DNA of 57,527 nucleotides, from the NCBI GenBank assembly GCA_947170495.1, contig CAMVUB010000010.1, forward strand, positions 1 to 57,527, given 5' to 3'. The position numbers were made by a program, and so were the translations under genes. This document shows, piece by piece, positions 1 to 57,527 of the stretch. This DNA is from an uncultured Prevotellaceae bacterium. GTDB taxonomy: Bacteria > Bacteroidota > Bacteroidia > Bacteroidales > Bacteroidaceae. The notes under the pieces are model-generated. The model was not told the DNA's origin, ran no database searches, and worked only from the letters and a program-made list of their open reading frames with translations. Numbering within the stretch: the first letter of the stretch is position 1; the number at the start of each line of letters is the position of its first letter.

Positions 1-178
1 TGTTCAGGAACTGGATCATAAACACCTTCCAATTAGGAAGCACAATGCGGTCAACACCATCGGCCATGGCAACAGCAGGGGGCACCCTGTCGTCGGGGCC
101 AAACACGCTGTCCACGAAACGGCCATACAACAGATAGCCCAAGACAAGTGCTATAAGACTAATGCAAAATGTAACCAT
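1..178 (-). CDS. cstA: Carbon starvation protein A (CstA), N-terminal fragment
   Basis: Only the first 59 codons are present; the gene runs off the left edge. The translation begins with a hydrophobic segment (MVTFCISLIALVLGYLLYG), followed by FGPDDRVPPAVAMADGVD and PNWKVFMIQFLN, the signature N-terminus of the CstA/YjiY family. These are multi-pass inner-membrane proteins linked to peptide or pyruvate uptake under carbon starvation. The ATG at 178 is the only sensible start. A TATCTTTG -7 box lies at 322-315, giving a leader of about 130 nt. The promoter is flanked by three 15-bp boxes at exact 33-bp spacing, so regulated expression is likely. The family assignment is firm despite the short fragment; the transported substrate is not shown here. 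Confidence 0.88.
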   Translation of the reverse strand, partial: MVTFCISLIALVLGYLLYGRFVDSVFGPDDRVPPAVAMADGVDRIVLPNWKVFMIQFLN

Positions 179-298
179 AAATCAAATGGTAATTATTTAT
201 CACTTTCACTACCGACGTTAATGCACTTTAATCAGTCAGACAAGCATAACGCTCCGTGATTCCCACAACGTCGAGAAGAGCACCCAAGTTGCAATTCT

Positions 299-379
299 GT
301 CCGTTTTTCCAATGCAAAGATAAGTCATTTTGTCCGTTTTTCTAATATGTATTAACGGGTTTTCGTCCGTTTTTCCAAT
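299..379. repeat. Three phased 15-bp boxes (GTCCGTTTTTCYAAT), probable operators
   Basis: The 15-mer GTCCGTTTTTCCAAT occurs at 299-313 and 365-379, with one C-to-T change at 332-346. The spacing is exactly 33 bp each time, about three helical turns. Relative to the minus-strand -7 box at 322-315, the copies cover roughly the start site, the -33 region and -66. That geometry suggests a cooperative repressor or activator of cstA. The repeat is direct sequence evidence; the binding function is inference. Confidence 0.6.
315..322 (-). promoter_or_regulatory. -7 promoter box for cstA
   Basis: TATCTTTG on the minus strand matches the Bacteroidetes sigma-ABfr -7 consensus TAnnTTTG. It reads toward cstA, whose ATG is at 178. 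Confidence 0.65.
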
Positions 380-400
380 TAATTAACAAATCACACCGAA

Positions 401-427
401 AGAAGGCCACCCCAAAGGTGGCCTTCT
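401..427 (-). terminator. Intrinsic hairpin AGAAGGCCACC / GGTGGCCTTCT
   Basis: This is a perfect 11-bp stem with a 5-nt loop. On the minus strand it is followed by a short T-rich stretch (TTCTTTCGG). It lies about 20 nt after the stop of the small open frame ending at 449, so it probably ends the minus-strand transcript that starts near 567. Confidence 0.6.
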
Positions 428-567
428 GCTATAATGGTAGCGTTCAATTTATTCGAAGAAGAAATAAAATTCACCGTACTGGCAAGAGATCCGCATGACT
501 GCTTTCCCATTCTTCTTTTCAAATCTTACAACTAGCTTCTCAAGCTGATAGGTAAACTTATGTTCTT
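401..567 (-). ncRNA. Possible small transcript or micro-ORF
   Basis: A TATCTTTG box (581-574) and a perfect terminator hairpin (427-401) bracket about 165 nt on the minus strand. The segment is open in one frame down to the stop at 451-449. It would encode about 38 residues containing LEKLVVRFEKKNGKAVMRIS, but I see no ATG near the predicted start site. The only in-frame ATG would give about 16 residues. It could be a small RNA, a tiny protein with an unusual start, or the remnant of a gene. I recognise no family. Confidence 0.3.
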
Positions 568-573
568 CGCCTG

Positions 574-581
574 CAAAGATA
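574..581 (-). promoter_or_regulatory. -7 promoter box for the small transcript
   Basis: TATCTTTG on the minus strand, perfect TAnnTTTG consensus, pointing toward the hairpin at 427-401. Confidence 0.45.
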
Positions 582-655
582 CACAATAAAGTGAAAAATG
601 AAAAATAAAAGCACGGAAAAACGCGGAAAAGGGGTAAAAAAGCACGCTTAGACCC

Positions 656-663
656 TATCTTTG
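656..663 (+). promoter_or_regulatory. Plus-strand -7 box next to phased palindromes
   Basis: TATCTTTG lies three bases before the first of three CGACGCGTCG palindromes. A transcript from here would carry all three palindromes as hairpins and then run antisense to the 3' end of dnaK. No gene on the plus strand explains it. Confidence 0.35.
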
Positions 664-666
664 TTA

Positions 667-720
667 CGACGCGTCGCAACGGCCTTCACGACGCGTCGTA
701 ATCGCCTTTGCGACGCGTCG
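667..720. repeat. Three CGACGCGTCG palindromes at exact 22-bp spacing
   Basis: The 10-bp palindrome CGACGCGTCG occurs at 667-676, 689-698 and 711-720. Copies 2 and 3 extend to TAA on the right. The period is exactly 22 bp (two helical turns) and the intervening bases are poorly conserved, so the palindrome itself looks selected. It lies between the dnaK terminator and the possible small transcript. Confidence 0.6.
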
Positions 721-793
721 TAATTATAATGAGGAATATTCAAGCGATAAGACCGCAGGGGTGCGGGAGGAGAAAAATGGGGGTGGGGAATGG

Positions 794-836
794 ACAAAAG
801 AAAATGGCGTACAGCGGGGTGCTGTGCGCCATTTTC
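794..836 (-). terminator. dnaK intrinsic terminator
   Basis: On the minus strand an imperfect 16-bp stem (arms 836-821 and 815-800, about one mismatch) is followed by TTTTG. It lies about 20 nt after the dnaK stop codon. Confidence 0.75.
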
Positions 837-857
837 GTTGATGGAATGGATGGTTTT

Positions 858-2798
<1,941 letters not shown>

Positions 2799-3052
2799 AG
2801 TTGTATTGTTTCTTTGTTTAACGTTTAGCGGTTATAGTTTATTTTCGTAATAACGAAATAACGTAATGACGTGATAACGACAATGAACGATATTTCGTGA
2901 CGTTCCGTGATAGCACGGTCGGTCGATTATGGACTTGCAAAGGGTGTGCCAAAACGGGGAGTTCGCGCGCGTGGGTACCTTCTTTATAGATAGTTTTTCA
3001 TGGAAACCTTTATTTTTTACTTCCCACTTTTCTCTTTTTCATTTATAATCGC
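2799..3052. other. dnaK upstream region
   Basis: About 250 bp without a gene. A string of near-repeats (AATAACGAAATAACG, TAATGACGTGATAACG) lies at 2850-2880 and a small imperfect inverted repeat (GATATTTCGTGACGTTCCGTG) near 2889. No TAnnTTTG box toward dnaK was found. Confidence 0.4.
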
Positions 3053-3060
3053 TACCTTTG
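3053..3060 (+). promoter_or_regulatory. -7 promoter box almost touching the next start codon
   Basis: TACCTTTG, perfect consensus, ends 4 nt before the ATG at 3065. With a start site about 7 nt downstream the mRNA would be leaderless or start inside the annotated codons; ATGs at 3080 and 3095 are alternative starts. Confidence 0.6.
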
Positions 3061-3064
3061 TGCC

Positions 3065-3460
3065 ATGAAATCTGCCAAAATGACATTATTCATGGTCTGT
3101 GTCACGTTGATGGCACTGATTGTGACAGCCTCCTGCTCCACCGACCAGGAGCGCTTGCGCCGTGCAGCGGAGAAGGATTACGGGTACCTGCAGAAGGGTA
3201 AGTATGAAAAATTCGTGGGCGAGATAGCCTATGCTGACTCTATGTCAGAGGACTATCGCGCCCAGATGGTGGATCTGGTCCACGAATACGCCGCTGCGCT
3301 GCAGCAGCGACACGGTGCTTTTACGGACATCGAGGCCATCGGCGACACCATCGACGGTGACCAGGCGCATGTCTATCTCCTGCTCACGTTTGCTGACAGC
3401 ACGTCCGAAGAGGTGGGCGTGCCGATGGTGCGCGTGGGGGAGAAATGGAAGATGCAGTAA
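3065..3460 (+). CDS. Small secreted lipoprotein, function unknown
   Basis: 131 residues. Positively charged start, a hydrophobic segment and the lipobox VTASC (Cys at about residue 24) predict a lipoprotein anchored in the cell envelope. The mature part is charged and mainly helical at first, then ends in alternating hydrophobic residues and VPMVRVGEKWKMQ. That ending resembles small NTF2-like or DUF4878-type lipoproteins of Bacteroidetes; this is only a resemblance. The promoter box is 4 nt upstream, so the true start may be the ATG at 3080, which still leaves a usable signal peptide. The gene is convergent with der, with 6 bases between the stop codons and no terminator. Confidence 0.7.
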   Translation: MKSAKMTLFMVCVTLMALIVTASCSTDQERLRRAAEKDYGYLQKGKYEKFVGEIAYADSMSEDYRAQMVDLVHEYAAALQQRHGAFTDIEAIGDTIDGDQAHVYLLLTFADSTSEEVGVPMVRVGEKWKMQ

Positions 3461-3466
3461 GCAGCC

Positions 3467-4774
3467 TTACTTTTGACGGATGAAGATGTTGATGGGAGTG
3501 CCGGAGAAGTTCCAGCGCTCGCGGATCTTGTTTTCCAGGAAGCGGCGGTAGGGCTCCTTGATGTACTGCGGCAGGTTAGCGTAGAAGACGAAGCTGGGCA
3601 CGCGCGTGGCGGGCAGCTGGGAGCAGTACTTGATCTTGATGTACTTGCCCTTCATGGAGGGTGGGGGATAGGCTTCGATGAGGGGCAGCATCTCAGCGTT
3701 GAGGCGCGTTGTGCCGACGCGTGTGCGGCGGTGCTGATCCACGGCGGCGGCGGTCTCCAAGACCTTGAAGATGCGCTGCTTGGTCATTGCCGAGGTGAAG
3801 ATGATGTCGAAGTCGGTGAAGGGTGCCATGCGTTCGCGGATGGTGTCCTCGAAGTACTTGATGGCGGTGTTGCTCTTGTCCTCCACGAGGTCCCATTTGT
3901 TGACGACGACGACGATGCCCTTCTGGTTGCGCTGGATGAGCTGGAAGATGTTCAGGTCCTGGGCTTCGATGCCGCGTGTGGCGTCGAGCATGAGGATGCA
4001 GACGTCGCTGTTCTCGATGGCGCGAATGCTACGCATCACGCTGTAGAACTCCAGGTCCTCGTTGACCTTGCTCTTGCGACGGATGCCGGCGGTATCTACG
4101 AGGAGGAAGTCGAAGCCGAACTTGGTGTAGCGGGTGTAGATGCTGTCGCGCGTGGTCCCGGCGATGTCGGTGACGATGTGCCGGTCCTCGCCGATGAAGG
4201 CGTTGGTGAGGCTGCTCTTGCCCACGTTGGGGCGTCCTACGACGGCGATGCGGGGCAGGTCGAGCTCCTCGATGCTGTCGGCATCCTTGGGGAGCTTCTC
4301 CAGTACGAGGTCCAGGAGGTCGCCCGTGCCGCTGCCGGTGGCGGAGCTGATGCAGAAGGGGTCGCCGAGGCCGAGACGGTAGAAGTCGGCGGCCTGCCAC
4401 TGCTGGTCGCCGTTGTCGGTCTTGTTGGCCACGAGGATGACGGGCTTGTCCGTGCGGCGCAGGATGGCGGCCACAGCCTCGTCGAGGTCTGTGACGCCCG
4501 TGTTGATATCCACGAGGAAGAGGATGACGTCGGCCTCCTCGGTGGCGATGGTGACCTGCTTGCGGATCTCTTCTTCGAAGATGTCATCGCTGTTGACGAC
4601 CCAGCCGCCGGTATCGACGACAGAGAACTCACGACCTACCCACTCGCACTTGCCGTACTGGCGGTCACGCGTGGTGCCGGCCTCGTCGGAGACGATGGCA
4701 TGGCGGGTTTTGGTCAGGCGGTTGAAGAGGGTGGACTTGCCCACATTGGGGCGTCCGACGATGGCGACGAGCAT
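3467..4774 (-). CDS. der: Ribosome assembly GTPase Der (EngA)
   Basis: An essential double GTPase for maturation of the 50S subunit. Two consecutive G domains are visible. The first has GRPNVGKST near residues 7-15, DTGG and NKTD. The second has GRPNVGKSS near residue 180, [10 protein letters not shown] and NKWD. A C-terminal KH-like domain ends the 435-residue protein, a normal length. It is the last gene of the run yceD-rpmF-fabH-era-der. The spacer to era is filled with inverted AT-rich repeats, and a GCGGGC/GCCCGC hairpin (4785-4799) sits about 10 nt before the ATG on the mRNA, where it could affect initiation. Confidence 0.97.
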
Positions 4775-4784
4775 ATCTTCTTTC

Positions 4785-4907
4785 GCGGGCGAAGCCCGCA
4801 GTTTAAAGTTTAAGGTTTAAAGTTTAAAGATGGCTGCGCGGAGTGGTCTTCAAGCCGGAGGTCGTTAAACCTTAAACTTTAAACCTTCAACCTCGCGCGC
4901 AGCGCGA
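4785..4907. repeat. era-der spacer: inverted TTTAAA-type repeats and two GC hairpins
   Basis: The spacer contains a tandem TTTAAAGTTTAAGG run (about 4800-4828). After a 35-bp core comes its inverse, TTAAACCTTAAACTTTAAACC (about 4865-4886). Two GC hairpins frame it: GCGGGC-gaa-GCCCGC at 4785-4799 and TCGCGC-gca-GCGCGA at 4893-4907. The transcript can fold into one long stem between era and der. Related TTTAAACC runs occur near 7915-7940, 37147-37180 and 41537-41553. Confidence 0.6.
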
Positions 4908-4910
4908 ACA

Positions 4911-5894
4911 TTATTCAAGGTCATACCCGAACTGCTTCATGGCGCGGTCGGAGCTGCGCCAGTCTTTATCGACTTTGACGAAGCACTGGAGGAAGATGCG
5001 CTTGCCGAAGAAGCGTTCGAGTTCGCGGCGTGCCTCGGAGCTCACGCGCTTAAGGGCGACGCCCTGATGGCCGATAATGATGCCCTTCTGCGACTCACGC
5101 TCCACGTAGATGACGGCCTCGATGCGAATGAGGTCTTTCTCCTCCTTGAAGCTCTCCACGACGGCCTCTACGCTGTAGGGGATCTCCTTGTCGTAGTAGA
5201 GGAGTATTTTCTCGCGAATGATCTCGGTGACGAAGAAGCGGGCGGGCTTGTCGGTCCACGCGTCCTTATCGAAGTAGGCGGGCGACTCGGGCAGGAGCTC
5301 CTTGATGCGCGCCAGCACCTGATCCACGCCGAACTTATGCAGGGCGGAGATGGGGAAGATCTCGGCCTGCGGCAGGATGGCGTGCCATTCGTCAACCTTA
5401 GCAGCCAAGAGAGCAGTAGGGCTGCTGGCCCCCCCGACGGCCCCCGAGGGGGCCTCTGTTGTTTTGCAATGAGAGGACTTTACATCCGTAGCCCCCTCGG
5501 GGGCTGAATGGGGGGCCACTGGGGCCATATCTATCTTATTGATCAGCACGAGGATGGGGACCTTGAGCTGCTGCACTTTCTCGAGGAAGTCGGCGTTCTT
5601 GTCGGGCGTTTCCACCATATCGGTGACGTAGAGCAGCACGTCGGCATCCTGCAGGGCACTCTCCGAGAACTGGAGCATCTGCTCCTGCAGCTTGTAGTTG
5701 GGCTTCAGCACGCCGGGCGTGTCGGAGAAGCAGATCTGCATCTCGGGCGTGTTGAGGATGCCCATAATGCGGTGGCGCGTGGTCTGTGCCTTGAAGGTGG
5801 CAATACTGATGCGCTCGCCCACGAGGAGGTTCATGAGCGTGCTCTTACCCACGTTGGGGTTGCCTACGATATTGACGAAACCAGACTTAAACAT
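4911..5894 (-). CDS. era: GTPase Era with an in-frame palindromic insertion
   Basis: Era binds the 3' end of 16S rRNA and helps 30S assembly. The G domain is intact: GNPNVGKST (residues 11-19), DTPG and NKID (119-122). The C-terminal KH domain contains GHQGVALKRVS. The protein has 327 residues, about 30 more than usual. The surplus lies directly after NKIDM, at residues 124 to about 165, before the conserved VDEWHAILPQAEIFPISALH. It is encoded by the palindromic element at 5427-5517 and reads APEGATDVK...EAPSGAVGGA. The insertion sits between G4 and G5, probably as a surface loop; all catalytic motifs remain. It lies between fabH and der in an operon-like run. Confidence 0.96.
   Translation of the reverse strand: MFKSGFVNIVGNPNVGKSTLMNLLVGERISIATFKAQTTRHRIMGILNTPEMQICFSDTPGVLKPNYKLQEQMLQFSESALQDADVLLYVTDMVETPDKNADFLEKVQQLKVPILVLINKIDMAPVAPHSAPEGATDVKSSHCKTTEAPSGAVGGASSPTALLAAKVDEWHAILPQAEIFPISALHKFGVDQVLARIKELLPESPAYFDKDAWTDKPARFFVTEIIREKILLYYDKEIPYSVEAVVESFKEEKDLIRIEAVIYVERESQKGIIIGHQGVALKRVSSEARRELERFFGKRIFLQCFVKVDKDWRSSDRAMKQFGYDLE
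5427..5517. repeat. Palindromic element, GGCCCCC class, inside era
   Basis: 91 bp bounded by GGCCCCCC and GGGGGGCC. It contains two inner hairpins: GGCCCCCGAGGGGGCC (5439-5454) and GCCCCCTCGGGGGC (5491-5504). Read in the era frame it encodes PEGATDV...EAPSGAVGGA. The second copy is in thrC (22030-22093), with the same orientation and frame relative to its gene. Confidence 0.85.
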
Positions 5895-6006
5895 AAAGTG
5901 AAAAGTGAAGGAATGAAAAGTGAAAAATAAAAGTTTCCTTGTAAACGGGAATTCGCTTGTGATGCACTCAGCTTTTTTAATTTTTCACTTTTCACTTTTT
6001 CATTGT
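5895..6006. repeat. fabH-era spacer: inverted AAAGTGAAA repeats
   Basis: A run of AAAGTGAAAAGTGAA / AATGAAAAGTGAAAAAT (about 5895-5930) is mirrored by AATTTTTCACTTTTCAC / TTTTTCATT (about 5978-6003). The core between is about 50 bp. This is the same repeat-core-inverted-repeat design as the era-der spacer, with a different repeat word. Related runs lie at 595-608, 21629-21660 and, inside a gene, 32724-32767. Confidence 0.6.
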
Positions 6007-7005
6007 TCATTTAGGATCGTATCCCCACTTCATGTAAGCCGCGCCCCAGGTGAAGCCGGCGCCGAAGGTGGTGAAGATGAGGTTGTCGCCCTTGTGGAGC
6101 TGCTTCTCGTAGTCCCAGAGTGCCAGGGGCAGGGTTCCGGCGGATGTGTTGCCGTACTTCTGGATGTTAACCATCACCTTCTCCATCGGCATCTCCAGAC
6201 GCTTGGCGACGGCCTCGATGATGCGTATGTTGGCCTGATGAGGCACGATCCAGGTGATGTTGTCCTTGTTGAGGCCGTTGCGCTCGGCGATGAGTGCGGT
6301 GGCGTCGGACATATTGGTGACGGCGAACTTAAACACCGTGCGGCCTTCCTGGTGCACGTAGTGCATACGGTGCTCCATCGTGAAGTAGGAGGGCGGTGCC
6401 ACGGAGCCGCCGGCCTGCATGACAAGGAACGGCAGTCCCTGACCGTCGGTGCGCAGGTAGCTGTCCTTCCAGCCCAGGTCCTCGGTAGTGGGTTCCACGA
6501 GCACGGCTGCGGCGCCGTCGCCGAAGATGGGGCATGTCTGGCGGTCGGTGTAATCCACGGCGCTGGACATCTTGTCGGCGCCGATGACGACGATTTTCTT
6601 GTAGCGTCCGCTCTCGATCATGCAGGCCGCCGTGTCCATGGCGTAGAGCCATCCGGAGCAGGCTGCCGACATCTCGAAGGCGTGGGCGTTGGTCATGCCC
6701 AGGCGTCCGAGTACGATGCTGGCGGTGGAGGGGAAATGGTAGTCGGCGGTGGAGGTGGAGCAGATGACGGCATCGACGGTCAGCGGGTCGGTGTCGGTCT
6801 TCTCCAGCAGCTGGCGCACAGCCTTGCGCGCCATGTAGCTGGTGCCGAGGCCCTCCTCGTTGAGGATGCGGCGCTCCTTGACGCCGATGCGGGTCATGAT
6901 CCACTCATCGGTGGTATCGACCATGCGGCTGAGCTCCTCGTTGGTGAGGATATAATCAGGGACGTAGCCACCTACGCCCGTGATGATAGCATGTAGTTTT
7001 TCCAT
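6007..7005 (-). CDS. fabH: 3-oxoacyl-ACP synthase III (KAS III)
   Basis: FabH condenses acetyl-CoA with malonyl-ACP to start type II fatty acid synthesis in the cytoplasm. The catalytic triad is visible: Cys in [11 protein letters not shown], His in [10 protein letters not shown] and Asn in [10 protein letters not shown] start it at 7005 ([17 protein letters not shown], 332 residues); the longer open frame to 7035 adds ten residues that do not fit the family. Upstream is rpmF, downstream era. The order yceD-rpmF-fabH is widespread and links ribosome and lipid synthesis. plsX, which often sits between rpmF and fabH in other phyla, is absent. Confidence 0.96.
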
Positions 7006-7063
7006 GAAAACAATAGTAAATAAAAAAAGCCCCACCCCGACGGGGAGGGGCTTGTGCTAAGAC

Positions 7064-7246
7064 TTACGCTTCTTCCTTCTCGATAGCGACCTTTCCGCGG
7101 TAGTATCCGCAGGCGGGGCATACGGTGTGGTAGATGTGGAACTCTCCGCAGTTAGGACATACTGCCAATGCAGGAGCTACTGCCTTGTCGTGGGTGCGAC
7201 GCTTGAGAGTGCGTGTCTTGGACTGTCTTCTTTTAGGATGTGCCAT
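7064..7246 (-). CDS. rpmF: 50S ribosomal protein L32
   Basis: 60 residues beginning MAHPKRRQSKTRTLKRRTHD, a classic L32 start. Two CxxC pairs (CPNCG and CPACGYYRG) form a zinc ribbon. It lies between yceD and fabH on the same strand. The 5' spacer holds a string of AATTGTCAATTG / AATTTTCAATTTT repeats. Confidence 0.97.
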   Translation of the reverse strand: MAHPKRRQSKTRTLKRRTHDKAVAPALAVCPNCGEFHIYHTVCPACGYYRGKVAIEKEEA

Positions 7247-7259
7247 TTTTAATATATAG

Positions 7260-7340
7260 TTTAGAGTTTATAGTTCCAATTCTTAATTGTCAATTGTCCA
7301 TTGTCAATTCTCAATTTTCAATTTTCAATTTTCAATTTCT
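7260..7340. repeat. AATTGAAAA / CAATTGTCAATT tandem repeats after yceD
   Basis: The spacer from the start of rpmF into the last codons of yceD is almost entirely repeats of CAATTGTC and CAATTTT. The yceD C-terminus (LKKLKIEN) and stop codon are encoded by the first of these repeats. The same word follows the gene ending at 10763 and pepP (12372 on). Confidence 0.55.
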
Positions 7341-7857
7341 TCAGCGCGTCCCATCGTGCGTCGGTGGGTGCGTCGTTGTTGCTGGCGCCTTCGCTGGGGG
7401 CATCGGCGGGTTCGTCGTCGGTGACCAGATACTGGCTGAACTCCTCGGCGCACTGCCCCGCTGGGTGTGTGTGCACGATAGGGATAGCCAGCGCGATGGT
7501 TTCGTAGATGTTCCAACTCACGTCGAGGACGGGTCGGTCCTCGGGGACGGTGATGCGCTCGCCATCATCTTCGAGGGTGTCGCCGAAGCACACCTTGATG
7601 GAATCCTCGGCGTCGATGGGTTGAGTCATCGGTTCGAGGCAGCGGTCGCATGGAATCTCTACGGTTCCTGTGGCGCGGAGGTTAAGCTGGAAGCCCTCGG
7701 CCTTCTTTTTCACCCGAAGCGTGGCGGTGAGCTGTCCGTGCTTGATGTCCTGCTCATCAAGGCTGTCGAAGAACGAGTCGTCGAGCGTCCACGTGCGCGT
7801 CATTTCATCGCCTGTGAGGTCTCTGAAATCGATCTTGAAACGTCCTGATGTGTCCAT
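7318..7857 (-). CDS. yceD: YceD/DUF177 family protein
   Basis: DUF177 proteins are encoded next to rpmF in most bacteria and are linked to 23S rRNA or 50S assembly. Seen here: FKIDFRDL near the start, the paired cysteines in EIPCDRCLEPM, an acidic stretch, then DVSWNIYETIALAIPIVHTHP, a family hallmark. I choose the ATG at 7857 (179 residues) rather than 7896. A TACCTTTG promoter box lies at 7873-7866, inside the longer frame, and the sequence from MDTSGRFKIDF on matches the family. The leader is about 9 nt or less. It begins the minus-strand run down to der. The acidic tail EPADAPSEGASNNDAPTD is low-complexity. Confidence 0.88.
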   Translation of the reverse strand: MDTSGRFKIDFRDLTGDEMTRTWTLDDSFFDSLDEQDIKHGQLTATLRVKKKAEGFQLNLRATGTVEIPCDRCLEPMTQPIDAEDSIKVCFGDTLEDDGERITVPEDRPVLDVSWNIYETIALAIPIVHTHPAGQCAEEFSQYLVTDDEPADAPSEGASNNDAPTDARWDALKKLKIEN

Positions 7858-7865
7858 ACGGGCGG

Positions 7866-7873
7866 CAAAGGTA
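7866..7873 (-). promoter_or_regulatory. -7 promoter box for yceD-rpmF-fabH-era-der
   Basis: TACCTTTG on the minus strand, perfect consensus, 8 nt before the ATG at 7857. It decides the yceD start and implies a near-leaderless mRNA. Confidence 0.65.
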
Positions 7874-7968
7874 GGTCTTTTTTTTTGTGTGGCCAAGGAT
7901 TCGGCGGAAAAGTTTAAGTTTTAGGGTTTAAAGTTTAAGGATTTTTACATTTAACCCCTCTTCCCGCC

Positions 7969-9126
7969 TCATTTCTTGCGCAATTCGATGCGGAACGTGG
8001 TTCCCTTCCCGAGTTCGGAGGCTTTCACGAAAATGCGGCCGTGGTGGTACTCCTCCACGATGCGCTTGGCCAGCGAGAGTCCGAGGCCCCAGCCGCGTTT
8101 TTTGGTGGTGAAGCCGGGCTGGAAGACGCTGGAGAACTGGCTCTTGGGAATGCCCTTGCCCGTGTCGGAGACTTCCACGATGTAGCGCGTGGTCTCCTCG
8201 AAGGCCGTGATGGTGATGTCGCCGTGGCCCTCCATCGCATCCACCGCGTTCTTGCACAGGTTCTCCACCACCCATTCGAAGAGGGGTGCCGAGAGGTTAG
8301 CGATGATGGGCTGCTGCGGCAGGCAGGTGGTGATGGTGACGGCTTTGTTCGTGCGGCGGTCGATGTAGTCCACCACGTGGCTGATCACCTCGTTGAGGTT
8401 CTCGGGGCGTGGCTCGGGCAGCGAGCCTATCTTGGAAAAGCGCTCGGCAATCATCTGCAGGCGCTTCACATCCTTGTCCATCTCGGGCAGCAGCTCGTCG
8501 TCGGGGTAGTTCTCGCGCAGCACCTGCGTCCACGCCATCAGCGATGAGATGGGCGTTCCCAGCTGGTGGGCCGTCTCCTTGGAGAGTCCCACCCACACCT
8601 TGTTCTGCTCGGCGCGTTTGCTGCTGAGGAGTGCGAAGATGGCCACGATGACGAAGATCAGCGCGATGCCCAGCTGGATGTAGGGGTACTGTGCCAGGCG
8701 GCGCAGCATGATGCTCTCGTCGTAGCACACCTCCATGCTCTCGTCGCCGGAGAGGGTGATGCGGACCACGTTGCCGCTCTCGCGCATCGCCGCGGCTTTC
8801 TTCAGGACTTCGCTTTCTACGTCGGCCGCCGTCTTGGCGTGCACCTCCAGATTGCGATAGGTCTGCACCTTCCCGTCGGCATCGAGGACGATGACGGGGA
8901 TCGTGTGGTTGCCGTTGATGACTTTCAGCACCAGTGCCAGGTCGGTCTGCTCGTCGGCCTGCTCCAGCGAGCGCATCGCCTCGGCCCACACCTCCACCTT
9001 ACGCTGCTCTTCGAGCGCAAGATCGCTGACGAGCACGTGGGACCAGATGAGTGAGAGCACGCAGATGATGACGGCGGCGCTTGAAAGTAGGATTTTAACC
9101 TGTCGCATTCTGTCTGTCCATTGCAT
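7969..9126 (-). CDS. Orphan membrane sensor histidine kinase
   Basis: 385 residues from 9126 or 379 from the ATG at 9108. An N-terminal membrane helix (VKILLSSAAVIICVLSLIW) is followed by a periplasmic region of about 130 residues and a second helix (YIQLGIALIFVIVAIFALLSS). The dimerisation box is SKETAHQLGTPISSLMAW, with the phosphoacceptor His in AHQLGTP. The ATPase domain has ENLCKNAVDAM (N box), VSDTGKGIP (G1), FTTKKRGWGLGLSLAKRIV (F/G2) and GTTFRIEL. No HAMP domain and no adjacent response regulator are seen, so the partner is encoded elsewhere. A TAATTTTG box at 9142-9135 makes the 9108 start attractive, because a start at 9126 would leave almost no leader. Confidence 0.92.
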   Translation of the reverse strand: MQWTDRMRQVKILLSSAAVIICVLSLIWSHVLVSDLALEEQRKVEVWAEAMRSLEQADEQTDLALVLKVINGNHTIPVIVLDADGKVQTYRNLEVHAKTAADVESEVLKKAAAMRESGNVVRITLSGDESMEVCYDESIMLRRLAQYPYIQLGIALIFVIVAIFALLSSKRAEQNKVWVGLSKETAHQLGTPISSLMAWTQVLRENYPDDELLPEMDKDVKRLQMIAERFSKIGSLPEPRPENLNEVISHVVDYIDRRTNKAVTITTCLPQQPIIANLSAPLFEWVVENLCKNAVDAMEGHGDITITAFEETTRYIVEVSDTGKGIPKSQFSSVFQPGFTTKKRGWGLGLSLAKRIVEEYHHGRIFVKASELGKGTTFRIELRKK

Positions 9127-9134
9127 AACCGCTA

Positions 9135-9142
9135 CAAAATTA
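9135..9142 (-). promoter_or_regulatory. -7 promoter box for the histidine kinase
   Basis: TAATTTTG on the minus strand, consensus TAnnTTTG, 8 nt before the ATG at 9126 and 26 nt before the one at 9108. Confidence 0.55.
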
Positions 9143-9206
9143 CAAAGTTTTTCTTAAAGAAACGAAATAGACGGGCATTTAGTGTGCTTCTTTGACGAAA
9201 AAAACG

Positions 9207-9214
9207 TAATTTTG
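9207..9214 (+). promoter_or_regulatory. -7 promoter box for the C11 peptidase gene
   Basis: TAATTTTG, ending only 5 nt before the GTG start at 9220. No later in-frame start would keep the signal peptide, so this is a strong candidate for a leaderless GTG-initiated mRNA. Confidence 0.6.
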
Positions 9215-9219
9215 CCCCC

Positions 9220-10479
9220 GTGAAACGCGTTTTTCTACATTTATTATATATAAGTGCGTCTGTTTTGCTCTGTCTGACGGGGGTCTCCTGTCATGACACC
9301 ATCGACGAGCCCGAGCCTGAGAAGCCGGGTAAGCCGGGCAAGAAGATGGCGCGCACGCTCATCGTGTATATGGCGGGTGAGAACTCGCTGGCAGACATGG
9401 TGAGCTACGACTCGCTGGAGATTGCCCAGGGGCTGAGCACCGTCGGCGTGGACCATCGTGTGGTGGTGTATATCGATGATACCAAGTCGAGCCGCCTCTG
9501 CGTGGGTACGCGCGACGAGAAGCTGCAGGTGGTGAAGACCTACGCCCGGAACGTCTGCAGCACGGACAGCGCCGAGATGGAGAACATCCTGCGCGAGATT
9601 ACCTCGACATACCCCGCCGAGCACTACGGCCTGATGCTGTGGAGCCATGCCTCGGGCTGGCTGCCCTCGACGAACAAGAAGAGTGCGCGCCGTCGCGTCT
9701 ATGGCGTCGATAACGGCCAGCGGCGGGGCGATCAAAACAGTAATTTTGGCCCGCAGATGGAGCTGACCACGCTGGCCAACGTGCTGAGCCATCTGCCGCA
9801 CTTCGACTATATCTTCTTCGACGCGTGCTTCATGCAATGTATAGAGACGGCCTATCAGCTGCGCCACGTCACGGACTATGTCATCGGCTCGCCCGCCGAG
9901 ATACCTGGTTATGGAGCGCCCTACGACAATATTCTGTCCCCGTTGTGCCAGATTGCCGAGGGTGACAACCTCGCGAATCTGATGAATGCGATGGATATCT
10001 ACGTGGATTATTACGAGAATGGAGATGGGAATCAGTACAAGGGTGCAGAATTGTCCCTTGTGCGCACGTCGGCGCTGGAGGCGCTGATGACAGCAACTGC
10101 CCCCCATCTGCAACGCATCTTCGCCAACCGAACGACCCCCGACTGCTCCGCCGTGCAGCAATTCTACTACAACCCGTCGCAAAATACGCAGTACTACGAC
10201 CTGCAGAACCTGATGTACCACCACCTCAGCGCCGAGGAGTATGCCGCGTGGCTGACGGTCTTCGATGCTGCCGTGCCCCTGTCGCGACTCTCGCCCACGT
10301 GGTACTCGACGCATGCCCATCCCACCAACGGCAATTACTGTCGTATCGCGGAACCCGCCTACACGGGCGGCATCTCCGTCTTCGTGCCCTCCGTCACCTA
10401 CGCACAGCGCGGCTATGTCACGGCCTATCACGCCTATGACTGGTACAAGGACACGGGGCTGAGCGCTACCGGATGGTGA
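9220..10479 (+). CDS. Clostripain-family (C11) cysteine peptidase, lipoprotein
   Basis: 419 residues starting with GTG. The signal segment VFLHLLYISASVLLCLTGVSC ends in a lipobox Cys at about residue 24, so a cell-surface or periplasmic lipoprotein is expected. The catalytic dyad of family C11 is clear: His143 in LMLWSHASGW and Cys203 in YIFFDACFMQCIE, with ARTLIVYMAGENSLA as the first beta strand. Such enzymes cut after Arg or Lys and are common in gut and oral Bacteroidales. A Pro/Lys-rich linker follows the lipid anchor. The GTG start is supported by the promoter 5 nt upstream. It is followed on the same strand by a small gene 29 nt downstream. Confidence 0.9.
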   Translation: MKRVFLHLLYISASVLLCLTGVSCHDTIDEPEPEKPGKPGKKMARTLIVYMAGENSLADMVSYDSLEIAQGLSTVGVDHRVVVYIDDTKSSRLCVGTRDEKLQVVKTYARNVCSTDSAEMENILREITSTYPAEHYGLMLWSHASGWLPSTNKKSARRRVYGVDNGQRRGDQNSNFGPQMELTTLANVLSHLPHFDYIFFDACFMQCIETAYQLRHVTDYVIGSPAEIPGYGAPYDNILSPLCQIAEGDNLANLMNAMDIYVDYYENGDGNQYKGAELSLVRTSALEALMTATAPHLQRIFANRTTPDCSAVQQFYYNPSQNTQYYDLQNLMYHHLSAEEYAAWLTVFDAAVPLSRLSPTWYSTHAHPTNGNYCRIAEPAYTGGISVFVPSVTYAQRGYVTAYHAYDWYKDTGLSATGW

Positions 10480-10508
10480 CGAACACTTAGAACAACAACG
10501 CTACGAAT

Positions 10509-10763
10509 ATGGCATCCGTTAACACCTGTTACAAACCCTCCTTCACGAACGCCGAGATTGACGAGGCCATCGCGTGGTTCGAGAAGAACAAGGACCAGCT
10601 GCCCGCCTCCATGACCCTCGGCAGCGGCATCACCATTCCCGATCTGAAGCTGACTGTGGAGGAGATGATCGTGCATCTGCGTGAGCGCGCGAAGGAAAAC
10701 AACACCTACAGCGGCCAGTTCTCCCTCCTCCTGGAAATCCGAAAGAGAGCCATGGGGAATTGA
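10509..10763 (+). CDS. Small protein, DUF6965-like, function unknown
   Basis: 84 residues, no signal peptide or membrane segment. The sequence runs FTNAEIDEAIAWFEKN-KDQLPASMTLGSGITIPDLKLTVEEMI and ends in a basic helix (LLEIRKRAMGN). The order helix, LP, TxxxGxxIxDLxxxVE, helix resembles small DUF6965 proteins of Bacteroidetes; I am not certain. It lies 29 nt after the C11 peptidase and probably shares its transcript. The last codons overlap the start of an AATTGAAAA-type repeat. Confidence 0.6.
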   Translation: MASVNTCYKPSFTNAEIDEAIAWFEKNKDQLPASMTLGSGITIPDLKLTVEEMIVHLRERAKENNTYSGQFSLLLEIRKRAMGN

Positions 10764-10944
10764 AAATTGAGAATTGGAAATGGACAATAAAAATGATTAT
10801 ATTGGAAACGAATGGTCGTAATGACCATAATTTTCTACCAAAAGTAAGTTAAAAACATGAATTAAATTATGAGAATTATGAACATTAGTTTCAATGAAAA
10901 ATGTCCGTGTCTTTCCGTTCTATTCCGTGTATTTCTGTGAATAA
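10757..10944 (+). repeat. Intergenic repeat, copy A (upstream of pepP)
   Basis: About 185 bp sharing most of its length with copy B at 12371-12551. Blocks shared in the same order: AATTGAAAATTGAGAAT, TATTGGAAACGAATGG, CATAATTT, GAGAATTATGAACATTAG, then TCCGTG / TTTCCGTTCTATTCCGT and ATTTCTGTGAATAA. It contains the hairpin ATGGTC-gtaat-GACCAT. It sits between a gene end and a gene start. Confidence 0.75.
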
Positions 10945-10985
10945 TTAAACCTGAAACTTGAAACCTGAAACTAAAATATAAAATC

Positions 10986-12377
10986 ATGTTATTCGACAAG
11001 CAAACGTATATCACTCGCCGCCAGACGTTGCGGCAGCGTGTGAAGAGCGGACTCATCGTGCTCTTCGGCAATAACGACGCGCCGATGAACTACCCCGCCA
11101 ATGTCTATAAGTTCCGTCAGGATAGCACCTTCCTCTATTATTTCGGTCAGCATCGCGAGGGCCTCTGTGGCGTCATCGATGCGGACTCCGGCGAGGAGTG
11201 GCTGCTGGGCGATGACATCTCGCTCGACGATATCGTGTGGTTCGGCGCCGTCGATAGCGTGGCCGATATGGCAGTGCAGAGTGGTGTGGCGAAGAGCGCC
11301 CCGATGGCGCAGCTGGCCACCCTCGTGGAGCAGGCCCGCAAGCAAGGTCGCGCGCTGCATTTCCTCCCGCCCTACCGCCACGACACGATGATCAAGCTCA
11401 TGGACCTCACGGGCATCCACCCGCGTGACCAGCGTGCGAAGGCCAGCGTCACACTCATCAAGGCCGTCGTGGATCAGCGCGCCGTGAAGTCGGCGGGCGA
11501 GGTAGCCGAGATCGAGCGCGCCTGCGCCATCGGCTACGAGATGCACACCACCGCGATGCGTATGTGCCGTCCCGGTGTCACCGAGCAGGAGATTGCCGGC
11601 ACTCTGGCGGGCATCGCCAATGCCAAGGGCGGCCTCAGCTTCCCCACCATCCTGTCCATGCACGGCGAGATACAGCACGGCTATCCCTCAACCCGTCCCT
11701 TGGAGGCCGGGCGCTTGATGCTCTGCGACTGCGGTGCCGAAACCAACGAGAACTACTGCTCCGACAACACCCGCGTGACCCCCATCAGCGGCCGCTTCAC
11801 CCCGAAGCAGCGCGACATCTACGAGGCCGTTGCTGCCGCCCACGACCGCGTGCATGAGATGGCGGCGCCTGGTGTGAAATGGTGGGACTGCCACTTCGCC
11901 GCCGCCCGTGTCATCACCGAGCGCCTGAAGGACATCGGCCTCATGAAGGGTAACACCGACGATGCGCTCGCCAACGGCGCCCACGCCATGTTCTTCGTCC
12001 ACGGTCTGGGGCACATGATGGGTATGGACGTGCACGATATGGAGGGCCTCGGACAGATCTACGTCGGCTTCGACGACGAGGTGCGACCCAATCTTGATCA
12101 GTTCGGCACCTGCTACCTGCGCTGCGGACGCCGTCTGCAGGAGGGCTTCGTGATGACCGACGAGCCCGGCATCTACTTCATTCCCGCCCTCATCGACGAC
12201 TGGAAAGCCCGCGGACATAACAAGGAGTTCATCAACTTCGACAAGGTCGAGGAGTACCGCGACTTCGGCGGTGTCCGCCTCGAGGACGACCTCCTCATCA
12301 CCCCCGACGGCTGCCGCTACCTCGGCGAGCAGATGATCCCCTACAAAGTCGAGGACGTGGAAGCGTTTATTAATTGA
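10986..12377 (+). CDS. pepP: Xaa-Pro aminopeptidase, M24B family
   Basis: 463 residues, cytoplasmic. Releases N-terminal residues preceding proline. An N-terminal creatinase-like domain (DSTFLYYFGQHREG, GEEWLLGDD) is followed by the pita-bread catalytic domain. The metal ligands are visible: two Asp in LCDCGAETNENYCSDNTRV, His in FFVHGLGHMMGMDVHD, Glu in TDEPGIYF and Glu in GVRLEDDLLI. The start at 10986 gives a normal N-terminus. The 5' region is filled by repeat copy A and no promoter box is obvious. The next gene is a second peptidase with the related repeat copy B in front. Confidence 0.95.
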   Translation: MLFDKQTYITRRQTLRQRVKSGLIVLFGNNDAPMNYPANVYKFRQDSTFLYYFGQHREGLCGVIDADSGEEWLLGDDISLDDIVWFGAVDSVADMAVQSGVAKSAPMAQLATLVEQARKQGRALHFLPPYRHDTMIKLMDLTGIHPRDQRAKASVTLIKAVVDQRAVKSAGEVAEIERACAIGYEMHTTAMRMCRPGVTEQEIAGTLAGIANAKGGLSFPTILSMHGEIQHGYPSTRPLEAGRLMLCDCGAETNENYCSDNTRVTPISGRFTPKQRDIYEAVAAAHDRVHEMAAPGVKWWDCHFAAARVITERLKDIGLMKGNTDDALANGAHAMFFVHGLGHMMGMDVHDMEGLGQIYVGFDDEVRPNLDQFGTCYLRCGRRLQEGFVMTDEPGIYFIPALIDDWKARGHNKEFINFDKVEEYRDFGGVRLEDDLLITPDGCRYLGEQMIPYKVEDVEAFIN

Positions 12378-12551
12378 AAATTGAGAATGGATAATTAGAG
12401 GAAAGGATTTTATTGGAAACGAATGGGCGTAATGGCCATAATTTATACCAAAGTAAGTAAATAGCCTGAATTAAAAGATGAGAATTATGAACATTAGTTT
12501 CCATAAAAAAGTCCGTGTTTTTCCGTTCTATTCCGTATATTTCTGTGAATA
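12371..12551 (+). repeat. Intergenic repeat, copy B (upstream of the C1 peptidase gene)
   Basis: Partner of copy A (10757-10944) with the same block order and similar length. Differences are scattered substitutions and short indels. The hairpin arm differs (ATGGGC / GGCCAT, one mismatch). The two copies lie 1.6 kb apart, each ending shortly before a peptidase gene. Confidence 0.75.
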
Positions 12552-12585
12552 AAACCAATCATCATTCATCAATCATAAATCAACA

Positions 12586-13785
12586 ATGAAAAAATTCTTT
12601 TCCATCGCCCTCCTGACACTCTTCTGTGTCAACGGCGCACAAGCACAGGAGGAGAAACCCTCCAACAAACCCGTCTTCACGACCGTGAAGGAACTCCCCA
12701 TCACCAGCGTCAAGAACCAGAACCGCAGCGGCACATGCTGGGCTTACAGCACCCTGAGCTTCTTCGAGGCTGAAATCCTGAAGGCCACCGGCAAGAGCTA
12801 CGACCTGGCCGAGATGTTCATCGCTAACAAGGACTACCTGGAGCGTGCCGAGCTCACCGTGCGCATGCATGGTGACAGCCAGTTCGCACAGGGCGGCAGC
12901 GCCGGCGACGTCCTCCTCATCATCAAGAACCACGGCATCGTTCCCGAGACCGCTATGGCGCTGCCCGGCACGCTCGTGGGCGACACGCTGGCCAACTTCA
13001 ATGAGTTCTTCAGCGTGATGGAACCCTACGTGGAAGCCGTCTCCAAGTCGAAGTCCAAGACCATCTCCTCGCAGTGGAAGCAAGGTCTGCAGGGCATCAT
13101 CGATGCCTATATCGGCGCTACCCCCGAGACCTTCGAGTACGAGGGCAAGACCTACACCCCGAAGAGCTTCGCCCAGAGCCTCGGCCTCAACTGGGACGAC
13201 TATGTGAGCATCACCAGCTACACGCACCATCCCTTCTACACCAGCTTCGCTGTGGAGGTGCAGGACAACTGGCGCTGGGACCACAGCTACAATGTCCCCA
13301 TGGACGAGATGATGCAGATCATCGACAATGCCATTGAGAACGGCTACACCATCGCATGGGGCGGCGACGTCTCTGACGACGGCTTCACCCGTCAGGGCCT
13401 CGGCATCCTCTACGACCTCAAGGCGGGCGGTGAGAGCCTCACGGGCAGCGATCAGGCCAAGTGGCTCGGCCTGAAGCCCGGCGAGCGCAAGAACTTCCTC
13501 GAGGAACTCGGTGTCAACGCCCCCGAGGCTACCCCCTCCCAGGAGCAGCGCCAGAAGGACTTCGACAACTGGACCCTCACCGACGACCACGGTATGCACA
13601 TCTACGGCCTCGCCAAGGACCAGAACGGCCGCGAGTACTACATGGTCAAGAACTCATGGGGTGAGACCGGCGACTATAAAGGCTCCTGGTACATGACCAA
13701 GAACTACATCGCTGCGCGCACCATGGACTTCCTCGTCAACAAGAACGCCATCCCCAAACCAATCCGCAAAAAACTCGGTATATAA
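12586..13785 (+). CDS. Secreted C1B cysteine aminopeptidase (PepC/bleomycin hydrolase-like)
   Basis: 399 residues with a signal peptide cut after about residue 20 (FFSIALLTLFCVNGAQAQ). The papain-like triad of the C1B family is present: Cys51 in KNQNRSGTCWAYST, His335 in TDDHGMHIYG and Asn356 in VKNSWGE. Unlike cytoplasmic PepC, this one is exported. It probably trims peptides in the periplasm or outside the cell. A strong terminator follows at 13815. It is the second peptidase gene in a row after pepP. Confidence 0.93.
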   Translation: MKKFFSIALLTLFCVNGAQAQEEKPSNKPVFTTVKELPITSVKNQNRSGTCWAYSTLSFFEAEILKATGKSYDLAEMFIANKDYLERAELTVRMHGDSQFAQGGSAGDVLLIIKNHGIVPETAMALPGTLVGDTLANFNEFFSVMEPYVEAVSKSKSKTISSQWKQGLQGIIDAYIGATPETFEYEGKTYTPKSFAQSLGLNWDDYVSITSYTHHPFYTSFAVEVQDNWRWDHSYNVPMDEMMQIIDNAIENGYTIAWGGDVSDDGFTRQGLGILYDLKAGGESLTGSDQAKWLGLKPGERKNFLEELGVNAPEATPSQEQRQKDFDNWTLTDDHGMHIYGLAKDQNGREYYMVKNSWGETGDYKGSWYMTKNYIAARTMDFLVNKNAIPKPIRKKLGI

Positions 13786-13814
13786 GCCGCAGATAATATA
13801 AATTAGGTGAAAAA

Positions 13815-13856
13815 CGGTCGTTTAGTGAAAATAAACACTAAACGACCGCTTTTTAT
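13815..13856 (+). terminator. Terminator after the C1 peptidase gene
   Basis: Perfect 13-bp stem CGGTCGTTTAGTG / CACTAAACGACCG with an 8-nt loop, followed by CTTTTTATT. Confidence 0.9.
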
Positions 13857-13870
13857 TGAAAATTTTTGCG

Positions 13871-13878
13871 TACCTTTG
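13871..13878 (+). promoter_or_regulatory. -7 promoter box for recJ-recQ
   Basis: TACCTTTG, perfect consensus, 52 nt before the recJ ATG at 13930 and just after the terminator at 13815-13856. Confidence 0.7.
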
Positions 13879-13929
13879 GGCACTTTATATAGGCATTCGC
13901 GAAAGAATTAGGATAAAAATAACATATAA

Positions 13930-15651
13930 ATGAGCTACAAATGGAATTACGAACCTCCCACACCAGAGCGTCAGGAAGCGGCTAAAGCATTGGCTCGCGA
14001 GGTAGGCATTCACCCTGCCTTGGGACTCTTGCTGCTGGACCGCGGCGTGACGACGGTTGCGGAGGCAAGACATTTCTTCCGGCCAGCCATCAGTGAACTG
14101 TTGGATCCTTTCCTCTTCCGCGATATGCGCATAGCGGTGGATCGGCTGAATATGGCTTTGGGGCGTAAGGAACGTATCTTAGTGTATGGAGACTACGATG
14201 TGGATGGCTGCACGGCTGTGGCCCTCGTCTATCGTTTTCTCCAGCGTTTTACGACCAACATCGATTTCTACATTCCTGACCGCTACGAGGAGGGTTATGG
14301 CGTCAGCTACAAGGGTGTTGACTATGCCCGTGAGACGGGTGTGGGGTTGATTATCGTCCTGGACTGCGGCATCAAGGCCTCGGCGGAGATTGCCTACGCC
14401 AAGGAGCACGGCATCGACTTCATCATCTGCGACCACCACGTGCCCGACGATGAGCTGCCGCCGGCGGTGGCCATCTTGAATGCCAAGCGCGTAGATGCCA
14501 CCTACCCCTACGAACATCTCTCGGGCTGCGGCGTGGGCTTCAAGCTGATGCAGGCCTTCGCCATCGACAACGGTATTCCTTTCTCGCAGCTGATGCCGCT
14601 GCTGGACCTCTGCGCCGTGAGCATCGCGTCGGACATCGTGCCCATCTTAGGTGAGAACCGCGTGCTGGCTTATCACGGCCTCAGACAGATCAACGCCAAC
14701 GCGAGCGTGGGCCTGAAGGCGATTATCGAGATCTGCGGACTGAACGATCGTGAGGTGACGATGAACGATATCATCTTCCGAATCGGGCCGCGCATCAATG
14801 CCAGCGGGCGTATGCAGAATGGTGGCGAGGCGGTGGCGCTGCTCGTGGAGCGCGACCCGGACCGCGCGCACCGCATGGCGCTGCAGATCAACGCCTACAA
14901 CGACCAGCGCAAGGATCTCGACAAGGAGATGACCCACGAGGCCAACAGCATCGTGGAGCGTCTGGACCCGGGTCACGAGCACAAGGCGCTGGTGGTCTAT
15001 AACGAGGAGTGGCACAAGGGTGTCATCGGTATCGTGGCATCGCGCCTGACGGAGGTGTACTGCCGTCCGGCAGTGGTGCTGACGCGCTCGGATGATATGG
15101 CTACAGGGTCGGCGCGCAGCGTGGCAGGCTTCGACATCTACAGCGCCATCGCCTCGTGTCGCGACCTGCTGGAGAACTTCGGCGGTCACACCTACGCCGC
15201 GGGTCTCTCGATGAAGGTGGAGAATGTGCCCGAGTTCAAGCGCCGTTTCGAGGAGTATGTGGAGACGCACATCCTGCCCACGCAGATACAGCCGGAACTG
15301 AACATCGACGGGAAACTGGAGTTCAAGGACCTGAGCATCCGCTTCTACAACGACCTGCGCAAGTTTGCGCCCTTCGGACCTGACAACCAGCGTCCGCTGT
15401 TCTGCACGGAGCATGTCTATGACTTCGGCACCAGCAAGGTCGTGGGGCACCATCAGGAGCATATCAAGTTGGAGCTCGTAGATAACAAGAGCAACCATAT
15501 CGTCAATGGCATCGCCTTCGGTCAGAGTTCGCAGGTGCGGCTCATCAAGACGAAGCAGCCTTTCGACATCTGCTACACGGTGGAGGAGAACAGCCATAAG
15601 CGCGGCGAGGTGCAGCTGCAGATTGAGGACATCAGGCAGAGTGAGGAGTAG
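13930..15651 (+). CDS. recJ: Single-strand-specific exonuclease RecJ
   Basis: 573 residues, 5'-3' ssDNA exonuclease of the RecF and mismatch-repair pathways. The DHH phosphoesterase motifs are present: VYGDYDVDGCTAV, LDCGIKA and ICDHHVPDDE. The DHHA1 motif is NFGGHTYAAGLSM and an OB domain forms the C-terminus. The TAG stop (15649-15651) overlaps the left border (T)AGACCC of a palindromic element, so the last codon and stop are at the insertion edge. recQ follows with its start codon inside the same element. Confidence 0.96.
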   Translation: MSYKWNYEPPTPERQEAAKALAREVGIHPALGLLLLDRGVTTVAEARHFFRPAISELLDPFLFRDMRIAVDRLNMALGRKERILVYGDYDVDGCTAVALVYRFLQRFTTNIDFYIPDRYEEGYGVSYKGVDYARETGVGLIIVLDCGIKASAEIAYAKEHGIDFIICDHHVPDDELPPAVAILNAKRVDATYPYEHLSGCGVGFKLMQAFAIDNGIPFSQLMPLLDLCAVSIASDIVPILGENRVLAYHGLRQINANASVGLKAIIEICGLNDREVTMNDIIFRIGPRINASGRMQNGGEAVALLVERDPDRAHRMALQINAYNDQRKDLDKEMTHEANSIVERLDPGHEHKALVVYNEEWHKGVIGIVASRLTEVYCRPAVVLTRSDDMATGSARSVAGFDIYSAIASCRDLLENFGGHTYAAGLSMKVENVPEFKRRFEEYVETHILPTQIQPELNIDGKLEFKDLSIRFYNDLRKFAPFGPDNQRPLFCTEHVYDFGTSKVVGHHQEHIKLELVDNKSNHIVNGIAFGQSSQVRLIKTKQPFDICYTVEENSHKRGEVQLQIEDIRQSEE

Positions 15652-15778
15652 ACCCTCCCCCCTGCCCCTCCCTTGTAGGGCGGGGAGTAATTACTATCAG
15701 GAAATGAATGCGAATGATAGTCAACAGGCAAAGGTATCTACTCCCCTCCCTACAAGGGAGGGGCAGGGGGGAGGGTCT
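15650..15778. repeat. Palindromic element, AGACCC class, between recJ and recQ
   Basis: 129 bp with a nearly perfect 31-bp terminal inverted repeat (AGACCCTCCCCCCTGCCCCT and its complement), surrounding about 65 bp of lower GC. The left end supplies bases of the recJ stop codon. The core supplies the recQ start (15704), and the right arm is read as STPLPTREGQGGGS. It is the same architecture as the element at 20183-20317. Confidence 0.9.
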
Positions 15779-17653
15779 TTGTCTATCTTACACCAATATT
15801 TCGGCTTCTCCTCCTTTCGCGGTATTCAGGAGGAGATCATCGAGAGCATAGGGGCGGGGCGCGATACGCTGGGCCTGATGCCTACGGGCGGCGGCAAGAG
15901 CATCACCTTCCAGGTGCCGGCGCTGGCGATGGACGGCATCTGCCTCGTCATCAGTCCGCTCATCGCCTTGATGAAGGATCAGGTGGCGCATCTGCGCGAG
16001 CGCGGTATCAAGGCGGCAGCCGTCTATACGGGTATGACGCACGACGAGATCATCGTGGCGCTGGAAAACTGCATCTTCGGCAATTACAAGTTCTTATATG
16101 TCTCGCCCGAACGCCTGCACTCGGAGCTCTTTCAGGCGAAACTCGCCCACATGAAGGTGAGCTTCATCACCGTCGATGAGGCGCATTGCATCTCGCAGTG
16201 GGGCTATGACTTCCGACCGTCGTACACGGAGATCGTGCAGATCCGCAAGCTGCTGCCCAAGGCGCCTGTGCTGGCGCTGACGGCCACGGCCACGCCCGCC
16301 GTCGTAGAGGACATACAGCGGCAGCTGGGCTTCCGTGAGCCGAACGTGAAGCGCATGAGTTTTGTGCGGTCGAACCTGGCCTATGCCGTGGAGCGTGTCA
16401 CGACGACGAAGGAGCAGACCGTGTTGGAACTGCTGCAGCAGCACCCGGGTTCGGCCATTGTCTATACGCGCAGTCGCATCGCCACCTACGAGCTCGCGGC
16501 ATGGCTCTCAGCCCAAGGTGTCTCGGCCACCCATTTCCATGCGGGTCTCACGCATCGCGAGAAGACGGAGCGGGCAGACGCCTGGCAACGGGGCGACATA
16601 CGGGTCATCGTAGCCACGAACGCCTTTGGTATGGGTATCGACAAACCCGATGTGCGCTGTGTCATCCATTTCGATATCCCCGACTCCCCGGAGGCGTATT
16701 TCCAGGAGGCGGGACGAGCAGGGCGCGATGGCGAGCGTGCCGACGCCATCCTGCTGTATGACGAGCGCTCAGTGGCCGTCCTCAAACGTCGCATCGAGGA
16801 CACGTTCCCGCCGGAGGAATATGTGGCGCAGGTGTATGAGGATGTCTGCTGTTTCCTGCAGATGGCGATGGGCGACGGGCGTGGCGTCACGCGCGAATTC
16901 GCCCTGGAGCAGTTTTGCCAGGCCTTCAAGCACTTCCCCGTGCGGGCCTACAACGCCCTGCAGCTCCTCTCGCGTGCCGGCTATATCGAATGGGCCGACG
17001 CCGAGGAGAACCACAGCCGCGTGATGATGACCTGTCAGCGACAGGAGTTCTACACGTTCCAGCTGTCGCCCGCCATGGAGCGCGTCATTCATTATCTGCT
17101 GCGCACCTGCACGGGCATCTTCAGCGAGTATGCCTATATCGACGAAAAGGAGATGGCGGCGACGCTGGGAATGCCGGAGCAGCTGGTGAGTGAGCAGCTG
17201 GTGGAGCTGAGCCGCAGGCACATCCTGCGTTTCATACCGCGTAAGTTCATCCCGTATATCACCTTCGTGCAGCGCCGTGTGGAGCGCGAGGAGATCGTGC
17301 TGCCCAAGACCGTCTATGCCGACCGCAAGCGCGAGATGGCGGAGCGCGTGGAGACGATGGTCGGCTATCTGATGACGCCGGAGTGCCGCAGCGTGTATCT
17401 CGTGGGGTATTTCGGCGAGAAAGATGCGAAGGCGTGTGGCGTCTGTGACAACTGCCGCAGTGGGGGAGAAGACCGCCCGACATGGTCGCCCGAGGAGGAG
17501 AAGGCCTTGTGCCAGCGCATCCTCGATTATGTGGAGAAAGAGCACGTGACCTCCCTTACTCAGATTCATTTCCCCGACGTGCCGGACAGCCTGCTGGGAG
17601 AGTTCCTGCACCGCCTGATGTTGGAGGAACGGCTGCCTTCCTTCTTGACATAA
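15704..17653 (+). CDS. recQ: ATP-dependent DNA helicase RecQ (RecQ-zinc type, no HRDC)
   Basis: 649 residues from the ATG at 15704. A longer open frame exists but is recJ in another frame. Helicase motifs: LMPTGGGKSITFQ (Walker A), TVDEAHCISQWGYDFRP (DEAH) and EAGRAGRDGE (motif VI). The zinc-binding cysteines are in ACGVCDNC. After a winged-helix region the protein ends with a short helical segment; I see no HRDC domain. Residues 1 to about 26, including TPLPTREGQGGGS, are encoded by the palindromic element at 15650-15778. The conserved protein begins at LHQYFGFSSFRG. Start codon and N-terminus are therefore element-derived. Confidence 0.95.
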   Translation: MNANDSQQAKVSTPLPTREGQGGGSLSILHQYFGFSSFRGIQEEIIESIGAGRDTLGLMPTGGGKSITFQVPALAMDGICLVISPLIALMKDQVAHLRERGIKAAAVYTGMTHDEIIVALENCIFGNYKFLYVSPERLHSELFQAKLAHMKVSFITVDEAHCISQWGYDFRPSYTEIVQIRKLLPKAPVLALTATATPAVVEDIQRQLGFREPNVKRMSFVRSNLAYAVERVTTTKEQTVLELLQQHPGSAIVYTRSRIATYELAAWLSAQGVSATHFHAGLTHREKTERADAWQRGDIRVIVATNAFGMGIDKPDVRCVIHFDIPDSPEAYFQEAGRAGRDGERADAILLYDERSVAVLKRRIEDTFPPEEYVAQVYEDVCCFLQMAMGDGRGVTREFALEQFCQAFKHFPVRAYNALQLLSRAGYIEWADAEENHSRVMMTCQRQEFYTFQLSPAMERVIHYLLRTCTGIFSEYAYIDEKEMAATLGMPEQLVSEQLVELSRRHILRFIPRKFIPYITFVQRRVEREEIVLPKTVYADRKREMAERVETMVGYLMTPECRSVYLVGYFGEKDAKACGVCDNCRSGGEDRPTWSPEEEKALCQRILDYVEKEHVTSLTQIHFPDVPDSLLGEFLHRLMLEERLPSFLT

Positions 17654-17719
17654 GTGATATTTTGCGGCCTCGAAGAGCGATTTTGCGCGCGTTATGCGTG
17701 CGTTTTGATATTTATTGAC

Positions 17720-17727
17720 TACTTTTG
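17720..17727 (+). promoter_or_regulatory. -7 promoter box for the threonine operon
   Basis: TACTTTTG, consensus TAnnTTTG, 27 nt before the thrA ATG. No leader peptide or attenuator is visible in 17654-17754. Confidence 0.65.
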
Positions 17728-17754
17728 CACGCAAAATAAGCATCTGAAGGATTC

Positions 17755-20184
17755 ATGAAAGTACTTAAATTCGGCGGAACATCGGTTGGTTCCGCAGAAA
17801 GCATCTCAAGTGTCAAGCGTATTGTCGAGGCGCAGAAGGAACCCGTCATCGTGGTGGTGTCAGCGCTGGGCGGCCTCACCGACAAGTTGATACAGACGTC
17901 GCAGCTCGCCGTCAGTGGCGATGTGGGCTATCTCACCTCCTATGCCGAGATGGCTGAGCGCCACCACACGATGATTGACGCGGTCATCCCCGCCGGTGCC
18001 AAGCGCGATGCCCTCATCCGTATCGTCGATGGCCTCCTCGAGGAACTGCGCTCCATCTATCAGGGTGTCTATCTCATTCGCGACCTGTCGCCGAAGACGC
18101 AGGCGGCCATCGTCAGCTACGGCGAACGCCTCTCCAGTCACATCGTGGCAACGCTCATCAGCGGCGCCCAGCTCTATGACAGCCGCGAGTTCATCAAGAC
18201 CGAGGTCAAGGGCGGCCGTTCGCTGCTGGCCAGCGAGAGGACGAACCGCCTTGTGCGCGAGACGTGGAAGACGCTGCCGCAGGTGTCCGTCGTGCCGGGT
18301 TTCATCTCCACAGATGCCGAGAGCGGCGAGATCACGAACCTCGGACGTGGCGGCTCGGACTACACCGCCAGCATCATCGCCGCTGCGCTGGATGCCAGCG
18401 TGTTGGAAATCTGGACCGACGTGGACGGCTTCATGACCGCCGATCCGCGTGTCATCTCTTCGGCCTACGTCATTCCCGAACTCTCCTACATCGAGGCGAT
18501 GGAGCTGTGCAACTTCGGTGCCAAGGTGGTCTATCCCCCGACCATCTACCCCGTCTGCATCAAGAACATTCCCATCCTCATCAAGAATACCTTCAACCCC
18601 GACGCTACGGGAACCATCATCAAGAAGGAGGTGGCCGACGACAGCCGCTCCATCAAGGGCATCAGCTCCATCAAGGGCACGACGCTCATCACCGTCTCAG
18701 GTCTCTCTATGGTGGGTGTCATCGGTGTCAACCGCCGCATCTTTTCCGTCTTGGCTGAGAACGGAATCTCGGTGTTCATGGTGTCGCAGGCATCGTCCGA
18801 GAACAGCACCAGTATCGGTGTGCGCGACGAGGATTCCGCTGAAGCCTGCCGCGTGCTCAACGAGGAGTTCGCCAAGGAGATAGAGACGGGTTCCATGTTC
18901 CGCATGCAAGCCGAGGGCAACCTGGCCACCGTCGCTGTCGTGGGTGAGAACATGAAGCACACGCCGGGTATCGCCGGTAAGCTCTTCGGCACGCTGGGCC
19001 GTTCGGGTATCAGCGTCATCGCCTGCGCGCAGGGTGCTTCGGAGACGAATATCTCGTTCGTCGTGGATTCGCAGTACCTGCGCAAGACCTTGAATGTCAT
19101 TCACGATGCTTTCTTCCTCTCGGAGTATCAGGTGCTGAACCTCTTCCTCTGCGGCGTCGGCACCGTGGGCGCTTCGCTCATCGAGCAGATCGCCTCGCAG
19201 CAGCAGAAGCTGATGCAGGAGCAGGGCCTGAAGCTGAATATCGTGGGCCTCGCCAGCAGTCGCAAAGCGCTCTTCTCGCGCGAAGGCATCGACCTCAGCA
19301 ACTACCGCGAGCAGTTGGAGGCCGCGCCCGCCAGCAACACGAAACGTCTGCGCGACGAGGTCATTGGCATGAACATCTTCAACTCCGTCTTCGTGGATTG
19401 CACGGCCTCGGCAGAGGTGGCAAGCCTGTACAAGGAGTTTCTGGAACACAATATCAATGTCGTGGCGGCCAACAAGGTGGCTGCCAGCAGCGACTACGAG
19501 AACTACCACGCGCTGAAGACCATCGCGCAGCGTCGCGGTGTCAAGTTCCTCTTCGAGACCAATGTGGGTGCCGGCCTGCCCATCATTCGTACCATCAACG
19601 ACCTGATACACTCGGGCGACAAGATCCTGCGCATCGAGGCAGTCCTCAGTGGCACGCTCAACTTCATCTTCAATAAGATCAGCGCCGATGTACCGTTCTC
19701 CCAGACCGTGCGCATGGCCAAGGAGGAGGGCTACAGCGAGCCCGATCCGCGCATCGACCTCAGCGGCACCGACGTCATTCGCAAGCTGGTCATCCTCACC
19801 CGCGAGGCGGGCTACCGCATCGAACAGTCCGATGTGGAGGCTGACCTCTTTATCCCGCAGACCTTCTTCAGCGGTGATGTGGACAAGTTCTGGAAGGAGC
19901 TGCCATCCCTCGATGCCGACTTCGAGCAGCGCCGTCAGCGCGTGGAGGGCGAAGGCAAGCGTTGGCGCTTCGTGGCGAAGTACGAGGACGGTCACGCCCG
20001 CGTGGCCCTCGCCGAGATCCCTGCCAACCACCCCTTCTATCGTCTCGAAGGCAGCAACAATATCGTCATGCTCACCACAGAGCGCTACCGCGAATATCCC
20101 ATGCTCATCCAGGGCTATGGTGCCGGTGCCAGCGTCACCGCCGCCGGCGTCTTCGCGGATATTATGAGTATTGCTAATATTTAG
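17755..20184 (+). CDS. thrA: Bifunctional aspartokinase / homoserine dehydrogenase
   Basis: 809 residues. Catalyses the first and third steps from aspartate to threonine and methionine. The aspartokinase domain starts with MKVLKFGGTSVGSAESI and contains GRGGSDYTASIIAAAL and WTDVDGFMTADPRV. Two ACT regulatory domains follow around SIKGTTLITVSG and GNLATVAVVGENM. The homoserine dehydrogenase part begins with LFLCGVGTVGASLIEQI (NAD(P) binding) and contains ETNVGAGLPIIRT and EGYSEPDPRIDLSG. Length is normal. The TAG stop (20182-20184) overlaps the left border of a palindromic element. First gene of thrA / homoserine kinase-like / thrC. Confidence 0.97.
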   Translation: MKVLKFGGTSVGSAESISSVKRIVEAQKEPVIVVVSALGGLTDKLIQTSQLAVSGDVGYLTSYAEMAERHHTMIDAVIPAGAKRDALIRIVDGLLEELRSIYQGVYLIRDLSPKTQAAIVSYGERLSSHIVATLISGAQLYDSREFIKTEVKGGRSLLASERTNRLVRETWKTLPQVSVVPGFISTDAESGEITNLGRGGSDYTASIIAAALDASVLEIWTDVDGFMTADPRVISSAYVIPELSYIEAMELCNFGAKVVYPPTIYPVCIKNIPILIKNTFNPDATGTIIKKEVADDSRSIKGISSIKGTTLITVSGLSMVGVIGVNRRIFSVLAENGISVFMVSQASSENSTSIGVRDEDSAEACRVLNEEFAKEIETGSMFRMQAEGNLATVAVVGENMKHTPGIAGKLFGTLGRSGISVIACAQGASETNISFVVDSQYLRKTLNVIHDAFFLSEYQVLNLFLCGVGTVGASLIEQIASQQQKLMQEQGLKLNIVGLASSRKALFSREGIDLSNYREQLEAAPASNTKRLRDEVIGMNIFNSVFVDCTASAEVASLYKEFLEHNINVVAANKVAASSDYENYHALKTIAQRRGVKFLFETNVGAGLPIIRTINDLIHSGDKILRIEAVLSGTLNFIFNKISADVPFSQTVRMAKEEGYSEPDPRIDLSGTDVIRKLVILTREAGYRIEQSDVEADLFIPQTFFSGDVDKFWKELPSLDADFEQRRQRVEGEGKRWRFVAKYEDGHARVALAEIPANHPFYRLEGSNNIVMLTTERYREYPMLIQGYGAGASVTAAGVFADIMSIANI

Positions 20185-20317
20185 ACCCCCTCCTCACTCC
20201 CCCTTGTAGGGGGAGGGTGGTCACCTTTCAAGAATAGGAGTAATGATTGAGAATCTTGATAGTCATTTGTCAGATAGTAATAACTCCCTCCCTACAAGGG
20301 AGGGCGGGGGGAGGGTC
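20183..20317. repeat. Palindromic element, AGACCC class, between thrA and the homoserine kinase-like gene
   Basis: 135 bp. The left arm is AGACCCCCTCCTCACTCCCC, then CTTGTAGGGGGAGGG. The right arm has CTCCCTCCCTACAAGGG, then AGGGCGGGGGGAGGGTC. The arms are imperfect inverted repeats, each with its own small hairpin. The core shares TGATAGTCA and ACTCCC spacing with the recJ-recQ element. It carries the next gene's ATG at 20243 and its first codons. Confidence 0.88.
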
Positions 20318-21628
20318 CGCCATTTAATCATATTGGGCGACGGCATGGCCGATTGGCATGTGCCATCGCTGGGCGGTAAGACCCTCCTGCAATATGCCGA
20401 CACGCCCGCTATGGACTGGCTGGCGCGCAACGGGCGCAACGGCTTGCTGAAGACCGTGCCCGACGGCTTCCATCCCGGCAGCGAGGTCGCCAATAGCAGC
20501 ATCCTTGGCTACGACCAGCACCTCGTCTATGAGGGTCGCGGCCCGTTGGAGGCCGCCAGCATCGGCGTGGAACTGGAGCCGGGCGACCTGGCGCTGCGCT
20601 GCAACCTCGTGTGCATTGAGGGTGACATCCTGAAGAACCACTCCTGCGGGCGCCTCGAAACCGAGGAGGGCGACGTGCTCATCAAATTCCTGAACGAGCA
20701 CTTGGCCAACGACCGCGTCCACTTCTACACAGGCGTACAGTACCGCCACCTCTTGGTCATCAAAGGCGGCAACAAGCATATCCAATGCACGCCGCCCCAC
20801 GATATTCCCGGAAAACCCTGGAGGTCTTTTCAGATCCAGGCTCTCCCCGCCCCAACAGGGGAGGGGTCGGGGGAGGGGCCTGAAGAGACCGCAGCTTTGC
20901 TGCGCGACCTCGTCCTCCGCTCCCAGGAGCTCCTGCCTACGCATTCTTTAAATAAGGAACGCGCGCGTGCGGGCAAGGACATGGCTTCGAGCATCTGGCC
21001 GTGGGGTGGGGGCTACCGTCCGCAGATGGTACCCTTGACCGAGCGCTTTCCGCAGATCCGTCGCGGCTCCGTCATCACCGCCGTCGATCTCATCCGTGGC
21101 ATTGGCCGCTATGCAGGTCTGAACGTCATCAACGTGCCGGGTGCTACGGGTCTCTACGACACCAACTTCGAGGGCAAGGCACAGGCTGCCATCGATGCCT
21201 TCCGCGCTGGCGACGACTTCGTCTATCTCCATGTCGAAGCCTCCGATGAGGCCGGTCACGACGGTTCCGTCCCCCTCAAACTCCAAACCATCGAAGACCT
21301 CGACCATCGCCTGATACAGCCCATATTGAAGACCCTCTCCCCGCTCTCCCGTAAGGGCGAGGGCCTCACTTCGTTCGATAGCTGCGCGCAGCCTCTCCCC
21401 TCCATTACGGGAGGGGACGGGGGTGGGTCTTTCGCTATCGCTTTATTGCCCGACCATCCCACTCCCTGCGAGCACCGCACACACACCGCCGAGCCCATCC
21501 CCTTCTGCATCTACTACCCCGGCATCGAGCCTGACAGCGTGCAGACCTTCGACGAAGATGCCGCGCGTGCCGGCTCCTACGGCCTCCTCGAAGGCGATGA
21601 ATTCATCGAGTTGTTTATGAAGAATTAA
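20243..21628 (+). CDS. ApgM-type phosphomutase, proposed homoserine kinase
   Basis: 461 residues of the cofactor-independent phosphoglycerate mutase (ApgM) superfamily. The N-terminal metal motif is ILGDGMADWHV. Also visible are SSILGYD, GRGPLEAASIG, NHSCGRLETEEG, WPWGGGYRPQM and the metal-binding VEASDEAGHDG and LLPDHPTP. The family member placed between thrA and thrC in genomes lacking ThrB has been proposed to act as homoserine kinase (TIGR02535); this position and the absence of thrB here fit that role. Three segments look foreign and match palindromic elements: residues 1-26 (with the start codon), ALPAPTGEGSGEGP (about 199-212) and about 25 residues around PLSRKGEG...PLPSITGGDGGG. Without them the length is close to the family norm of about 400. 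Confidence 0.92.
   Translation: MIENLDSHLSDSNNSLPTREGGGRVRHLIILGDGMADWHVPSLGGKTLLQYADTPAMDWLARNGRNGLLKTVPDGFHPGSEVANSSILGYDQHLVYEGRGPLEAASIGVELEPGDLALRCNLVCIEGDILKNHSCGRLETEEGDVLIKFLNEHLANDRVHFYTGVQYRHLLVIKGGNKHIQCTPPHDIPGKPWRSFQIQALPAPTGEGSGEGPEETAALLRDLVLRSQELLPTHSLNKERARAGKDMASSIWPWGGGYRPQMVPLTERFPQIRRGSVITAVDLIRGIGRYAGLNVINVPGATGLYDTNFEGKAQAAIDAFRAGDDFVYLHVEASDEAGHDGSVPLKLQTIEDLDHRLIQPILKTLSPLSRKGEGLTSFDSCAQPLPSITGGDGGGSFAIALLPDHPTPCEHRTHTAEPIPFCIYYPGIEPDSVQTFDEDAARAGSYGLLEGDEFIELFMKN
20837..20881. repeat. Short palindromic element inside the homoserine kinase-like gene
   Basis: About 45 bp. CAGGCTCTCCCCGCCCC pairs imperfectly with GGGGTCGGGGGAGGGGCCTG, with a small inner CCCC-aaca-GGGG hairpin. 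It is read in frame as ALPAPTGEGSGEG. Confidence 0.75.
21330..21430. repeat. Palindromic element, AGACCC class, inside the homoserine kinase-like gene
   Basis: 101 bp from AGACCC to GGGTCT, with arms CCCGTAAGGGCGAGGG and CCCCTCCATTACGGGAGGGG. In frame it gives TLSPLSRKGEG...AQPLPSITGGDGGGSF, just before the metal-binding FAIALLPDHPTP. Its right half is nearly identical to the half-element in thrC at 22723-22765. Confidence 0.85.
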
Positions 21629-21660
21629 TTTTTCACTATTCACTTTTTCATTTTTCACTC
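21629..21660. repeat. TTTTTCACT-type repeat in the thrC leader
   Basis: TTTTTCACTATTCACTTTTTC followed by ATTTTTCACTC fills the 36-bp spacer before the GTG start of thrC. It belongs to the AAAGTGAAA family also seen at 5895-6003. Confidence 0.55.
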
Positions 21661-21664
21661 CCCC

Positions 21665-23080
21665 GTGTTCTACTACAGTACCAATCATAAAGCTGCGCGC
21701 GCGACGTTGCGCGACGCTGTGGTCCGCGGACTCGCAGAAGACCGCGGTCTGTATATGCCCGAGGTCATCAAGCAACTGCCAGCCTCGTTCTGGGACGAGA
21801 TGGCAGAGATGACCTTTCAGGAAGTCGCTTACCGTGTCGCTGATGCCTTCTTCGGCGAAGATGTGGAGGCCGAGGCACTCCGTAAGATTGTCTATGACAC
21901 GCTGGCCTTCGACACCCCCGTCGTGAAGGTCGAGGACAATATCTACGCCCTCGAGCTCTTCCATGGTCCCACCCTCGCCTTCAAGGATGTGGGTGCAAGG
22001 TTTATGGCACGCCTATTACAATATATGTTGGCCCCCCTTTCATCCCCCGAGGGGGATACAAATGAGGCCCCCTCGGGGGCAGTCGGGGGGGCCGCGACTG
22101 TGAACGTCCTCGTTGCCACCTCCGGCGACACGGGTTCCGCTGTGGCCAATGGCTTCCTTGGCGTGGAAGGCATTCATGTCTATGTCCTCTATCCCAAGGG
22201 CAAGGTGTCACCCATTCAGGAGTGTCAGTTCACGACCCTCGGCAAGAATATCACCGCTATCGAGGTCGATGGCGTCTTCGATGATTGTCAGGCTTTGGTG
22301 AAGTCCGCCTTCATGGACAAGGACCTCAACGCGCACATGCGCCTCACCTCCGCCAACAGCATCAACGTCGCCCGCTTCCTCCCGCAAGCGTTCTATTACT
22401 TCTGGGCTTACGCACAAATGCTCAGATTAAATGCCGGAAAGGCATTTAATCTGACCTTCTGTGTACCTTCCGGCAACTTCGGCAATATCTGCTCTGCCCT
22501 CTTTGGTCACGTCATGGGTCTGCCCGTGAAGCGTTTCATTGCCGCCAACAACGCCAACAGCGTCTTCTACGAGTACCTGCAGAGCGGTGAGTATCGTCCG
22601 CGTCCGTCCATCCAGACCATCGCCAACGCAATGGATGTCGGCGACCCCTCCAACTTCGCCCGCATCCTCGACCTCTACAATAGAACCGATGTACAGGAGA
22701 TTTTGCGGCAGCGCTCCATCGCGCAGCCTCTCCCCTCCCTCACGGGAGGGGTCGGGGGTGGGTCTTTCATCAGCGGCGCCACCTACACCGACGCCCAGAT
22801 TGCGGAGACCATGCGCGACTGCTATGCCCGCACAGGTTATGTCCTCGATCCCCACGGAGCCTGTGGCTATCGTGCCCTCAAGGAGCAGCTTCGTCCTGAT
22901 GAAATCGGCATTTTCTTGGAGACCGCCCATCCCGCCAAATTCAAGGACACCGTCGATCGCATCCTCGGCATCGACCTCCCCATCCCCGAGAAACTGCAGG
23001 TCTTCATGCGTGGTACCAAGCAAAGCGTACCCATGACAAAGAACTTCGAGGACTTCAAGCAGTACCTTATGCAGCAATAA
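21665..23080 (+). CDS. thrC: Threonine synthase with two in-frame palindromic insertions
   Basis: 471 residues starting with GTG (FYYSTNHKAARATLRDAV). PLP enzyme converting O-phosphohomoserine to threonine. The PLP lysine is K107 in HGPTLAFKDVGARF. The phosphate-binding SGDTGSAVANGF and the VPSGNFGNICSALFG segment are intact. Compared with the family (about 430 residues) two pieces look extra. Residues about 122-144 (PLSSPEGD...EAPSGAVGGA) come from the element at 22030-22093. About 15 residues ([16 protein letters not shown]) come from 22723-22765. A perfect 13-bp hairpin at 22423-22453 also lies within the coding sequence. Last gene of the threonine operon; a bidirectional terminator follows. 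Confidence 0.95.
   Translation: MFYYSTNHKAARATLRDAVVRGLAEDRGLYMPEVIKQLPASFWDEMAEMTFQEVAYRVADAFFGEDVEAEALRKIVYDTLAFDTPVVKVEDNIYALELFHGPTLAFKDVGARFMARLLQYMLAPLSSPEGDTNEAPSGAVGGAATVNVLVATSGDTGSAVANGFLGVEGIHVYVLYPKGKVSPIQECQFTTLGKNITAIEVDGVFDDCQALVKSAFMDKDLNAHMRLTSANSINVARFLPQAFYYFWAYAQMLRLNAGKAFNLTFCVPSGNFGNICSALFGHVMGLPVKRFIAANNANSVFYEYLQSGEYRPRPSIQTIANAMDVGDPSNFARILDLYNRTDVQEILRQRSIAQPLPSLTGGVGGGSFISGATYTDAQIAETMRDCYARTGYVLDPHGACGYRALKEQLRPDEIGIFLETAHPAKFKDTVDRILGIDLPIPEKLQVFMRGTKQSVPMTKNFEDFKQYLMQQ
22030..22093. repeat. Palindromic element, GGCCCCC class, inside thrC
   Basis: 64 bp bounded by GGCCCCCC and GGGGGGGCC, with hairpins ATCCCCCGAGGGGGAT and GCCCCCTCGGGGGC. Reads SSPEGDTNEAPSGAVGGA, matching PEGATDV...EAPSGAVGGA of the era copy. 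It lies between GARFMARLL and the conserved VNVLVATSGDTG. Confidence 0.88.
22423..22453. repeat. Perfect 13-bp AT-rich hairpin inside thrC
   Basis: CAGATTAAATGCC - ggaaa - GGCATTTAATCTG. It is AT-rich in a GC-rich gene, encodes LRLNAGKAFNLT and precedes the conserved VPSGNFGN. Only about two residues are extra compared with what I expect of the family. Confidence 0.7.
22723..22765. repeat. Half palindromic element inside thrC
   Basis: About 43 bp, GCAGCCTCTCCCCTCCCTCA then CGGGAGGGG and a GGGTCT border. Matches the right half of the element at 21330-21430 and is read in the same frame (AQPLPSxTGGxGGGSF). Confidence 0.85.
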
Positions 23081-23091
23081 ATTAGAAAAAG

Positions 23092-23128
23092 AACGGCCCC
23101 GCAGTGTTGTGGGGCCGTTTCTCTTTTC
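23092..23128. terminator. Bidirectional terminator between thrC and the GH29 gene
   Basis: 9-bp stem AACGGCCCC / GGGGCCGTT with a 10-nt loop. A-rich sequence lies on the left (GAAAAAG) and T-rich on the right (TTCTCTTTTCTT), so it can serve both convergent genes. Confidence 0.85.
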
Positions 23129-26100
23129 TTACTTCACGACGACTTTCCTGTCACTGATAATGTTCAAGCCTTTATGGAGGCGTGAACGGCGGCGACCGCT
23201 GAGGTCGTAGATGAGGTCGCGGGCATTGGTGGTTGTTGACGTGCTCACCGCATTGACCGCGGTCTCAATGCCAGCACCCATGTATTCGATGGTGAAATGG
23301 TCGAATTTACAGTCGTTGCTCTGGTAGCTCTTCAATTCAACGCCGAAGGTGAGGAGACCGTCGGTGATGTCGGTGGTGACACTGACGACGCCGTCAGCCC
23401 CGACGGTGTTCATAGCCACCTTTTCGCTATTGGCGAAGAGGCTGGCACCCGGATGGATGACGCTGGCGCTGGTGCGAACGGAGATTCGATACTTACCTGC
23501 CGGCAGGCCTGACACCTGCTGGCTGATGCTGCGATCCGTGAGGTTGCCGGAGCCCTGCCATTTGTTGAAGTAGCTGCTTCCAACCTTGGTCGGCAGATAG
23601 TTGCTGTACTCTACCTCGAAGGCATTATCCTGCGTGAGTGTCCAGCCCACGGGTTGCTTGGCGTGGAAATTATTGTAGCGCGTGGCATCGGTATTGGTGA
23701 TGACATAGGAGATGTCAATGGGGTTCTCCTCCGTGGCCTTGTCGAGGCTCTCGACAGCAGCGACGTACTGACCGCGCAGGATGGCGAAGAGGTCGTAGTG
23801 GCCGGCGCGCTCGGAGGACACATTTCCCGCGATTTCATCGGTGTCATCCCAGTGGCCGAGGTATGCCTGGCCTTTGTTGTTCTGGAGTGTCCAGTAGCCA
23901 TCGGGCAGGTAGGCAGGCTTCACGTAGCAGCGGTCTGTCCATCCCTCGCCGTTGTTTTCTGTGCGAAAGTACCAGGTGGCATTGTCCGCTGAGTGCAGGC
24001 AGTTGTCGGCATCGCCTACACCCGTGATGAGGAGCCACTGGGCGTCAGTGCCCTTGGCGCCGGAGTAGTTGCTGCTGTTGAAGGCATCGAACATCCACAG
24101 CGCATTCTTGTTTCCCTCGGGAAAGACGTTGGGCGTGTACCACATCGTCTTGTTGCTTGTTCCTTGATGGTTACCGGCACCGAGCACGAGGGCGTTGTCG
24201 GTGCCGTGGTCAAAAAGAGCGAAGAAGTACTGGCTCACATCCTCGGGCAGCGCCTCCAGCTGCTGCCAGCCGTGGGCCTCGGGGTGGCGCTCGCTCACCT
24301 CCTTGGGACTATAGAGGACCACGCGCTCGGCACGGAACTCCTGTGTCGAGGAGCCGTTGAGCAGGTTGGCCTGGAAGCCGATATAGACCTCCGTCTCAGC
24401 GTCGAGCTGGAAGTAGAGACCCTGCACCTTCATGTCACCCGTGCAGCTGGCGATGGGGTAGTAGGCCAAAGCCTCGCTGGGAATATCAGCGGTCTCGCTG
24501 AGCTGGGTGCTCACGAACATATAAGCCTGCTGGCTCATGTTGTAAGTGGTGTTGTAGGCTGCACCGAAGTAGTACTGACCTGCGGGCATCGTCACCTTGC
24601 GATAAATGCGGGCGTTGGTCAGGCTGCCGCTGTTGTTATTGCCGGCATCGTTCCAGACACCCAGCATCAAGGCTTCGTTGCCGGAGTATTTGTCCAGACC
24701 GTGCTTCGTGCCATCGCCGCCGTTGGGAATATTGAAGTTCTCCACCGTCCAGTACTTGGGCTCACCGAAACGGCTGCTGCCACCTGCGGCACGCGTGAAG
24801 GCAGAGCCCTCAACGAGATAGGTGGTGGTCAGGTTCTCATCGATGATACCATTAAAGGCACCACCACGGTTCAAACCCTCGCTCTCAAAGAAGTGGTAGG
24901 CTTCGGAGAGAGTCTCGCGGGCAGCGACATAGGCATCATCAGACAGGCCTGCGGGCACGCTCTTGGCCGTAGCGATGGCAGTGGTCAGGGCCTCCAGCTT
25001 GGCGCTGTTGATCATACCCGTGTTGTAGGGATGCACGCGGGAAGCCAGTTCGCCAAGGGTCTCTTCCATCTGCGTGGCCAATGCCTGCAGCAGCTCGTAG
25101 GGACTGCGCGTCTCTTCCTTGAAGGTGATGCGGAAGACGGGGGCGATGGCGTTGGGCTTCGTCGAAGGAACGATGACGGTCAGCCCCTGGAAGTCCTGCT
25201 CGAAGACGACAGCGTCATTGCTTCCCAGCAGCTCCACCTTATCTACATTGCCGCTGTATGAGGACTCCGTCATGCCAAAGGCCTTGAACGTGAACTCACC
25301 GGCCTCGGGCCATGCCATGATGGTGGCATAGACGACACCGTCCTTCTGCACATAGCGCACATCCTGGGCGGAGTAAGCCTGACCCTCGTTGAAGCCCTGG
25401 GCGTTCATCGGGTTCACAGCCTCGGCCAAGGGGCCTTCGCCGAAGGTCTTCCACGTGCGGGTACCATAGATACTCTCGCTGTTGATGTCCATCCAAGCCT
25501 TGATGTCGGCCAGCACCTTGCGCTCCTTGTCGTCGATGGTGCCATTGCCACGAACGGGGATGGACAGCAGCAGGTTACCGTTCTTCGACACCACGTCAAT
25601 GAGCATTCGAACGACGGTGGCACCGCTCTTGTAACCATTGTTGTTATAGACGCTCTGGTCGTAGTGCCATTGACCGATGCAGGTGCAGGTCTGCCAGTAG
25701 GTCTCCTGTGGACGGTCGGGGATACCGCGCTCCACGTCCCACATCATATAGCCTTTCTGCTCTGCGGTGAGCTGCTTGCCCGTGACCACCACCTGCGGCG
25801 TGCCGTCGTGCTGTGCAGCGCTATGGTTGTAGTAGTGCTGAAGGATGTTTTTGCCGATTTGATCGTCACATCCGTAGAAGGGCATGGCGGTGTCGTCGAA
25901 ATAGATCATGTCGGGGTTGTAGTCGTTGACCATCTGCAGCACGCGGTTCTGGAATTTCTGCTTGTAGGCTGCCGAAGGCTGGCTGGCGCCGTTGCCCCAG
26001 TCCCACTGGCTGTGAATCGTACCGCTGCTCTCCCAACCCGTGGAATGGGTGTGGTTCTGTGCATAGAGCTCCTGCGGATCCATGCCTTCCCACCACTTAC

Positions 26101-26701
26101 CTGTGCCGTCGGCCTTGGTGAGGTTGCCGTCGTATTTCTGCGAGGGCTCCAGCCATGTCCAGGCGTGTGAGGCGTGGATGGAGATGCCGAGCGGCAGGCC
26201 CTCAGCCTTACAAGCCTCGCTCCAGCCCTTCGCCAAATCCTTCATCGGACCTACGTTCACGGAGTTCCACTCCTGATAAGGCGAGTCCCAGAGGTCGAAG
26301 TTGTCGTGGTGGTTACCCAGCGCCATGAAGTAGCGGGCGCCCACGCTTTTGTAGAGGCTCACCAGCTCCTGCGGATCCCACTGCTCGGCCTTCCACGCGT
26401 TGCACAGCTCCTTCAGTCCGAAGACAGACGGATTGCCGAAGTGGCTCACGTGGTAGTTGTACTGGCCGCTGCCCTCGTAGTACATGAAACGCGCATACCA
26501 GTCGCCGGCCTCAGCCTGGCACTGCGGACCCCAGTGGGCCCAGATGCCGAACTTGGCATCCTTGAACCATTCGGGGCACTCCCACGCGCTGAGCGACTCC
26601 CAGTCGTTGCCGAAGGCGCCTGTCTCCACGGGCACATTCTCATTCTGTGCGCTGGCGGTCATGCTGAAGGCCGTCAGCAGCAATAAAAATAATTTCTTCA
26701 T
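23129..26701 (-). CDS. Large secreted GH29 alpha-L-fucosidase-like protein
   Basis: 1190 residues with a signal peptide (MKKLFLLLLTAFSMTASAQ). Residues about 40-400 form a GH29 barrel: WFKDAKFGIWAHWGP, GNHHDNFDLWDSPYQEWNSVNVG, WTWLEP, and PDMIYFDDTAMPF with the likely nucleophile at Asp269 or Asp270. A small beta domain follows (TFKAFGMTESSYSG), then a helical linker and jelly-roll regions, two of which resemble DUF5013-type or CBM domains (ARIYRKVTMPAGQYYFGAAY and SISQQVSGLPAGKYRISVRT). The C-terminus YDLSGRRRSRLHKGLNIISDRKVVVK-like tail (positions 23132-23210) matches the ends of other secreted proteins here. It probably removes fucose from host or plant glycans. Promoter at 26744-26737; divergent AraC regulator. 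Confidence 0.88.
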   Translation of the reverse strand: MKKLFLLLLTAFSMTASAQNENVPVETGAFGNDWESLSAWECPEWFKDAKFGIWAHWGPQCQAEAGDWYARFMYYEGSGQYNYHVSHFGNPSVFGLKELCNAWKAEQWDPQELVSLYKSVGARYFMALGNHHDNFDLWDSPYQEWNSVNVGPMKDLAKGWSEACKAEGLPLGISIHASHAWTWLEPSQKYDGNLTKADGTGKWWEGMDPQELYAQNHTHSTGWESSGTIHSQWDWGNGASQPSAAYKQKFQNRVLQMVNDYNPDMIYFDDTAMPFYGCDDQIGKNILQHYYNHSAAQHDGTPQVVVTGKQLTAEQKGYMMWDVERGIPDRPQETYWQTCTCIGQWHYDQSVYNNNGYKSGATVVRMLIDVVSKNGNLLLSIPVRGNGTIDDKERKVLADIKAWMDINSESIYGTRTWKTFGEGPLAEAVNPMNAQGFNEGQAYSAQDVRYVQKDGVVYATIMAWPEAGEFTFKAFGMTESSYSGNVDKVELLGSNDAVVFEQDFQGLTVIVPSTKPNAIAPVFRITFKEETRSPYELLQALATQMEETLGELASRVHPYNTGMINSAKLEALTTAIATAKSVPAGLSDDAYVAARETLSEAYHFFESEGLNRGGAFNGIIDENLTTTYLVEGSAFTRAAGGSSRFGEPKYWTVENFNIPNGGDGTKHGLDKYSGNEALMLGVWNDAGNNNSGSLTNARIYRKVTMPAGQYYFGAAYNTTYNMSQQAYMFVSTQLSETADIPSEALAYYPIASCTGDMKVQGLYFQLDAETEVYIGFQANLLNGSSTQEFRAERVVLYSPKEVSERHPEAHGWQQLEALPEDVSQYFFALFDHGTDNALVLGAGNHQGTSNKTMWYTPNVFPEGNKNALWMFDAFNSSNYSGAKGTDAQWLLITGVGDADNCLHSADNATWYFRTENNGEGWTDRCYVKPAYLPDGYWTLQNNKGQAYLGHWDDTDEIAGNVSSERAGHYDLFAILRGQYVAAVESLDKATEENPIDISYVITNTDATRYNNFHAKQPVGWTLTQDNAFEVEYSNYLPTKVGSSYFNKWQGSGNLTDRSISQQVSGLPAGKYRISVRTSASVIHPGASLFANSEKVAMNTVGADGVVSVTTDITDGLLTFGVELKSYQSNDCKFDHFTIEYMGAGIETAVNAVSTSTTTNARDLIYDLSGRRRSRLHKGLNIISDRKVVVK

Positions 26702-26736
26702 TGTGATTGTATATAGTTAGTTTGTGTTTTGCGGTG

Positions 26737-26744
26737 CAAAGGTA
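26737..26744 (-). promoter_or_regulatory. -7 promoter box for the large GH29 gene
   Basis: TACCTTTG on the minus strand, perfect consensus, 35 nt before the ATG at 26701. Confidence 0.7.
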
Positions 26745-26813
26745 CTTCGTATTCTTTGAACGCTGCTGCAAAAAAATATTCAATGATAGCACAAAATTGT
26801 CATTTATTATTTT

Positions 26814-26821
26814 TACCTTTG
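26814..26821 (+). promoter_or_regulatory. -7 promoter box for the AraC regulator
   Basis: TACCTTTG, perfect consensus, 22 nt before the GTG at 26844 and 31 nt before the ATG at 26853. It is divergent from the GH29 promoter with about 70 bp between the two boxes. Confidence 0.7.
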
Positions 26822-26843
26822 CCCGCGAAACCAAACAAACGTC

Positions 26844-27713
26844 GTGAAAGAGATGCAGATACCTATTGAATCCATGAACCTGGTGCTGCTGAACGTAGGG
26901 TTCGCACAGCACAATGCAGACTGGAACTGGCAGAACGTCAGTTCACCATTCATGCGTATTTACTATGTCACGGAGGGCGAGGCGCTGGTGCATCTGTGTG
27001 ACAAGAGTGTGACGCTACGCCCCCGTCACCTATACTTCATTCCTGCCTATGCGGCGCATTCGTATGAGTGTCACGGCGTGTTCAAACATTATTATCTTCA
27101 CGCGTACGAGGGCTTCAAGAATGAGATCAACCTGCAGGAAATCTATGAGCTGCCCGCCGAGGTGGACGCCGACGAGAACATAGAAGCGCTCTTCGCACTC
27201 CTCTGCAGTCGCCACCCCGACGCCCGGCTGCCGGAAAGCAATCCGAAAAGCTACGACACCTCGGCGCAGACATCGGGCTATGTGGCGCGCTACCGCGATA
27301 TGGAGCTATGGACGAAGATGGAGCTGCGAGGGGCGATGCTCATTATCATGTCATACTTCCTGCGCAAGGTCCGGCCACGCATCTGGACGCGCGACCAGCG
27401 CATGAAACGTGTGCTGGAACACATCCACGCCCATATCGCTGACAGCATCGATGTGGGCGCTTTGGCCGATGTCTCTCATGTCACCAAGCCCTATCTCATC
27501 AAACTCTTCAAACGCGAGTTCAGCATCTCGCCCATACAATACCTGAACCACAAAAAAATAGAGCGCGCACAACTGCTGCTCTATACCACTGATAAAACAG
27601 TGAAAGAAGTAGCCTATACGCTGGGGTTCAGCGACAATAACTACTTCATTCGCCTGTTTCGTAAGGTCACAGGCACTACGCCGCAAGAATACCGGCGCAG
27701 CCTGCGACCATAG
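26844..27713 (+). CDS. AraC-family transcriptional regulator
   Basis: 289 residues from a GTG; the ATG at 26853 (MQIPIESMNLVLL) is an equal alternative. The N-terminal cupin-like sensor domain has FMRIYYVTEGEALVHLCDKS and RHLYFIPAYAAHSYE. The C-terminal AraC DNA-binding domain (about residues 185-287) has two helix-turn-helix units: DVGALADVSHVTKPYLIKLFK, and VKEVAYTLGFSDNNYFIRLF with TGTTPQEYRR. It is divergently arranged with the large GH29 gene and shares a 142-bp intergenic region, so control of that gene in response to a sugar is likely but not shown. Convergent with recA, 9 bases apart. Confidence 0.92.
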   Translation: MKEMQIPIESMNLVLLNVGFAQHNADWNWQNVSSPFMRIYYVTEGEALVHLCDKSVTLRPRHLYFIPAYAAHSYECHGVFKHYYLHAYEGFKNEINLQEIYELPAEVDADENIEALFALLCSRHPDARLPESNPKSYDTSAQTSGYVARYRDMELWTKMELRGAMLIIMSYFLRKVRPRIWTRDQRMKRVLEHIHAHIADSIDVGALADVSHVTKPYLIKLFKREFSISPIQYLNHKKIERAQLLLYTTDKTVKEVAYTLGFSDNNYFIRLFRKVTGTTPQEYRRSLRP

Positions 27714-27722
27714 TCTATTTCT

Positions 27723-28754
<1,032 letters not shown>

Positions 28755-28761
28755 TTGTTTA

Positions 28762-28806
28762 AGACCCACCCTCAAATCCCTCCCGTGAGGGAGGGAAGTG
28801 GCTGGC
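28762..28806. repeat. Half palindromic element directly upstream of recA
   Basis: AGACCCACCCTCAAATCCCT plus CCCGTGAGGGAGGG and GGCTGGCGCG. It is the same half-unit as in thrC and the MG2-protein gene, in the opposite orientation. It places a GC hairpin within about 25 nt of the recA start. Confidence 0.8.
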
Positions 28807-28886
28807 GCGTAGAGAGTTTATAGGGTCATTCTTTTATTGTGAATAGTTTGTTTAGTTCTTTTGCTTCTATTTTGCTTGCTATTCCG

Positions 28887-29006
28887 CAGGCTCTCCCCTC
28901 CCTCACGGGTAGCGAAGGTGTCAACGGGTTGACTGAATGTCAAGCCGTCCTGAGTGACCGATGCAGAACTCCTCTGCTGAGGACGGGCAAGGTAGGGGGT
29001 GGGTCC
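28887..29006. repeat. Full palindromic element between the dehydrogenase gene and recA
   Basis: About 118 bp. Aligned by eye, about 115 bp match the reverse complement of the cyuA insertion (37696-37813) with some 7 differences, about 94% identity. Inner hairpin: CGTCCTGAG...CTGAGGACGGG around AACTCCTCTGCTGAGG. The right border GGGTCC touches the stop codon of the dehydrogenase gene (29007-29009). Confidence 0.9.
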
Positions 29007-30245
29007 TTAAAGCTCCAAATCTCCGTCGTGAATCTCGTGCCAGGGCAGGCCCTTCTGGTTGAGCTGTTCCATGAAGGGATCGGGGTCGAACTCCTCCACA
29101 TTGTGTACGCCGGGCTTCACCCATTGTCCCGTCAGGAACATCATAGCGCCAATCATGGCCGGCACGCCGGTGGTGTACGAGACGCCCTGCATACCTGTCT
29201 CCTCGTAGGCGGCGCGATGCGAGCAGTTGTTATATACATAATAGGTGTGCTCCTTGCCGTCGTTGCCGATACCGCGGATGCGGCAGCCGATGGACGTCTG
29301 ACCCTCGTAGTTCTCGCCCAGATCCTGCGGGTTCGGCAGCACCGCCTTCAGGAACTGCAGCGGCACAATCTTCACCTTCGCAGTGCCCGTGCCGTCAGCG
29401 AGGGGGGCTTCATATTCAATCTCATCGATGCGGCTCATGCCGATGTTCTGAATCACTTCGAGATGCTTCAGGTACTGCTGTCCGAAGGTCATCCAGAAAC
29501 GGGCACGCTTGATGGTCGGGTAGTTGATGACCAGCGACTCAATCTCCTCGTGGTGCAGCAGATAGCTGTCGCGCGGCCCTATCTCGGGATAGGTCAGGTC
29601 TTTGTGAATCTCCAGCGGTTCCGTCTCCACCCATTTGCCGTCTTCCCAGTAGAGCCCCTTCTGCGTAATCTCGCGGATATTGATCTCCGGGTTGAAGTTG
29701 GTGGCGAAAGCCTTGTGGTGGTCGCCGGCGTTGCAGTCCACGATGTCCAGGTACTGAATCTCCTTGAAATGGTGCTTGGCCGCATAGGCGGTGTAGATGC
29801 TCGTCACGCCCGGGTCGAAGCCGCAGCCCAGGATGGCCGTCAGTCCCGCCTTCTCGAAGCGGTCGCGGTAGGCCCACTGCCATGAGTACTCGAAGTGTGC
29901 CTCGTCCTTCGGCTCGTAGTTGGCCGTGTCGAGGTAGTTGCAGCCCGTCTGCAGGCACGCCTCCATGATTGAGAGGTCCTGATACGGCAGCGCCAGGTTC
30001 ACCACGATGTCCGGCTTATAGGCCGAGAACAGCGCCACCAGTTCCGGCACATTGTCCGCATCCACCTGTGCCGTCTGAATGCCCTTGTAGCCTGTGGCCT
30101 TCTCCACGTCGGCCGCCAGCTTGTCGCATTTCGCCTTCGTGCGCGAGGCAATCATGATTTCCGTGAATACATCGGGGTTCTGCGCCATCTTATGCGCACA
30201 CACGGTGGCCACGCCACCGGCACCAATCATCAATACTTTTCCCAT
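29007..30245 (-). CDS. Saccharopine dehydrogenase-like, probable carboxy(nor)spermidine dehydrogenase
   Basis: 412 residues from the ATG at 30245 (GKVLMIGAGGVATVCAHKMAQ). The open frame continues to 30338 but the family begins here and a promoter lies at 30283-30276. A Rossmann fold binds NAD(P) (GAGGVAT), followed by EIMIASRTKAKCD, VNLALPYQDLSIMEACLQTG and the saccharopine-dehydrogenase C domain (GCGFDPGVTSIYTAYAAKHHF). This subgroup in Bacteroidetes is linked to spermidine synthesis through carboxyspermidine, paired with a decarboxylase elsewhere. The decarboxylase is not in this window, so the substrate is inferred. The TAA stop abuts the palindromic element before recA. Confidence 0.87.
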   Translation of the reverse strand: MGKVLMIGAGGVATVCAHKMAQNPDVFTEIMIASRTKAKCDKLAADVEKATGYKGIQTAQVDADNVPELVALFSAYKPDIVVNLALPYQDLSIMEACLQTGCNYLDTANYEPKDEAHFEYSWQWAYRDRFEKAGLTAILGCGFDPGVTSIYTAYAAKHHFKEIQYLDIVDCNAGDHHKAFATNFNPEINIREITQKGLYWEDGKWVETEPLEIHKDLTYPEIGPRDSYLLHHEEIESLVINYPTIKRARFWMTFGQQYLKHLEVIQNIGMSRIDEIEYEAPLADGTGTAKVKIVPLQFLKAVLPNPQDLGENYEGQTSIGCRIRGIGNDGKEHTYYVYNNCSHRAAYEETGMQGVSYTTGVPAMIGAMMFLTGQWVKPGVHNVEEFDPDPFMEQLNQKGLPWHEIHDGDLEL

Positions 30246-30275
30246 CGTATGTAAGATTAAATGTTGTTCGGGTCG

Positions 30276-30283
30276 CAAAGTTA
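30276..30283 (-). promoter_or_regulatory. -7 promoter box for the dehydrogenase-recA unit
   Basis: TAACTTTG on the minus strand, consensus TAnnTTTG, 30 nt before the ATG at 30245. It is the nearest visible promoter for recA as well. Confidence 0.65.
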
Positions 30284-30370
30284 GCATCTTTATTTCATTG
30301 CCACAACAGAAACCGTAAAAAACTTCAATTTTGCCCAAAAGAAATCTTTTCGTCGTGGTTTCTTCGTCCT

Positions 30371-33300
30371 CTACCTCACCACTCTCCCTTTTCCGTAGAG
30401 GAGGGCGCCGTCGGAAGTTTGGCCGGCGGCATCGATGGAGATCTGGGTGGCCTGGCTGTTGTTGAAGAGTTTGACGTGGGCGCGGCCGCTGGCGTCGAGC
30501 TTCAGGTCGGGGTTCCAGTAGAGGGTGCGACGGTAGTCCTTGTGTCCCTCCGTGGGCGGATGGCGCTGGTAGTCGGGGTGGTAGAAGTCCTCCTGATAGG
30601 CGAAGCCGTCGAGAATGTAGCGGCGGTCGCGATAGACGACGCGCTGCGTCTGGTCGGGAAAGCGTCGCAGATCGACCGCCACGATGGGCTGGTTGTCCTG
30701 GTCGTAGCGCTCATCGCCCTCGCGCCGGGGGGAGTAGTCGGTGTAGATGTATATCTTATCAATATAGGTGAGCAGCCCCCATCGTTTCTGATCCAGCGGT
30801 CCCCACCAGTAGCCTTCGTCCCAATGGTCCTGATAGGTTCTGAAGTCCCAATGGCGGTACATCGCCATGTCCGAGATGAGGGTCTTGCACACTTGGTAAG
30901 CCACGCAGTAAGATTCATTGGTATATCTCACTAATCCTGCATCCATCGCGAGATTCAGGGCCTCATAAGCATCAATGACATAGGCGGGCTTGGAGAAATC
31001 TATGTGCCGCAGACCGCCATGACGCGCACGCACGGTGACCTGGTCGAGGACATGGGTGCCGTCGGTCAACAGGCGTGGCGACAGATAGGTAGTGTCGCTC
31101 AGCGGAGCGTTGTGTACCTGGTAATAGCTGTAGGGCTTCACCCATCGGGGATAGGGATAGTTCAGGCGGACATAGTATTCGGGATAGTCTGGCAAGCGCC
31201 CGGCCATCGCGTCGTACTCGTCGTAATCATCTAACTGCACCCAAGCGTGCGGCCAGTTGCCATATTTCCCGCGTCGCCGGCGCAAGCCGTCCCATTTCCG
31301 GTTCCATTTGGTGGTGTCGCTGGCGCCTAAGTAGAACAGACAGCTGCCCTCGAAGCGCGGAAGGTCAATCTGGAAGCGCCCCTGCGCGGTCTCTGTCTCG
31401 CCAATCAGGTTGTTACGCGTATTGAAGGGATCCACGAACTCTGCGTGCACGCGCACCTCCTTCTTCACGGTACCCGTCTCCTGATAGCGTCGTGCCAGCA
31501 CGCTCTGCTGCCGCCGCAGATTCTCGCGATAGGACTTCGTCGTCCTGAAACTCAGCTGGTTGTAATCGGTATTGTCCCATCCGTGCCCCTGTCGGGAAAA
31601 GATGCCGTGCCAGGTGTCGCTGATGGCTCCTATCTGGCTGCGGCGCTCGTAAAGGGGATTGAGGTTCCACGCCATGTTTCTCTTGGAGAAGTCGCTTCCA
31701 TAGTCGCCAAAGTTGAACTTCGAGGCAGGTTGGCCATCAGCCTGGAAGAGCGGCGACTGCTGCTGTTCGCTCAGCGAGGGTGTCCACTCTGTCATGAAGC
31801 GGTCGTGGTCAGCCTGTACCTGGTCATAGAGGTTTTCCTCGACCCAGTAGCGGTTCACGGTGCCCGTGACAATCTGCGTGTGCTCTGCGGGATGTGTGAT
31901 GTCCCAGGCTCCCTTGATGGCCATCTCCTGCCAGTTGAAGCGTCGCCAGCCCTGTGTCATCATCAGCAGGTCGAGGGCGCGGCGGTGCTCCTCATCGTCC
32001 TTCTCGAAGAAGTAGTCGGGCTGCGGCACGAAGCCTTTGATTTCGCTGGAGAGCAGCATCTCTGTCATGATGTTGCCGCTGTCGAAAGTGTTGTCGGCGT
32101 GGACGGCATCGCGCACGGTGAGCGACACGGTCTGGTCAGGCATCAAATGGGCAGAGGTGATGTCGATGTCGATAGGCTCGAAGGGCGCATACTGATCCTT
32201 GAGGCCCGTGTATTGCAGCGTGGGCTGTGCGAGTTCCGGACGTGTGACGAAGAAGAGGCGATCGGCATAGATATGTCCGATGCTGTCGAACACCGTGACT
32301 TGATTGATACCCATTGGCAAATCATCGTGGACAGTCGTCCACGTTGTATTTGCGATTTCTTCAAAATGGACCAGCTTGCCTTCGTGCATCACCGTGAGAC
32401 CCAACGGCTCTTGGGCAGCCTTCCCTGCCGCAGCGATGTCGAAGCGCCAGTCGCCTGTGAGGCTGTCGCGATGCACCTGCAGGCTGACGCCCTCGGCCTT
32501 CACGTTCGTGATCGTTTGGGACACAGACCCCTCTAAATCTCCCCGTGAGGGGAGACTTTCTTGTCCTCGAGAAGTCTGTGCGCCAGCCAACTCCCCTCCC
32601 TCACGGGAGGGGTCGGGGGTGGGTCTAAACACCGCTTCGTACTTCGTTCCCTCCTGTGGCGTGAAGGTGAAGGTGCCGCGACCTCGGTTCTCGGTTCTCA
32701 CGCTGAGGAGTTCGTAGCCCTTATCATTTTTAAATTTTTCACTTTTCACTCTTTCATTTTTCACTTGAAGGCTCAGCGTTCCATCGCGTACCTCTCCCTC
32801 GCTGGTCGCCGCCTCAAAGGCAACGCGACAAGGCACTCCGGCCACGAGGTTGCCGCCCTCGGGGAACAGCGAGAGGCGCAGCTCGGCGGGCTTCGGTGCA
32901 CTCTTGAAATAGCGGCGCAGCGGGCGCAGGGTCATGTCCTTGTAGAAATCGCCCGGCTGTCGGGGCTTGTCATAGACGGGGAAGACGCGCGAGTAGAGCT
33001 TCTCGTAGTCGCGGAAGAAGTCCTTGGCCATCGCCTTGTTATAGAACCAGTACTCCGAGTACCAGGCGTGGTAGTGCTCCGTCTGTCCCCAGTTGAGTTG
33101 CCAGCGCGTGTAGGCGCGCAGCTCGAAGTAGCCGGAGTAGAGCGTGTCGGGCAGTGCAAAGAAGCCGTGGCCGCGCCCGTCCTTCATCTCGATGAGCTTG
33201 CGCTCCACGAGGTAGCCGTCGTGGTTCCACAGTTCGGCATAGAGGACGCGGCTCAGGCGGCTGGGCGTGTCGGTGTTGGTCTTGCGCAGGTAAGCCGCGA

Positions 33301-34645
33301 ACCAGATGGTGTCGCCCAGGAAATAGCCAGTATTGTCCATGTGGACATAGACCTTCTCCTGCGGGATGGCCGCGCCAAAGCGCTCCAGTCGGTCGGCCAG
33401 GCGCTGCAGCGGGGGCAGCGAAGCCTGGTAGTTGGCGACGCTGTCGAGGCGTGACTGATAGAGATCCACGGTTCCCTGAGCGATGGCCTGCTCCTCAGCG
33501 GTGCGCTTAATGACCTCGTTGTTGGCCCAGAAGGTGCTGTCATAGCCCGCCTCGGCGATAGATGAGAGCATGTTCTCGCGCGCCTTGGCCTTGCGGCGCT
33601 TCACACGGAGGCGCTTCTGCTGTTCGACATTGAAGAGCATCGTCCGCGTGAGGAAGTCCCCCCACTGTGCCGTCATGGAGAGATTGGCCACCTCGGGATA
33701 TTTGTGGTCGTTGCGGTAGTCTATATGGAATTCCAATGTCACGGGGATAACGGTGGCACTGCGCAGTTCGCCCTGGCCAATGCTGATTTTCATTTGGTCC
33801 ACCTGCCCCTCGAAGGCGAGAGGCGCCAGGGTGGCGCGGTCGATGTAAAGGGAACCCGTCATCATCGGTTGCGATGGGGCCGGCGCTCCGTCATCGCCCT
33901 CCTTGCGGCTCAGGTTGAAGCGATAGAGCTGCTGGCTGTCGCCGTTGATTTCCTCAAGGGTGATGTCATAGTAGTGCTGCAAGTACTCCAGCCCTGTGAG
34001 CTTCGAGAGCGCGGGCTGCCCTAAGGGTGTGATGAGCGCCCCCCAGAAGGAAGCCTCCTTGACCATCGGAGCCAGCTCCAGCAGGTGGTGCAGGTTCATC
34101 TCATTCACCGTGCTGTTCTGCCATTGGCGGCGCGTGAGCGCTCCGTGTCGCCCCGTGAGGAACTCTAACTTGCGCAGGTTCACAGCCGCACGTGCATCTA
34201 CGAAAGCCTCCACGATGTCCTGCTTCTGTCCCAGCACCGAGGTCTGACGATAGAAATACTGCGCCGTCTTCTCCCGCTTGTGCTTGAACTTCTTCTCCAT
34301 TTGGCGCGCCACTTGCAGCAAGATGCCCTCGATGGCTGTCACCGTAACTTCCGGCAAGGTAGCTTCCAGCATTCGCATCTTCACCACTGCCGGCACCGCT
34401 GCGGCCTTGAACGTCAGGGTTTCGCGCCCGATACATGTCAGCCGCACCGTCTCGTCGGCCTCGGCCACGATGCTGCACTCGCCGTCGAAGTTCGTCAGCG
34501 TGTTGTTGTCCTCGCTGACATACACCCCCACCAGCGGCAACGGCTCACCGCTCTCCGCATCGATGACGCGCGTGGTGACTGTCGTCTGCGCCAATGCCCA
34601 TACAGGCATGAGCAGGAATAAAGAAAGGACTGCATATTTCATCAT
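30371..34645 (-). CDS. Large secreted protein with carboxypeptidase-regulatory and MG2 domains
   Basis: 1424 residues with a signal peptide (KYAVLSLFLLMPVWALAQ). A CarboxypepD_reg-like beta-sandwich lies at about 20-100 (ESGEPLPLVGVYVSEDNNTLTNFDGE). An uncharacterised region follows, then an alpha-2-macroglobulin MG2 domain at about 435-520 (PQEKVYVHMDNTGYFLGDTIWF), further beta domains and a Trp/Tyr-rich C-terminus. Such proteins sit at the outer membrane of Bacteroidetes; their function is unknown. Two low-complexity stretches match repeats. KNERVKSEKFKND (about 626-640) is an AAAGTGAAA-type repeat read in frame. RPTPDPSREGGE...LPSRGDLEGS (about 673-707) is a palindromic element. Third gene of a minus-strand operon, 10 nt after the preceding gene. 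Confidence 0.82.
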   Translation of the reverse strand: MMKYAVLSLFLLMPVWALAQTTVTTRVIDAESGEPLPLVGVYVSEDNNTLTNFDGECSIVAEADETVRLTCIGRETLTFKAAAVPAVVKMRMLEATLPEVTVTAIEGILLQVARQMEKKFKHKREKTAQYFYRQTSVLGQKQDIVEAFVDARAAVNLRKLEFLTGRHGALTRRQWQNSTVNEMNLHHLLELAPMVKEASFWGALITPLGQPALSKLTGLEYLQHYYDITLEEINGDSQQLYRFNLSRKEGDDGAPAPSQPMMTGSLYIDRATLAPLAFEGQVDQMKISIGQGELRSATVIPVTLEFHIDYRNDHKYPEVANLSMTAQWGDFLTRTMLFNVEQQKRLRVKRRKAKARENMLSSIAEAGYDSTFWANNEVIKRTAEEQAIAQGTVDLYQSRLDSVANYQASLPPLQRLADRLERFGAAIPQEKVYVHMDNTGYFLGDTIWFAAYLRKTNTDTPSRLSRVLYAELWNHDGYLVERKLIEMKDGRGHGFFALPDTLYSGYFELRAYTRWQLNWGQTEHYHAWYSEYWFYNKAMAKDFFRDYEKLYSRVFPVYDKPRQPGDFYKDMTLRPLRRYFKSAPKPAELRLSLFPEGGNLVAGVPCRVAFEAATSEGEVRDGTLSLQVKNERVKSEKFKNDKGYELLSVRTENRGRGTFTFTPQEGTKYEAVFRPTPDPSREGGELAGAQTSRGQESLPSRGDLEGSVSQTITNVKAEGVSLQVHRDSLTGDWRFDIAAAGKAAQEPLGLTVMHEGKLVHFEEIANTTWTTVHDDLPMGINQVTVFDSIGHIYADRLFFVTRPELAQPTLQYTGLKDQYAPFEPIDIDITSAHLMPDQTVSLTVRDAVHADNTFDSGNIMTEMLLSSEIKGFVPQPDYFFEKDDEEHRRALDLLMMTQGWRRFNWQEMAIKGAWDITHPAEHTQIVTGTVNRYWVEENLYDQVQADHDRFMTEWTPSLSEQQQSPLFQADGQPASKFNFGDYGSDFSKRNMAWNLNPLYERRSQIGAISDTWHGIFSRQGHGWDNTDYNQLSFRTTKSYRENLRRQQSVLARRYQETGTVKKEVRVHAEFVDPFNTRNNLIGETETAQGRFQIDLPRFEGSCLFYLGASDTTKWNRKWDGLRRRRGKYGNWPHAWVQLDDYDEYDAMAGRLPDYPEYYVRLNYPYPRWVKPYSYYQVHNAPLSDTTYLSPRLLTDGTHVLDQVTVRARHGGLRHIDFSKPAYVIDAYEALNLAMDAGLVRYTNESYCVAYQVCKTLISDMAMYRHWDFRTYQDHWDEGYWWGPLDQKRWGLLTYIDKIYIYTDYSPRREGDERYDQDNQPIVAVDLRRFPDQTQRVVYRDRRYILDGFAYQEDFYHPDYQRHPPTEGHKDYRRTLYWNPDLKLDASGRAHVKLFNNSQATQISIDAAGQTSDGALLYGKGRVVR
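32525..32626. repeat. Palindromic element, AGACCC class, inside the MG2-protein gene
   Basis: 102 bp from AGACCC to GGGTCT, made of two hairpin units: CTCCCCGTGAGGGGAG and CCCCTCCCTCACGGGAGGGG. In the gene frame it reads RPTPDPSREGGELAGA, eight spacer residues, then SLPSRGDLEGS. The cyuA insertion has the same units in the same order and frame. Confidence 0.88.
32724..32767. repeat. AAAGTGAAA-type repeat translated inside the MG2-protein gene
   Basis: AT-rich stretch of TTTTTCACTTTTCACT units, otherwise found between genes, read in frame as VKNERVKSEKFKND. Its composition differs sharply from the surrounding gene. Confidence 0.7.
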
Positions 34646-34655
34646 CGTATGGTTT

Positions 34656-35435
34656 TTAGTTCCCTCTCGTTCTGGACTCCTGCAGCATCTTCTGCTCGAA
34701 GCGCGAGAGAGGACGGGTTTTCTGTTGAGGTGCGACGGGCGGCGCGGGTGTCTCCTTCCGACGGGAACGGCCGAAAAGGCGCTGGAAGAAATTACGGCGT
34801 CGCGGGCGTTGGGGCTCGGAATATGGAATGAATGTTGCGGACGATTTGGACGAGATGGGTGAAATGGACGAAGCTACCGTCTGAGGTATTCTCTCCTGCA
34901 GGCGCCGTAGCAGGAAGACGGCATGGGGCGACAATTGCCACTTCCAGGCCACATAGTCGCGGTACAAGGGCAAACGGGCCTTCACCGCGTGGTACCACGC
35001 TTCATCATCTAAAAATGTTTCCAAACTGACATCATGAATGATTTGATGGATGGAATCGGGAATCACAGCACTATCATCGTACTTCTGGCGAACCACGGGG
35101 AAACGGACGGAACGGATGGCACTATGAACACCCATCCAACGGTGGTGGGCAGCGATAACGTCGAAGATGCGAGTCGTCGTGGGAATGGGAGCGAAGACAT
35201 AGACCCTATCACCGTCTTTCAGCTCGACACGCTGAAGGGCATAGTGGCGGTCAGCCTCGTCGGAAAGATATGTTCCCATGGGAAGTGTCAGGGAGTCCTC
35301 ACGCTGCATGCAGATGCGCGTCTCCTGCCGCGCCATCTCTACGGATACAATGCGCCCGCCGCCCTTCGTTTCCAGGAGGGCCTCAGGCTGAAACATCGTC
35401 AGCGCCTGCATCATGATGATTCCTAACAGCTGCAT
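34656..35435 (-). CDS. Unknown protein with basic proline-rich tail
   Basis: 259 residues; I do not recognise a family. A short hydrophobic start (MQLLGIIMMQALTMF) might be a weak signal or membrane anchor. The middle part is mixed alpha/beta (ARQETRICMQREDSLTLPMGTYLS, DGDRVYVFAPIPTTTRIFDVI). The last 60 residues are basic and low in complexity (RPRRRNFFQRLFGRSRRKE, PPVAPQQK). The start lies 2 nt after the stop of the TPR regulator gene and the stop 10 nt before the MG2-protein gene, so all three are surely one transcript and may serve one envelope process. Confidence 0.7.
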   Translation of the reverse strand: MQLLGIIMMQALTMFQPEALLETKGGGRIVSVEMARQETRICMQREDSLTLPMGTYLSDEADRHYALQRVELKDGDRVYVFAPIPTTTRIFDVIAAHHRWMGVHSAIRSVRFPVVRQKYDDSAVIPDSIHQIIHDVSLETFLDDEAWYHAVKARLPLYRDYVAWKWQLSPHAVFLLRRLQERIPQTVASSISPISSKSSATFIPYSEPQRPRRRNFFQRLFGRSRRKETPAPPVAPQQKTRPLSRFEQKMLQESRTRGN

Positions 35436-35437
35436 GG

Positions 35438-36832
35438 CTATATCTGTAATAGTACACTGTCCAAGGGACGCTCAGGGTCGTACTCGCCGAAACCGTCCTT
35501 CTTCAATTTCAACTTGCGGTGCTTCACCGCAGAAACCGTAATGAGGTAGATATTGGAGATGACCTGATTCGAGAGGTTCATGCGGGTAAGCATGCACAGT
35601 TGGATATCCTCCTCACTAAAACCAGGATGGCTGGTGCGGAGACGCCTGACAAAGCCATCGGTGACGCTGTCCAGCATCTGCTCCACCTCCTGCCAGTCCT
35701 TACGGCTGAGCTGTTTCTTGCTGTCGCCCTCGGCACGCAGGCGCTGAAGCACTTCGCTCTTGTCGAGAATCAGCCGTTGGAGGAGGTGGATCTTCTGTTC
35801 CTGCTGCTGCAGACGCTCCTCAGCAAGCTCACGCTCGCGTTGCTCTTCCCTCAGGCGCTGGGCATGGATCTGTCGGCGATGACGTGTCAGAGCCGCCAGG
35901 AACAGCACAGCCATCACGGCCAACACCGTCACGCCACACAGCGCCCACAGTGTCAGGCGCTGACGATAGGCGAGACGTTCTGCCCTACGTTCCTGCTCCA
36001 AGGTAGCACGGAAATAGACTTCTTTCTGCTGCAACGCCTCGAAGAACACGCCTTCAGCGCTGGAGAACGTGGAGTCCAGCAGGGCGGGCAGTGCGGCGAG
36101 CTCACGCTGCCGGATGGCAATCTCTGTCAGATGGCGCTGCGCCACATAGCGCGTCTTACGATTATGCAGCGAGGCGAGATGCGTATAGATCTGCTGTGCC
36201 TGCTCCAAAGAGTCACATTGCAAATAGCAGTTGGCTAAGATGACGCGAGCCTCGACGTCGGTAGCGTCGTCATCGGAGAGTGTCATCTGACGTGCCAACT
36301 CCAAAGCACCCGCAGCATCGTTCTCCGAGAGGCAGAGGTTGGCCAAATGCCCCAAAGCCACGTTGCGACACGCAGGGTGCCATAAGCATTGTTTATATAA
36401 GGTACGCGCGAGAGACAGTTCACCCTTTTGCTCATAGAGCCCAGCCATCGTCAGCGTTAAGTCGCGCTGCAAGGCATTCAGCATCTCCGTTTCATGAACC
36501 GACAGCGCCGCCGGCGCCACCTGCTGCAAGGCCTGTTGCCCCTTGGTGGCGAGGGCAATAGCTTCATCTTCATCAGTCCACTGCAGCTGTGCTGATAAAA
36601 GAAGATACGCACGGGCACAGGTGAGGCCGTCATGCTCCTGCTCTGCCAGACGCACGGCTGCGCGCAACAAGTCCTCATAAGCCTTCACGCTGTCAGGCTT
36701 CGACAGATGCACAGCCTCTGCCTCCGCCAACATGGTGGCAGAAGTCGGCGCAGGACGTGTGGTGCACGCTGTCAGCAAGCACGTTGTCAGCAGCACCAAG
36801 CAGCATCGATGAAGACATGTCGAAGTCGTCAT
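35438..36832 (-). CDS. TPR / transmembrane / coiled-coil regulator-like lipoprotein
   Basis: 464 residues from the ATG at 36832. I prefer this to the frame start at 36889 because the promoter box at 36865-36858 lies between them and the signal peptide begins here. CLVLLTTCLLTAC is a lipobox with Cys at about residue 23. Helical, tetratricopeptide-like repeats follow to about residue 280. A single membrane helix (LTLWALCGVTVLAVMAVLFLAAL, about 293-315) leads into a long coiled coil (EEQRERELAEERLQQQEQ). The C-terminus has a helix-turn-helix-like segment (DIQLCMLTRMNLSNQVISN). This layout is common in Bacteroidetes membrane-bound regulators. A lipobox plus an inner-membrane helix is odd; the lipobox may simply be a signal anchor. 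Confidence 0.75.
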   Translation of the reverse strand: MTTSTCLHRCCLVLLTTCLLTACTTRPAPTSATMLAEAEAVHLSKPDSVKAYEDLLRAAVRLAEQEHDGLTCARAYLLLSAQLQWTDEDEAIALATKGQQALQQVAPAALSVHETEMLNALQRDLTLTMAGLYEQKGELSLARTLYKQCLWHPACRNVALGHLANLCLSENDAAGALELARQMTLSDDDATDVEARVILANCYLQCDSLEQAQQIYTHLASLHNRKTRYVAQRHLTEIAIRQRELAALPALLDSTFSSAEGVFFEALQQKEVYFRATLEQERRAERLAYRQRLTLWALCGVTVLAVMAVLFLAALTRHRRQIHAQRLREEQRERELAEERLQQQEQKIHLLQRLILDKSEVLQRLRAEGDSKKQLSRKDWQEVEQMLDSVTDGFVRRLRTSHPGFSEEDIQLCMLTRMNLSNQVISNIYLITVSAVKHRKLKLKKDGFGEYDPERPLDSVLLQI

Positions 36833-36857
36833 AGCATCTATCAATGATTTTCCGCTG

Positions 36858-36865
36858 CAAAGGTA
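36858..36865 (-). promoter_or_regulatory. -7 promoter box for the TPR regulator operon
   Basis: TACCTTTG on the minus strand, perfect consensus, 25 nt before the chosen ATG at 36832. Confidence 0.7.
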
Positions 36866-36955
36866 ACACCTTTTTTGACTTCCTGCCAAAAGAATAGTGT
36901 GGAAAAATTAAAATTCCCACTTCCATGCTAACTACCTATCAAATAATTCCTTACT

Positions 36956-37076
36956 ATCAAACACCACAAAAACAAGTGTGGAAAACCACCTCGAGACATG
37001 TTTTTTCTCCATCTTTTGCTTCGCCGTGAATCACGTGGACAGGAACTTTCATACAACCTCATCAAACACCACAAAA
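36956..37076. repeat. 16-bp direct repeat ATCAAACACCACAAAA
   Basis: Exact copies at 36956-36971 and 37061-37076, 105 bp apart (about ten helical turns), in the intergenic region between the TPR regulator and cyuA. They could be binding sites for one protein. Confidence 0.5.
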
Positions 37077-37185
37077 GTAACGAATAATATGATTCGGGCA
37101 AAAGAAATGTATGGAAAAACGCGGAAAATAGACTTGCTTGCGTAAAAACTTTAAACCTTAAACCATCAACCTTAAACTTTATCTG

Positions 37186-37193
37186 TATCTTTG
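37186..37193 (+). promoter_or_regulatory. -7 promoter box for cyuA
   Basis: TATCTTTG, perfect consensus, 22 nt before the ATG at 37216. Confidence 0.7.
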
Positions 37194-37215
37194 CACGGAC
37201 ATAAAACGAAAAACG

Positions 37216-38679
37216 ATGCTTAACGACGAAGAAAAGAGGTCTATCATGGCACTGCTGCATGAGCAGGTGGTGCCGGCCATAGGGTGTACGGAGCCGATGG
37301 CGGTGGCGCTGTGTGTGGCGCGTGCCACAGAGTTGTTGAATGCCACGTTGGCGGGTGCCGCGAAGGTGGTGCCGGAGCACATCGAGCTGAGCCTAAGTGC
37401 GAACATCCTGAAGAATGCGATGGGTGTGGGCATCCCCGGCACAGGCGGTATGGTGGGCTTGCCCATCGCCATCGCCCTCGGTGCCATCGGCGGCAAGTCG
37501 TGTCTGGGCTTGGAGGTGCTGCGCGACTGCACGCCTGCGGACCTGGAAGCGGGCAAGCGTTACATCGCTGAGGACCATATCCACATCGCCCTGGAAGAGA
37601 AGGACCCCGACAAGCTGTATATTCATGTGGTGGCGAAGGCCGCTGGCAAGGAGGCGGAGGCCTGCATCAAGGGGAACCACACCAACTTCATAGAAAGACC
37701 CACCCCCAACCTTACCCGTCCTCAGCAGAGGAGTTCTGCTTCGGTCGCTCAGGACGGCTTGACATCTAGTCAACCCGTTGACACCTTCGCTACCCGTGAG
37801 GGAGGGGAGAAGGCTGGCGCAGAGAACGCAAATGGAAATGTAAGTCTCCCCTCACGGGGAGATTTAGAGGGGTCTTTGGCTCTCCCCCTCACGGGGGAGC
37901 GGGGAAAGGGTCTTTACTCTCTCACCTTATTTAAGGTCTATGAGTTTGCGACCACGATGCCGCTGGAGGAGCTGCGCTTCATCCTCGAAGCCAAGCGCCT
38001 GAACGAGGCGGCTGCGGAGGAAGGCCTGCGCGAGAACTACGGCCATCAGCTCGGCAAGACGATGTGCTCGCCGCTGGGTCGCGGCATCATGGGCGACAGC
38101 ATCTTCGCCAAGGTGCTGTCGGTCACCAGCTGCGCCTGCGATGCCCGCATGGCGGGGGCGATGATTCCCGTGATGAGCAACAGCGGCAGCGGCAACCAGG
38201 GTATCTGCGCCACGATGCCCGTGGTGGTCTTCGCGCGCGAGAACCATAATACTGAAGAGGAGCTCATCCGTGCGCTGACGCTCTCACACCTCACCGCCAT
38301 CTATATCAAGCAGTCGCTGGGCTGTCTGTCGGCGCTCTGCGGCTGTGTCGTGGCTTCGACGGGCAGCAGCGTGGGCATCACCTATCTCATGGGCGGCACC
38401 TACGAGCAGATGAGCTACTCGGTGAAGAACATGATTGCCAACCTGACGGGTATGATCTGCGACGGCGCCAAGCCGTCGTGTGCGCTGAAGCTGACGACGG
38501 GCGTGGGCACTGCCGTGATGAGCGCGATGCTGGCCATCCAGAACAAGAACGTCACCAGCGCCGAGGGCATCATCGACGACGATGTGGATAGGAGCATCCA
38601 CAACCTCACCAGCATCGGCTCCCGGGGTATGGATGAGACGGACCGCTTCGTGCTCGACATCATGACACATAAGAGTTAA
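37216..38679 (+). CDS. CyuA/UPF0597 family: L-cysteine desulfidase or L-serine dehydratase-like
   Basis: 487 residues. The family core is clear: PAIGCTEPMAVALCVARA (Cys24), NAMGVGIPGTGGMVGLPIA, SGSGNQGICATMPVV, SLGCLSALCGCVVAS and a GAKPSCALK segment. These cysteines fit the Fe-S cluster of cysteine desulfidase (CyuA/YhaM), which releases sulfide, ammonia and pyruvate. The same family is often annotated as serine dehydratase alpha subunit, so the substrate is uncertain. Normal length is about 430; residues about 160-234 are additional and come from the palindromic cluster at 37696-37913. The insertion follows IKGNHTNFI and precedes LFKVYEFATTMPLEEL, away from the cysteines. The GH3 gene follows after 22 nt. 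Confidence 0.88.
   Translation: MLNDEEKRSIMALLHEQVVPAIGCTEPMAVALCVARATELLNATLAGAAKVVPEHIELSLSANILKNAMGVGIPGTGGMVGLPIAIALGAIGGKSCLGLEVLRDCTPADLEAGKRYIAEDHIHIALEEKDPDKLYIHVVAKAAGKEAEACIKGNHTNFIERPTPNLTRPQQRSSASVAQDGLTSSQPVDTFATREGGEKAGAENANGNVSLPSRGDLEGSLALPLTGERGKGLYSLTLFKVYEFATTMPLEELRFILEAKRLNEAAAEEGLRENYGHQLGKTMCSPLGRGIMGDSIFAKVLSVTSCACDARMAGAMIPVMSNSGSGNQGICATMPVVVFARENHNTEEELIRALTLSHLTAIYIKQSLGCLSALCGCVVASTGSSVGITYLMGGTYEQMSYSVKNMIANLTGMICDGAKPSCALKLTTGVGTAVMSAMLAIQNKNVTSAEGIIDDDVDRSIHNLTSIGSRGMDETDRFVLDIMTHKS
37696..37913. repeat. Composite palindromic insertion (three units) inside cyuA
   Basis: 218 bp from AGACCC to GGGTCT. Unit 1 (37696-37820) is the reverse complement of the intergenic element at 28887-29006 at about 94% identity. 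Unit 2 (37844-37877, CTCCCCTCACGGGGAG) equals the second unit in the MG2-protein gene. Unit 3 (37878-37913) is CTCCCCCTCACGGGGGAG. All three are read in frame without a stop, giving about 73 residues including SLPSRGDLEGSLALPLTGER. Confidence 0.92.
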
Positions 38680-38701
38680 CAGAAATCTAAAGGATATCAC
38701 A

Positions 38702-41320
38702 ATGAGAACTGTTCTTTCACTTTTGATGGTGTGCGTAGCCACGATGGCTGCGGCACAGAAGTACAAGGATCCCAGTCTGAGCGCACGCGAACGTGCCGAG
38801 GATTTGTGTGCGCAGCTGACGCTCGAGGAGAAGGCCCAGCTGATGCTGGACGAGAGCCCTGCGATACCGCGTCTGGGCATCAAGAAGTTCTTCTGGTGGA
38901 GCGAGGCGCTGCACGGTGCTGCCAATATGGGTAATGTGACGAACTTCCCGGAGCCCGTGGGCATGGCGTCGTCGTTTAACCCGGCGCTGTTGCAGAAGGT
39001 CTTCGATGTGGCCTCGACAGAGTTCCGTGCGCAGTACAACCAGCGCGTGTATGGGGAGGGCCGTGACGACGAGAAGTTCCACAGCCTCTCTGTGTGGACG
39101 CCGAATGTGAATATCTTCCGCGACCCGCGATGGGGACGTGGTCAGGAGACCTACGGCGAGGATCCCTTCCTCACCTCTGTGATGGGCGATGCCGTCGTGC
39201 GTGGCCTGCAGGGCCCCGAGAGCGCGAAGTACCGCAAGCTGTGGGCCTGTGCCAAGCACTATGCCGTACACAGCGGCCCCGAATATACGCGCCACACGGC
39301 CAACCTCACGGATGTCTCGCGGCGCGACCTGTGGGAGACGTATCTGCCCGCCTTCAAGTACCTCGTGCAGAAGAGCGGTGTCCGCGAGGTGATGTGCGCC
39401 TATCAGCGTCTCGACGATGACCCCTGCTGCGGCTCGAACCGTCTGTTGCAGCAGATCCTGCGCGACGAGTGGGGCTTCAAGTACCTCGTCGTGAGCGACT
39501 GTGGCGCCGTCAGCGATTTCCACATGAACCATAAGAGCTCGTCGGATGCCGTACACGCTGCCGCCGTAGGCACGCTGGCCGGCACTGATGTGGAGTGTGG
39601 CTGGGACTATGTCTATCGGAGCATCCCGAAAGCTGTGGAGCGCGGCTTCATCACGGAGGCCGAGGTGGACAAGCATGTAGTGCGATTGCTGGAAGGACGC
39701 TTCGACCTCGGCGAGATGGACGACCCGTCGCTGGTGGAATGGACCAAGATACCCTATTCGGCGATGTCCACGAAGGAGTCTGCACAGCTGGCTCTGGAGA
39801 TGGCGCGCCAGTCCATCGTGCTCCTGCAGAACAAGGGCAACGTCCTGCCATTGTCCAAGAGCAAGGGCCGGATTGCTGTCATCGGTCCCAATGCCGATAA
39901 TGTGCCGATGATGTGGGGTAACTACAACGGCACACCGAACCACACCGTCACCATCCTCGACGGCATCTGTGAGAAGCTGAAAGTGAAGAGCGAGAGGCTG
40001 AAGGTGAGCGGTGCGAAGCAGCTCGTGTATATGCCCGGCTGCGACCTCACCGACGATAAGGTACTGGACTGCCGCATGGCCACGGAGTGCCAGGCGCCCG
40101 ACGGCAAGCGGGGCCTGAAGGGTACCTTCTGGCTGGGCACTGACATGACGGGTAAGCAGCTGACGACGGAGCACTACACGAAGCCGCTCGCCGTCACCAC
40201 CAGTGGCCTCCACTTCTTCGCCCCTGGCGTGCCCGTGGATGATTTCTCGGCCAAGTACGAGACCACGTTCACACCGAAGGAGGCAGGCGAATATGTCGTG
40301 AACGTGGAGGGCACGGGCCACTTCGAGGTCTTTGTCAACGGCGAGCAGCGCGAGAAGCACCACACCTGGCGCGCCACCCCTACGCGCACGGTCCTCACCG
40401 CCGCTGCAGGGCAGTCGTTCCAGATTGAGGTGCGTTACCACACGGTGAAAGGCTGGGGCGCCTCCATGAAGATCAACGTGGCCCACGAGCAACCCATCGA
40501 CTACGAGGCTGCCATCGCGCAGCTCAAGGGCATCAACACCGTCGTCTTCTGCGGCGGCATCTCGCCGGCGCTGGAGGGTGAGGAGATGCCCGTCGATCTG
40601 GAGGGCTTCCGTGGTGGCGACCGCACCAGCATCGAGCTGCCGCGTGTGCAGCGCGACTTCCTGCGTGCCCTCAAGGCCGCCGGCAAGCAGGTCATCTATG
40701 TCAACTGCTCGGGTTCGGCCATCGCGCTGCAGCCGGAGAGCGAGAACTGCGACGCCATTATCCAGGCCTGGTATCTCGGACAGGAGGGCGGCACAGCCGT
40801 CGCCGATGTCCTCTATGGCGACTATAACCCCGGCGGCAAGCTGCCCGTCACCTTCTACAGCAGCGACAGCCAGCTGCCCGACTACGAGGACTACTCCATG
40901 CGCGGCCGCACTTACCGCTATTTCCAAGGTGAGCCCCTCTTCCCCTTCGGCTACGGCCTGAGCTACACCTCCTTCAAGGTGGGCGAAGCACAGCTGACGG
41001 GCAAGGCCGGTGCAAAGGGATTCACCGTCAGCATCCCCGTTACCAATACGGGTAGCTGCAGCGGTACGGAGACCCTGCAGGTCTATATCCGCGACCTCGC
41101 CGACAGCGAGGGCCCGCTGAAGAGCCTGCGTGGCTTCCAGCGCATCGCCGTGAAGGCTGGCGAGACCGCCGTCGCGAACATCGCCCTCGACCGTGAGAGC
41201 TTCGAGTTCTGGGATCCCTCGACCAACACGATGCGTGTGAAGCCCGGCACCTATGAACTCCTCTACGGCACCAGCTCTGCCGACCGCGACCTGACGAAGC
41301 TGCAGGTGACGATAGAATGA
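38702..41320 (+). CDS. Secreted GH3 beta-xylosidase/beta-glucosidase
   Basis: 872 residues with a signal peptide (TVLSLLMVCVATMAAAQ). GH3 N-domain: FFWWSEALHGAAN, WTPNVNIFRDPRWGRGQETYGEDP and the nucleophile Asp266 in LVVSDCGAV. The C-domain includes SIVLLQNKGNVLPL and GGKLPVTFY. A PA14-like domain is inserted (about 480-600, with GEYVVNVEGTGHFEVFVNGE) and a fibronectin-like domain ends the protein. FWWSEALHG resembles Prevotella xylosidases, so xylo-oligosaccharides are likely but cellobiose-type substrates are possible. CEKLKVKSERLKVSGAK (about 423-440) looks like a codon-diverged AAAGTGAAA-type repeat in a loop. Terminator at 41340. It lies 22 nt after cyuA, an unlikely functional partner. 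Confidence 0.92.
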   Translation: MRTVLSLLMVCVATMAAAQKYKDPSLSARERAEDLCAQLTLEEKAQLMLDESPAIPRLGIKKFFWWSEALHGAANMGNVTNFPEPVGMASSFNPALLQKVFDVASTEFRAQYNQRVYGEGRDDEKFHSLSVWTPNVNIFRDPRWGRGQETYGEDPFLTSVMGDAVVRGLQGPESAKYRKLWACAKHYAVHSGPEYTRHTANLTDVSRRDLWETYLPAFKYLVQKSGVREVMCAYQRLDDDPCCGSNRLLQQILRDEWGFKYLVVSDCGAVSDFHMNHKSSSDAVHAAAVGTLAGTDVECGWDYVYRSIPKAVERGFITEAEVDKHVVRLLEGRFDLGEMDDPSLVEWTKIPYSAMSTKESAQLALEMARQSIVLLQNKGNVLPLSKSKGRIAVIGPNADNVPMMWGNYNGTPNHTVTILDGICEKLKVKSERLKVSGAKQLVYMPGCDLTDDKVLDCRMATECQAPDGKRGLKGTFWLGTDMTGKQLTTEHYTKPLAVTTSGLHFFAPGVPVDDFSAKYETTFTPKEAGEYVVNVEGTGHFEVFVNGEQREKHHTWRATPTRTVLTAAAGQSFQIEVRYHTVKGWGASMKINVAHEQPIDYEAAIAQLKGINTVVFCGGISPALEGEEMPVDLEGFRGGDRTSIELPRVQRDFLRALKAAGKQVIYVNCSGSAIALQPESENCDAIIQAWYLGQEGGTAVADVLYGDYNPGGKLPVTFYSSDSQLPDYEDYSMRGRTYRYFQGEPLFPFGYGLSYTSFKVGEAQLTGKAGAKGFTVSIPVTNTGSCSGTETLQVYIRDLADSEGPLKSLRGFQRIAVKAGETAVANIALDRESFEFWDPSTNTMRVKPGTYELLYGTSSADRDLTKLQVTIE

Positions 41321-41339
41321 CATCTCCAACCCCTAATGA

Positions 41340-41384
41340 GCGGCCAAAAAGTCTGATTCACTGACTTTTTGGCCGCTTTCTTTT
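41340..41384 (+). terminator. Terminator after the GH3 gene
   Basis: Perfect 14-bp stem GCGGCCAAAAAGTC / GACTTTTTGGCCGC, 9-nt loop, followed by TTTCTTTT. Confidence 0.93.
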
Positions 41385-41405
41385 GCCTCGCACGACCTTT
41401 GTAGA

Positions 41406-41531
41406 CACGGAAATACACGGAAAGTACGGAAAAACACGGAAATCCGTTCCTCTTGAAACCATAACCCAAATGATTGATAAAACCAAAGGCAAGTTGACAG
41501 TTGAATACAAACATTTCCGTGTATTTCCGTG
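41406..41531 (+). repeat. clpB leader: perfect 18-bp inverted repeat of ACGGAAA words
   Basis: CACGGAAATACACGGAAA (41406-41423) pairs perfectly with TTTCCGTGTATTTCCGTG (41514-41531), loop 90 nt. Two further ACGGAAA words at 41427-41442 could compete for the same partner. The stem ends about 30 nt before the clpB ATG. A near-consensus GACCTTTG box at 41394-41401 could start the transcript just before the left arm. The right arm also occurs in repeat copies A and B, without the left arm. Confidence 0.7.
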
Positions 41532-41560
41532 AATGATTAAACTATTAAACCTTAAACTAT

Positions 41561-44230
41561 ATGAATTTCGACAAGTTTACCATCAAAGCGCAGGAGGCCA
41601 TACAGGAGGCCGTGCGCACGGCTGAGGCCCGCAGGCAGCAGGCCATCGAGCCGGAGCATCTGCTTGCCGCCATCATGAAGACCGGTCAGCAGGTCGTTCA
41701 GTTCCTGTTCCGTAAGCTCTCTGTCAACGAGCAGGCTGTCAGCCAGGCCCTGGAGGCGCAGCTGCAGAGTCTGCCGCGTGTGGAGGGCGGCGAGCCCTAC
41801 CTGGCTCGTGAAACCAATACCATCCTGACGCGCGCCGAGGAGCTGGCGGGCAAGCAGGGCGACGAGTTCGTCAGCCTGGAGGTGATGCTGTTGGCTCTCG
41901 TGGGCAGCAGCTGCACCGCCGCCAAGATCCTGAAGGACGCGGGCGTCACGGAGAAAGACCTCGGCGCCGCCATCCGCGAACTGCGTGGCGGGCAGCAGGT
42001 GAAGTCGCAATCGAGCGAGGACACCTACCAGAGTCTCTCGAAGTACGCGCGTAATCTGATAGAGGAAGCGCGCGCAGGGAAGCTCGACCCCGTCATCGGC
42101 CGCGACGAGGAGATACGCCGTGTGCTGCAGATCCTGTCGCGCCGCACGAAGAACAACCCGATCCTCATTGGTGAGCCGGGTACGGGTAAGACAGCCATCG
42201 TGGAGGGACTCGCGCATCGTATTCTGCGTGGCGACGTGCCCGAGAACCTGCGCGAGAAGCAGCTCTTCTCGCTCGATATGGGCGCCCTCATCGCCGGTGC
42301 CAAGTACAAGGGCGAGTTCGAGGAGCGTCTGAAGAGCGTCATCAACGAGGTCACGAAGAGCGAGGGCCGTATCATCCTGTTCATCGATGAGATTCACACC
42401 CTCGTGGGTGCCGGCAAGAGCGAGGGCGCCATGGACGCCGCCAACATCCTGAAGCCCGCACTGGCACGTGGCGAGCTGCGCGCCATCGGTGCTACGACCC
42501 TCGACGAGTACCAGAAGTACTTCGAGAAGGACAAGGCGTTGGAGCGCCGCTTCCAGAGTGTGATGGTAGATGAGCCGGACACGCTCTCCAGCATCTCCAT
42601 CCTGCGTGGTCTGAAGGAGCGCTACGAGAACCACCACCGTGTGCGTATTCAGGACGATGCCATCATCGCCGCCGTGGAGCTCTCCAACCGCTATATCACC
42701 GACCGCTTCCTGCCCGATAAGGCCATCGACCTGATGGACGAAGCCGCCGCCAAGCTCCGCATGGAGCGCGACAGCGTGCCCGAGGAGCTCGACGAGATCA
42801 CCCGCCGCCTGAAGCAGCTGGAGATAGAGCGCGAGGCCATCCGCCGCGAAGCGGAGGGCAGTGCGGGAAGCGGTTCTCCCGCTTCCGACAAGCTCCAGCA
42901 GCTGAACAAGGACATCGCCGACCTCAAGGAGCAGGAGCAGCAGATGAAGGCCAAGTGGGAAGGCGAGAAGGGTCTTCTTGCTAAGATACAGGCCAACAAG
43001 CAGCAGATCGAACAGCTGAAGTTCGAGGCCGACCGCGCCGAGCGCGAAGGCAACTACGGCCGCGTGGCGGAAATCCGCTACGGCAGCCTGCAGGCCCTCG
43101 AAGCTGAGATTCAGAAGATTCAGGAGCAGCTGCGCTCGGCACAGGGCGCCGAGGCAATGGTCAAGGAGGAAGTGACCGCCGATGACATCGCCGAGGTCGT
43201 GAGCCGCTGGACGGGCATCCCTGTGTCGAAGATGCTGCAGAGCGAGCGCGAGAAGCTCCTGCATCTGGAGGAGGAACTGCACAAGCGGGTCATCGGGCAG
43301 GACGAGGCTATCCGTGCCGTCGCCGATGCCGTGCGCCGCTCGCGTGCCGGGCTGCAAGACCCGAAGCGCCCCATCGGCTCGTTCATCTTCCTTGGCACCA
43401 CGGGTGTCGGTAAGACCGAGCTGGCCAAGGCACTCGCGGAGTTCCTCTTCGACGATGAAACCATGATGACGCGTATCGATATGAGTGAGTATCAGGAGAA
43501 GCACAGCGTCAGCCGACTCATCGGTGCCCCTCCGGGATATGTGGGTTACGACGAGGGCGGACAGCTCACCGAGGCCGTGCGCCGCAAGCCCTACAGCGTG
43601 GTCCTATTCGACGAGATCGAGAAGGCGCACCCCGATGTGTTCAACACGTTGCTGCAGGTGCTCGACGACGGCCGTCTGACCGACAACAAAGGCCGCACCG
43701 TCAACTTCAAGAACACCATCATCATCCTCACCTCGAATTTGGGAAGTGAGTATATCCGCGAGCAGTTCTCGAAACTTGACAGTCCCACTAACGGCAGTGT
43801 GCCCGGCGAATCATTCGCCGATGGCTCCCTTCCCGCCAAGAACCGCGAGGCCGTCATTGAGGAAACCAAGCGCACGGTGATGGAACAACTCAAGCGCACC
43901 ATCCGCCCCGAGTTCCTGAACCGTATCGACGAGACCATCATGTTCGAGCCGCTGACGCAGGCTGAGATCCGTCAGGTCGTACAGCTGCAAGTCGCCTCCG
44001 TGCAGAAGATGCTCGGCGAGAACGGCATCACCCTCACGCTCACCGACGCCGCCATCGACCTGCTCACCCGCGAGGGCTACGATCCCGAGTTTGGTGCCCG
44101 TCCTGTGAAGCGCGCTATCCAGCGCCTGCTCCTCAACGACCTCTCGCGCGCCATCCTCGCCGGCACCGTCAACCGCGAACACCCCATCCGCGTCGATGCC
44201 GACGGCGACCAACTGAGGTTCGGACACTAA
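41561..44230 (+). CDS. clpB: ATP-dependent disaggregase ClpB (Hsp100)
   Basis: 889 residues. Works with DnaK to dissolve aggregates. Domains in order: N-domain ([18 protein letters not shown]), AAA1 with [14 protein letters not shown] and IDEIHTLVG, coiled-coil middle domain (about 410-520), and AAA2 with [12 protein letters not shown] and [12 protein letters not shown]. The C-domain includes [16 protein letters not shown]. Two segments look extra: about 9 residues ([12 protein letters not shown] hairpin 42866-42886) in the middle domain, and about 20 residues ([18 protein letters not shown], around the hairpin 43805-43819) between SKLD and [10 protein letters not shown] of AAA2. Both sit in loops and are palindromic at DNA level. 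The leader contains a strong inverted repeat. Confidence 0.97.
42866..42886. repeat. Small hairpin insertion in the clpB middle domain
   Basis: GGAAGCGG - ttctc - CCGCTTCC, coding for part of [11 protein letters not shown] between two conserved middle-domain helices. Confidence 0.5.
43781..43840. repeat. Hairpin-containing insertion in clpB AAA2
   Basis: About 60 bp around the palindrome GGCGAA-tca-TTCGCC (43805-43819). Encodes about 20 Ser/Gly/Pro-rich residues absent from typical ClpB at this point, between SKLD and NREAV. Confidence 0.55.
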
Positions 44231-44244
44231 GCGACTAAGAAAAG

Positions 44245-44285
44245 GAATGGTAATCTTGCGTGCGCAAGATTACCATTCTTTTTTT
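44245..44285. terminator. Terminator after clpB, shared with the feo operon
   Basis: Perfect 16-bp stem (44245-44260 and 44263-44278) with a 2-nt loop, then seven T on the plus strand. On the minus strand the run after the stem is CCTTTTCTTA. The stop codon of the minus-strand gene (44272-44270) lies inside the stem. Confidence 0.93.
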
Positions 44286-44452
44286 GTGTGGCAGCTGTCA
44301 GCTAAAGGACAGCCTGCGCAACGCACATCGTCATCATGTTCGCAACCGCAGTCGCAGTCGCAGGGCCGCTTCCGGGTGAAGCGGCGCCACAGGCGGCGGG
44401 CGGTGTAGGCCACGCAAGCCAAGAGAATGAGGATGACGATTGTAATTTGCAT
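44270..44452 (-). CDS. FeoB-associated Cys-rich membrane protein
   Basis: 60 residues: one membrane helix (MQITIVILILLACVAYTA), a basic stretch (RRLWRRFTRKR) and a Cys cluster (CDCDCGC, CAGCPLADSC). Small proteins of this type follow feoB in many Bacteroidetes and Firmicutes and are thought to assist iron uptake. It starts 7 nt after the feoB stop and ends inside the shared terminator stem. Confidence 0.88.
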   Translation of the reverse strand: MQITIVILILLACVAYTARRLWRRFTRKRPCDCDCGCEHDDDVRCAGCPLADSCHTKKEW

Positions 44453-44459
44453 AGTGGTC

Positions 44460-46925
44460 TTAGAACAGCCCCCCTATTTGCACGACCGCCGCTGAGACAA
44501 TCCAGGCGAGGACGGTGGTGTAGCAGGCTGCGCAAAGGGCCCAGCGCCACGAGGACGTTTCGTTCTTGATGGCTACGATGGTGGCCAGGCAGGGGAAGTA
44601 GAGGAGCACGAAGAGGAGGTAGGCGAAGGCGATGAGGGGCGTGACACCATCTGATGCCATCTGCTGATGCAGACGTGTGTATTTGGCGTTGTCCTCGGCG
44701 AATGTGTCATCGTCGCCGAAACTGTCGTCGCCCGAGTAGAGCACGCCCATCGTGCTGGCGACAATCTCCTTGGCGCCTACGCCCGCGATGAGGCTCACAT
44801 CCAGTTTCCAGTTGAAGTGCTGGGGTGCGAAGACGGGTGAGATGGCTTTACCGGCACGACCGAGATAAGAGGTCTCCATATTTTCGGCTGTGGACACAGT
44901 CGAAGACTTGGAAGGACCAAAGTAGCTCAGTGCCCACACGATGATGCTGGCGACAAGGATGATACCACCCATCTTCTTCAGGTACTCCTTGCCTTTCTCC
45001 CACGTGTGGCGCCCGATGGCCTTGGCCGTCGGCCAGCGATAGGGTGGGAGCTCCATCACGAAAGGCGTGTCCTCGCCCTTGATGATGAAACGCGCGAACA
45101 GGCGCGACACCAGCGCTGCCACAAGAATACCGATGGCGTAGAGCGACACCAGCACTGTGCTGCGCCACTGCGCCGCGAAGAACGTGCCGACAATCATGAT
45201 ATAGATAGGCAGGCGCGCGGAGCACGACATAAAAGGAAGGATCATCATCGTAATCAGTCGCGAGCGGCGGCTCTCGATGGTACGTGTGGCCATCACCGCA
45301 GGTACGTTACAGCCGAAACCCATGACCAGCGGAATGAACGACTTGCCGTGCAGGCCCATGCGGTGCATCAGTTTGTCCATGATGAAGGCAGCACGCGCCA
45401 TATAGCCCGAGTCCTCCATGAACGAGATGAAGCAGTAGAGTATCAGGATCTGCGGCAGGAACACGATGACGCTGCCTACGCCGCCGATGACGCCATCCAC
45501 CAGCATCGACCGCAGCGGTCCTTCGGACATCGTGGCGCCGATCCACTCGCCGAGCCACGCCACGCCCGCCTCAATCCAATCCATCGGGTACTGCCCCAGC
45601 GCGAAGGTTGTCTGGAACATCACGTAGAGGATGAGGAAGAAGATGGGGAAACCTAAGTATTTGTTTGACAGCAGCGCATCAATGCGGTGTGTGGTCTTGT
45701 AGGTGTCTTTCTTCGTGCCTGTGCGGTACTCCGCTTCGGCCAGCGCGCCGTGGATGAAACCGTACTTGGCGTCCATGATGGCCGTCTCGGAATCCACGCC
45801 CGTCTCTTCCATCACGCGGGCTCCGGCGTAGTCGCGTGCCGCCATCAGCCGCTTGCGGTCCTCGCTGCGGTGCTCGCTCTCCACGTGACCCTCGACGAAG
45901 TGAATCATCTCCGCGTCGTGCTCCAGCAGCTTCAGTGCCAGATAGCGCGTGGAGTACTGCGTGCTCAGGTGCTCGTCGGCCTTCAGGAACTGCTGGATAT
46001 GCGTGATGCCGTCCTCAATCTCGTGACCGTAGTTGATATGGATATGTCGCATCTGCGCGTTCGTGCCTTCGAAGACCTCGATGACCGTGTGCAGCAGCTC
46101 TCGCACGCCGCGTCCCGTCTTGAACGATGTCGGGACCATCGGCACACCGAAGAGCGTGGAGAGTGTCTGGATATTCAGATGGTCGCCGCGGCGCTCCAGC
46201 TCGTCGTACATGTTCAGCGCACACACCACCCGCAGGTTCATATCCACCAGCTGTGTCGTCAGGTACAGGTTGCGCTCCAGGTTTGAGGCATCCACGACAT
46301 TGATGATGACGTCCGGGTGTTCCTCCTGCAGGTGCTTGCGCACATACAGCTCCTCGGGTGAGTAGCAGGAGAGGGAATACGTGCCGGGCAAATCCGTCAG
46401 ATGGAAGGTGTAGCCTTCCTGTTCCGCCGTCGCCGTCGTCGCATCCACGGTGACGCCCGAATAATTACCCACACGGGCATGTGCCCCGCTGGCGTAGTTG
46501 AACAGCGATGTCTTGCCGCAGTTCGGGTTACCGATGAGGGCGACAGAAATAAGACCCCCTCCCCGCTCCCCCTCAAGGGGGAGAGTAGAATCTTTTGAGC
46601 AGGCATCCGCCGAGGTCGTTGCAGGAGTAACCGACTCACTCCCATTTTCATGAAGGTGACCACTCTCCCCCTTGAGGGGGAGCGGGGAGGGGGTCCGGAG
46701 AGGTTCCTCTGCAACCTCTATCAACTTCGCCTCGTCGTGCCGGAGGCTGACCTCGTAGCCCATCAGCTTGTATTTCACCGGGTCTTGCAGCGGTGCGTTG
46801 AGGAGCACCTCCACAGGTTGCCCCGTCACGAAGCCCATCTCGATGATGCGCTTGCGGAAGCCGCCGTGGCCGCTCACCTTCACGATGACCGCCTTCTCAC
46901 CCGTCCGTAGTTCCGATAGTTTCAT
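44460..46925 (-). CDS. feoB: Fused FeoA-FeoB ferrous iron transporter
   Basis: 821 residues. Residues 1 to about 72 are a FeoA SH3-like domain (MKLSELRTGEKAVIVKVSG, GFRKRIIEMGFVTGQPVEVL). FeoB follows: G1 GNPNCGKTS (132-140), DLPGTYSLS and NMYDE, then about ten membrane helices with the Gate motifs FMEDSGYMARAAFIMDK and SCSARLPIYIM. It imports Fe(II) across the inner membrane. The FeoA-FeoB fusion is typical of Bacteroidetes. Residues about 77-125 linking the domains are encoded by the palindromic element at 46553-46695 (TPSPLPLKGESG ... STLPLEGERGGG). Promoter at 46955-46948. Confidence 0.96.
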   Translation of the reverse strand: MKLSELRTGEKAVIVKVSGHGGFRKRIIEMGFVTGQPVEVLLNAPLQDPVKYKLMGYEVSLRHDEAKLIEVAEEPLRTPSPLPLKGESGHLHENGSESVTPATTSADACSKDSTLPLEGERGGGLISVALIGNPNCGKTSLFNYASGAHARVGNYSGVTVDATTATAEQEGYTFHLTDLPGTYSLSCYSPEELYVRKHLQEEHPDVIINVVDASNLERNLYLTTQLVDMNLRVVCALNMYDELERRGDHLNIQTLSTLFGVPMVPTSFKTGRGVRELLHTVIEVFEGTNAQMRHIHINYGHEIEDGITHIQQFLKADEHLSTQYSTRYLALKLLEHDAEMIHFVEGHVESEHRSEDRKRLMAARDYAGARVMEETGVDSETAIMDAKYGFIHGALAEAEYRTGTKKDTYKTTHRIDALLSNKYLGFPIFFLILYVMFQTTFALGQYPMDWIEAGVAWLGEWIGATMSEGPLRSMLVDGVIGGVGSVIVFLPQILILYCFISFMEDSGYMARAAFIMDKLMHRMGLHGKSFIPLVMGFGCNVPAVMATRTIESRRSRLITMMILPFMSCSARLPIYIMIVGTFFAAQWRSTVLVSLYAIGILVAALVSRLFARFIIKGEDTPFVMELPPYRWPTAKAIGRHTWEKGKEYLKKMGGIILVASIIVWALSYFGPSKSSTVSTAENMETSYLGRAGKAISPVFAPQHFNWKLDVSLIAGVGAKEIVASTMGVLYSGDDSFGDDDTFAEDNAKYTRLHQQMASDGVTPLIAFAYLLFVLLYFPCLATIVAIKNETSSWRWALCAACYTTVLAWIVSAAVVQIGGLF
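46553..46695. repeat. Palindromic element with perfect 34-bp terminal inverted repeat, inside feoB
   Basis: Left arm 46553-46586, right arm 46662-46695, starting GACCCCCTCCCCGCTCCCCC and ending GGGGGTC; the arms match perfectly by eye. The core is 75 bp. Read in frame as the linker between FeoA and FeoB, with LPLKGE from one arm and LPLEGE from the other. The best-preserved copy in the window. Confidence 0.93.
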
Positions 46926-46947
46926 GCTATTCTTCTTTTTTCTGCTG

Positions 46948-46955
46948 CAAAAGTA
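46948..46955 (-). promoter_or_regulatory. -7 promoter box for feoAB
   Basis: TACTTTTG on the minus strand, consensus TAnnTTTG, 22 nt before the ATG at 46925. Confidence 0.68.
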
Positions 46956-47113
46956 CGCCTTTATTCCTAAACGGCCAATTCATCGCCTCATTTATTGCAA
47001 GAAAATACCGAATTATGGGGATGGAAGCCGCGCCGCCGACACCCTTCGGAAAGGCTTTTTGATGCCCTGTCTCGAAAAATGCAGAGATTTTTGTGCGCGT
47101 AAAAAATAATGTG

Positions 47114-47121
47114 TAAGTTTG
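47114..47121 (+). promoter_or_regulatory. -7 promoter box for the GH29 / GEVED-like gene pair
   Basis: TAAGTTTG, consensus TAnnTTTG, 53 nt before the ATG at 47175. Confidence 0.62.
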
Positions 47122-47174
47122 CACTCACAAACAAGAAACATTTACAATAATAAAAGATTAAACAACAAAGAATA

Positions 47175-48689
47175 ATGGGACAGAAAAGGATTCTATTCAT
47201 TCTCGCCCTGCTGTGCATATGTACGGTGGGCTATGGCCAGCCACGCTCCTCTGAGCAGTTTGTGCCTGTCAGCGAGTCCTACAGCATTGCCGACAACGAG
47301 CCTGCACCCGTGCATCCCGTTCCGAGCGAACGCCAGCTGCTGTGGCAGGAAACGGAATTCTATGCGTTCTTCCACTTCGGCATGAACACCTTCACCAACT
47401 CGGAATGGGGAAATGGCGGAGAGGCCGAGTCGAAATTCGCGCCTACAAAGGTGCCCAACCCGCGGCAATGGCTCACAGCTGTCAAGGCGGCTGGCATGAA
47501 GGGCGGCATCGCGGTGGTCAAACACCACGACGGCTTCTGCCTATGGCCGACAGCTACCACGACACACAGCGTGGTGAACGCGGGCAACGACAACGGCCGC
47601 AACACGAACATTCCCGAGGCCTTCGCCGCTGCGGCACGCGACCTCGGCATGAAGTACGGCTTCTATGTATCTCCTTGGGATCTGAACAGCAAGTACTGGG
47701 GCGACGGCACGAGCGACTACTTGAACAAGGTGTTCCTGCCGCAGTGCCTGGAGCTGGCACAATACGGCAGCGACCAGTTCGAGATGTGGTTCGACGGTGC
47801 CACGGGTGGCGACCATGCCGGCTACTACGGCGGCGCCAACACCACGCGCACCATCAAGGATGCCGCTACCTACTACGATGTCCCCAACTTGCGCGACACC
47901 GTGCACGCCATCGCTCCGAACTGCGTGATGTGGGGCGTGGGCGACGAAGCCCGCTGGATTGGTAACGAGGCCGGATGGGCTGGCGAGACAAACTGGTCCA
48001 TGGGCTGGGGCGAAAGCGGAAATATGTACGCTTGGAAGTGGAAGGCTGGCGAGAGCGATGCCAAGGCCACCAACAAGGGCTGGTTCTGGCATAGCGGCGA
48101 AAGCCCCAAGTCGGCCACCGAGCTCTTCAAGATCTATTTGGAAACGGTAGGTCGCAACGCCACGCTCATCCTGAACTTCCCGCCTGACCAGAGCGGCGAA
48201 CTGCCCTCGGCGGACGTGACGGTTCTGGAACAACTCGGCACACTCATCAACAACCGACTGACGAACGACAAAGCCAAGACAGCCACCCATATCGAAGCCT
48301 CGCTGACACGTGCAGCGGGAGCCGCTCGCAACTTTGACATCAGCAATGTGACGGACGGCGACAAGGACACCTACTGGGCGACCAACGACGGCGACCTCTC
48401 GGCCAGCATCACGCTGGAATGGGAGGAGGAACAATCACTCTACTACGTCATGCTGATGGAATACATCAAATTGGGCCAGCGCGTGAAAAACTTCACCATC
48501 GAGACCAGCCTCGACGGCGCCACATGGACGAAGCAGGCCTCCGGTTCCACGACAACCATCGGCTACAAGCGCATCGTTCCCCTTGGCGGAAGCACATCTT
48601 CCTATACGGCTGTGAAGGCAAAGTACCTGCGCATTACCATCGACGATGCAAGAGGTTGCCCGACGCTGCATACCCTCTCTGTTTTCTAA
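47175..48689 (+). CDS. Secreted alpha-L-fucosidase GH29 with C-terminal F5/8C (CBM32-like) domain
   Basis: 504 residues with a signal peptide (RILFILALLCICTVGYGQ). GH29 core: WQETEFYAFFHFGMNTFTNSEWGNG, VKHHDGFCLWPT, GFYVSPWDLNS and the nucleophile Asp207 in FEMWFDGATGG. The C-terminus from about residue 375 is a discoidin (F5/8C) fold: ISNVTDGDKDTYWATNDGD, FTIETSLDGATWTKQA, KYLRITIDDARGCPTL. The motifs resemble GH29 subfamily B, selective for alpha-1,3/4-fucose on Lewis-type glycans; that is inference. It starts a three-gene cluster with a GEVED-like protein and a GH18 enzyme. Confidence 0.93.
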   Translation: MGQKRILFILALLCICTVGYGQPRSSEQFVPVSESYSIADNEPAPVHPVPSERQLLWQETEFYAFFHFGMNTFTNSEWGNGGEAESKFAPTKVPNPRQWLTAVKAAGMKGGIAVVKHHDGFCLWPTATTTHSVVNAGNDNGRNTNIPEAFAAAARDLGMKYGFYVSPWDLNSKYWGDGTSDYLNKVFLPQCLELAQYGSDQFEMWFDGATGGDHAGYYGGANTTRTIKDAATYYDVPNLRDTVHAIAPNCVMWGVGDEARWIGNEAGWAGETNWSMGWGESGNMYAWKWKAGESDAKATNKGWFWHSGESPKSATELFKIYLETVGRNATLILNFPPDQSGELPSADVTVLEQLGTLINNRLTNDKAKTATHIEASLTRAAGAARNFDISNVTDGDKDTYWATNDGDLSASITLEWEEEQSLYYVMLMEYIKLGQRVKNFTIETSLDGATWTKQASGSTTTIGYKRIVPLGGSTSSYTAVKAKYLRITIDDARGCPTLHTLSVF

Positions 48690-48716
48690 CCCCACGAACT
48701 CAATATTTTCTGAATT

Positions 48717-50021
48717 ATGAAAGGCTTAACAAAATATATGGCAATGGCGGCACTTGCCGCCCAGCTGCCTGCCTCGGCACAGACAATAGACTTTGAAACA
48801 GGCGAAGGATTTAGCCGTCTTGGGGTTTACGACACCTGGGAGCAGTCGCCATTCCGGACGGGGGCCATCCTCTCCCCTGAGTGCTATGTAGGCATCACGG
48901 ACAACCCCGACAAATCCGTCAATGAGGATTTGGACATCCAGCCCAATCCCAGCGAGAAGGTGCTGGCCGTGCAACGTTCGCGCTTCGGCAGCAACACGTT
49001 CGGCGCGCGCATCGACCTCGCTGACCCGCTGCACATGACCACAGCCACACGCTACGTCCACGTGATGGTGCTGAAACCACAGGGCGAAACAGCAAAAATC
49101 ATGGTGATAGGTCTGGGCAAACGTCGCGACTGGAAGGAGCAGAGCCCCGAAACAGAACAGTTCTGGGAAGCGTCCAGTAACACGCTCAACGACGGCTCAT
49201 GGACAGACCTCGTGTTCCCCATTAGCACGAATGAATACGTGGACATTCACAGCCTTGTGTTCGTTCCCGACCTCGCCTCGCCACACCTCCGCACAAGCGA
49301 CTTCGTGGCATACTTCGACGAGATCGAGATCAACGACAATCCCAAGCCGCGCATCGTGACATCGTTCTACCCTGTGAACTTCGATGCTGAGCAGAAGCCC
49401 ACACGCACAGACCGCTCACTCAATAACGCACGCTTCACCATATCGGGCGAAACAGCGAAAAGCGTCAGTGTTAACAAGACGATGGTATATAGCAACCAAA
49501 CAGAAACGGCGACCGTCACAGCACGCCCAGGCAGCAGCGTCAGCATCAAGATGTCGTACACGGGAAATTGGATGAGCGGCTATGCCTATGTCGATTGGGA
49601 CAACGACGGACAGTTCAAGCCCGTCATCGAAGAGAACAAGCCCGCTGCCGGCAGCGAACTGGTAAGCTACACCTACCTCAACGGCGACGTGCTTGCCGAT
49701 GACGGTACCGTGCTCAGCGAAAAGCGCATCCCCTTCGGACAGGCATTCAAGATCAAGATGGAGCCAGCTCCAGACTTTACCTACACGGGTGCCGTCATCA
49801 CCCACGGCTACAACCTCGACGGCCCCGAGTATGTGCGCGACAACCGCCAGTACAAGTCCATCACGATTCCCGCTTCTTCGTTTGACAGCGAAACACACGA
49901 GTACTCCATCCCCACCTCATACATCAATGGCGAGGTGCACATCGAAGGCCTTTTCACCCCTGGCGAAAACCCTGATCCAGGCACCGAATCCCAGAAGTAT
50001 ACGGTTACATACATAAATTAA
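48717..50021 (+). CDS. Secreted GEVED-like protein, C-terminus lost by frameshift
   Basis: 434 residues with a signal peptide (MKGLTKYMAMAALAAQLPASAQ). No family is certain for the first half, a beta-rich region (FETGEGFSRLGVYDTWEQSP, VHVMVLKPQGETAKIMVIG, FVAYFDEIEINDNPKPRI) like a carbohydrate-binding jelly roll. The second half contains GYAYVDWDNDGQFKP, the hallmark of GEVED domains. The frame stops at 50021 after KYTVTYIN. Directly behind, in another frame (50012-50131), follows a typical C-terminal tail: DDSVYSIDGRRANNPSKGVY then a KVIIR end. The gene has therefore probably lost its tail through a small deletion or frameshift. It lies 27 nt after the GH29 gene. Confidence 0.75.
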   Translation: MKGLTKYMAMAALAAQLPASAQTIDFETGEGFSRLGVYDTWEQSPFRTGAILSPECYVGITDNPDKSVNEDLDIQPNPSEKVLAVQRSRFGSNTFGARIDLADPLHMTTATRYVHVMVLKPQGETAKIMVIGLGKRRDWKEQSPETEQFWEASSNTLNDGSWTDLVFPISTNEYVDIHSLVFVPDLASPHLRTSDFVAYFDEIEINDNPKPRIVTSFYPVNFDAEQKPTRTDRSLNNARFTISGETAKSVSVNKTMVYSNQTETATVTARPGSSVSIKMSYTGNWMSGYAYVDWDNDGQFKPVIEENKPAAGSELVSYTYLNGDVLADDGTVLSEKRIPFGQAFKIKMEPAPDFTYTGAVITHGYNLDGPEYVRDNRQYKSITIPASSFDSETHEYSIPTSYINGEVHIEGLFTPGENPDPGTESQKYTVTYIN

Positions 50022-50131
50022 CAATCAACGTGGCAAGCGACGATTCTGTTTACTCCATAGACGGGCGCCGCGCAAATAATCCGTCGAAGGGCGTGTATAT
50101 CGTTAACAACAGGAAGGTAATCATCAGGTAA
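50012..50131 (+). pseudogene. Out-of-frame C-terminal tail of the preceding gene
   Basis: The frame reads INVASDDSVYSIDGRRANNP and continues to a KVIIR end. It matches the tails at the end of the GH18 protein (IYSLSGQRLNQAPKHGIF...KVIR) and the large GH29 protein. It is displaced by one frame from the 48717-50021 gene, whose stop lies at 50019-50021. No start codon of its own makes sense. Confidence 0.75.
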
Positions 50132-50142
50132 ATTTGCTTGGT

Positions 50143-50190
50143 AAACGCTGAACGGACTGAAGGTGGCGTTCAGGGTTTCATTTATTGTAT
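50143..50190 (+). terminator. Probable terminator after the GEVED-like gene
   Basis: AAACGCTGAACG (50143-50154) pairs with CGTTCAGGGTTT (50167-50178), 12 bp with one mismatch, followed by CATTTATTG. Confidence 0.6.
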
Positions 50191-50271
50191 AATATACCCA
50201 TTTCTGATACATTTTATTGTGATAGCCTGCAAAAATCCATTGTTTTATTTGTTCGAATGGAGGGAAAGAGA

Positions 50272-50279
50272 TATTTTTG
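50272..50279 (+). promoter_or_regulatory. Promoter of the GH18 gene (-33 and -7 boxes)
   Basis: TATTTTTG at 50272-50279, with a TTTG at 50248-50251, a spacing of 20 nt. This agrees with the two-part Bacteroidetes consensus. It ends 10 nt before the ATG at 50290 and 22 nt before 50302. Confidence 0.65.
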
Positions 50280-50301
50280 TGACGGAATAATGAAAGCTGA
50301 T

Positions 50302-53300
50302 ATGAAAAACCTTCTTATTGTACTCCTGCTGTTGGTTAGCACAATAGCAACAGCTCAGGTTGACAACTACTGCCTGGAGTTTGAACCATCGGGTGTTGTT
50401 AATCTTGGCACTATCGATGACCTTCCGACAAACGAGGGGGATTATACTTTGCAGTTCTGGTTCTGCCCCACAAAATGGACACCCAAAGCCGCACTGATTC
50501 GTAGTAACACCTTCAGCATCAAACTGGGCAACAACCATTCCTTGGTGCTGAACGATGGCACGAACCACCTGACCATCACCGATAGTCGCATGGGCGAGGA
50601 CAAATGGTGCCATATATCCTTGCGTGCAGACAAGCAGGGCAACCAGACAGAGGTGACGCTAAACAACAACAAGACATACACACTGGAACACTATCTTTCG
50701 CTTTCTGCAAAGACCCATTCTTTGTGGCTGGGAGGTGATTACAGAGGACGTTTGGATGAAATCCGTCTGTGGAAGACGCTGTTGCCAACCGACTACGAGA
50801 GCTTCTACAATAACACCCTCAACAAGCTACATCCTCAGTGGGCATCACTGGTAGGGTATTGGAAGGTGGACCAGGAGCTGTGTGCCAATGTCGTCAATTT
50901 TAGATACGAGATAGTCAATGGCAAAGAGGCTGCAACAGGTTTACACGGCACCATGTCCGTAGAAGGCGTGAAGAAGGTGAAGTACACCGACAATCCCCAG
51001 ATGAAGTATCGCATCCACATGGCATACGACAATCTGGAGCATACGTTCTCACGGGCATACGACAGCGACCACTATGGTTGTCTCAGCAACTTTATCGGAA
51101 TGCTGGGCATCAGTACAGACAAGAATGGTAATGCCTGGTTTAATGCTGCTGTCCATCAAGGCTCTGTCAGCGAAGGTGCAGAATATCTGGATTCTTTTGG
51201 CGGACGTACAGGCCTGCTGCATCTGACCACAGAGGAGGCAACAATGACGCTGCCACAGGACGTAATTCCTGCCGACGCAACAAACTTCACATTAGAGTTC
51301 TGGCTGAACATTGAAGAATGGCAGGAGGGTGCAAAGGTCCTGTCGAAACGAGTGGACGATAACAATTTCTTTGAGATTACGCTGGGCGCGCCCAATACGG
51401 ATGGGACCTCTGGCCCGATCCTTCTCCAACACAATGGTGGAGAGAAGAGGGCGTTGATGGCATGGAACGGCAGCAGCAAGACCTCGACATTCCAGGCTGG
51501 CAACGACTGGTATTTCTTCGCTCTGACCCAAACAGACTTCCCTGCTTTGGCTGGGAATCAAATAGGTCTGGGCACAGCATCAATGGTTTTGGGTGAAGGA
51601 CTGAAATGTAAGTTTGATAATGTTGCCACTTGGAACGTTACCCGAACAGAAGAGCAAATCGCCAGCGACCGCACAGCTCCCGAAATGCCTGCGCCTGGCA
51701 TAAAGCTGGAGGCTTGGAGCTACTATAACAAGATGGGCTACTATCGATTCGAAAAGCCTCATAATCTTGGGTTTGATTCCTACTCGCTGCCTGGCTATCT
51801 TGACTTCATGAGGCATACTGCCGGCAACCTGCGTGGCCAACGCTGGGTGGTAACAGCCACACAGCCATCTGACGGCTCATTGAGTACAGCTGTTGGCAGT
51901 GACACAAACCGCAAACGCATGGCCAAGGCTCTGGCAGCATGTGCGAACGAAGAGGGTATTGATGGCATTGACATTGATTTCGAGTGGTTGTACAACGAAG
52001 CAGGATGGCGCAACATCGGCCTCATGCTGAAGGAACTTCGTCCTCTGCTGAAGGAAGGGAAGATAATCTCTGTCAGTATGCACAATGTGACATACAACTT
52101 CCCTAAAGACCTCATGCAATATGTTGACTTCTTCAACATCCAGCAGTATGGGCCTCAAGCAACACATTCCTATTACAGCACATATACAGACTATACCAAC
52201 CGCATCCTGAACTGGGGCGTTCCCCACGAGAAGCTGTTGCCATCCTATGCAACAATCAGTGACAATGGTGGTGGAGCGGGCACCATCGGTTACAACTGGA
52301 ATGCAGACAACATCGCCGACAATCAGGAAGAATTTGAATATAACGGCAGCAACTATGTGATGAATTCGCTGAATCAGGTCGTAGAACGTACACGCTTTGC
52401 ACGCGACAACGACCTGGCTGGCATCATGTACTGGGATATTTGTAACGACTTGCCATCGACCAATTCTCGTTCCATGGCCCGAAGGTGTGCGTATGTCATC
52501 AATGCGAATGTTCATCCGCTGATTGAGTCAGTTGCTACAGCTAACCAAGCTGTATGCCCCGAGGAGGACACGACAGCTCCCATTGCTACTCCTGACCCAG
52601 AAGACCAAGGTGAGGTCATAGAGGATCCTGTTGAAATCAAGACTCTGGATGACTTAAAGACAAACCAGATGGCTGTGAACCTTATCAACACCAATGGGCT
52701 GGGTATCATTTACAACAACCCCGCACAGACGAACTTATGGCTGGGCGAGAGCAGCAATGAAACAATGGGACAGAAGGTTGACCATGATAGCGAAGACGCT
52801 TCGTGGATGATCATACAGAAGAACGACAAGTGGTATATATATAATGTGGGGCGCCGTGAGTTTGCCAAGCTCCCCGTATATGACACTGGTAGCCGCCCAG
52901 CAACATTCACTGCAGAGCCTCTGCCTGTTGAGGTCACATGCGATGGCAATGGCACATTCTGCTTCAGGCTGGAGGGTCAGACGAGTGAGAAGGCGTGGCT
53001 GTGCGCTTCTCCACAGTTGAGCGACAAGCCTGTGTGCGAATGGACGAATACAGATAATGGTTCTACCTGGCAGATTATCACCGTTCCTATGGTGGACAGC
53101 CAAAGTGCTTATGCTATGGCCAATGCCATGCTGGACTATGCCACCGATAAGGAAGGTTACGAAATGGCAAACACAATTTCATCACTTTCCGATATCGAAA
53201 ACAATCAGGCATACACCATCAAGAATGCTATAGGGTTAGGCATCATCTATAGCAACCCGTCCAGCGCCAATCTGTGGCTGGGCGAGAGCAGTAACGAAAC

Positions 53301-53805
53301 CTTTGCCGCTCCTGTCAACCGCTTCGCAGAAAATAATATGTGGCTCGTTATCAACTACTGCAACCAATACTTCCTATACAACATTGGCCGTCAGCAGTTT
53401 GTTAATGTTCCCGTGTTTGATGTCGTCAGCCTGCCATGTACATTTCAAGACGAGCCATTCCCTCTGGAAATGACTCTGCAAGCTAACGGCTTCACATTCC
53501 GCGAGAGTGGCAGCGATGCCGAGAAAGGCTTCATGTGTGCGGCTCCACAGAATCCGTCAAAGCCAGTTGCCCAGTGGACAATAAGTGCAGGTGGCTGTCA
53601 ATGGTTGCTCGTGAAAGTTCCAGACTACAACGCAACAGATGCTTTGGAGGAGGCAATGAGGCGGCTTGACGCAACAGGAATCAAGGCAATCACATCAGGC
53701 ACAACTCCATGCTTAGAAGGCATCTATTCCCTAAGTGGTCAGCGCCTGAACCAGGCTCCCAAGCACGGAATCTTCATCCTGAATGGCAAAAAGGTAATAC
53801 GTTAA
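50302..53805 (+). CDS. Secreted multi-domain GH18 endo-beta-N-acetylglucosaminidase-like protein
   Basis: 1167 residues from the ATG at 50302 (MKNLLIVLLLLVSTIATAQ, a clear signal peptide). An ATG at 50290 adds four residues; the longer frame to 50185 lies upstream of the promoter. Two LamG-like domains come first (about 20-180, DYTLQFWFCPTKW; about 330-450, FTLEFWLNIEEW). The GH18 barrel has DGIDGIDIDFEWLY with the catalytic Glu at about 561, FFNIQQYGPQ and GIMYWDICND. Two tandem copies of an unknown domain follow (LGIIYNNPAQTNLWLGESSNET and LGIIYSNPSSANLWLGESSNET), then a C-terminal tail ending GKKVIR. With the GH29 gene nearby, N-glycans or other GlcNAc-containing host glycans are the likely target. 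Confidence 0.88.
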   Translation: MKNLLIVLLLLVSTIATAQVDNYCLEFEPSGVVNLGTIDDLPTNEGDYTLQFWFCPTKWTPKAALIRSNTFSIKLGNNHSLVLNDGTNHLTITDSRMGEDKWCHISLRADKQGNQTEVTLNNNKTYTLEHYLSLSAKTHSLWLGGDYRGRLDEIRLWKTLLPTDYESFYNNTLNKLHPQWASLVGYWKVDQELCANVVNFRYEIVNGKEAATGLHGTMSVEGVKKVKYTDNPQMKYRIHMAYDNLEHTFSRAYDSDHYGCLSNFIGMLGISTDKNGNAWFNAAVHQGSVSEGAEYLDSFGGRTGLLHLTTEEATMTLPQDVIPADATNFTLEFWLNIEEWQEGAKVLSKRVDDNNFFEITLGAPNTDGTSGPILLQHNGGEKRALMAWNGSSKTSTFQAGNDWYFFALTQTDFPALAGNQIGLGTASMVLGEGLKCKFDNVATWNVTRTEEQIASDRTAPEMPAPGIKLEAWSYYNKMGYYRFEKPHNLGFDSYSLPGYLDFMRHTAGNLRGQRWVVTATQPSDGSLSTAVGSDTNRKRMAKALAACANEEGIDGIDIDFEWLYNEAGWRNIGLMLKELRPLLKEGKIISVSMHNVTYNFPKDLMQYVDFFNIQQYGPQATHSYYSTYTDYTNRILNWGVPHEKLLPSYATISDNGGGAGTIGYNWNADNIADNQEEFEYNGSNYVMNSLNQVVERTRFARDNDLAGIMYWDICNDLPSTNSRSMARRCAYVINANVHPLIESVATANQAVCPEEDTTAPIATPDPEDQGEVIEDPVEIKTLDDLKTNQMAVNLINTNGLGIIYNNPAQTNLWLGESSNETMGQKVDHDSEDASWMIIQKNDKWYIYNVGRREFAKLPVYDTGSRPATFTAEPLPVEVTCDGNGTFCFRLEGQTSEKAWLCASPQLSDKPVCEWTNTDNGSTWQIITVPMVDSQSAYAMANAMLDYATDKEGYEMANTISSLSDIENNQAYTIKNAIGLGIIYSNPSSANLWLGESSNETFAAPVNRFAENNMWLVINYCNQYFLYNIGRQQFVNVPVFDVVSLPCTFQDEPFPLEMTLQANGFTFRESGSDAEKGFMCAAPQNPSKPVAQWTISAGGCQWLLVKVPDYNATDALEEAMRRLDATGIKAITSGTTPCLEGIYSLSGQRLNQAPKHGIFILNGKKVIR

Positions 53806-53879
53806 ACAGACAGACGACCCTTCTTTTGCTTGATGGTTCTTCTCATGTCCTTCTCTCTCATCCTTTATGAGGTGGGTGA

Positions 53880-55997
53880 TTAGCTGATGCTACTCCAGTC
53901 GTAGGAGGATTTGCCGAGGTCACGGAGGCGCTGCCACATGGCGGCGTGCTCCGGCAGGGATTGTGTGGGGTCGATATCAAGGATGTGGTTGGCGGTGTCG
54001 CGGGCGAGCTGCACGAGCTGTCCGTCGCGCGCGAGGTTGGCGATGTGCAGGTCGAAGGCGAGGCCGCTCTGTTGCGTGCCTTCGAGGTCGCCCGGGCCGC
54101 GGAACTTCAGGTCGGCTTCGGCAATCTCAAAGCCGTCGGTGGTGTCGCACATCACCTGTATGCGTTTCTTGGTATCTTCGGAGAGGTTGTATTTCGTGAC
54201 GAGGATGCAATAGCTCTGCTCGGCACCGCGACCTACGCGGCCGCGGAGCTGGTGCAGCTGTGCCAAGCCGAAGCGCTCGGCATTCTGAATGACCATCACG
54301 CTGGCGTTGGGTACATTGACGCCGACCTCTATCACGGTGGTGGCCACAAGGATCTGTGTCTCGCCACGTACAAAACGGTCCATCTCGGCGTCCTTGTCAG
54401 CAGCGCTCATCTTACCATGTACCTTGGAGATGCGCAGGTCGGGGAAGGCGGCGCAGAGGTCTGCATAGCCGTTCTCCAGATCCTGGATGTCCATCTTCTC
54501 ACTCTCTTTGATGAGGGGATAGACGACATAGACCTGTCGCCCTTTAGAGATCTCCGTGCGAATACCGCGGTAGAGGCTCTCGGTGCGCTCCTCCCAGAAA
54601 TGGCGCGTCTCAATGGGCTTACGACCCGGCGGCAGCTCATCGATGACGCTGACGTCGAGGTCGCCATAGACGGTCATGGCGAGCGTGCGCGGAATGGGTG
54701 TGGCGGTCATGACAAGGACATGTGGCACGGGCCCCTCAGCGGCGGGCTTGTGCCACAGCTTTGCACGCTGCGCCACGCCGAAGCGGTGCTGTTCGTCGAT
54801 GACCACGAGGCCGAGGCGCTGGAAGGCGACGGTATCCTCCAGCACGGCATGGGTGCCGATGAGGATATCGACCTCGCCCGCGCGCGTACCTTCTAATATA
54901 GGTTCGCGGCGGCGCTTTCCCTTGACGGAACCCGTGAGGAGCTCCACGCGGACGGGCATGTCCTTCAGGAACTCGCGGAAGGTGGCGTAGTGCTGCTCAG
55001 CGAGGATCTCAGTGGGCGCCATCAGACAGGCCTGGTAGCCGTTGTCGAGGGCGATGAGCATCGTCATCAGCGCCACGAGGGTCTTGCCCGAGCCTACATC
55101 GCCCTGCAGGAGGCGGTTCATCTGCTTGCCGCTGCCCATATCGCGGCGCATCTCCTTGATGACGCGCTTCTGGGCGTTGGTGAGCTCGAAGGGCAGGTAG
55201 TCGTGAAAGAAGGTGTTGAAGCGCTCGCCGACATGCGCGAAGACATGACCGGCGACCTGCTGCTGGCGTTGACGGGCGAAGCGCAGGATGCCGAGCTGGA
55301 TGAAGAAGAGCTCCTCGAACTTCTGGCGGTAGGTGGCGCGCCGCAGGGACTCCGCGGAGGGAGGGTAGTGCAGGTCGTGCAGGGACTGCCAGAGGGGGAT
55401 AAGGTTCAGTTCTTGGATGATGCTGGCGGGGAGGGTTTCCACACCGCCAAACGGCGAGGAGGAAATCTTCTCGAACAGCGTCTTCGTGAAGCGCTCGATG
55501 CAACGGCTGTTGAGGCCGCTTTTCTTCATGCGCTCCGTGGTGGTGTAGTAGGGTTGCAGACCCATGGTGCCCAGCTGGAGGCTGTCGGCGGGGTCAATGT
55601 CGGGGTGCGGAATGTTGAGACGGCCATTGAAGACATTGGGGCGCCCGAAGACGATATAGGGCTTGCCAATGACATAGTTCTTCTTGATCCATTTGAACGT
55701 CCCCGCCTGGAACCAGATGAGGTCCAAGATGCCGCGTCCGTCGGTGAAATGGGCGATGAGGCGGCGCTTGCGGCCGTGTCCCTCCTCCTCGAAGCTGAGG
55801 AACTCGCCGCGCACCTGTACAAAAGGCATATCGGCCGTAAGCTCGTGTATGTAATACAGCCGAGTACGGTCGATATGCTTATAGGGGAAGAAGTAAAGAA
55901 GGTCGCGGAACGTGGTGATACCCAGTTCCGCGTCCAGTAGTTTCGCCCTCTGTGGGCCTACTCCTGGCAGATAGGTGATGGGAGTAGAGAGGTCGAT
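53880..55997 (-). CDS. recG: ATP-dependent DNA helicase RecG with no canonical start codon
   Basis: RecG remodels stalled forks and branched DNA. The C-terminal helicase is clear: GDVGSGKTLVALMT (Walker A), VVIDEQHRFGV (DEQH), LVMTATPIPRTLAMT and QLRGRVGRG. The wedge/OB domain is represented by FLSFEEEGHGRKRRLIAHFTDGRG. The first ATG in frame is at 55829, but the reading frame upstream encodes a genuine RecG N-terminus: IDLSTPITYLPGVGPQRAKL and DLLYFFPYKHIDRTRLYYI. Going upstream, the only codons before the groL stop pair TAA TAA (56006-56001) are GCC and ATC. The likely start is therefore ATC at 55997 (705 residues), coupled to groL termination. If the ATG at 55829 is used, 56 conserved residues are lost. 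Confidence 0.9.
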   Translation of the reverse strand: MDLSTPITYLPGVGPQRAKLLDAELGITTFRDLLYFFPYKHIDRTRLYYIHELTADMPFVQVRGEFLSFEEEGHGRKRRLIAHFTDGRGILDLIWFQAGTFKWIKKNYVIGKPYIVFGRPNVFNGRLNIPHPDIDPADSLQLGTMGLQPYYTTTERMKKSGLNSRCIERFTKTLFEKISSSPFGGVETLPASIIQELNLIPLWQSLHDLHYPPSAESLRRATYRQKFEELFFIQLGILRFARQRQQQVAGHVFAHVGERFNTFFHDYLPFELTNAQKRVIKEMRRDMGSGKQMNRLLQGDVGSGKTLVALMTMLIALDNGYQACLMAPTEILAEQHYATFREFLKDMPVRVELLTGSVKGKRRREPILEGTRAGEVDILIGTHAVLEDTVAFQRLGLVVIDEQHRFGVAQRAKLWHKPAAEGPVPHVLVMTATPIPRTLAMTVYGDLDVSVIDELPPGRKPIETRHFWEERTESLYRGIRTEISKGRQVYVVYPLIKESEKMDIQDLENGYADLCAAFPDLRISKVHGKMSAADKDAEMDRFVRGETQILVATTVIEVGVNVPNASVMVIQNAERFGLAQLHQLRGRVGRGAEQSYCILVTKYNLSEDTKKRIQVMCDTTDGFEIAEADLKFRGPGDLEGTQQSGLAFDLHIANLARDGQLVQLARDTANHILDIDPTQSLPEHAAMWQRLRDLGKSSYDWSSIS

Positions 55998-56003
55998 GGC
56001 TTA

Positions 56004-57527
<1,524 letters not shown>

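What the first reader, a model, noticed from the sequence alone, without database searches (positions are those of the whole stretch)
5427..46695. A family of GC-rich palindromic elements inserted in frame into conserved genes
At least eleven short palindromic sequences share borders AGACCC/GGGTCT or GGCCCCC/GGGGGCC and inner hairpins. Seven or eight lie inside open reading frames of conserved genes (era, thrC twice, the homoserine kinase-like gene twice, cyuA, feoB, the MG2-protein gene) without breaking the frame. Each adds 14-75 residues in a loop or linker away from catalytic motifs. Peptide words recur: PLPSxTGGxGGGSF, REGGExAGA, SLPSRGDLEGS, EAPSGAVGGA. This is the behaviour known for Rickettsia palindromic elements. 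I know of no equivalent described for Bacteroidetes, though I cannot search. It would be a system that creates new protein segments from selfish DNA.
Basis: partly seen in the sequence, partly recalled or inferred. Interest (0 to 1): 0.93.

Follow-up and report, generated by a model that had tools for sequence, protein, structure and literature searches.

The report
Hairpin elements inserted inside working genes
Short GC-rich hairpin DNA elements sit in frame inside and between conserved genes of a gut bacterium, and a longer form that carries a DUF559 nuclease gene between the same kind of ends, likely their mobile parent, lies in frame inside a tRNA synthetase gene and other conserved genes of other bacteria, so that selfish DNA would be adding new stretches to working proteins.

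Summary
In detail: 12 element sites in the window, 51 in a 447-kb sample of the genome, none classed as breaking a gene's frame. The interpretation needs enlarging. Each element is a pair of inverted, hairpin-forming arms, or one arm alone. Such arms also bound a DUF559 gene (Vsr/EDxHD-fold nuclease): inverted arms flank DUF559 in 25 of 29 loci of this genome and its relatives above the 95% value of random spans, arm and nuclease sequences co-vary (Mantel r 0.60), and in 25 congeneric genomes element number follows DUF559 number (rho 0.63), not Y1/RAYT number. Window elements in era and thrC match arms of DUF559 copies of the same genome or genus. Two insertion modes recur: in frame inside a gene, and at stop/start junctions of operons, where the border abuts or completes the upstream stop codon and usually an ATG in the element opens the next gene. 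Whole DUF559 elements lie in frame inside the only LeuRS over cut-off of a 99%-complete genome and inside MetH (up to three per protein) and RecG. Works like Rickettsia palindromic elements and REPIN/RAYT, a member of neither. That DUF559 moves the element, and that the segments are translated, is inferred.

The parts
5427..5517 (-). GGCCCCC/GGGGGCC-type two-arm element in frame in era, just after NKID
   Evidence: matches an arm of the own-genome DUF559 copy on C6 (window 5474-5516, score 37; the C6 arms were set by eye)
15650..15778 (+). two-arm junction element; left border completes the recJ stop (TAG), ATG at 15704 opens recQ through the right arm
   Evidence: arms resemble the own DUF559 copy on C55 (score 23, below the 24 used for counting)
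20183..20317 (+). two-arm junction element between aspartokinase/homoserine dehydrogenase and the homoserine kinase-like gene; completes the TAG stop and holds the ATG at 20243
   Evidence: empty sites in relatives read TAATG or ATGA
20843..20880 (+). single arm in frame in the homoserine kinase-like gene; absent from L112
   Evidence: matches an arm of DUF559 element L197, score 34
21330..21430 (+). two-arm element in frame in the homoserine kinase-like gene
22030..22093 (+). GGCCCCC-type two-arm element in frame in thrC
22726..22765 (+). single arm in frame in thrC; L112 carries a further 78-nt nested insert here
   Evidence: matches an arm of DUF559 element L216 (score 37)
28762..28798 (-). 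single arm at the 5' end of recA
32525..32626 (-). two-arm element in frame in the 1424-aa ORF 30371-34645
37696..37875 (+). two-arm element with nested repeat, in frame in the SDH_alpha ('cyuA') gene
37877..37913 (+). further arm directly following, same gene
46552..46696 (-). two-arm element in frame in feoB, in the linker before the G domain
4911..5894 (-). host gene era
   Evidence: NF000908, 338 bits
20243..21628 (+). host gene, homoserine kinase-like / apgM
21665..23080 (+). host gene thrC
   Evidence: TIGR00260
44460..46925 (-). host gene feoB
   Evidence: TIGR00437

Best explanation
The window's elements have the same kind of hairpin arms as a longer element that carries a DUF559 nuclease gene between two inverted arms; the longer form is likely the mobile parent, and its nuclease would drive the spread. 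Shown by comparison of sequences: arms bound DUF559; full and arms-only elements use the same kinds of sites (at the aspartokinase/homoserine-kinase-like junction one relative, L156, has the whole DUF559 element where others have arms only); arms lie open in the host frame. At gene junctions the left border abuts, or in some cases completes, the upstream stop codon, and in most cases an ATG inside the element opens the downstream gene through the right arm, so both genes stay readable; inside genes both arms, and sometimes the whole nuclease gene, keep the host's frame. Inferred: the nuclease (Vsr/EDxHD fold) recognises the arms or cuts the target; copies that broke a frame were removed by selection; the segments are translated and tolerated. 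Unknown: the strand-transfer or repair step that inserts the copy; no clear target duplication was found.
For: Inverted arms around DUF559 exceed the 95% value of 600 random spans in 25 of 29 loci, the 99% value in 23; phylum set: 20 of 29 above the 95% and 17 above the 99% value of 782 local spans. Mantel r 0.60, 0 of 5000 permutations (n 23). Arms of own DUF559 copies match own arms-only copies (top scores 21-37) and congeneric DUF559 arms match other window arms. Element matches follow DUF559 matches in 25 genomes (rho 0.63, p 0.0008; 3 or more elements in 11 of 14 with and 1 of 11 without DUF559); Y1 does not (rho 0.18, p 0.40). L156 holds the full element at the shared junction (DUF559 E 9e-49). 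Of 23 DUF559 loci with clear arms, 18 have a long upstream frame ending near the left border (random: 62 of 400) and 12 an ATG in the element opening 100 codons or more through the right arm (random: 94 of 400). DUF559 in frame in the only LeuRS over cut-off of G026, in an epimerase, and fused to guanylate kinase. Of 120 listed long proteins, 118 have DUF559 with more than 100 residues on both sides, 9 have two or three copies. Fold: 3hrl, homing endonuclease I-Bth0305I, more weakly Vsr.
Against: No transposition, cleavage or expression data. 4 of 29 and 9 of 29 DUF559 loci show no inverted arms above the 95% value; one of the four is the own C6 copy, whose left arm lies 328 nt away, outside the test, and was set by eye. 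The LeuRS copies L228 and L231 keep arm-like peptides but no DNA inverted repeat (scores 7 and 8). G018 has 34 element matches but no DUF559 found (80% complete); G024 has 3 DUF559 matches and no element match. Element counts of rich genomes are lower bounds (only 21 candidates scored). Arms could be ends moved by another enzyme in trans. Genomes are largely draft MAGs; correlations ignore phylogeny. Y1/RAYT genes also have palindromic flanks (6 of 9), so palindromes around a nuclease gene are not unique.
Confidence: 0.68

Rival explanations
1. RAYT/REPIN-like elements: the arms are REP-type hairpins moved in trans by a Y1 (HUH) transposase, with DUF559 a passenger.
For: Two inverted arms plus single arms resemble REPINs and REPs; termini of GTAG REPs are reported to supply TAG stops (PMC3733652, passages); the own genome has two weak Y1_Tnp matches.
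Against: The two own Y1-like genes show no inverted arms (scores 8 and 8; for L002 an approximate span was used) and fall below the family cut-off; G005, G015, G016, G018 and G019 have many elements and no Y1 match; no correlation (rho 0.18). Y1 genes in relatives carry palindromes of other sequence.
Confidence: 0.1
2. Pure MITE/RPE-like selfish palindromes with no link to DUF559; DUF559 genes merely happened to be flanked.
Against: Arms on both sides of DUF559 far above random spans, arm-nuclease co-variation, full and arms-only copies at one site, association outside Bacteroidota in 5 of 8 records.
Confidence: 0.1
3. The elements are host-evolved translation-coupling or RNA-stability hairpins at operon junctions that secondarily entered genes.
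For: 21 of 51 sites lie at co-directional junctions, 18 of them with the stop beginning before the left border.
Against: Different arm families at the same junction in different species and none in others; intragenic copies; nuclease-bearing copies.
Confidence: 0.05
4. The segments are removed before or during translation (a splicing, intein-like or ribosome-bypass element).
For: Whole nuclease genes sit in conserved genes, in one case the only LeuRS found; hairpins resemble bypass elements (byps recalled, not looked up).
Against: Frames stay open through embedded copies, which removal would not need; the 16 intragenic sites of the sample are open too, but openness is part of that class's definition; no intein domain among the Pfam hits of three DUF559 fusion ORFs.
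Confidence: 0.07

Closest known systems
Rickettsia palindromic elements (RPEs)
   Same: Short palindromic repeats, in frame in unrelated conserved proteins (PMC10969869 and PMC3733652, passages only)
   Different: Other hosts; RPEs have no autonomous gene known to me (recalled); here a DUF559 nuclease lies between such arms, and junction copies hold the next gene's start codon. RPE sequences were not compared
REP/REPIN with RAYT (Y1, HUH) transposases
   Same: Hairpin arms singly or as inverted pairs, one nuclease gene flanked by palindromes, many gene-less copies (partly recalled)
   Different: Nuclease of another superfamily; found in or at coding frames, while most REPs are said to be intergenic (PMC3733652, passage); Y1 number does not follow element number. 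GTAG/CGTC tags were not looked for
EDxHD (Vsr-like) homing endonucleases such as I-Bth0305I
   Same: Fold and sequence relation of the nuclease (3r3p); DUF559 is placed in the EDxHD family in PMC9403480 (passages)
   Different: Homing endonuclease genes are described in introns, inteins or free-standing (PMC3943268, abstract start and passages); here the gene is bounded by hairpin arms and embedded in frame, with no splicing domain in the three ORFs scanned
Double-hairpin elements of chytrid mitochondria (recalled, not looked up)
   Same: GC-rich double hairpins, mobile, also in coding regions
   Different: Organellar; no nuclease partner known to me
Bacteroidetes MITEs such as BrickBuilt of Porphyromonas gingivalis
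   Same: Small inverted-repeat elements in the same phylum (PMC10969869, passages)
   Different: Reported as strictly intergenic there

Membership tests
Rickettsia palindromic elements | In-frame insertion in unrelated protein genes | tested here: met
Rickettsia palindromic elements | Sequence homology to RPE families | not tested
   no RPE sequences were compared; no Rfam scan was run
Rickettsia palindromic elements | Host clade Rickettsiales | tested here: not met
   closest named relatives are Prevotellaceae/Bacteroidaceae MAGs
REP/REPIN-RAYT | Hairpin arms in inverted pairs and singly | tested here: met
REP/REPIN-RAYT | Cognate Y1 (RAYT) gene flanked by the repeats | tested here: not met
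   (own genome: two weak Y1 matches without arms)
EDxHD homing endonuclease | Vsr/EDxHD fold and conserved acidic core | tested here: met
EDxHD homing endonuclease | Site-specific cleavage of the empty allele | not testable with these tools
   needs biochemistry
Intein | Hint splicing domain around the nuclease | tested here: not met
   Pfam scan of three DUF559 fusion ORFs (L204 and L207 embedded, L198 N-terminal): DUF559, its relative MTES_1575 and host-type domains, no intein domain
MITE | Gene-less copies share terminal repeats with a gene-bearing element | tested here: met
   that the gene-bearing form is autonomous is inferred
MITE | Target-site duplication | tested here: inconclusive
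   filled and empty sites are from different species, too diverged

The most novel reading that the evidence does not exclude
A class of autonomous bacterial mobile element: one Vsr-like (DUF559/EDxHD) nuclease gene between hairpin arms that are themselves read as protein. It lands inside genes or on stop/start junctions without splicing, restores the stop and start codons it disturbs, leaves arms-only copies behind, and is a continuing source of new segments in essential proteins of several phyla.
Probability: 0.6. Interest if true: 0.95.

Novelty: new variant of a known kind. Interest (0 to 1): 0.9.

Why it matters
If right, it names a candidate mobiliser for in-frame palindromic elements, gives DUF559, which Pfam still lists as of unknown function, a role as the gene of a mobile element, and provides hundreds of natural insertions, some with a whole nuclease domain inside a conserved enzyme, in which tolerance and reuse of selfish protein segments can be measured. 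It also warns that extra proline/glycine/arginine-rich stretches in gene models of these bacteria may be element-derived.

Tried and rejected
RAYT/Y1 as mobiliser: disfavoured by absence and lack of correlation. Covariance model: not built, because MAFFT put hairpins of different subfamilies out of register; nhmmer on arms was used instead. Target duplication: sought at the aspartokinase/homoserine-kinase-like junction and against the closest relative L112 (95.7% identical); inconclusive. Close pairs among 81 loci: none above 96.6%.

Rows dropped or chosen: of 47 DUF559 matches, 30 gave loci; L209 and L210 (partial matches) were dropped and the own C2 copy, seen in a stretch, was added, giving 29. 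Alignment A2 holds 51 of the 58 DUF559 loci: L200 and L217 (stops), and L213, L241, L245, L249, L250 were left out. Mantel: 23 loci, with the C6 arms set by eye and L217 left out. The six loci below arm score 14 were left out of the ATG count. ThrC: 67 of 81 sequences (others incomplete or under 380 aa). Era regex: 15 of 30 loci resolved, so the block pattern is cited. Plasmids: 8 of 38 records with DUF559 examined, 4 phage records not examined.

Papers: ten searches. DUF559 with 'palindromic' and 'repeat' gives two papers, unrelated by title and abstract start; 14 papers hold DUF559, of which I saw passages of two and the others by title and abstract start. No listing joins DUF559 to palindromic elements or in-frame insertion. 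Subscription papers and most preprints are not in that library.
Full report
1. Observation. The window is contig C10 of a 2.33-Mb draft genome (84 contigs, 79% complete); the closest relatives found among named records are uncultured Prevotellaceae/Bacteroidaceae genomes, many with rumen sample names. Twelve element sites were located. Each is an arm of about 36-45 nt with a GC-rich hairpin and a border AGACCC/GGGTCT or GGCCCCC/GGGGGCC, or two such arms inverted around a spacer. In a sample of 446,861 bases (window plus 20 stretches) a profile of arms gave 77 matches at E up to 1, 59 below 1e-3; 64 of 73 arms have a perfect stem of at least 6 bp, shuffled arms 6.8%.

2. Where they sit. Of 51 sites (39 found by the profile, 12 of the window set by hand), 16 are inside a gene with the same frame on both sides and no stop; 21 (19 two-arm) are at junctions of co-directional genes with the right arm open into the next gene; 1 is a junction whose right arm is not open; 9 have a coding flank on one side only; 2 are other; 2 are too near a stretch's end. 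Of the 21, 18 upstream stops begin before the border, 16 of them within 9 nt; in 5 the border itself supplies letters of the stop (offset -1 or -2), the two window junctions among them; 18 have an in-frame ATG inside the element. No site was classed as one gene with a broken frame. A frame-broken gene could be mistaken for a junction, but a stop ahead of the border argues against that. Frames come from codon usage, not from a curated annotation.

3. Orthologs. In 81 homoserine-kinase-like proteins the window's N-terminal and loop insertions are absent from most, shared by near relatives, and replaced by other arm peptides or unrelated extra residues at the same spots in others. At the aspartokinase junction the empty state often reads TAATG or ATGA; 12 of 81 carry an element or its remnant there, not all independent, and L156 carries a whole DUF559 element (DUF559 E 9e-49). 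ThrC: extra residues, not all arm-like, at three hot spots in 12, 12 and 17 of 67 sequences. Era: see the observation check. Against L112 (95.7% identical) the inserts at 21330 and 22030 are identical, that at 15650 is 98% identical, that at 20843 is lacking, and L112 has an extra nested 78-nt insert in thrC.

4. The DUF559 partner. Three homoserine-kinase-like orthologs (L127, L128, L130) end in arm peptide plus a DUF559 domain. PF04480 is in 19 of 41 relatives and 171 of 296 genomes of a Bacteroidota draw. Its flanks form inverted arms in 25 of 29 loci above the 95% value and 23 above the 99% value of 600 random spans, 14 above their maximum; in the phylum set 20 and 17 of 29. In 8 plasmid records from other phyla, 5 clearly exceed the maximum of spans of the same record (Pseudanabaena, Picosynechococcus, two Deinococcus, Azospirillum lipoferum), one by a single point, two do not. 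Arms and nucleases co-vary. Arms of the three own DUF559 copies match own arms-only copies with top scores 21 to 37; arms of congeneric copies reach 37 against thrC 22720-22766 and 34 against 20841-20880; over all other-genome arms tested the top scores range from 11 to 37.

5. Start codons. The own DUF559 copy on C2 follows a gene ending in TAA and precedes a gene whose start reads MNNQQSPKVTSNPLPLGGGREGAF, opened by an ATG between nuclease and right arm (I recognise the gene as metG by its sequence). Of 23 DUF559 loci with clear arms, 12 have such an ATG opening 100 codons or more through the right arm, and 18 a frame of 100 codons or more that stops within -60 to +45 nt of the left border (in the embedded L207 that stop is in another frame). 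The same two tests on random positions gave 94 and 62 of 400. By sequence words the downstream genes include argG, fmt, argC, leuC and purD (recognised by me, not scanned).

6. Genes inside genes. G026, 99% complete, has one leucyl-tRNA synthetase over the family cut-off, and DUF559 with arm-like peptides lies in its frame between model positions 234 and 238. An epimerase (L207) holds DUF559 inside; guanylate kinase (L198) carries it at the N-terminus. In the phylum set 11 of 29 loci are embedded, in the genus/order set 2 of 29; by sequence words, not scans, phylum hosts include LeuRS, MetH and restriction-modification proteins. Of 150 DUF559 matches listed, 42 lie in open frames of 300 aa or more and 34 in frames of 600 or more. 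A search with the DUF559 part of the LeuRS, which admits only long proteins, found 471 at E up to 1e-10; among the 120 listed I count by Pfam sets 85 methionine-synthase type, 23 leucyl-tRNA synthetase, 9 RecG, 2 TPR and 1 methylmalonyl-CoA mutase. 118 of the 120 have more than 100 residues on both sides of DUF559; P0001 has three copies and P0004 to P0011 two each. The query favours DUF559 like that of LeuRS, so these proportions are not a census.

7. Nuclease. AlphaFold2 model of the C55 protein: mean pLDDT 86. Best solved structures: 3hrl and the homing endonuclease I-Bth0305I catalytic domain, then more weakly Vsr (E 0.013). Ten columns are invariant in 51 sequences, among them D59, E70 and H76.

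8. Controls. In 25 genomes of the genus, element matches follow DUF559 matches (rho 0.63, p 0.0008), not Y1 matches (rho 0.18, p 0.40); completeness explains neither (rho 0.003 and -0.02). Exceptions: G018 (34 elements, no DUF559 found) and G024 (3 DUF559, no element). Y1 genes in relatives have palindromic flanks of their own (6 of 9 above 11), with other sequences.

9. Known work. Passages of PMC10969869 and PMC3733652 describe RPEs and intragenic REPs; PMC12907096 describes a DUF559 Vsr-like protein in Caulobacter (passages); PMC9403480 places DUF559 in the EDxHD homing family (passages). None of ten searches of the held library listed a paper joining DUF559 to palindromic or in-frame elements. 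The element works like RPEs and REPIN/RAYT, but a tested feature of each was not met; its nuclease is related to EDxHD homing enzymes, without a detected intein domain. I therefore rate it a new variant of a known kind, with a bolder reading in the section on the most novel reading.

Noticed in passing
L112 thrC arm; window near 28900-28960 and 37710-37800; L026, L037, L043: A second repeat of about 78 nt (26 codons), nested in hairpin loops of some arms, with its own inverted repeats; in L112 it keeps the thrC frame.
   Followed up: partly
22413-22463: AT-rich palindrome in thrC at a loop where 12 of 67 orthologs carry varied inserts, some arm-like.
   Followed up: partly
10791-10944 and 12402-12552: Two copies of an intergenic repeat of about 150 nt, each ahead of an ORF.
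   Followed up: no
4800-4893, 5897-6012, 7244-7338, 32712-32781: Simple GTTTAAAG and TTTTTCACTTTTCAC repeats, partly as inverted pairs, mostly at gene ends.
   Followed up: no
L298, L299, L303: Y1/RAYT genes of relatives are flanked by REP-like inverted repeats unlike the window's arms.
   Followed up: no
L001 1180-2331 (G000:C51): Weak Y1_Tnp relative with a long C-terminal part; about 1.7 kb from a FeoB-type element but not flanked by arms.
   Followed up: partly
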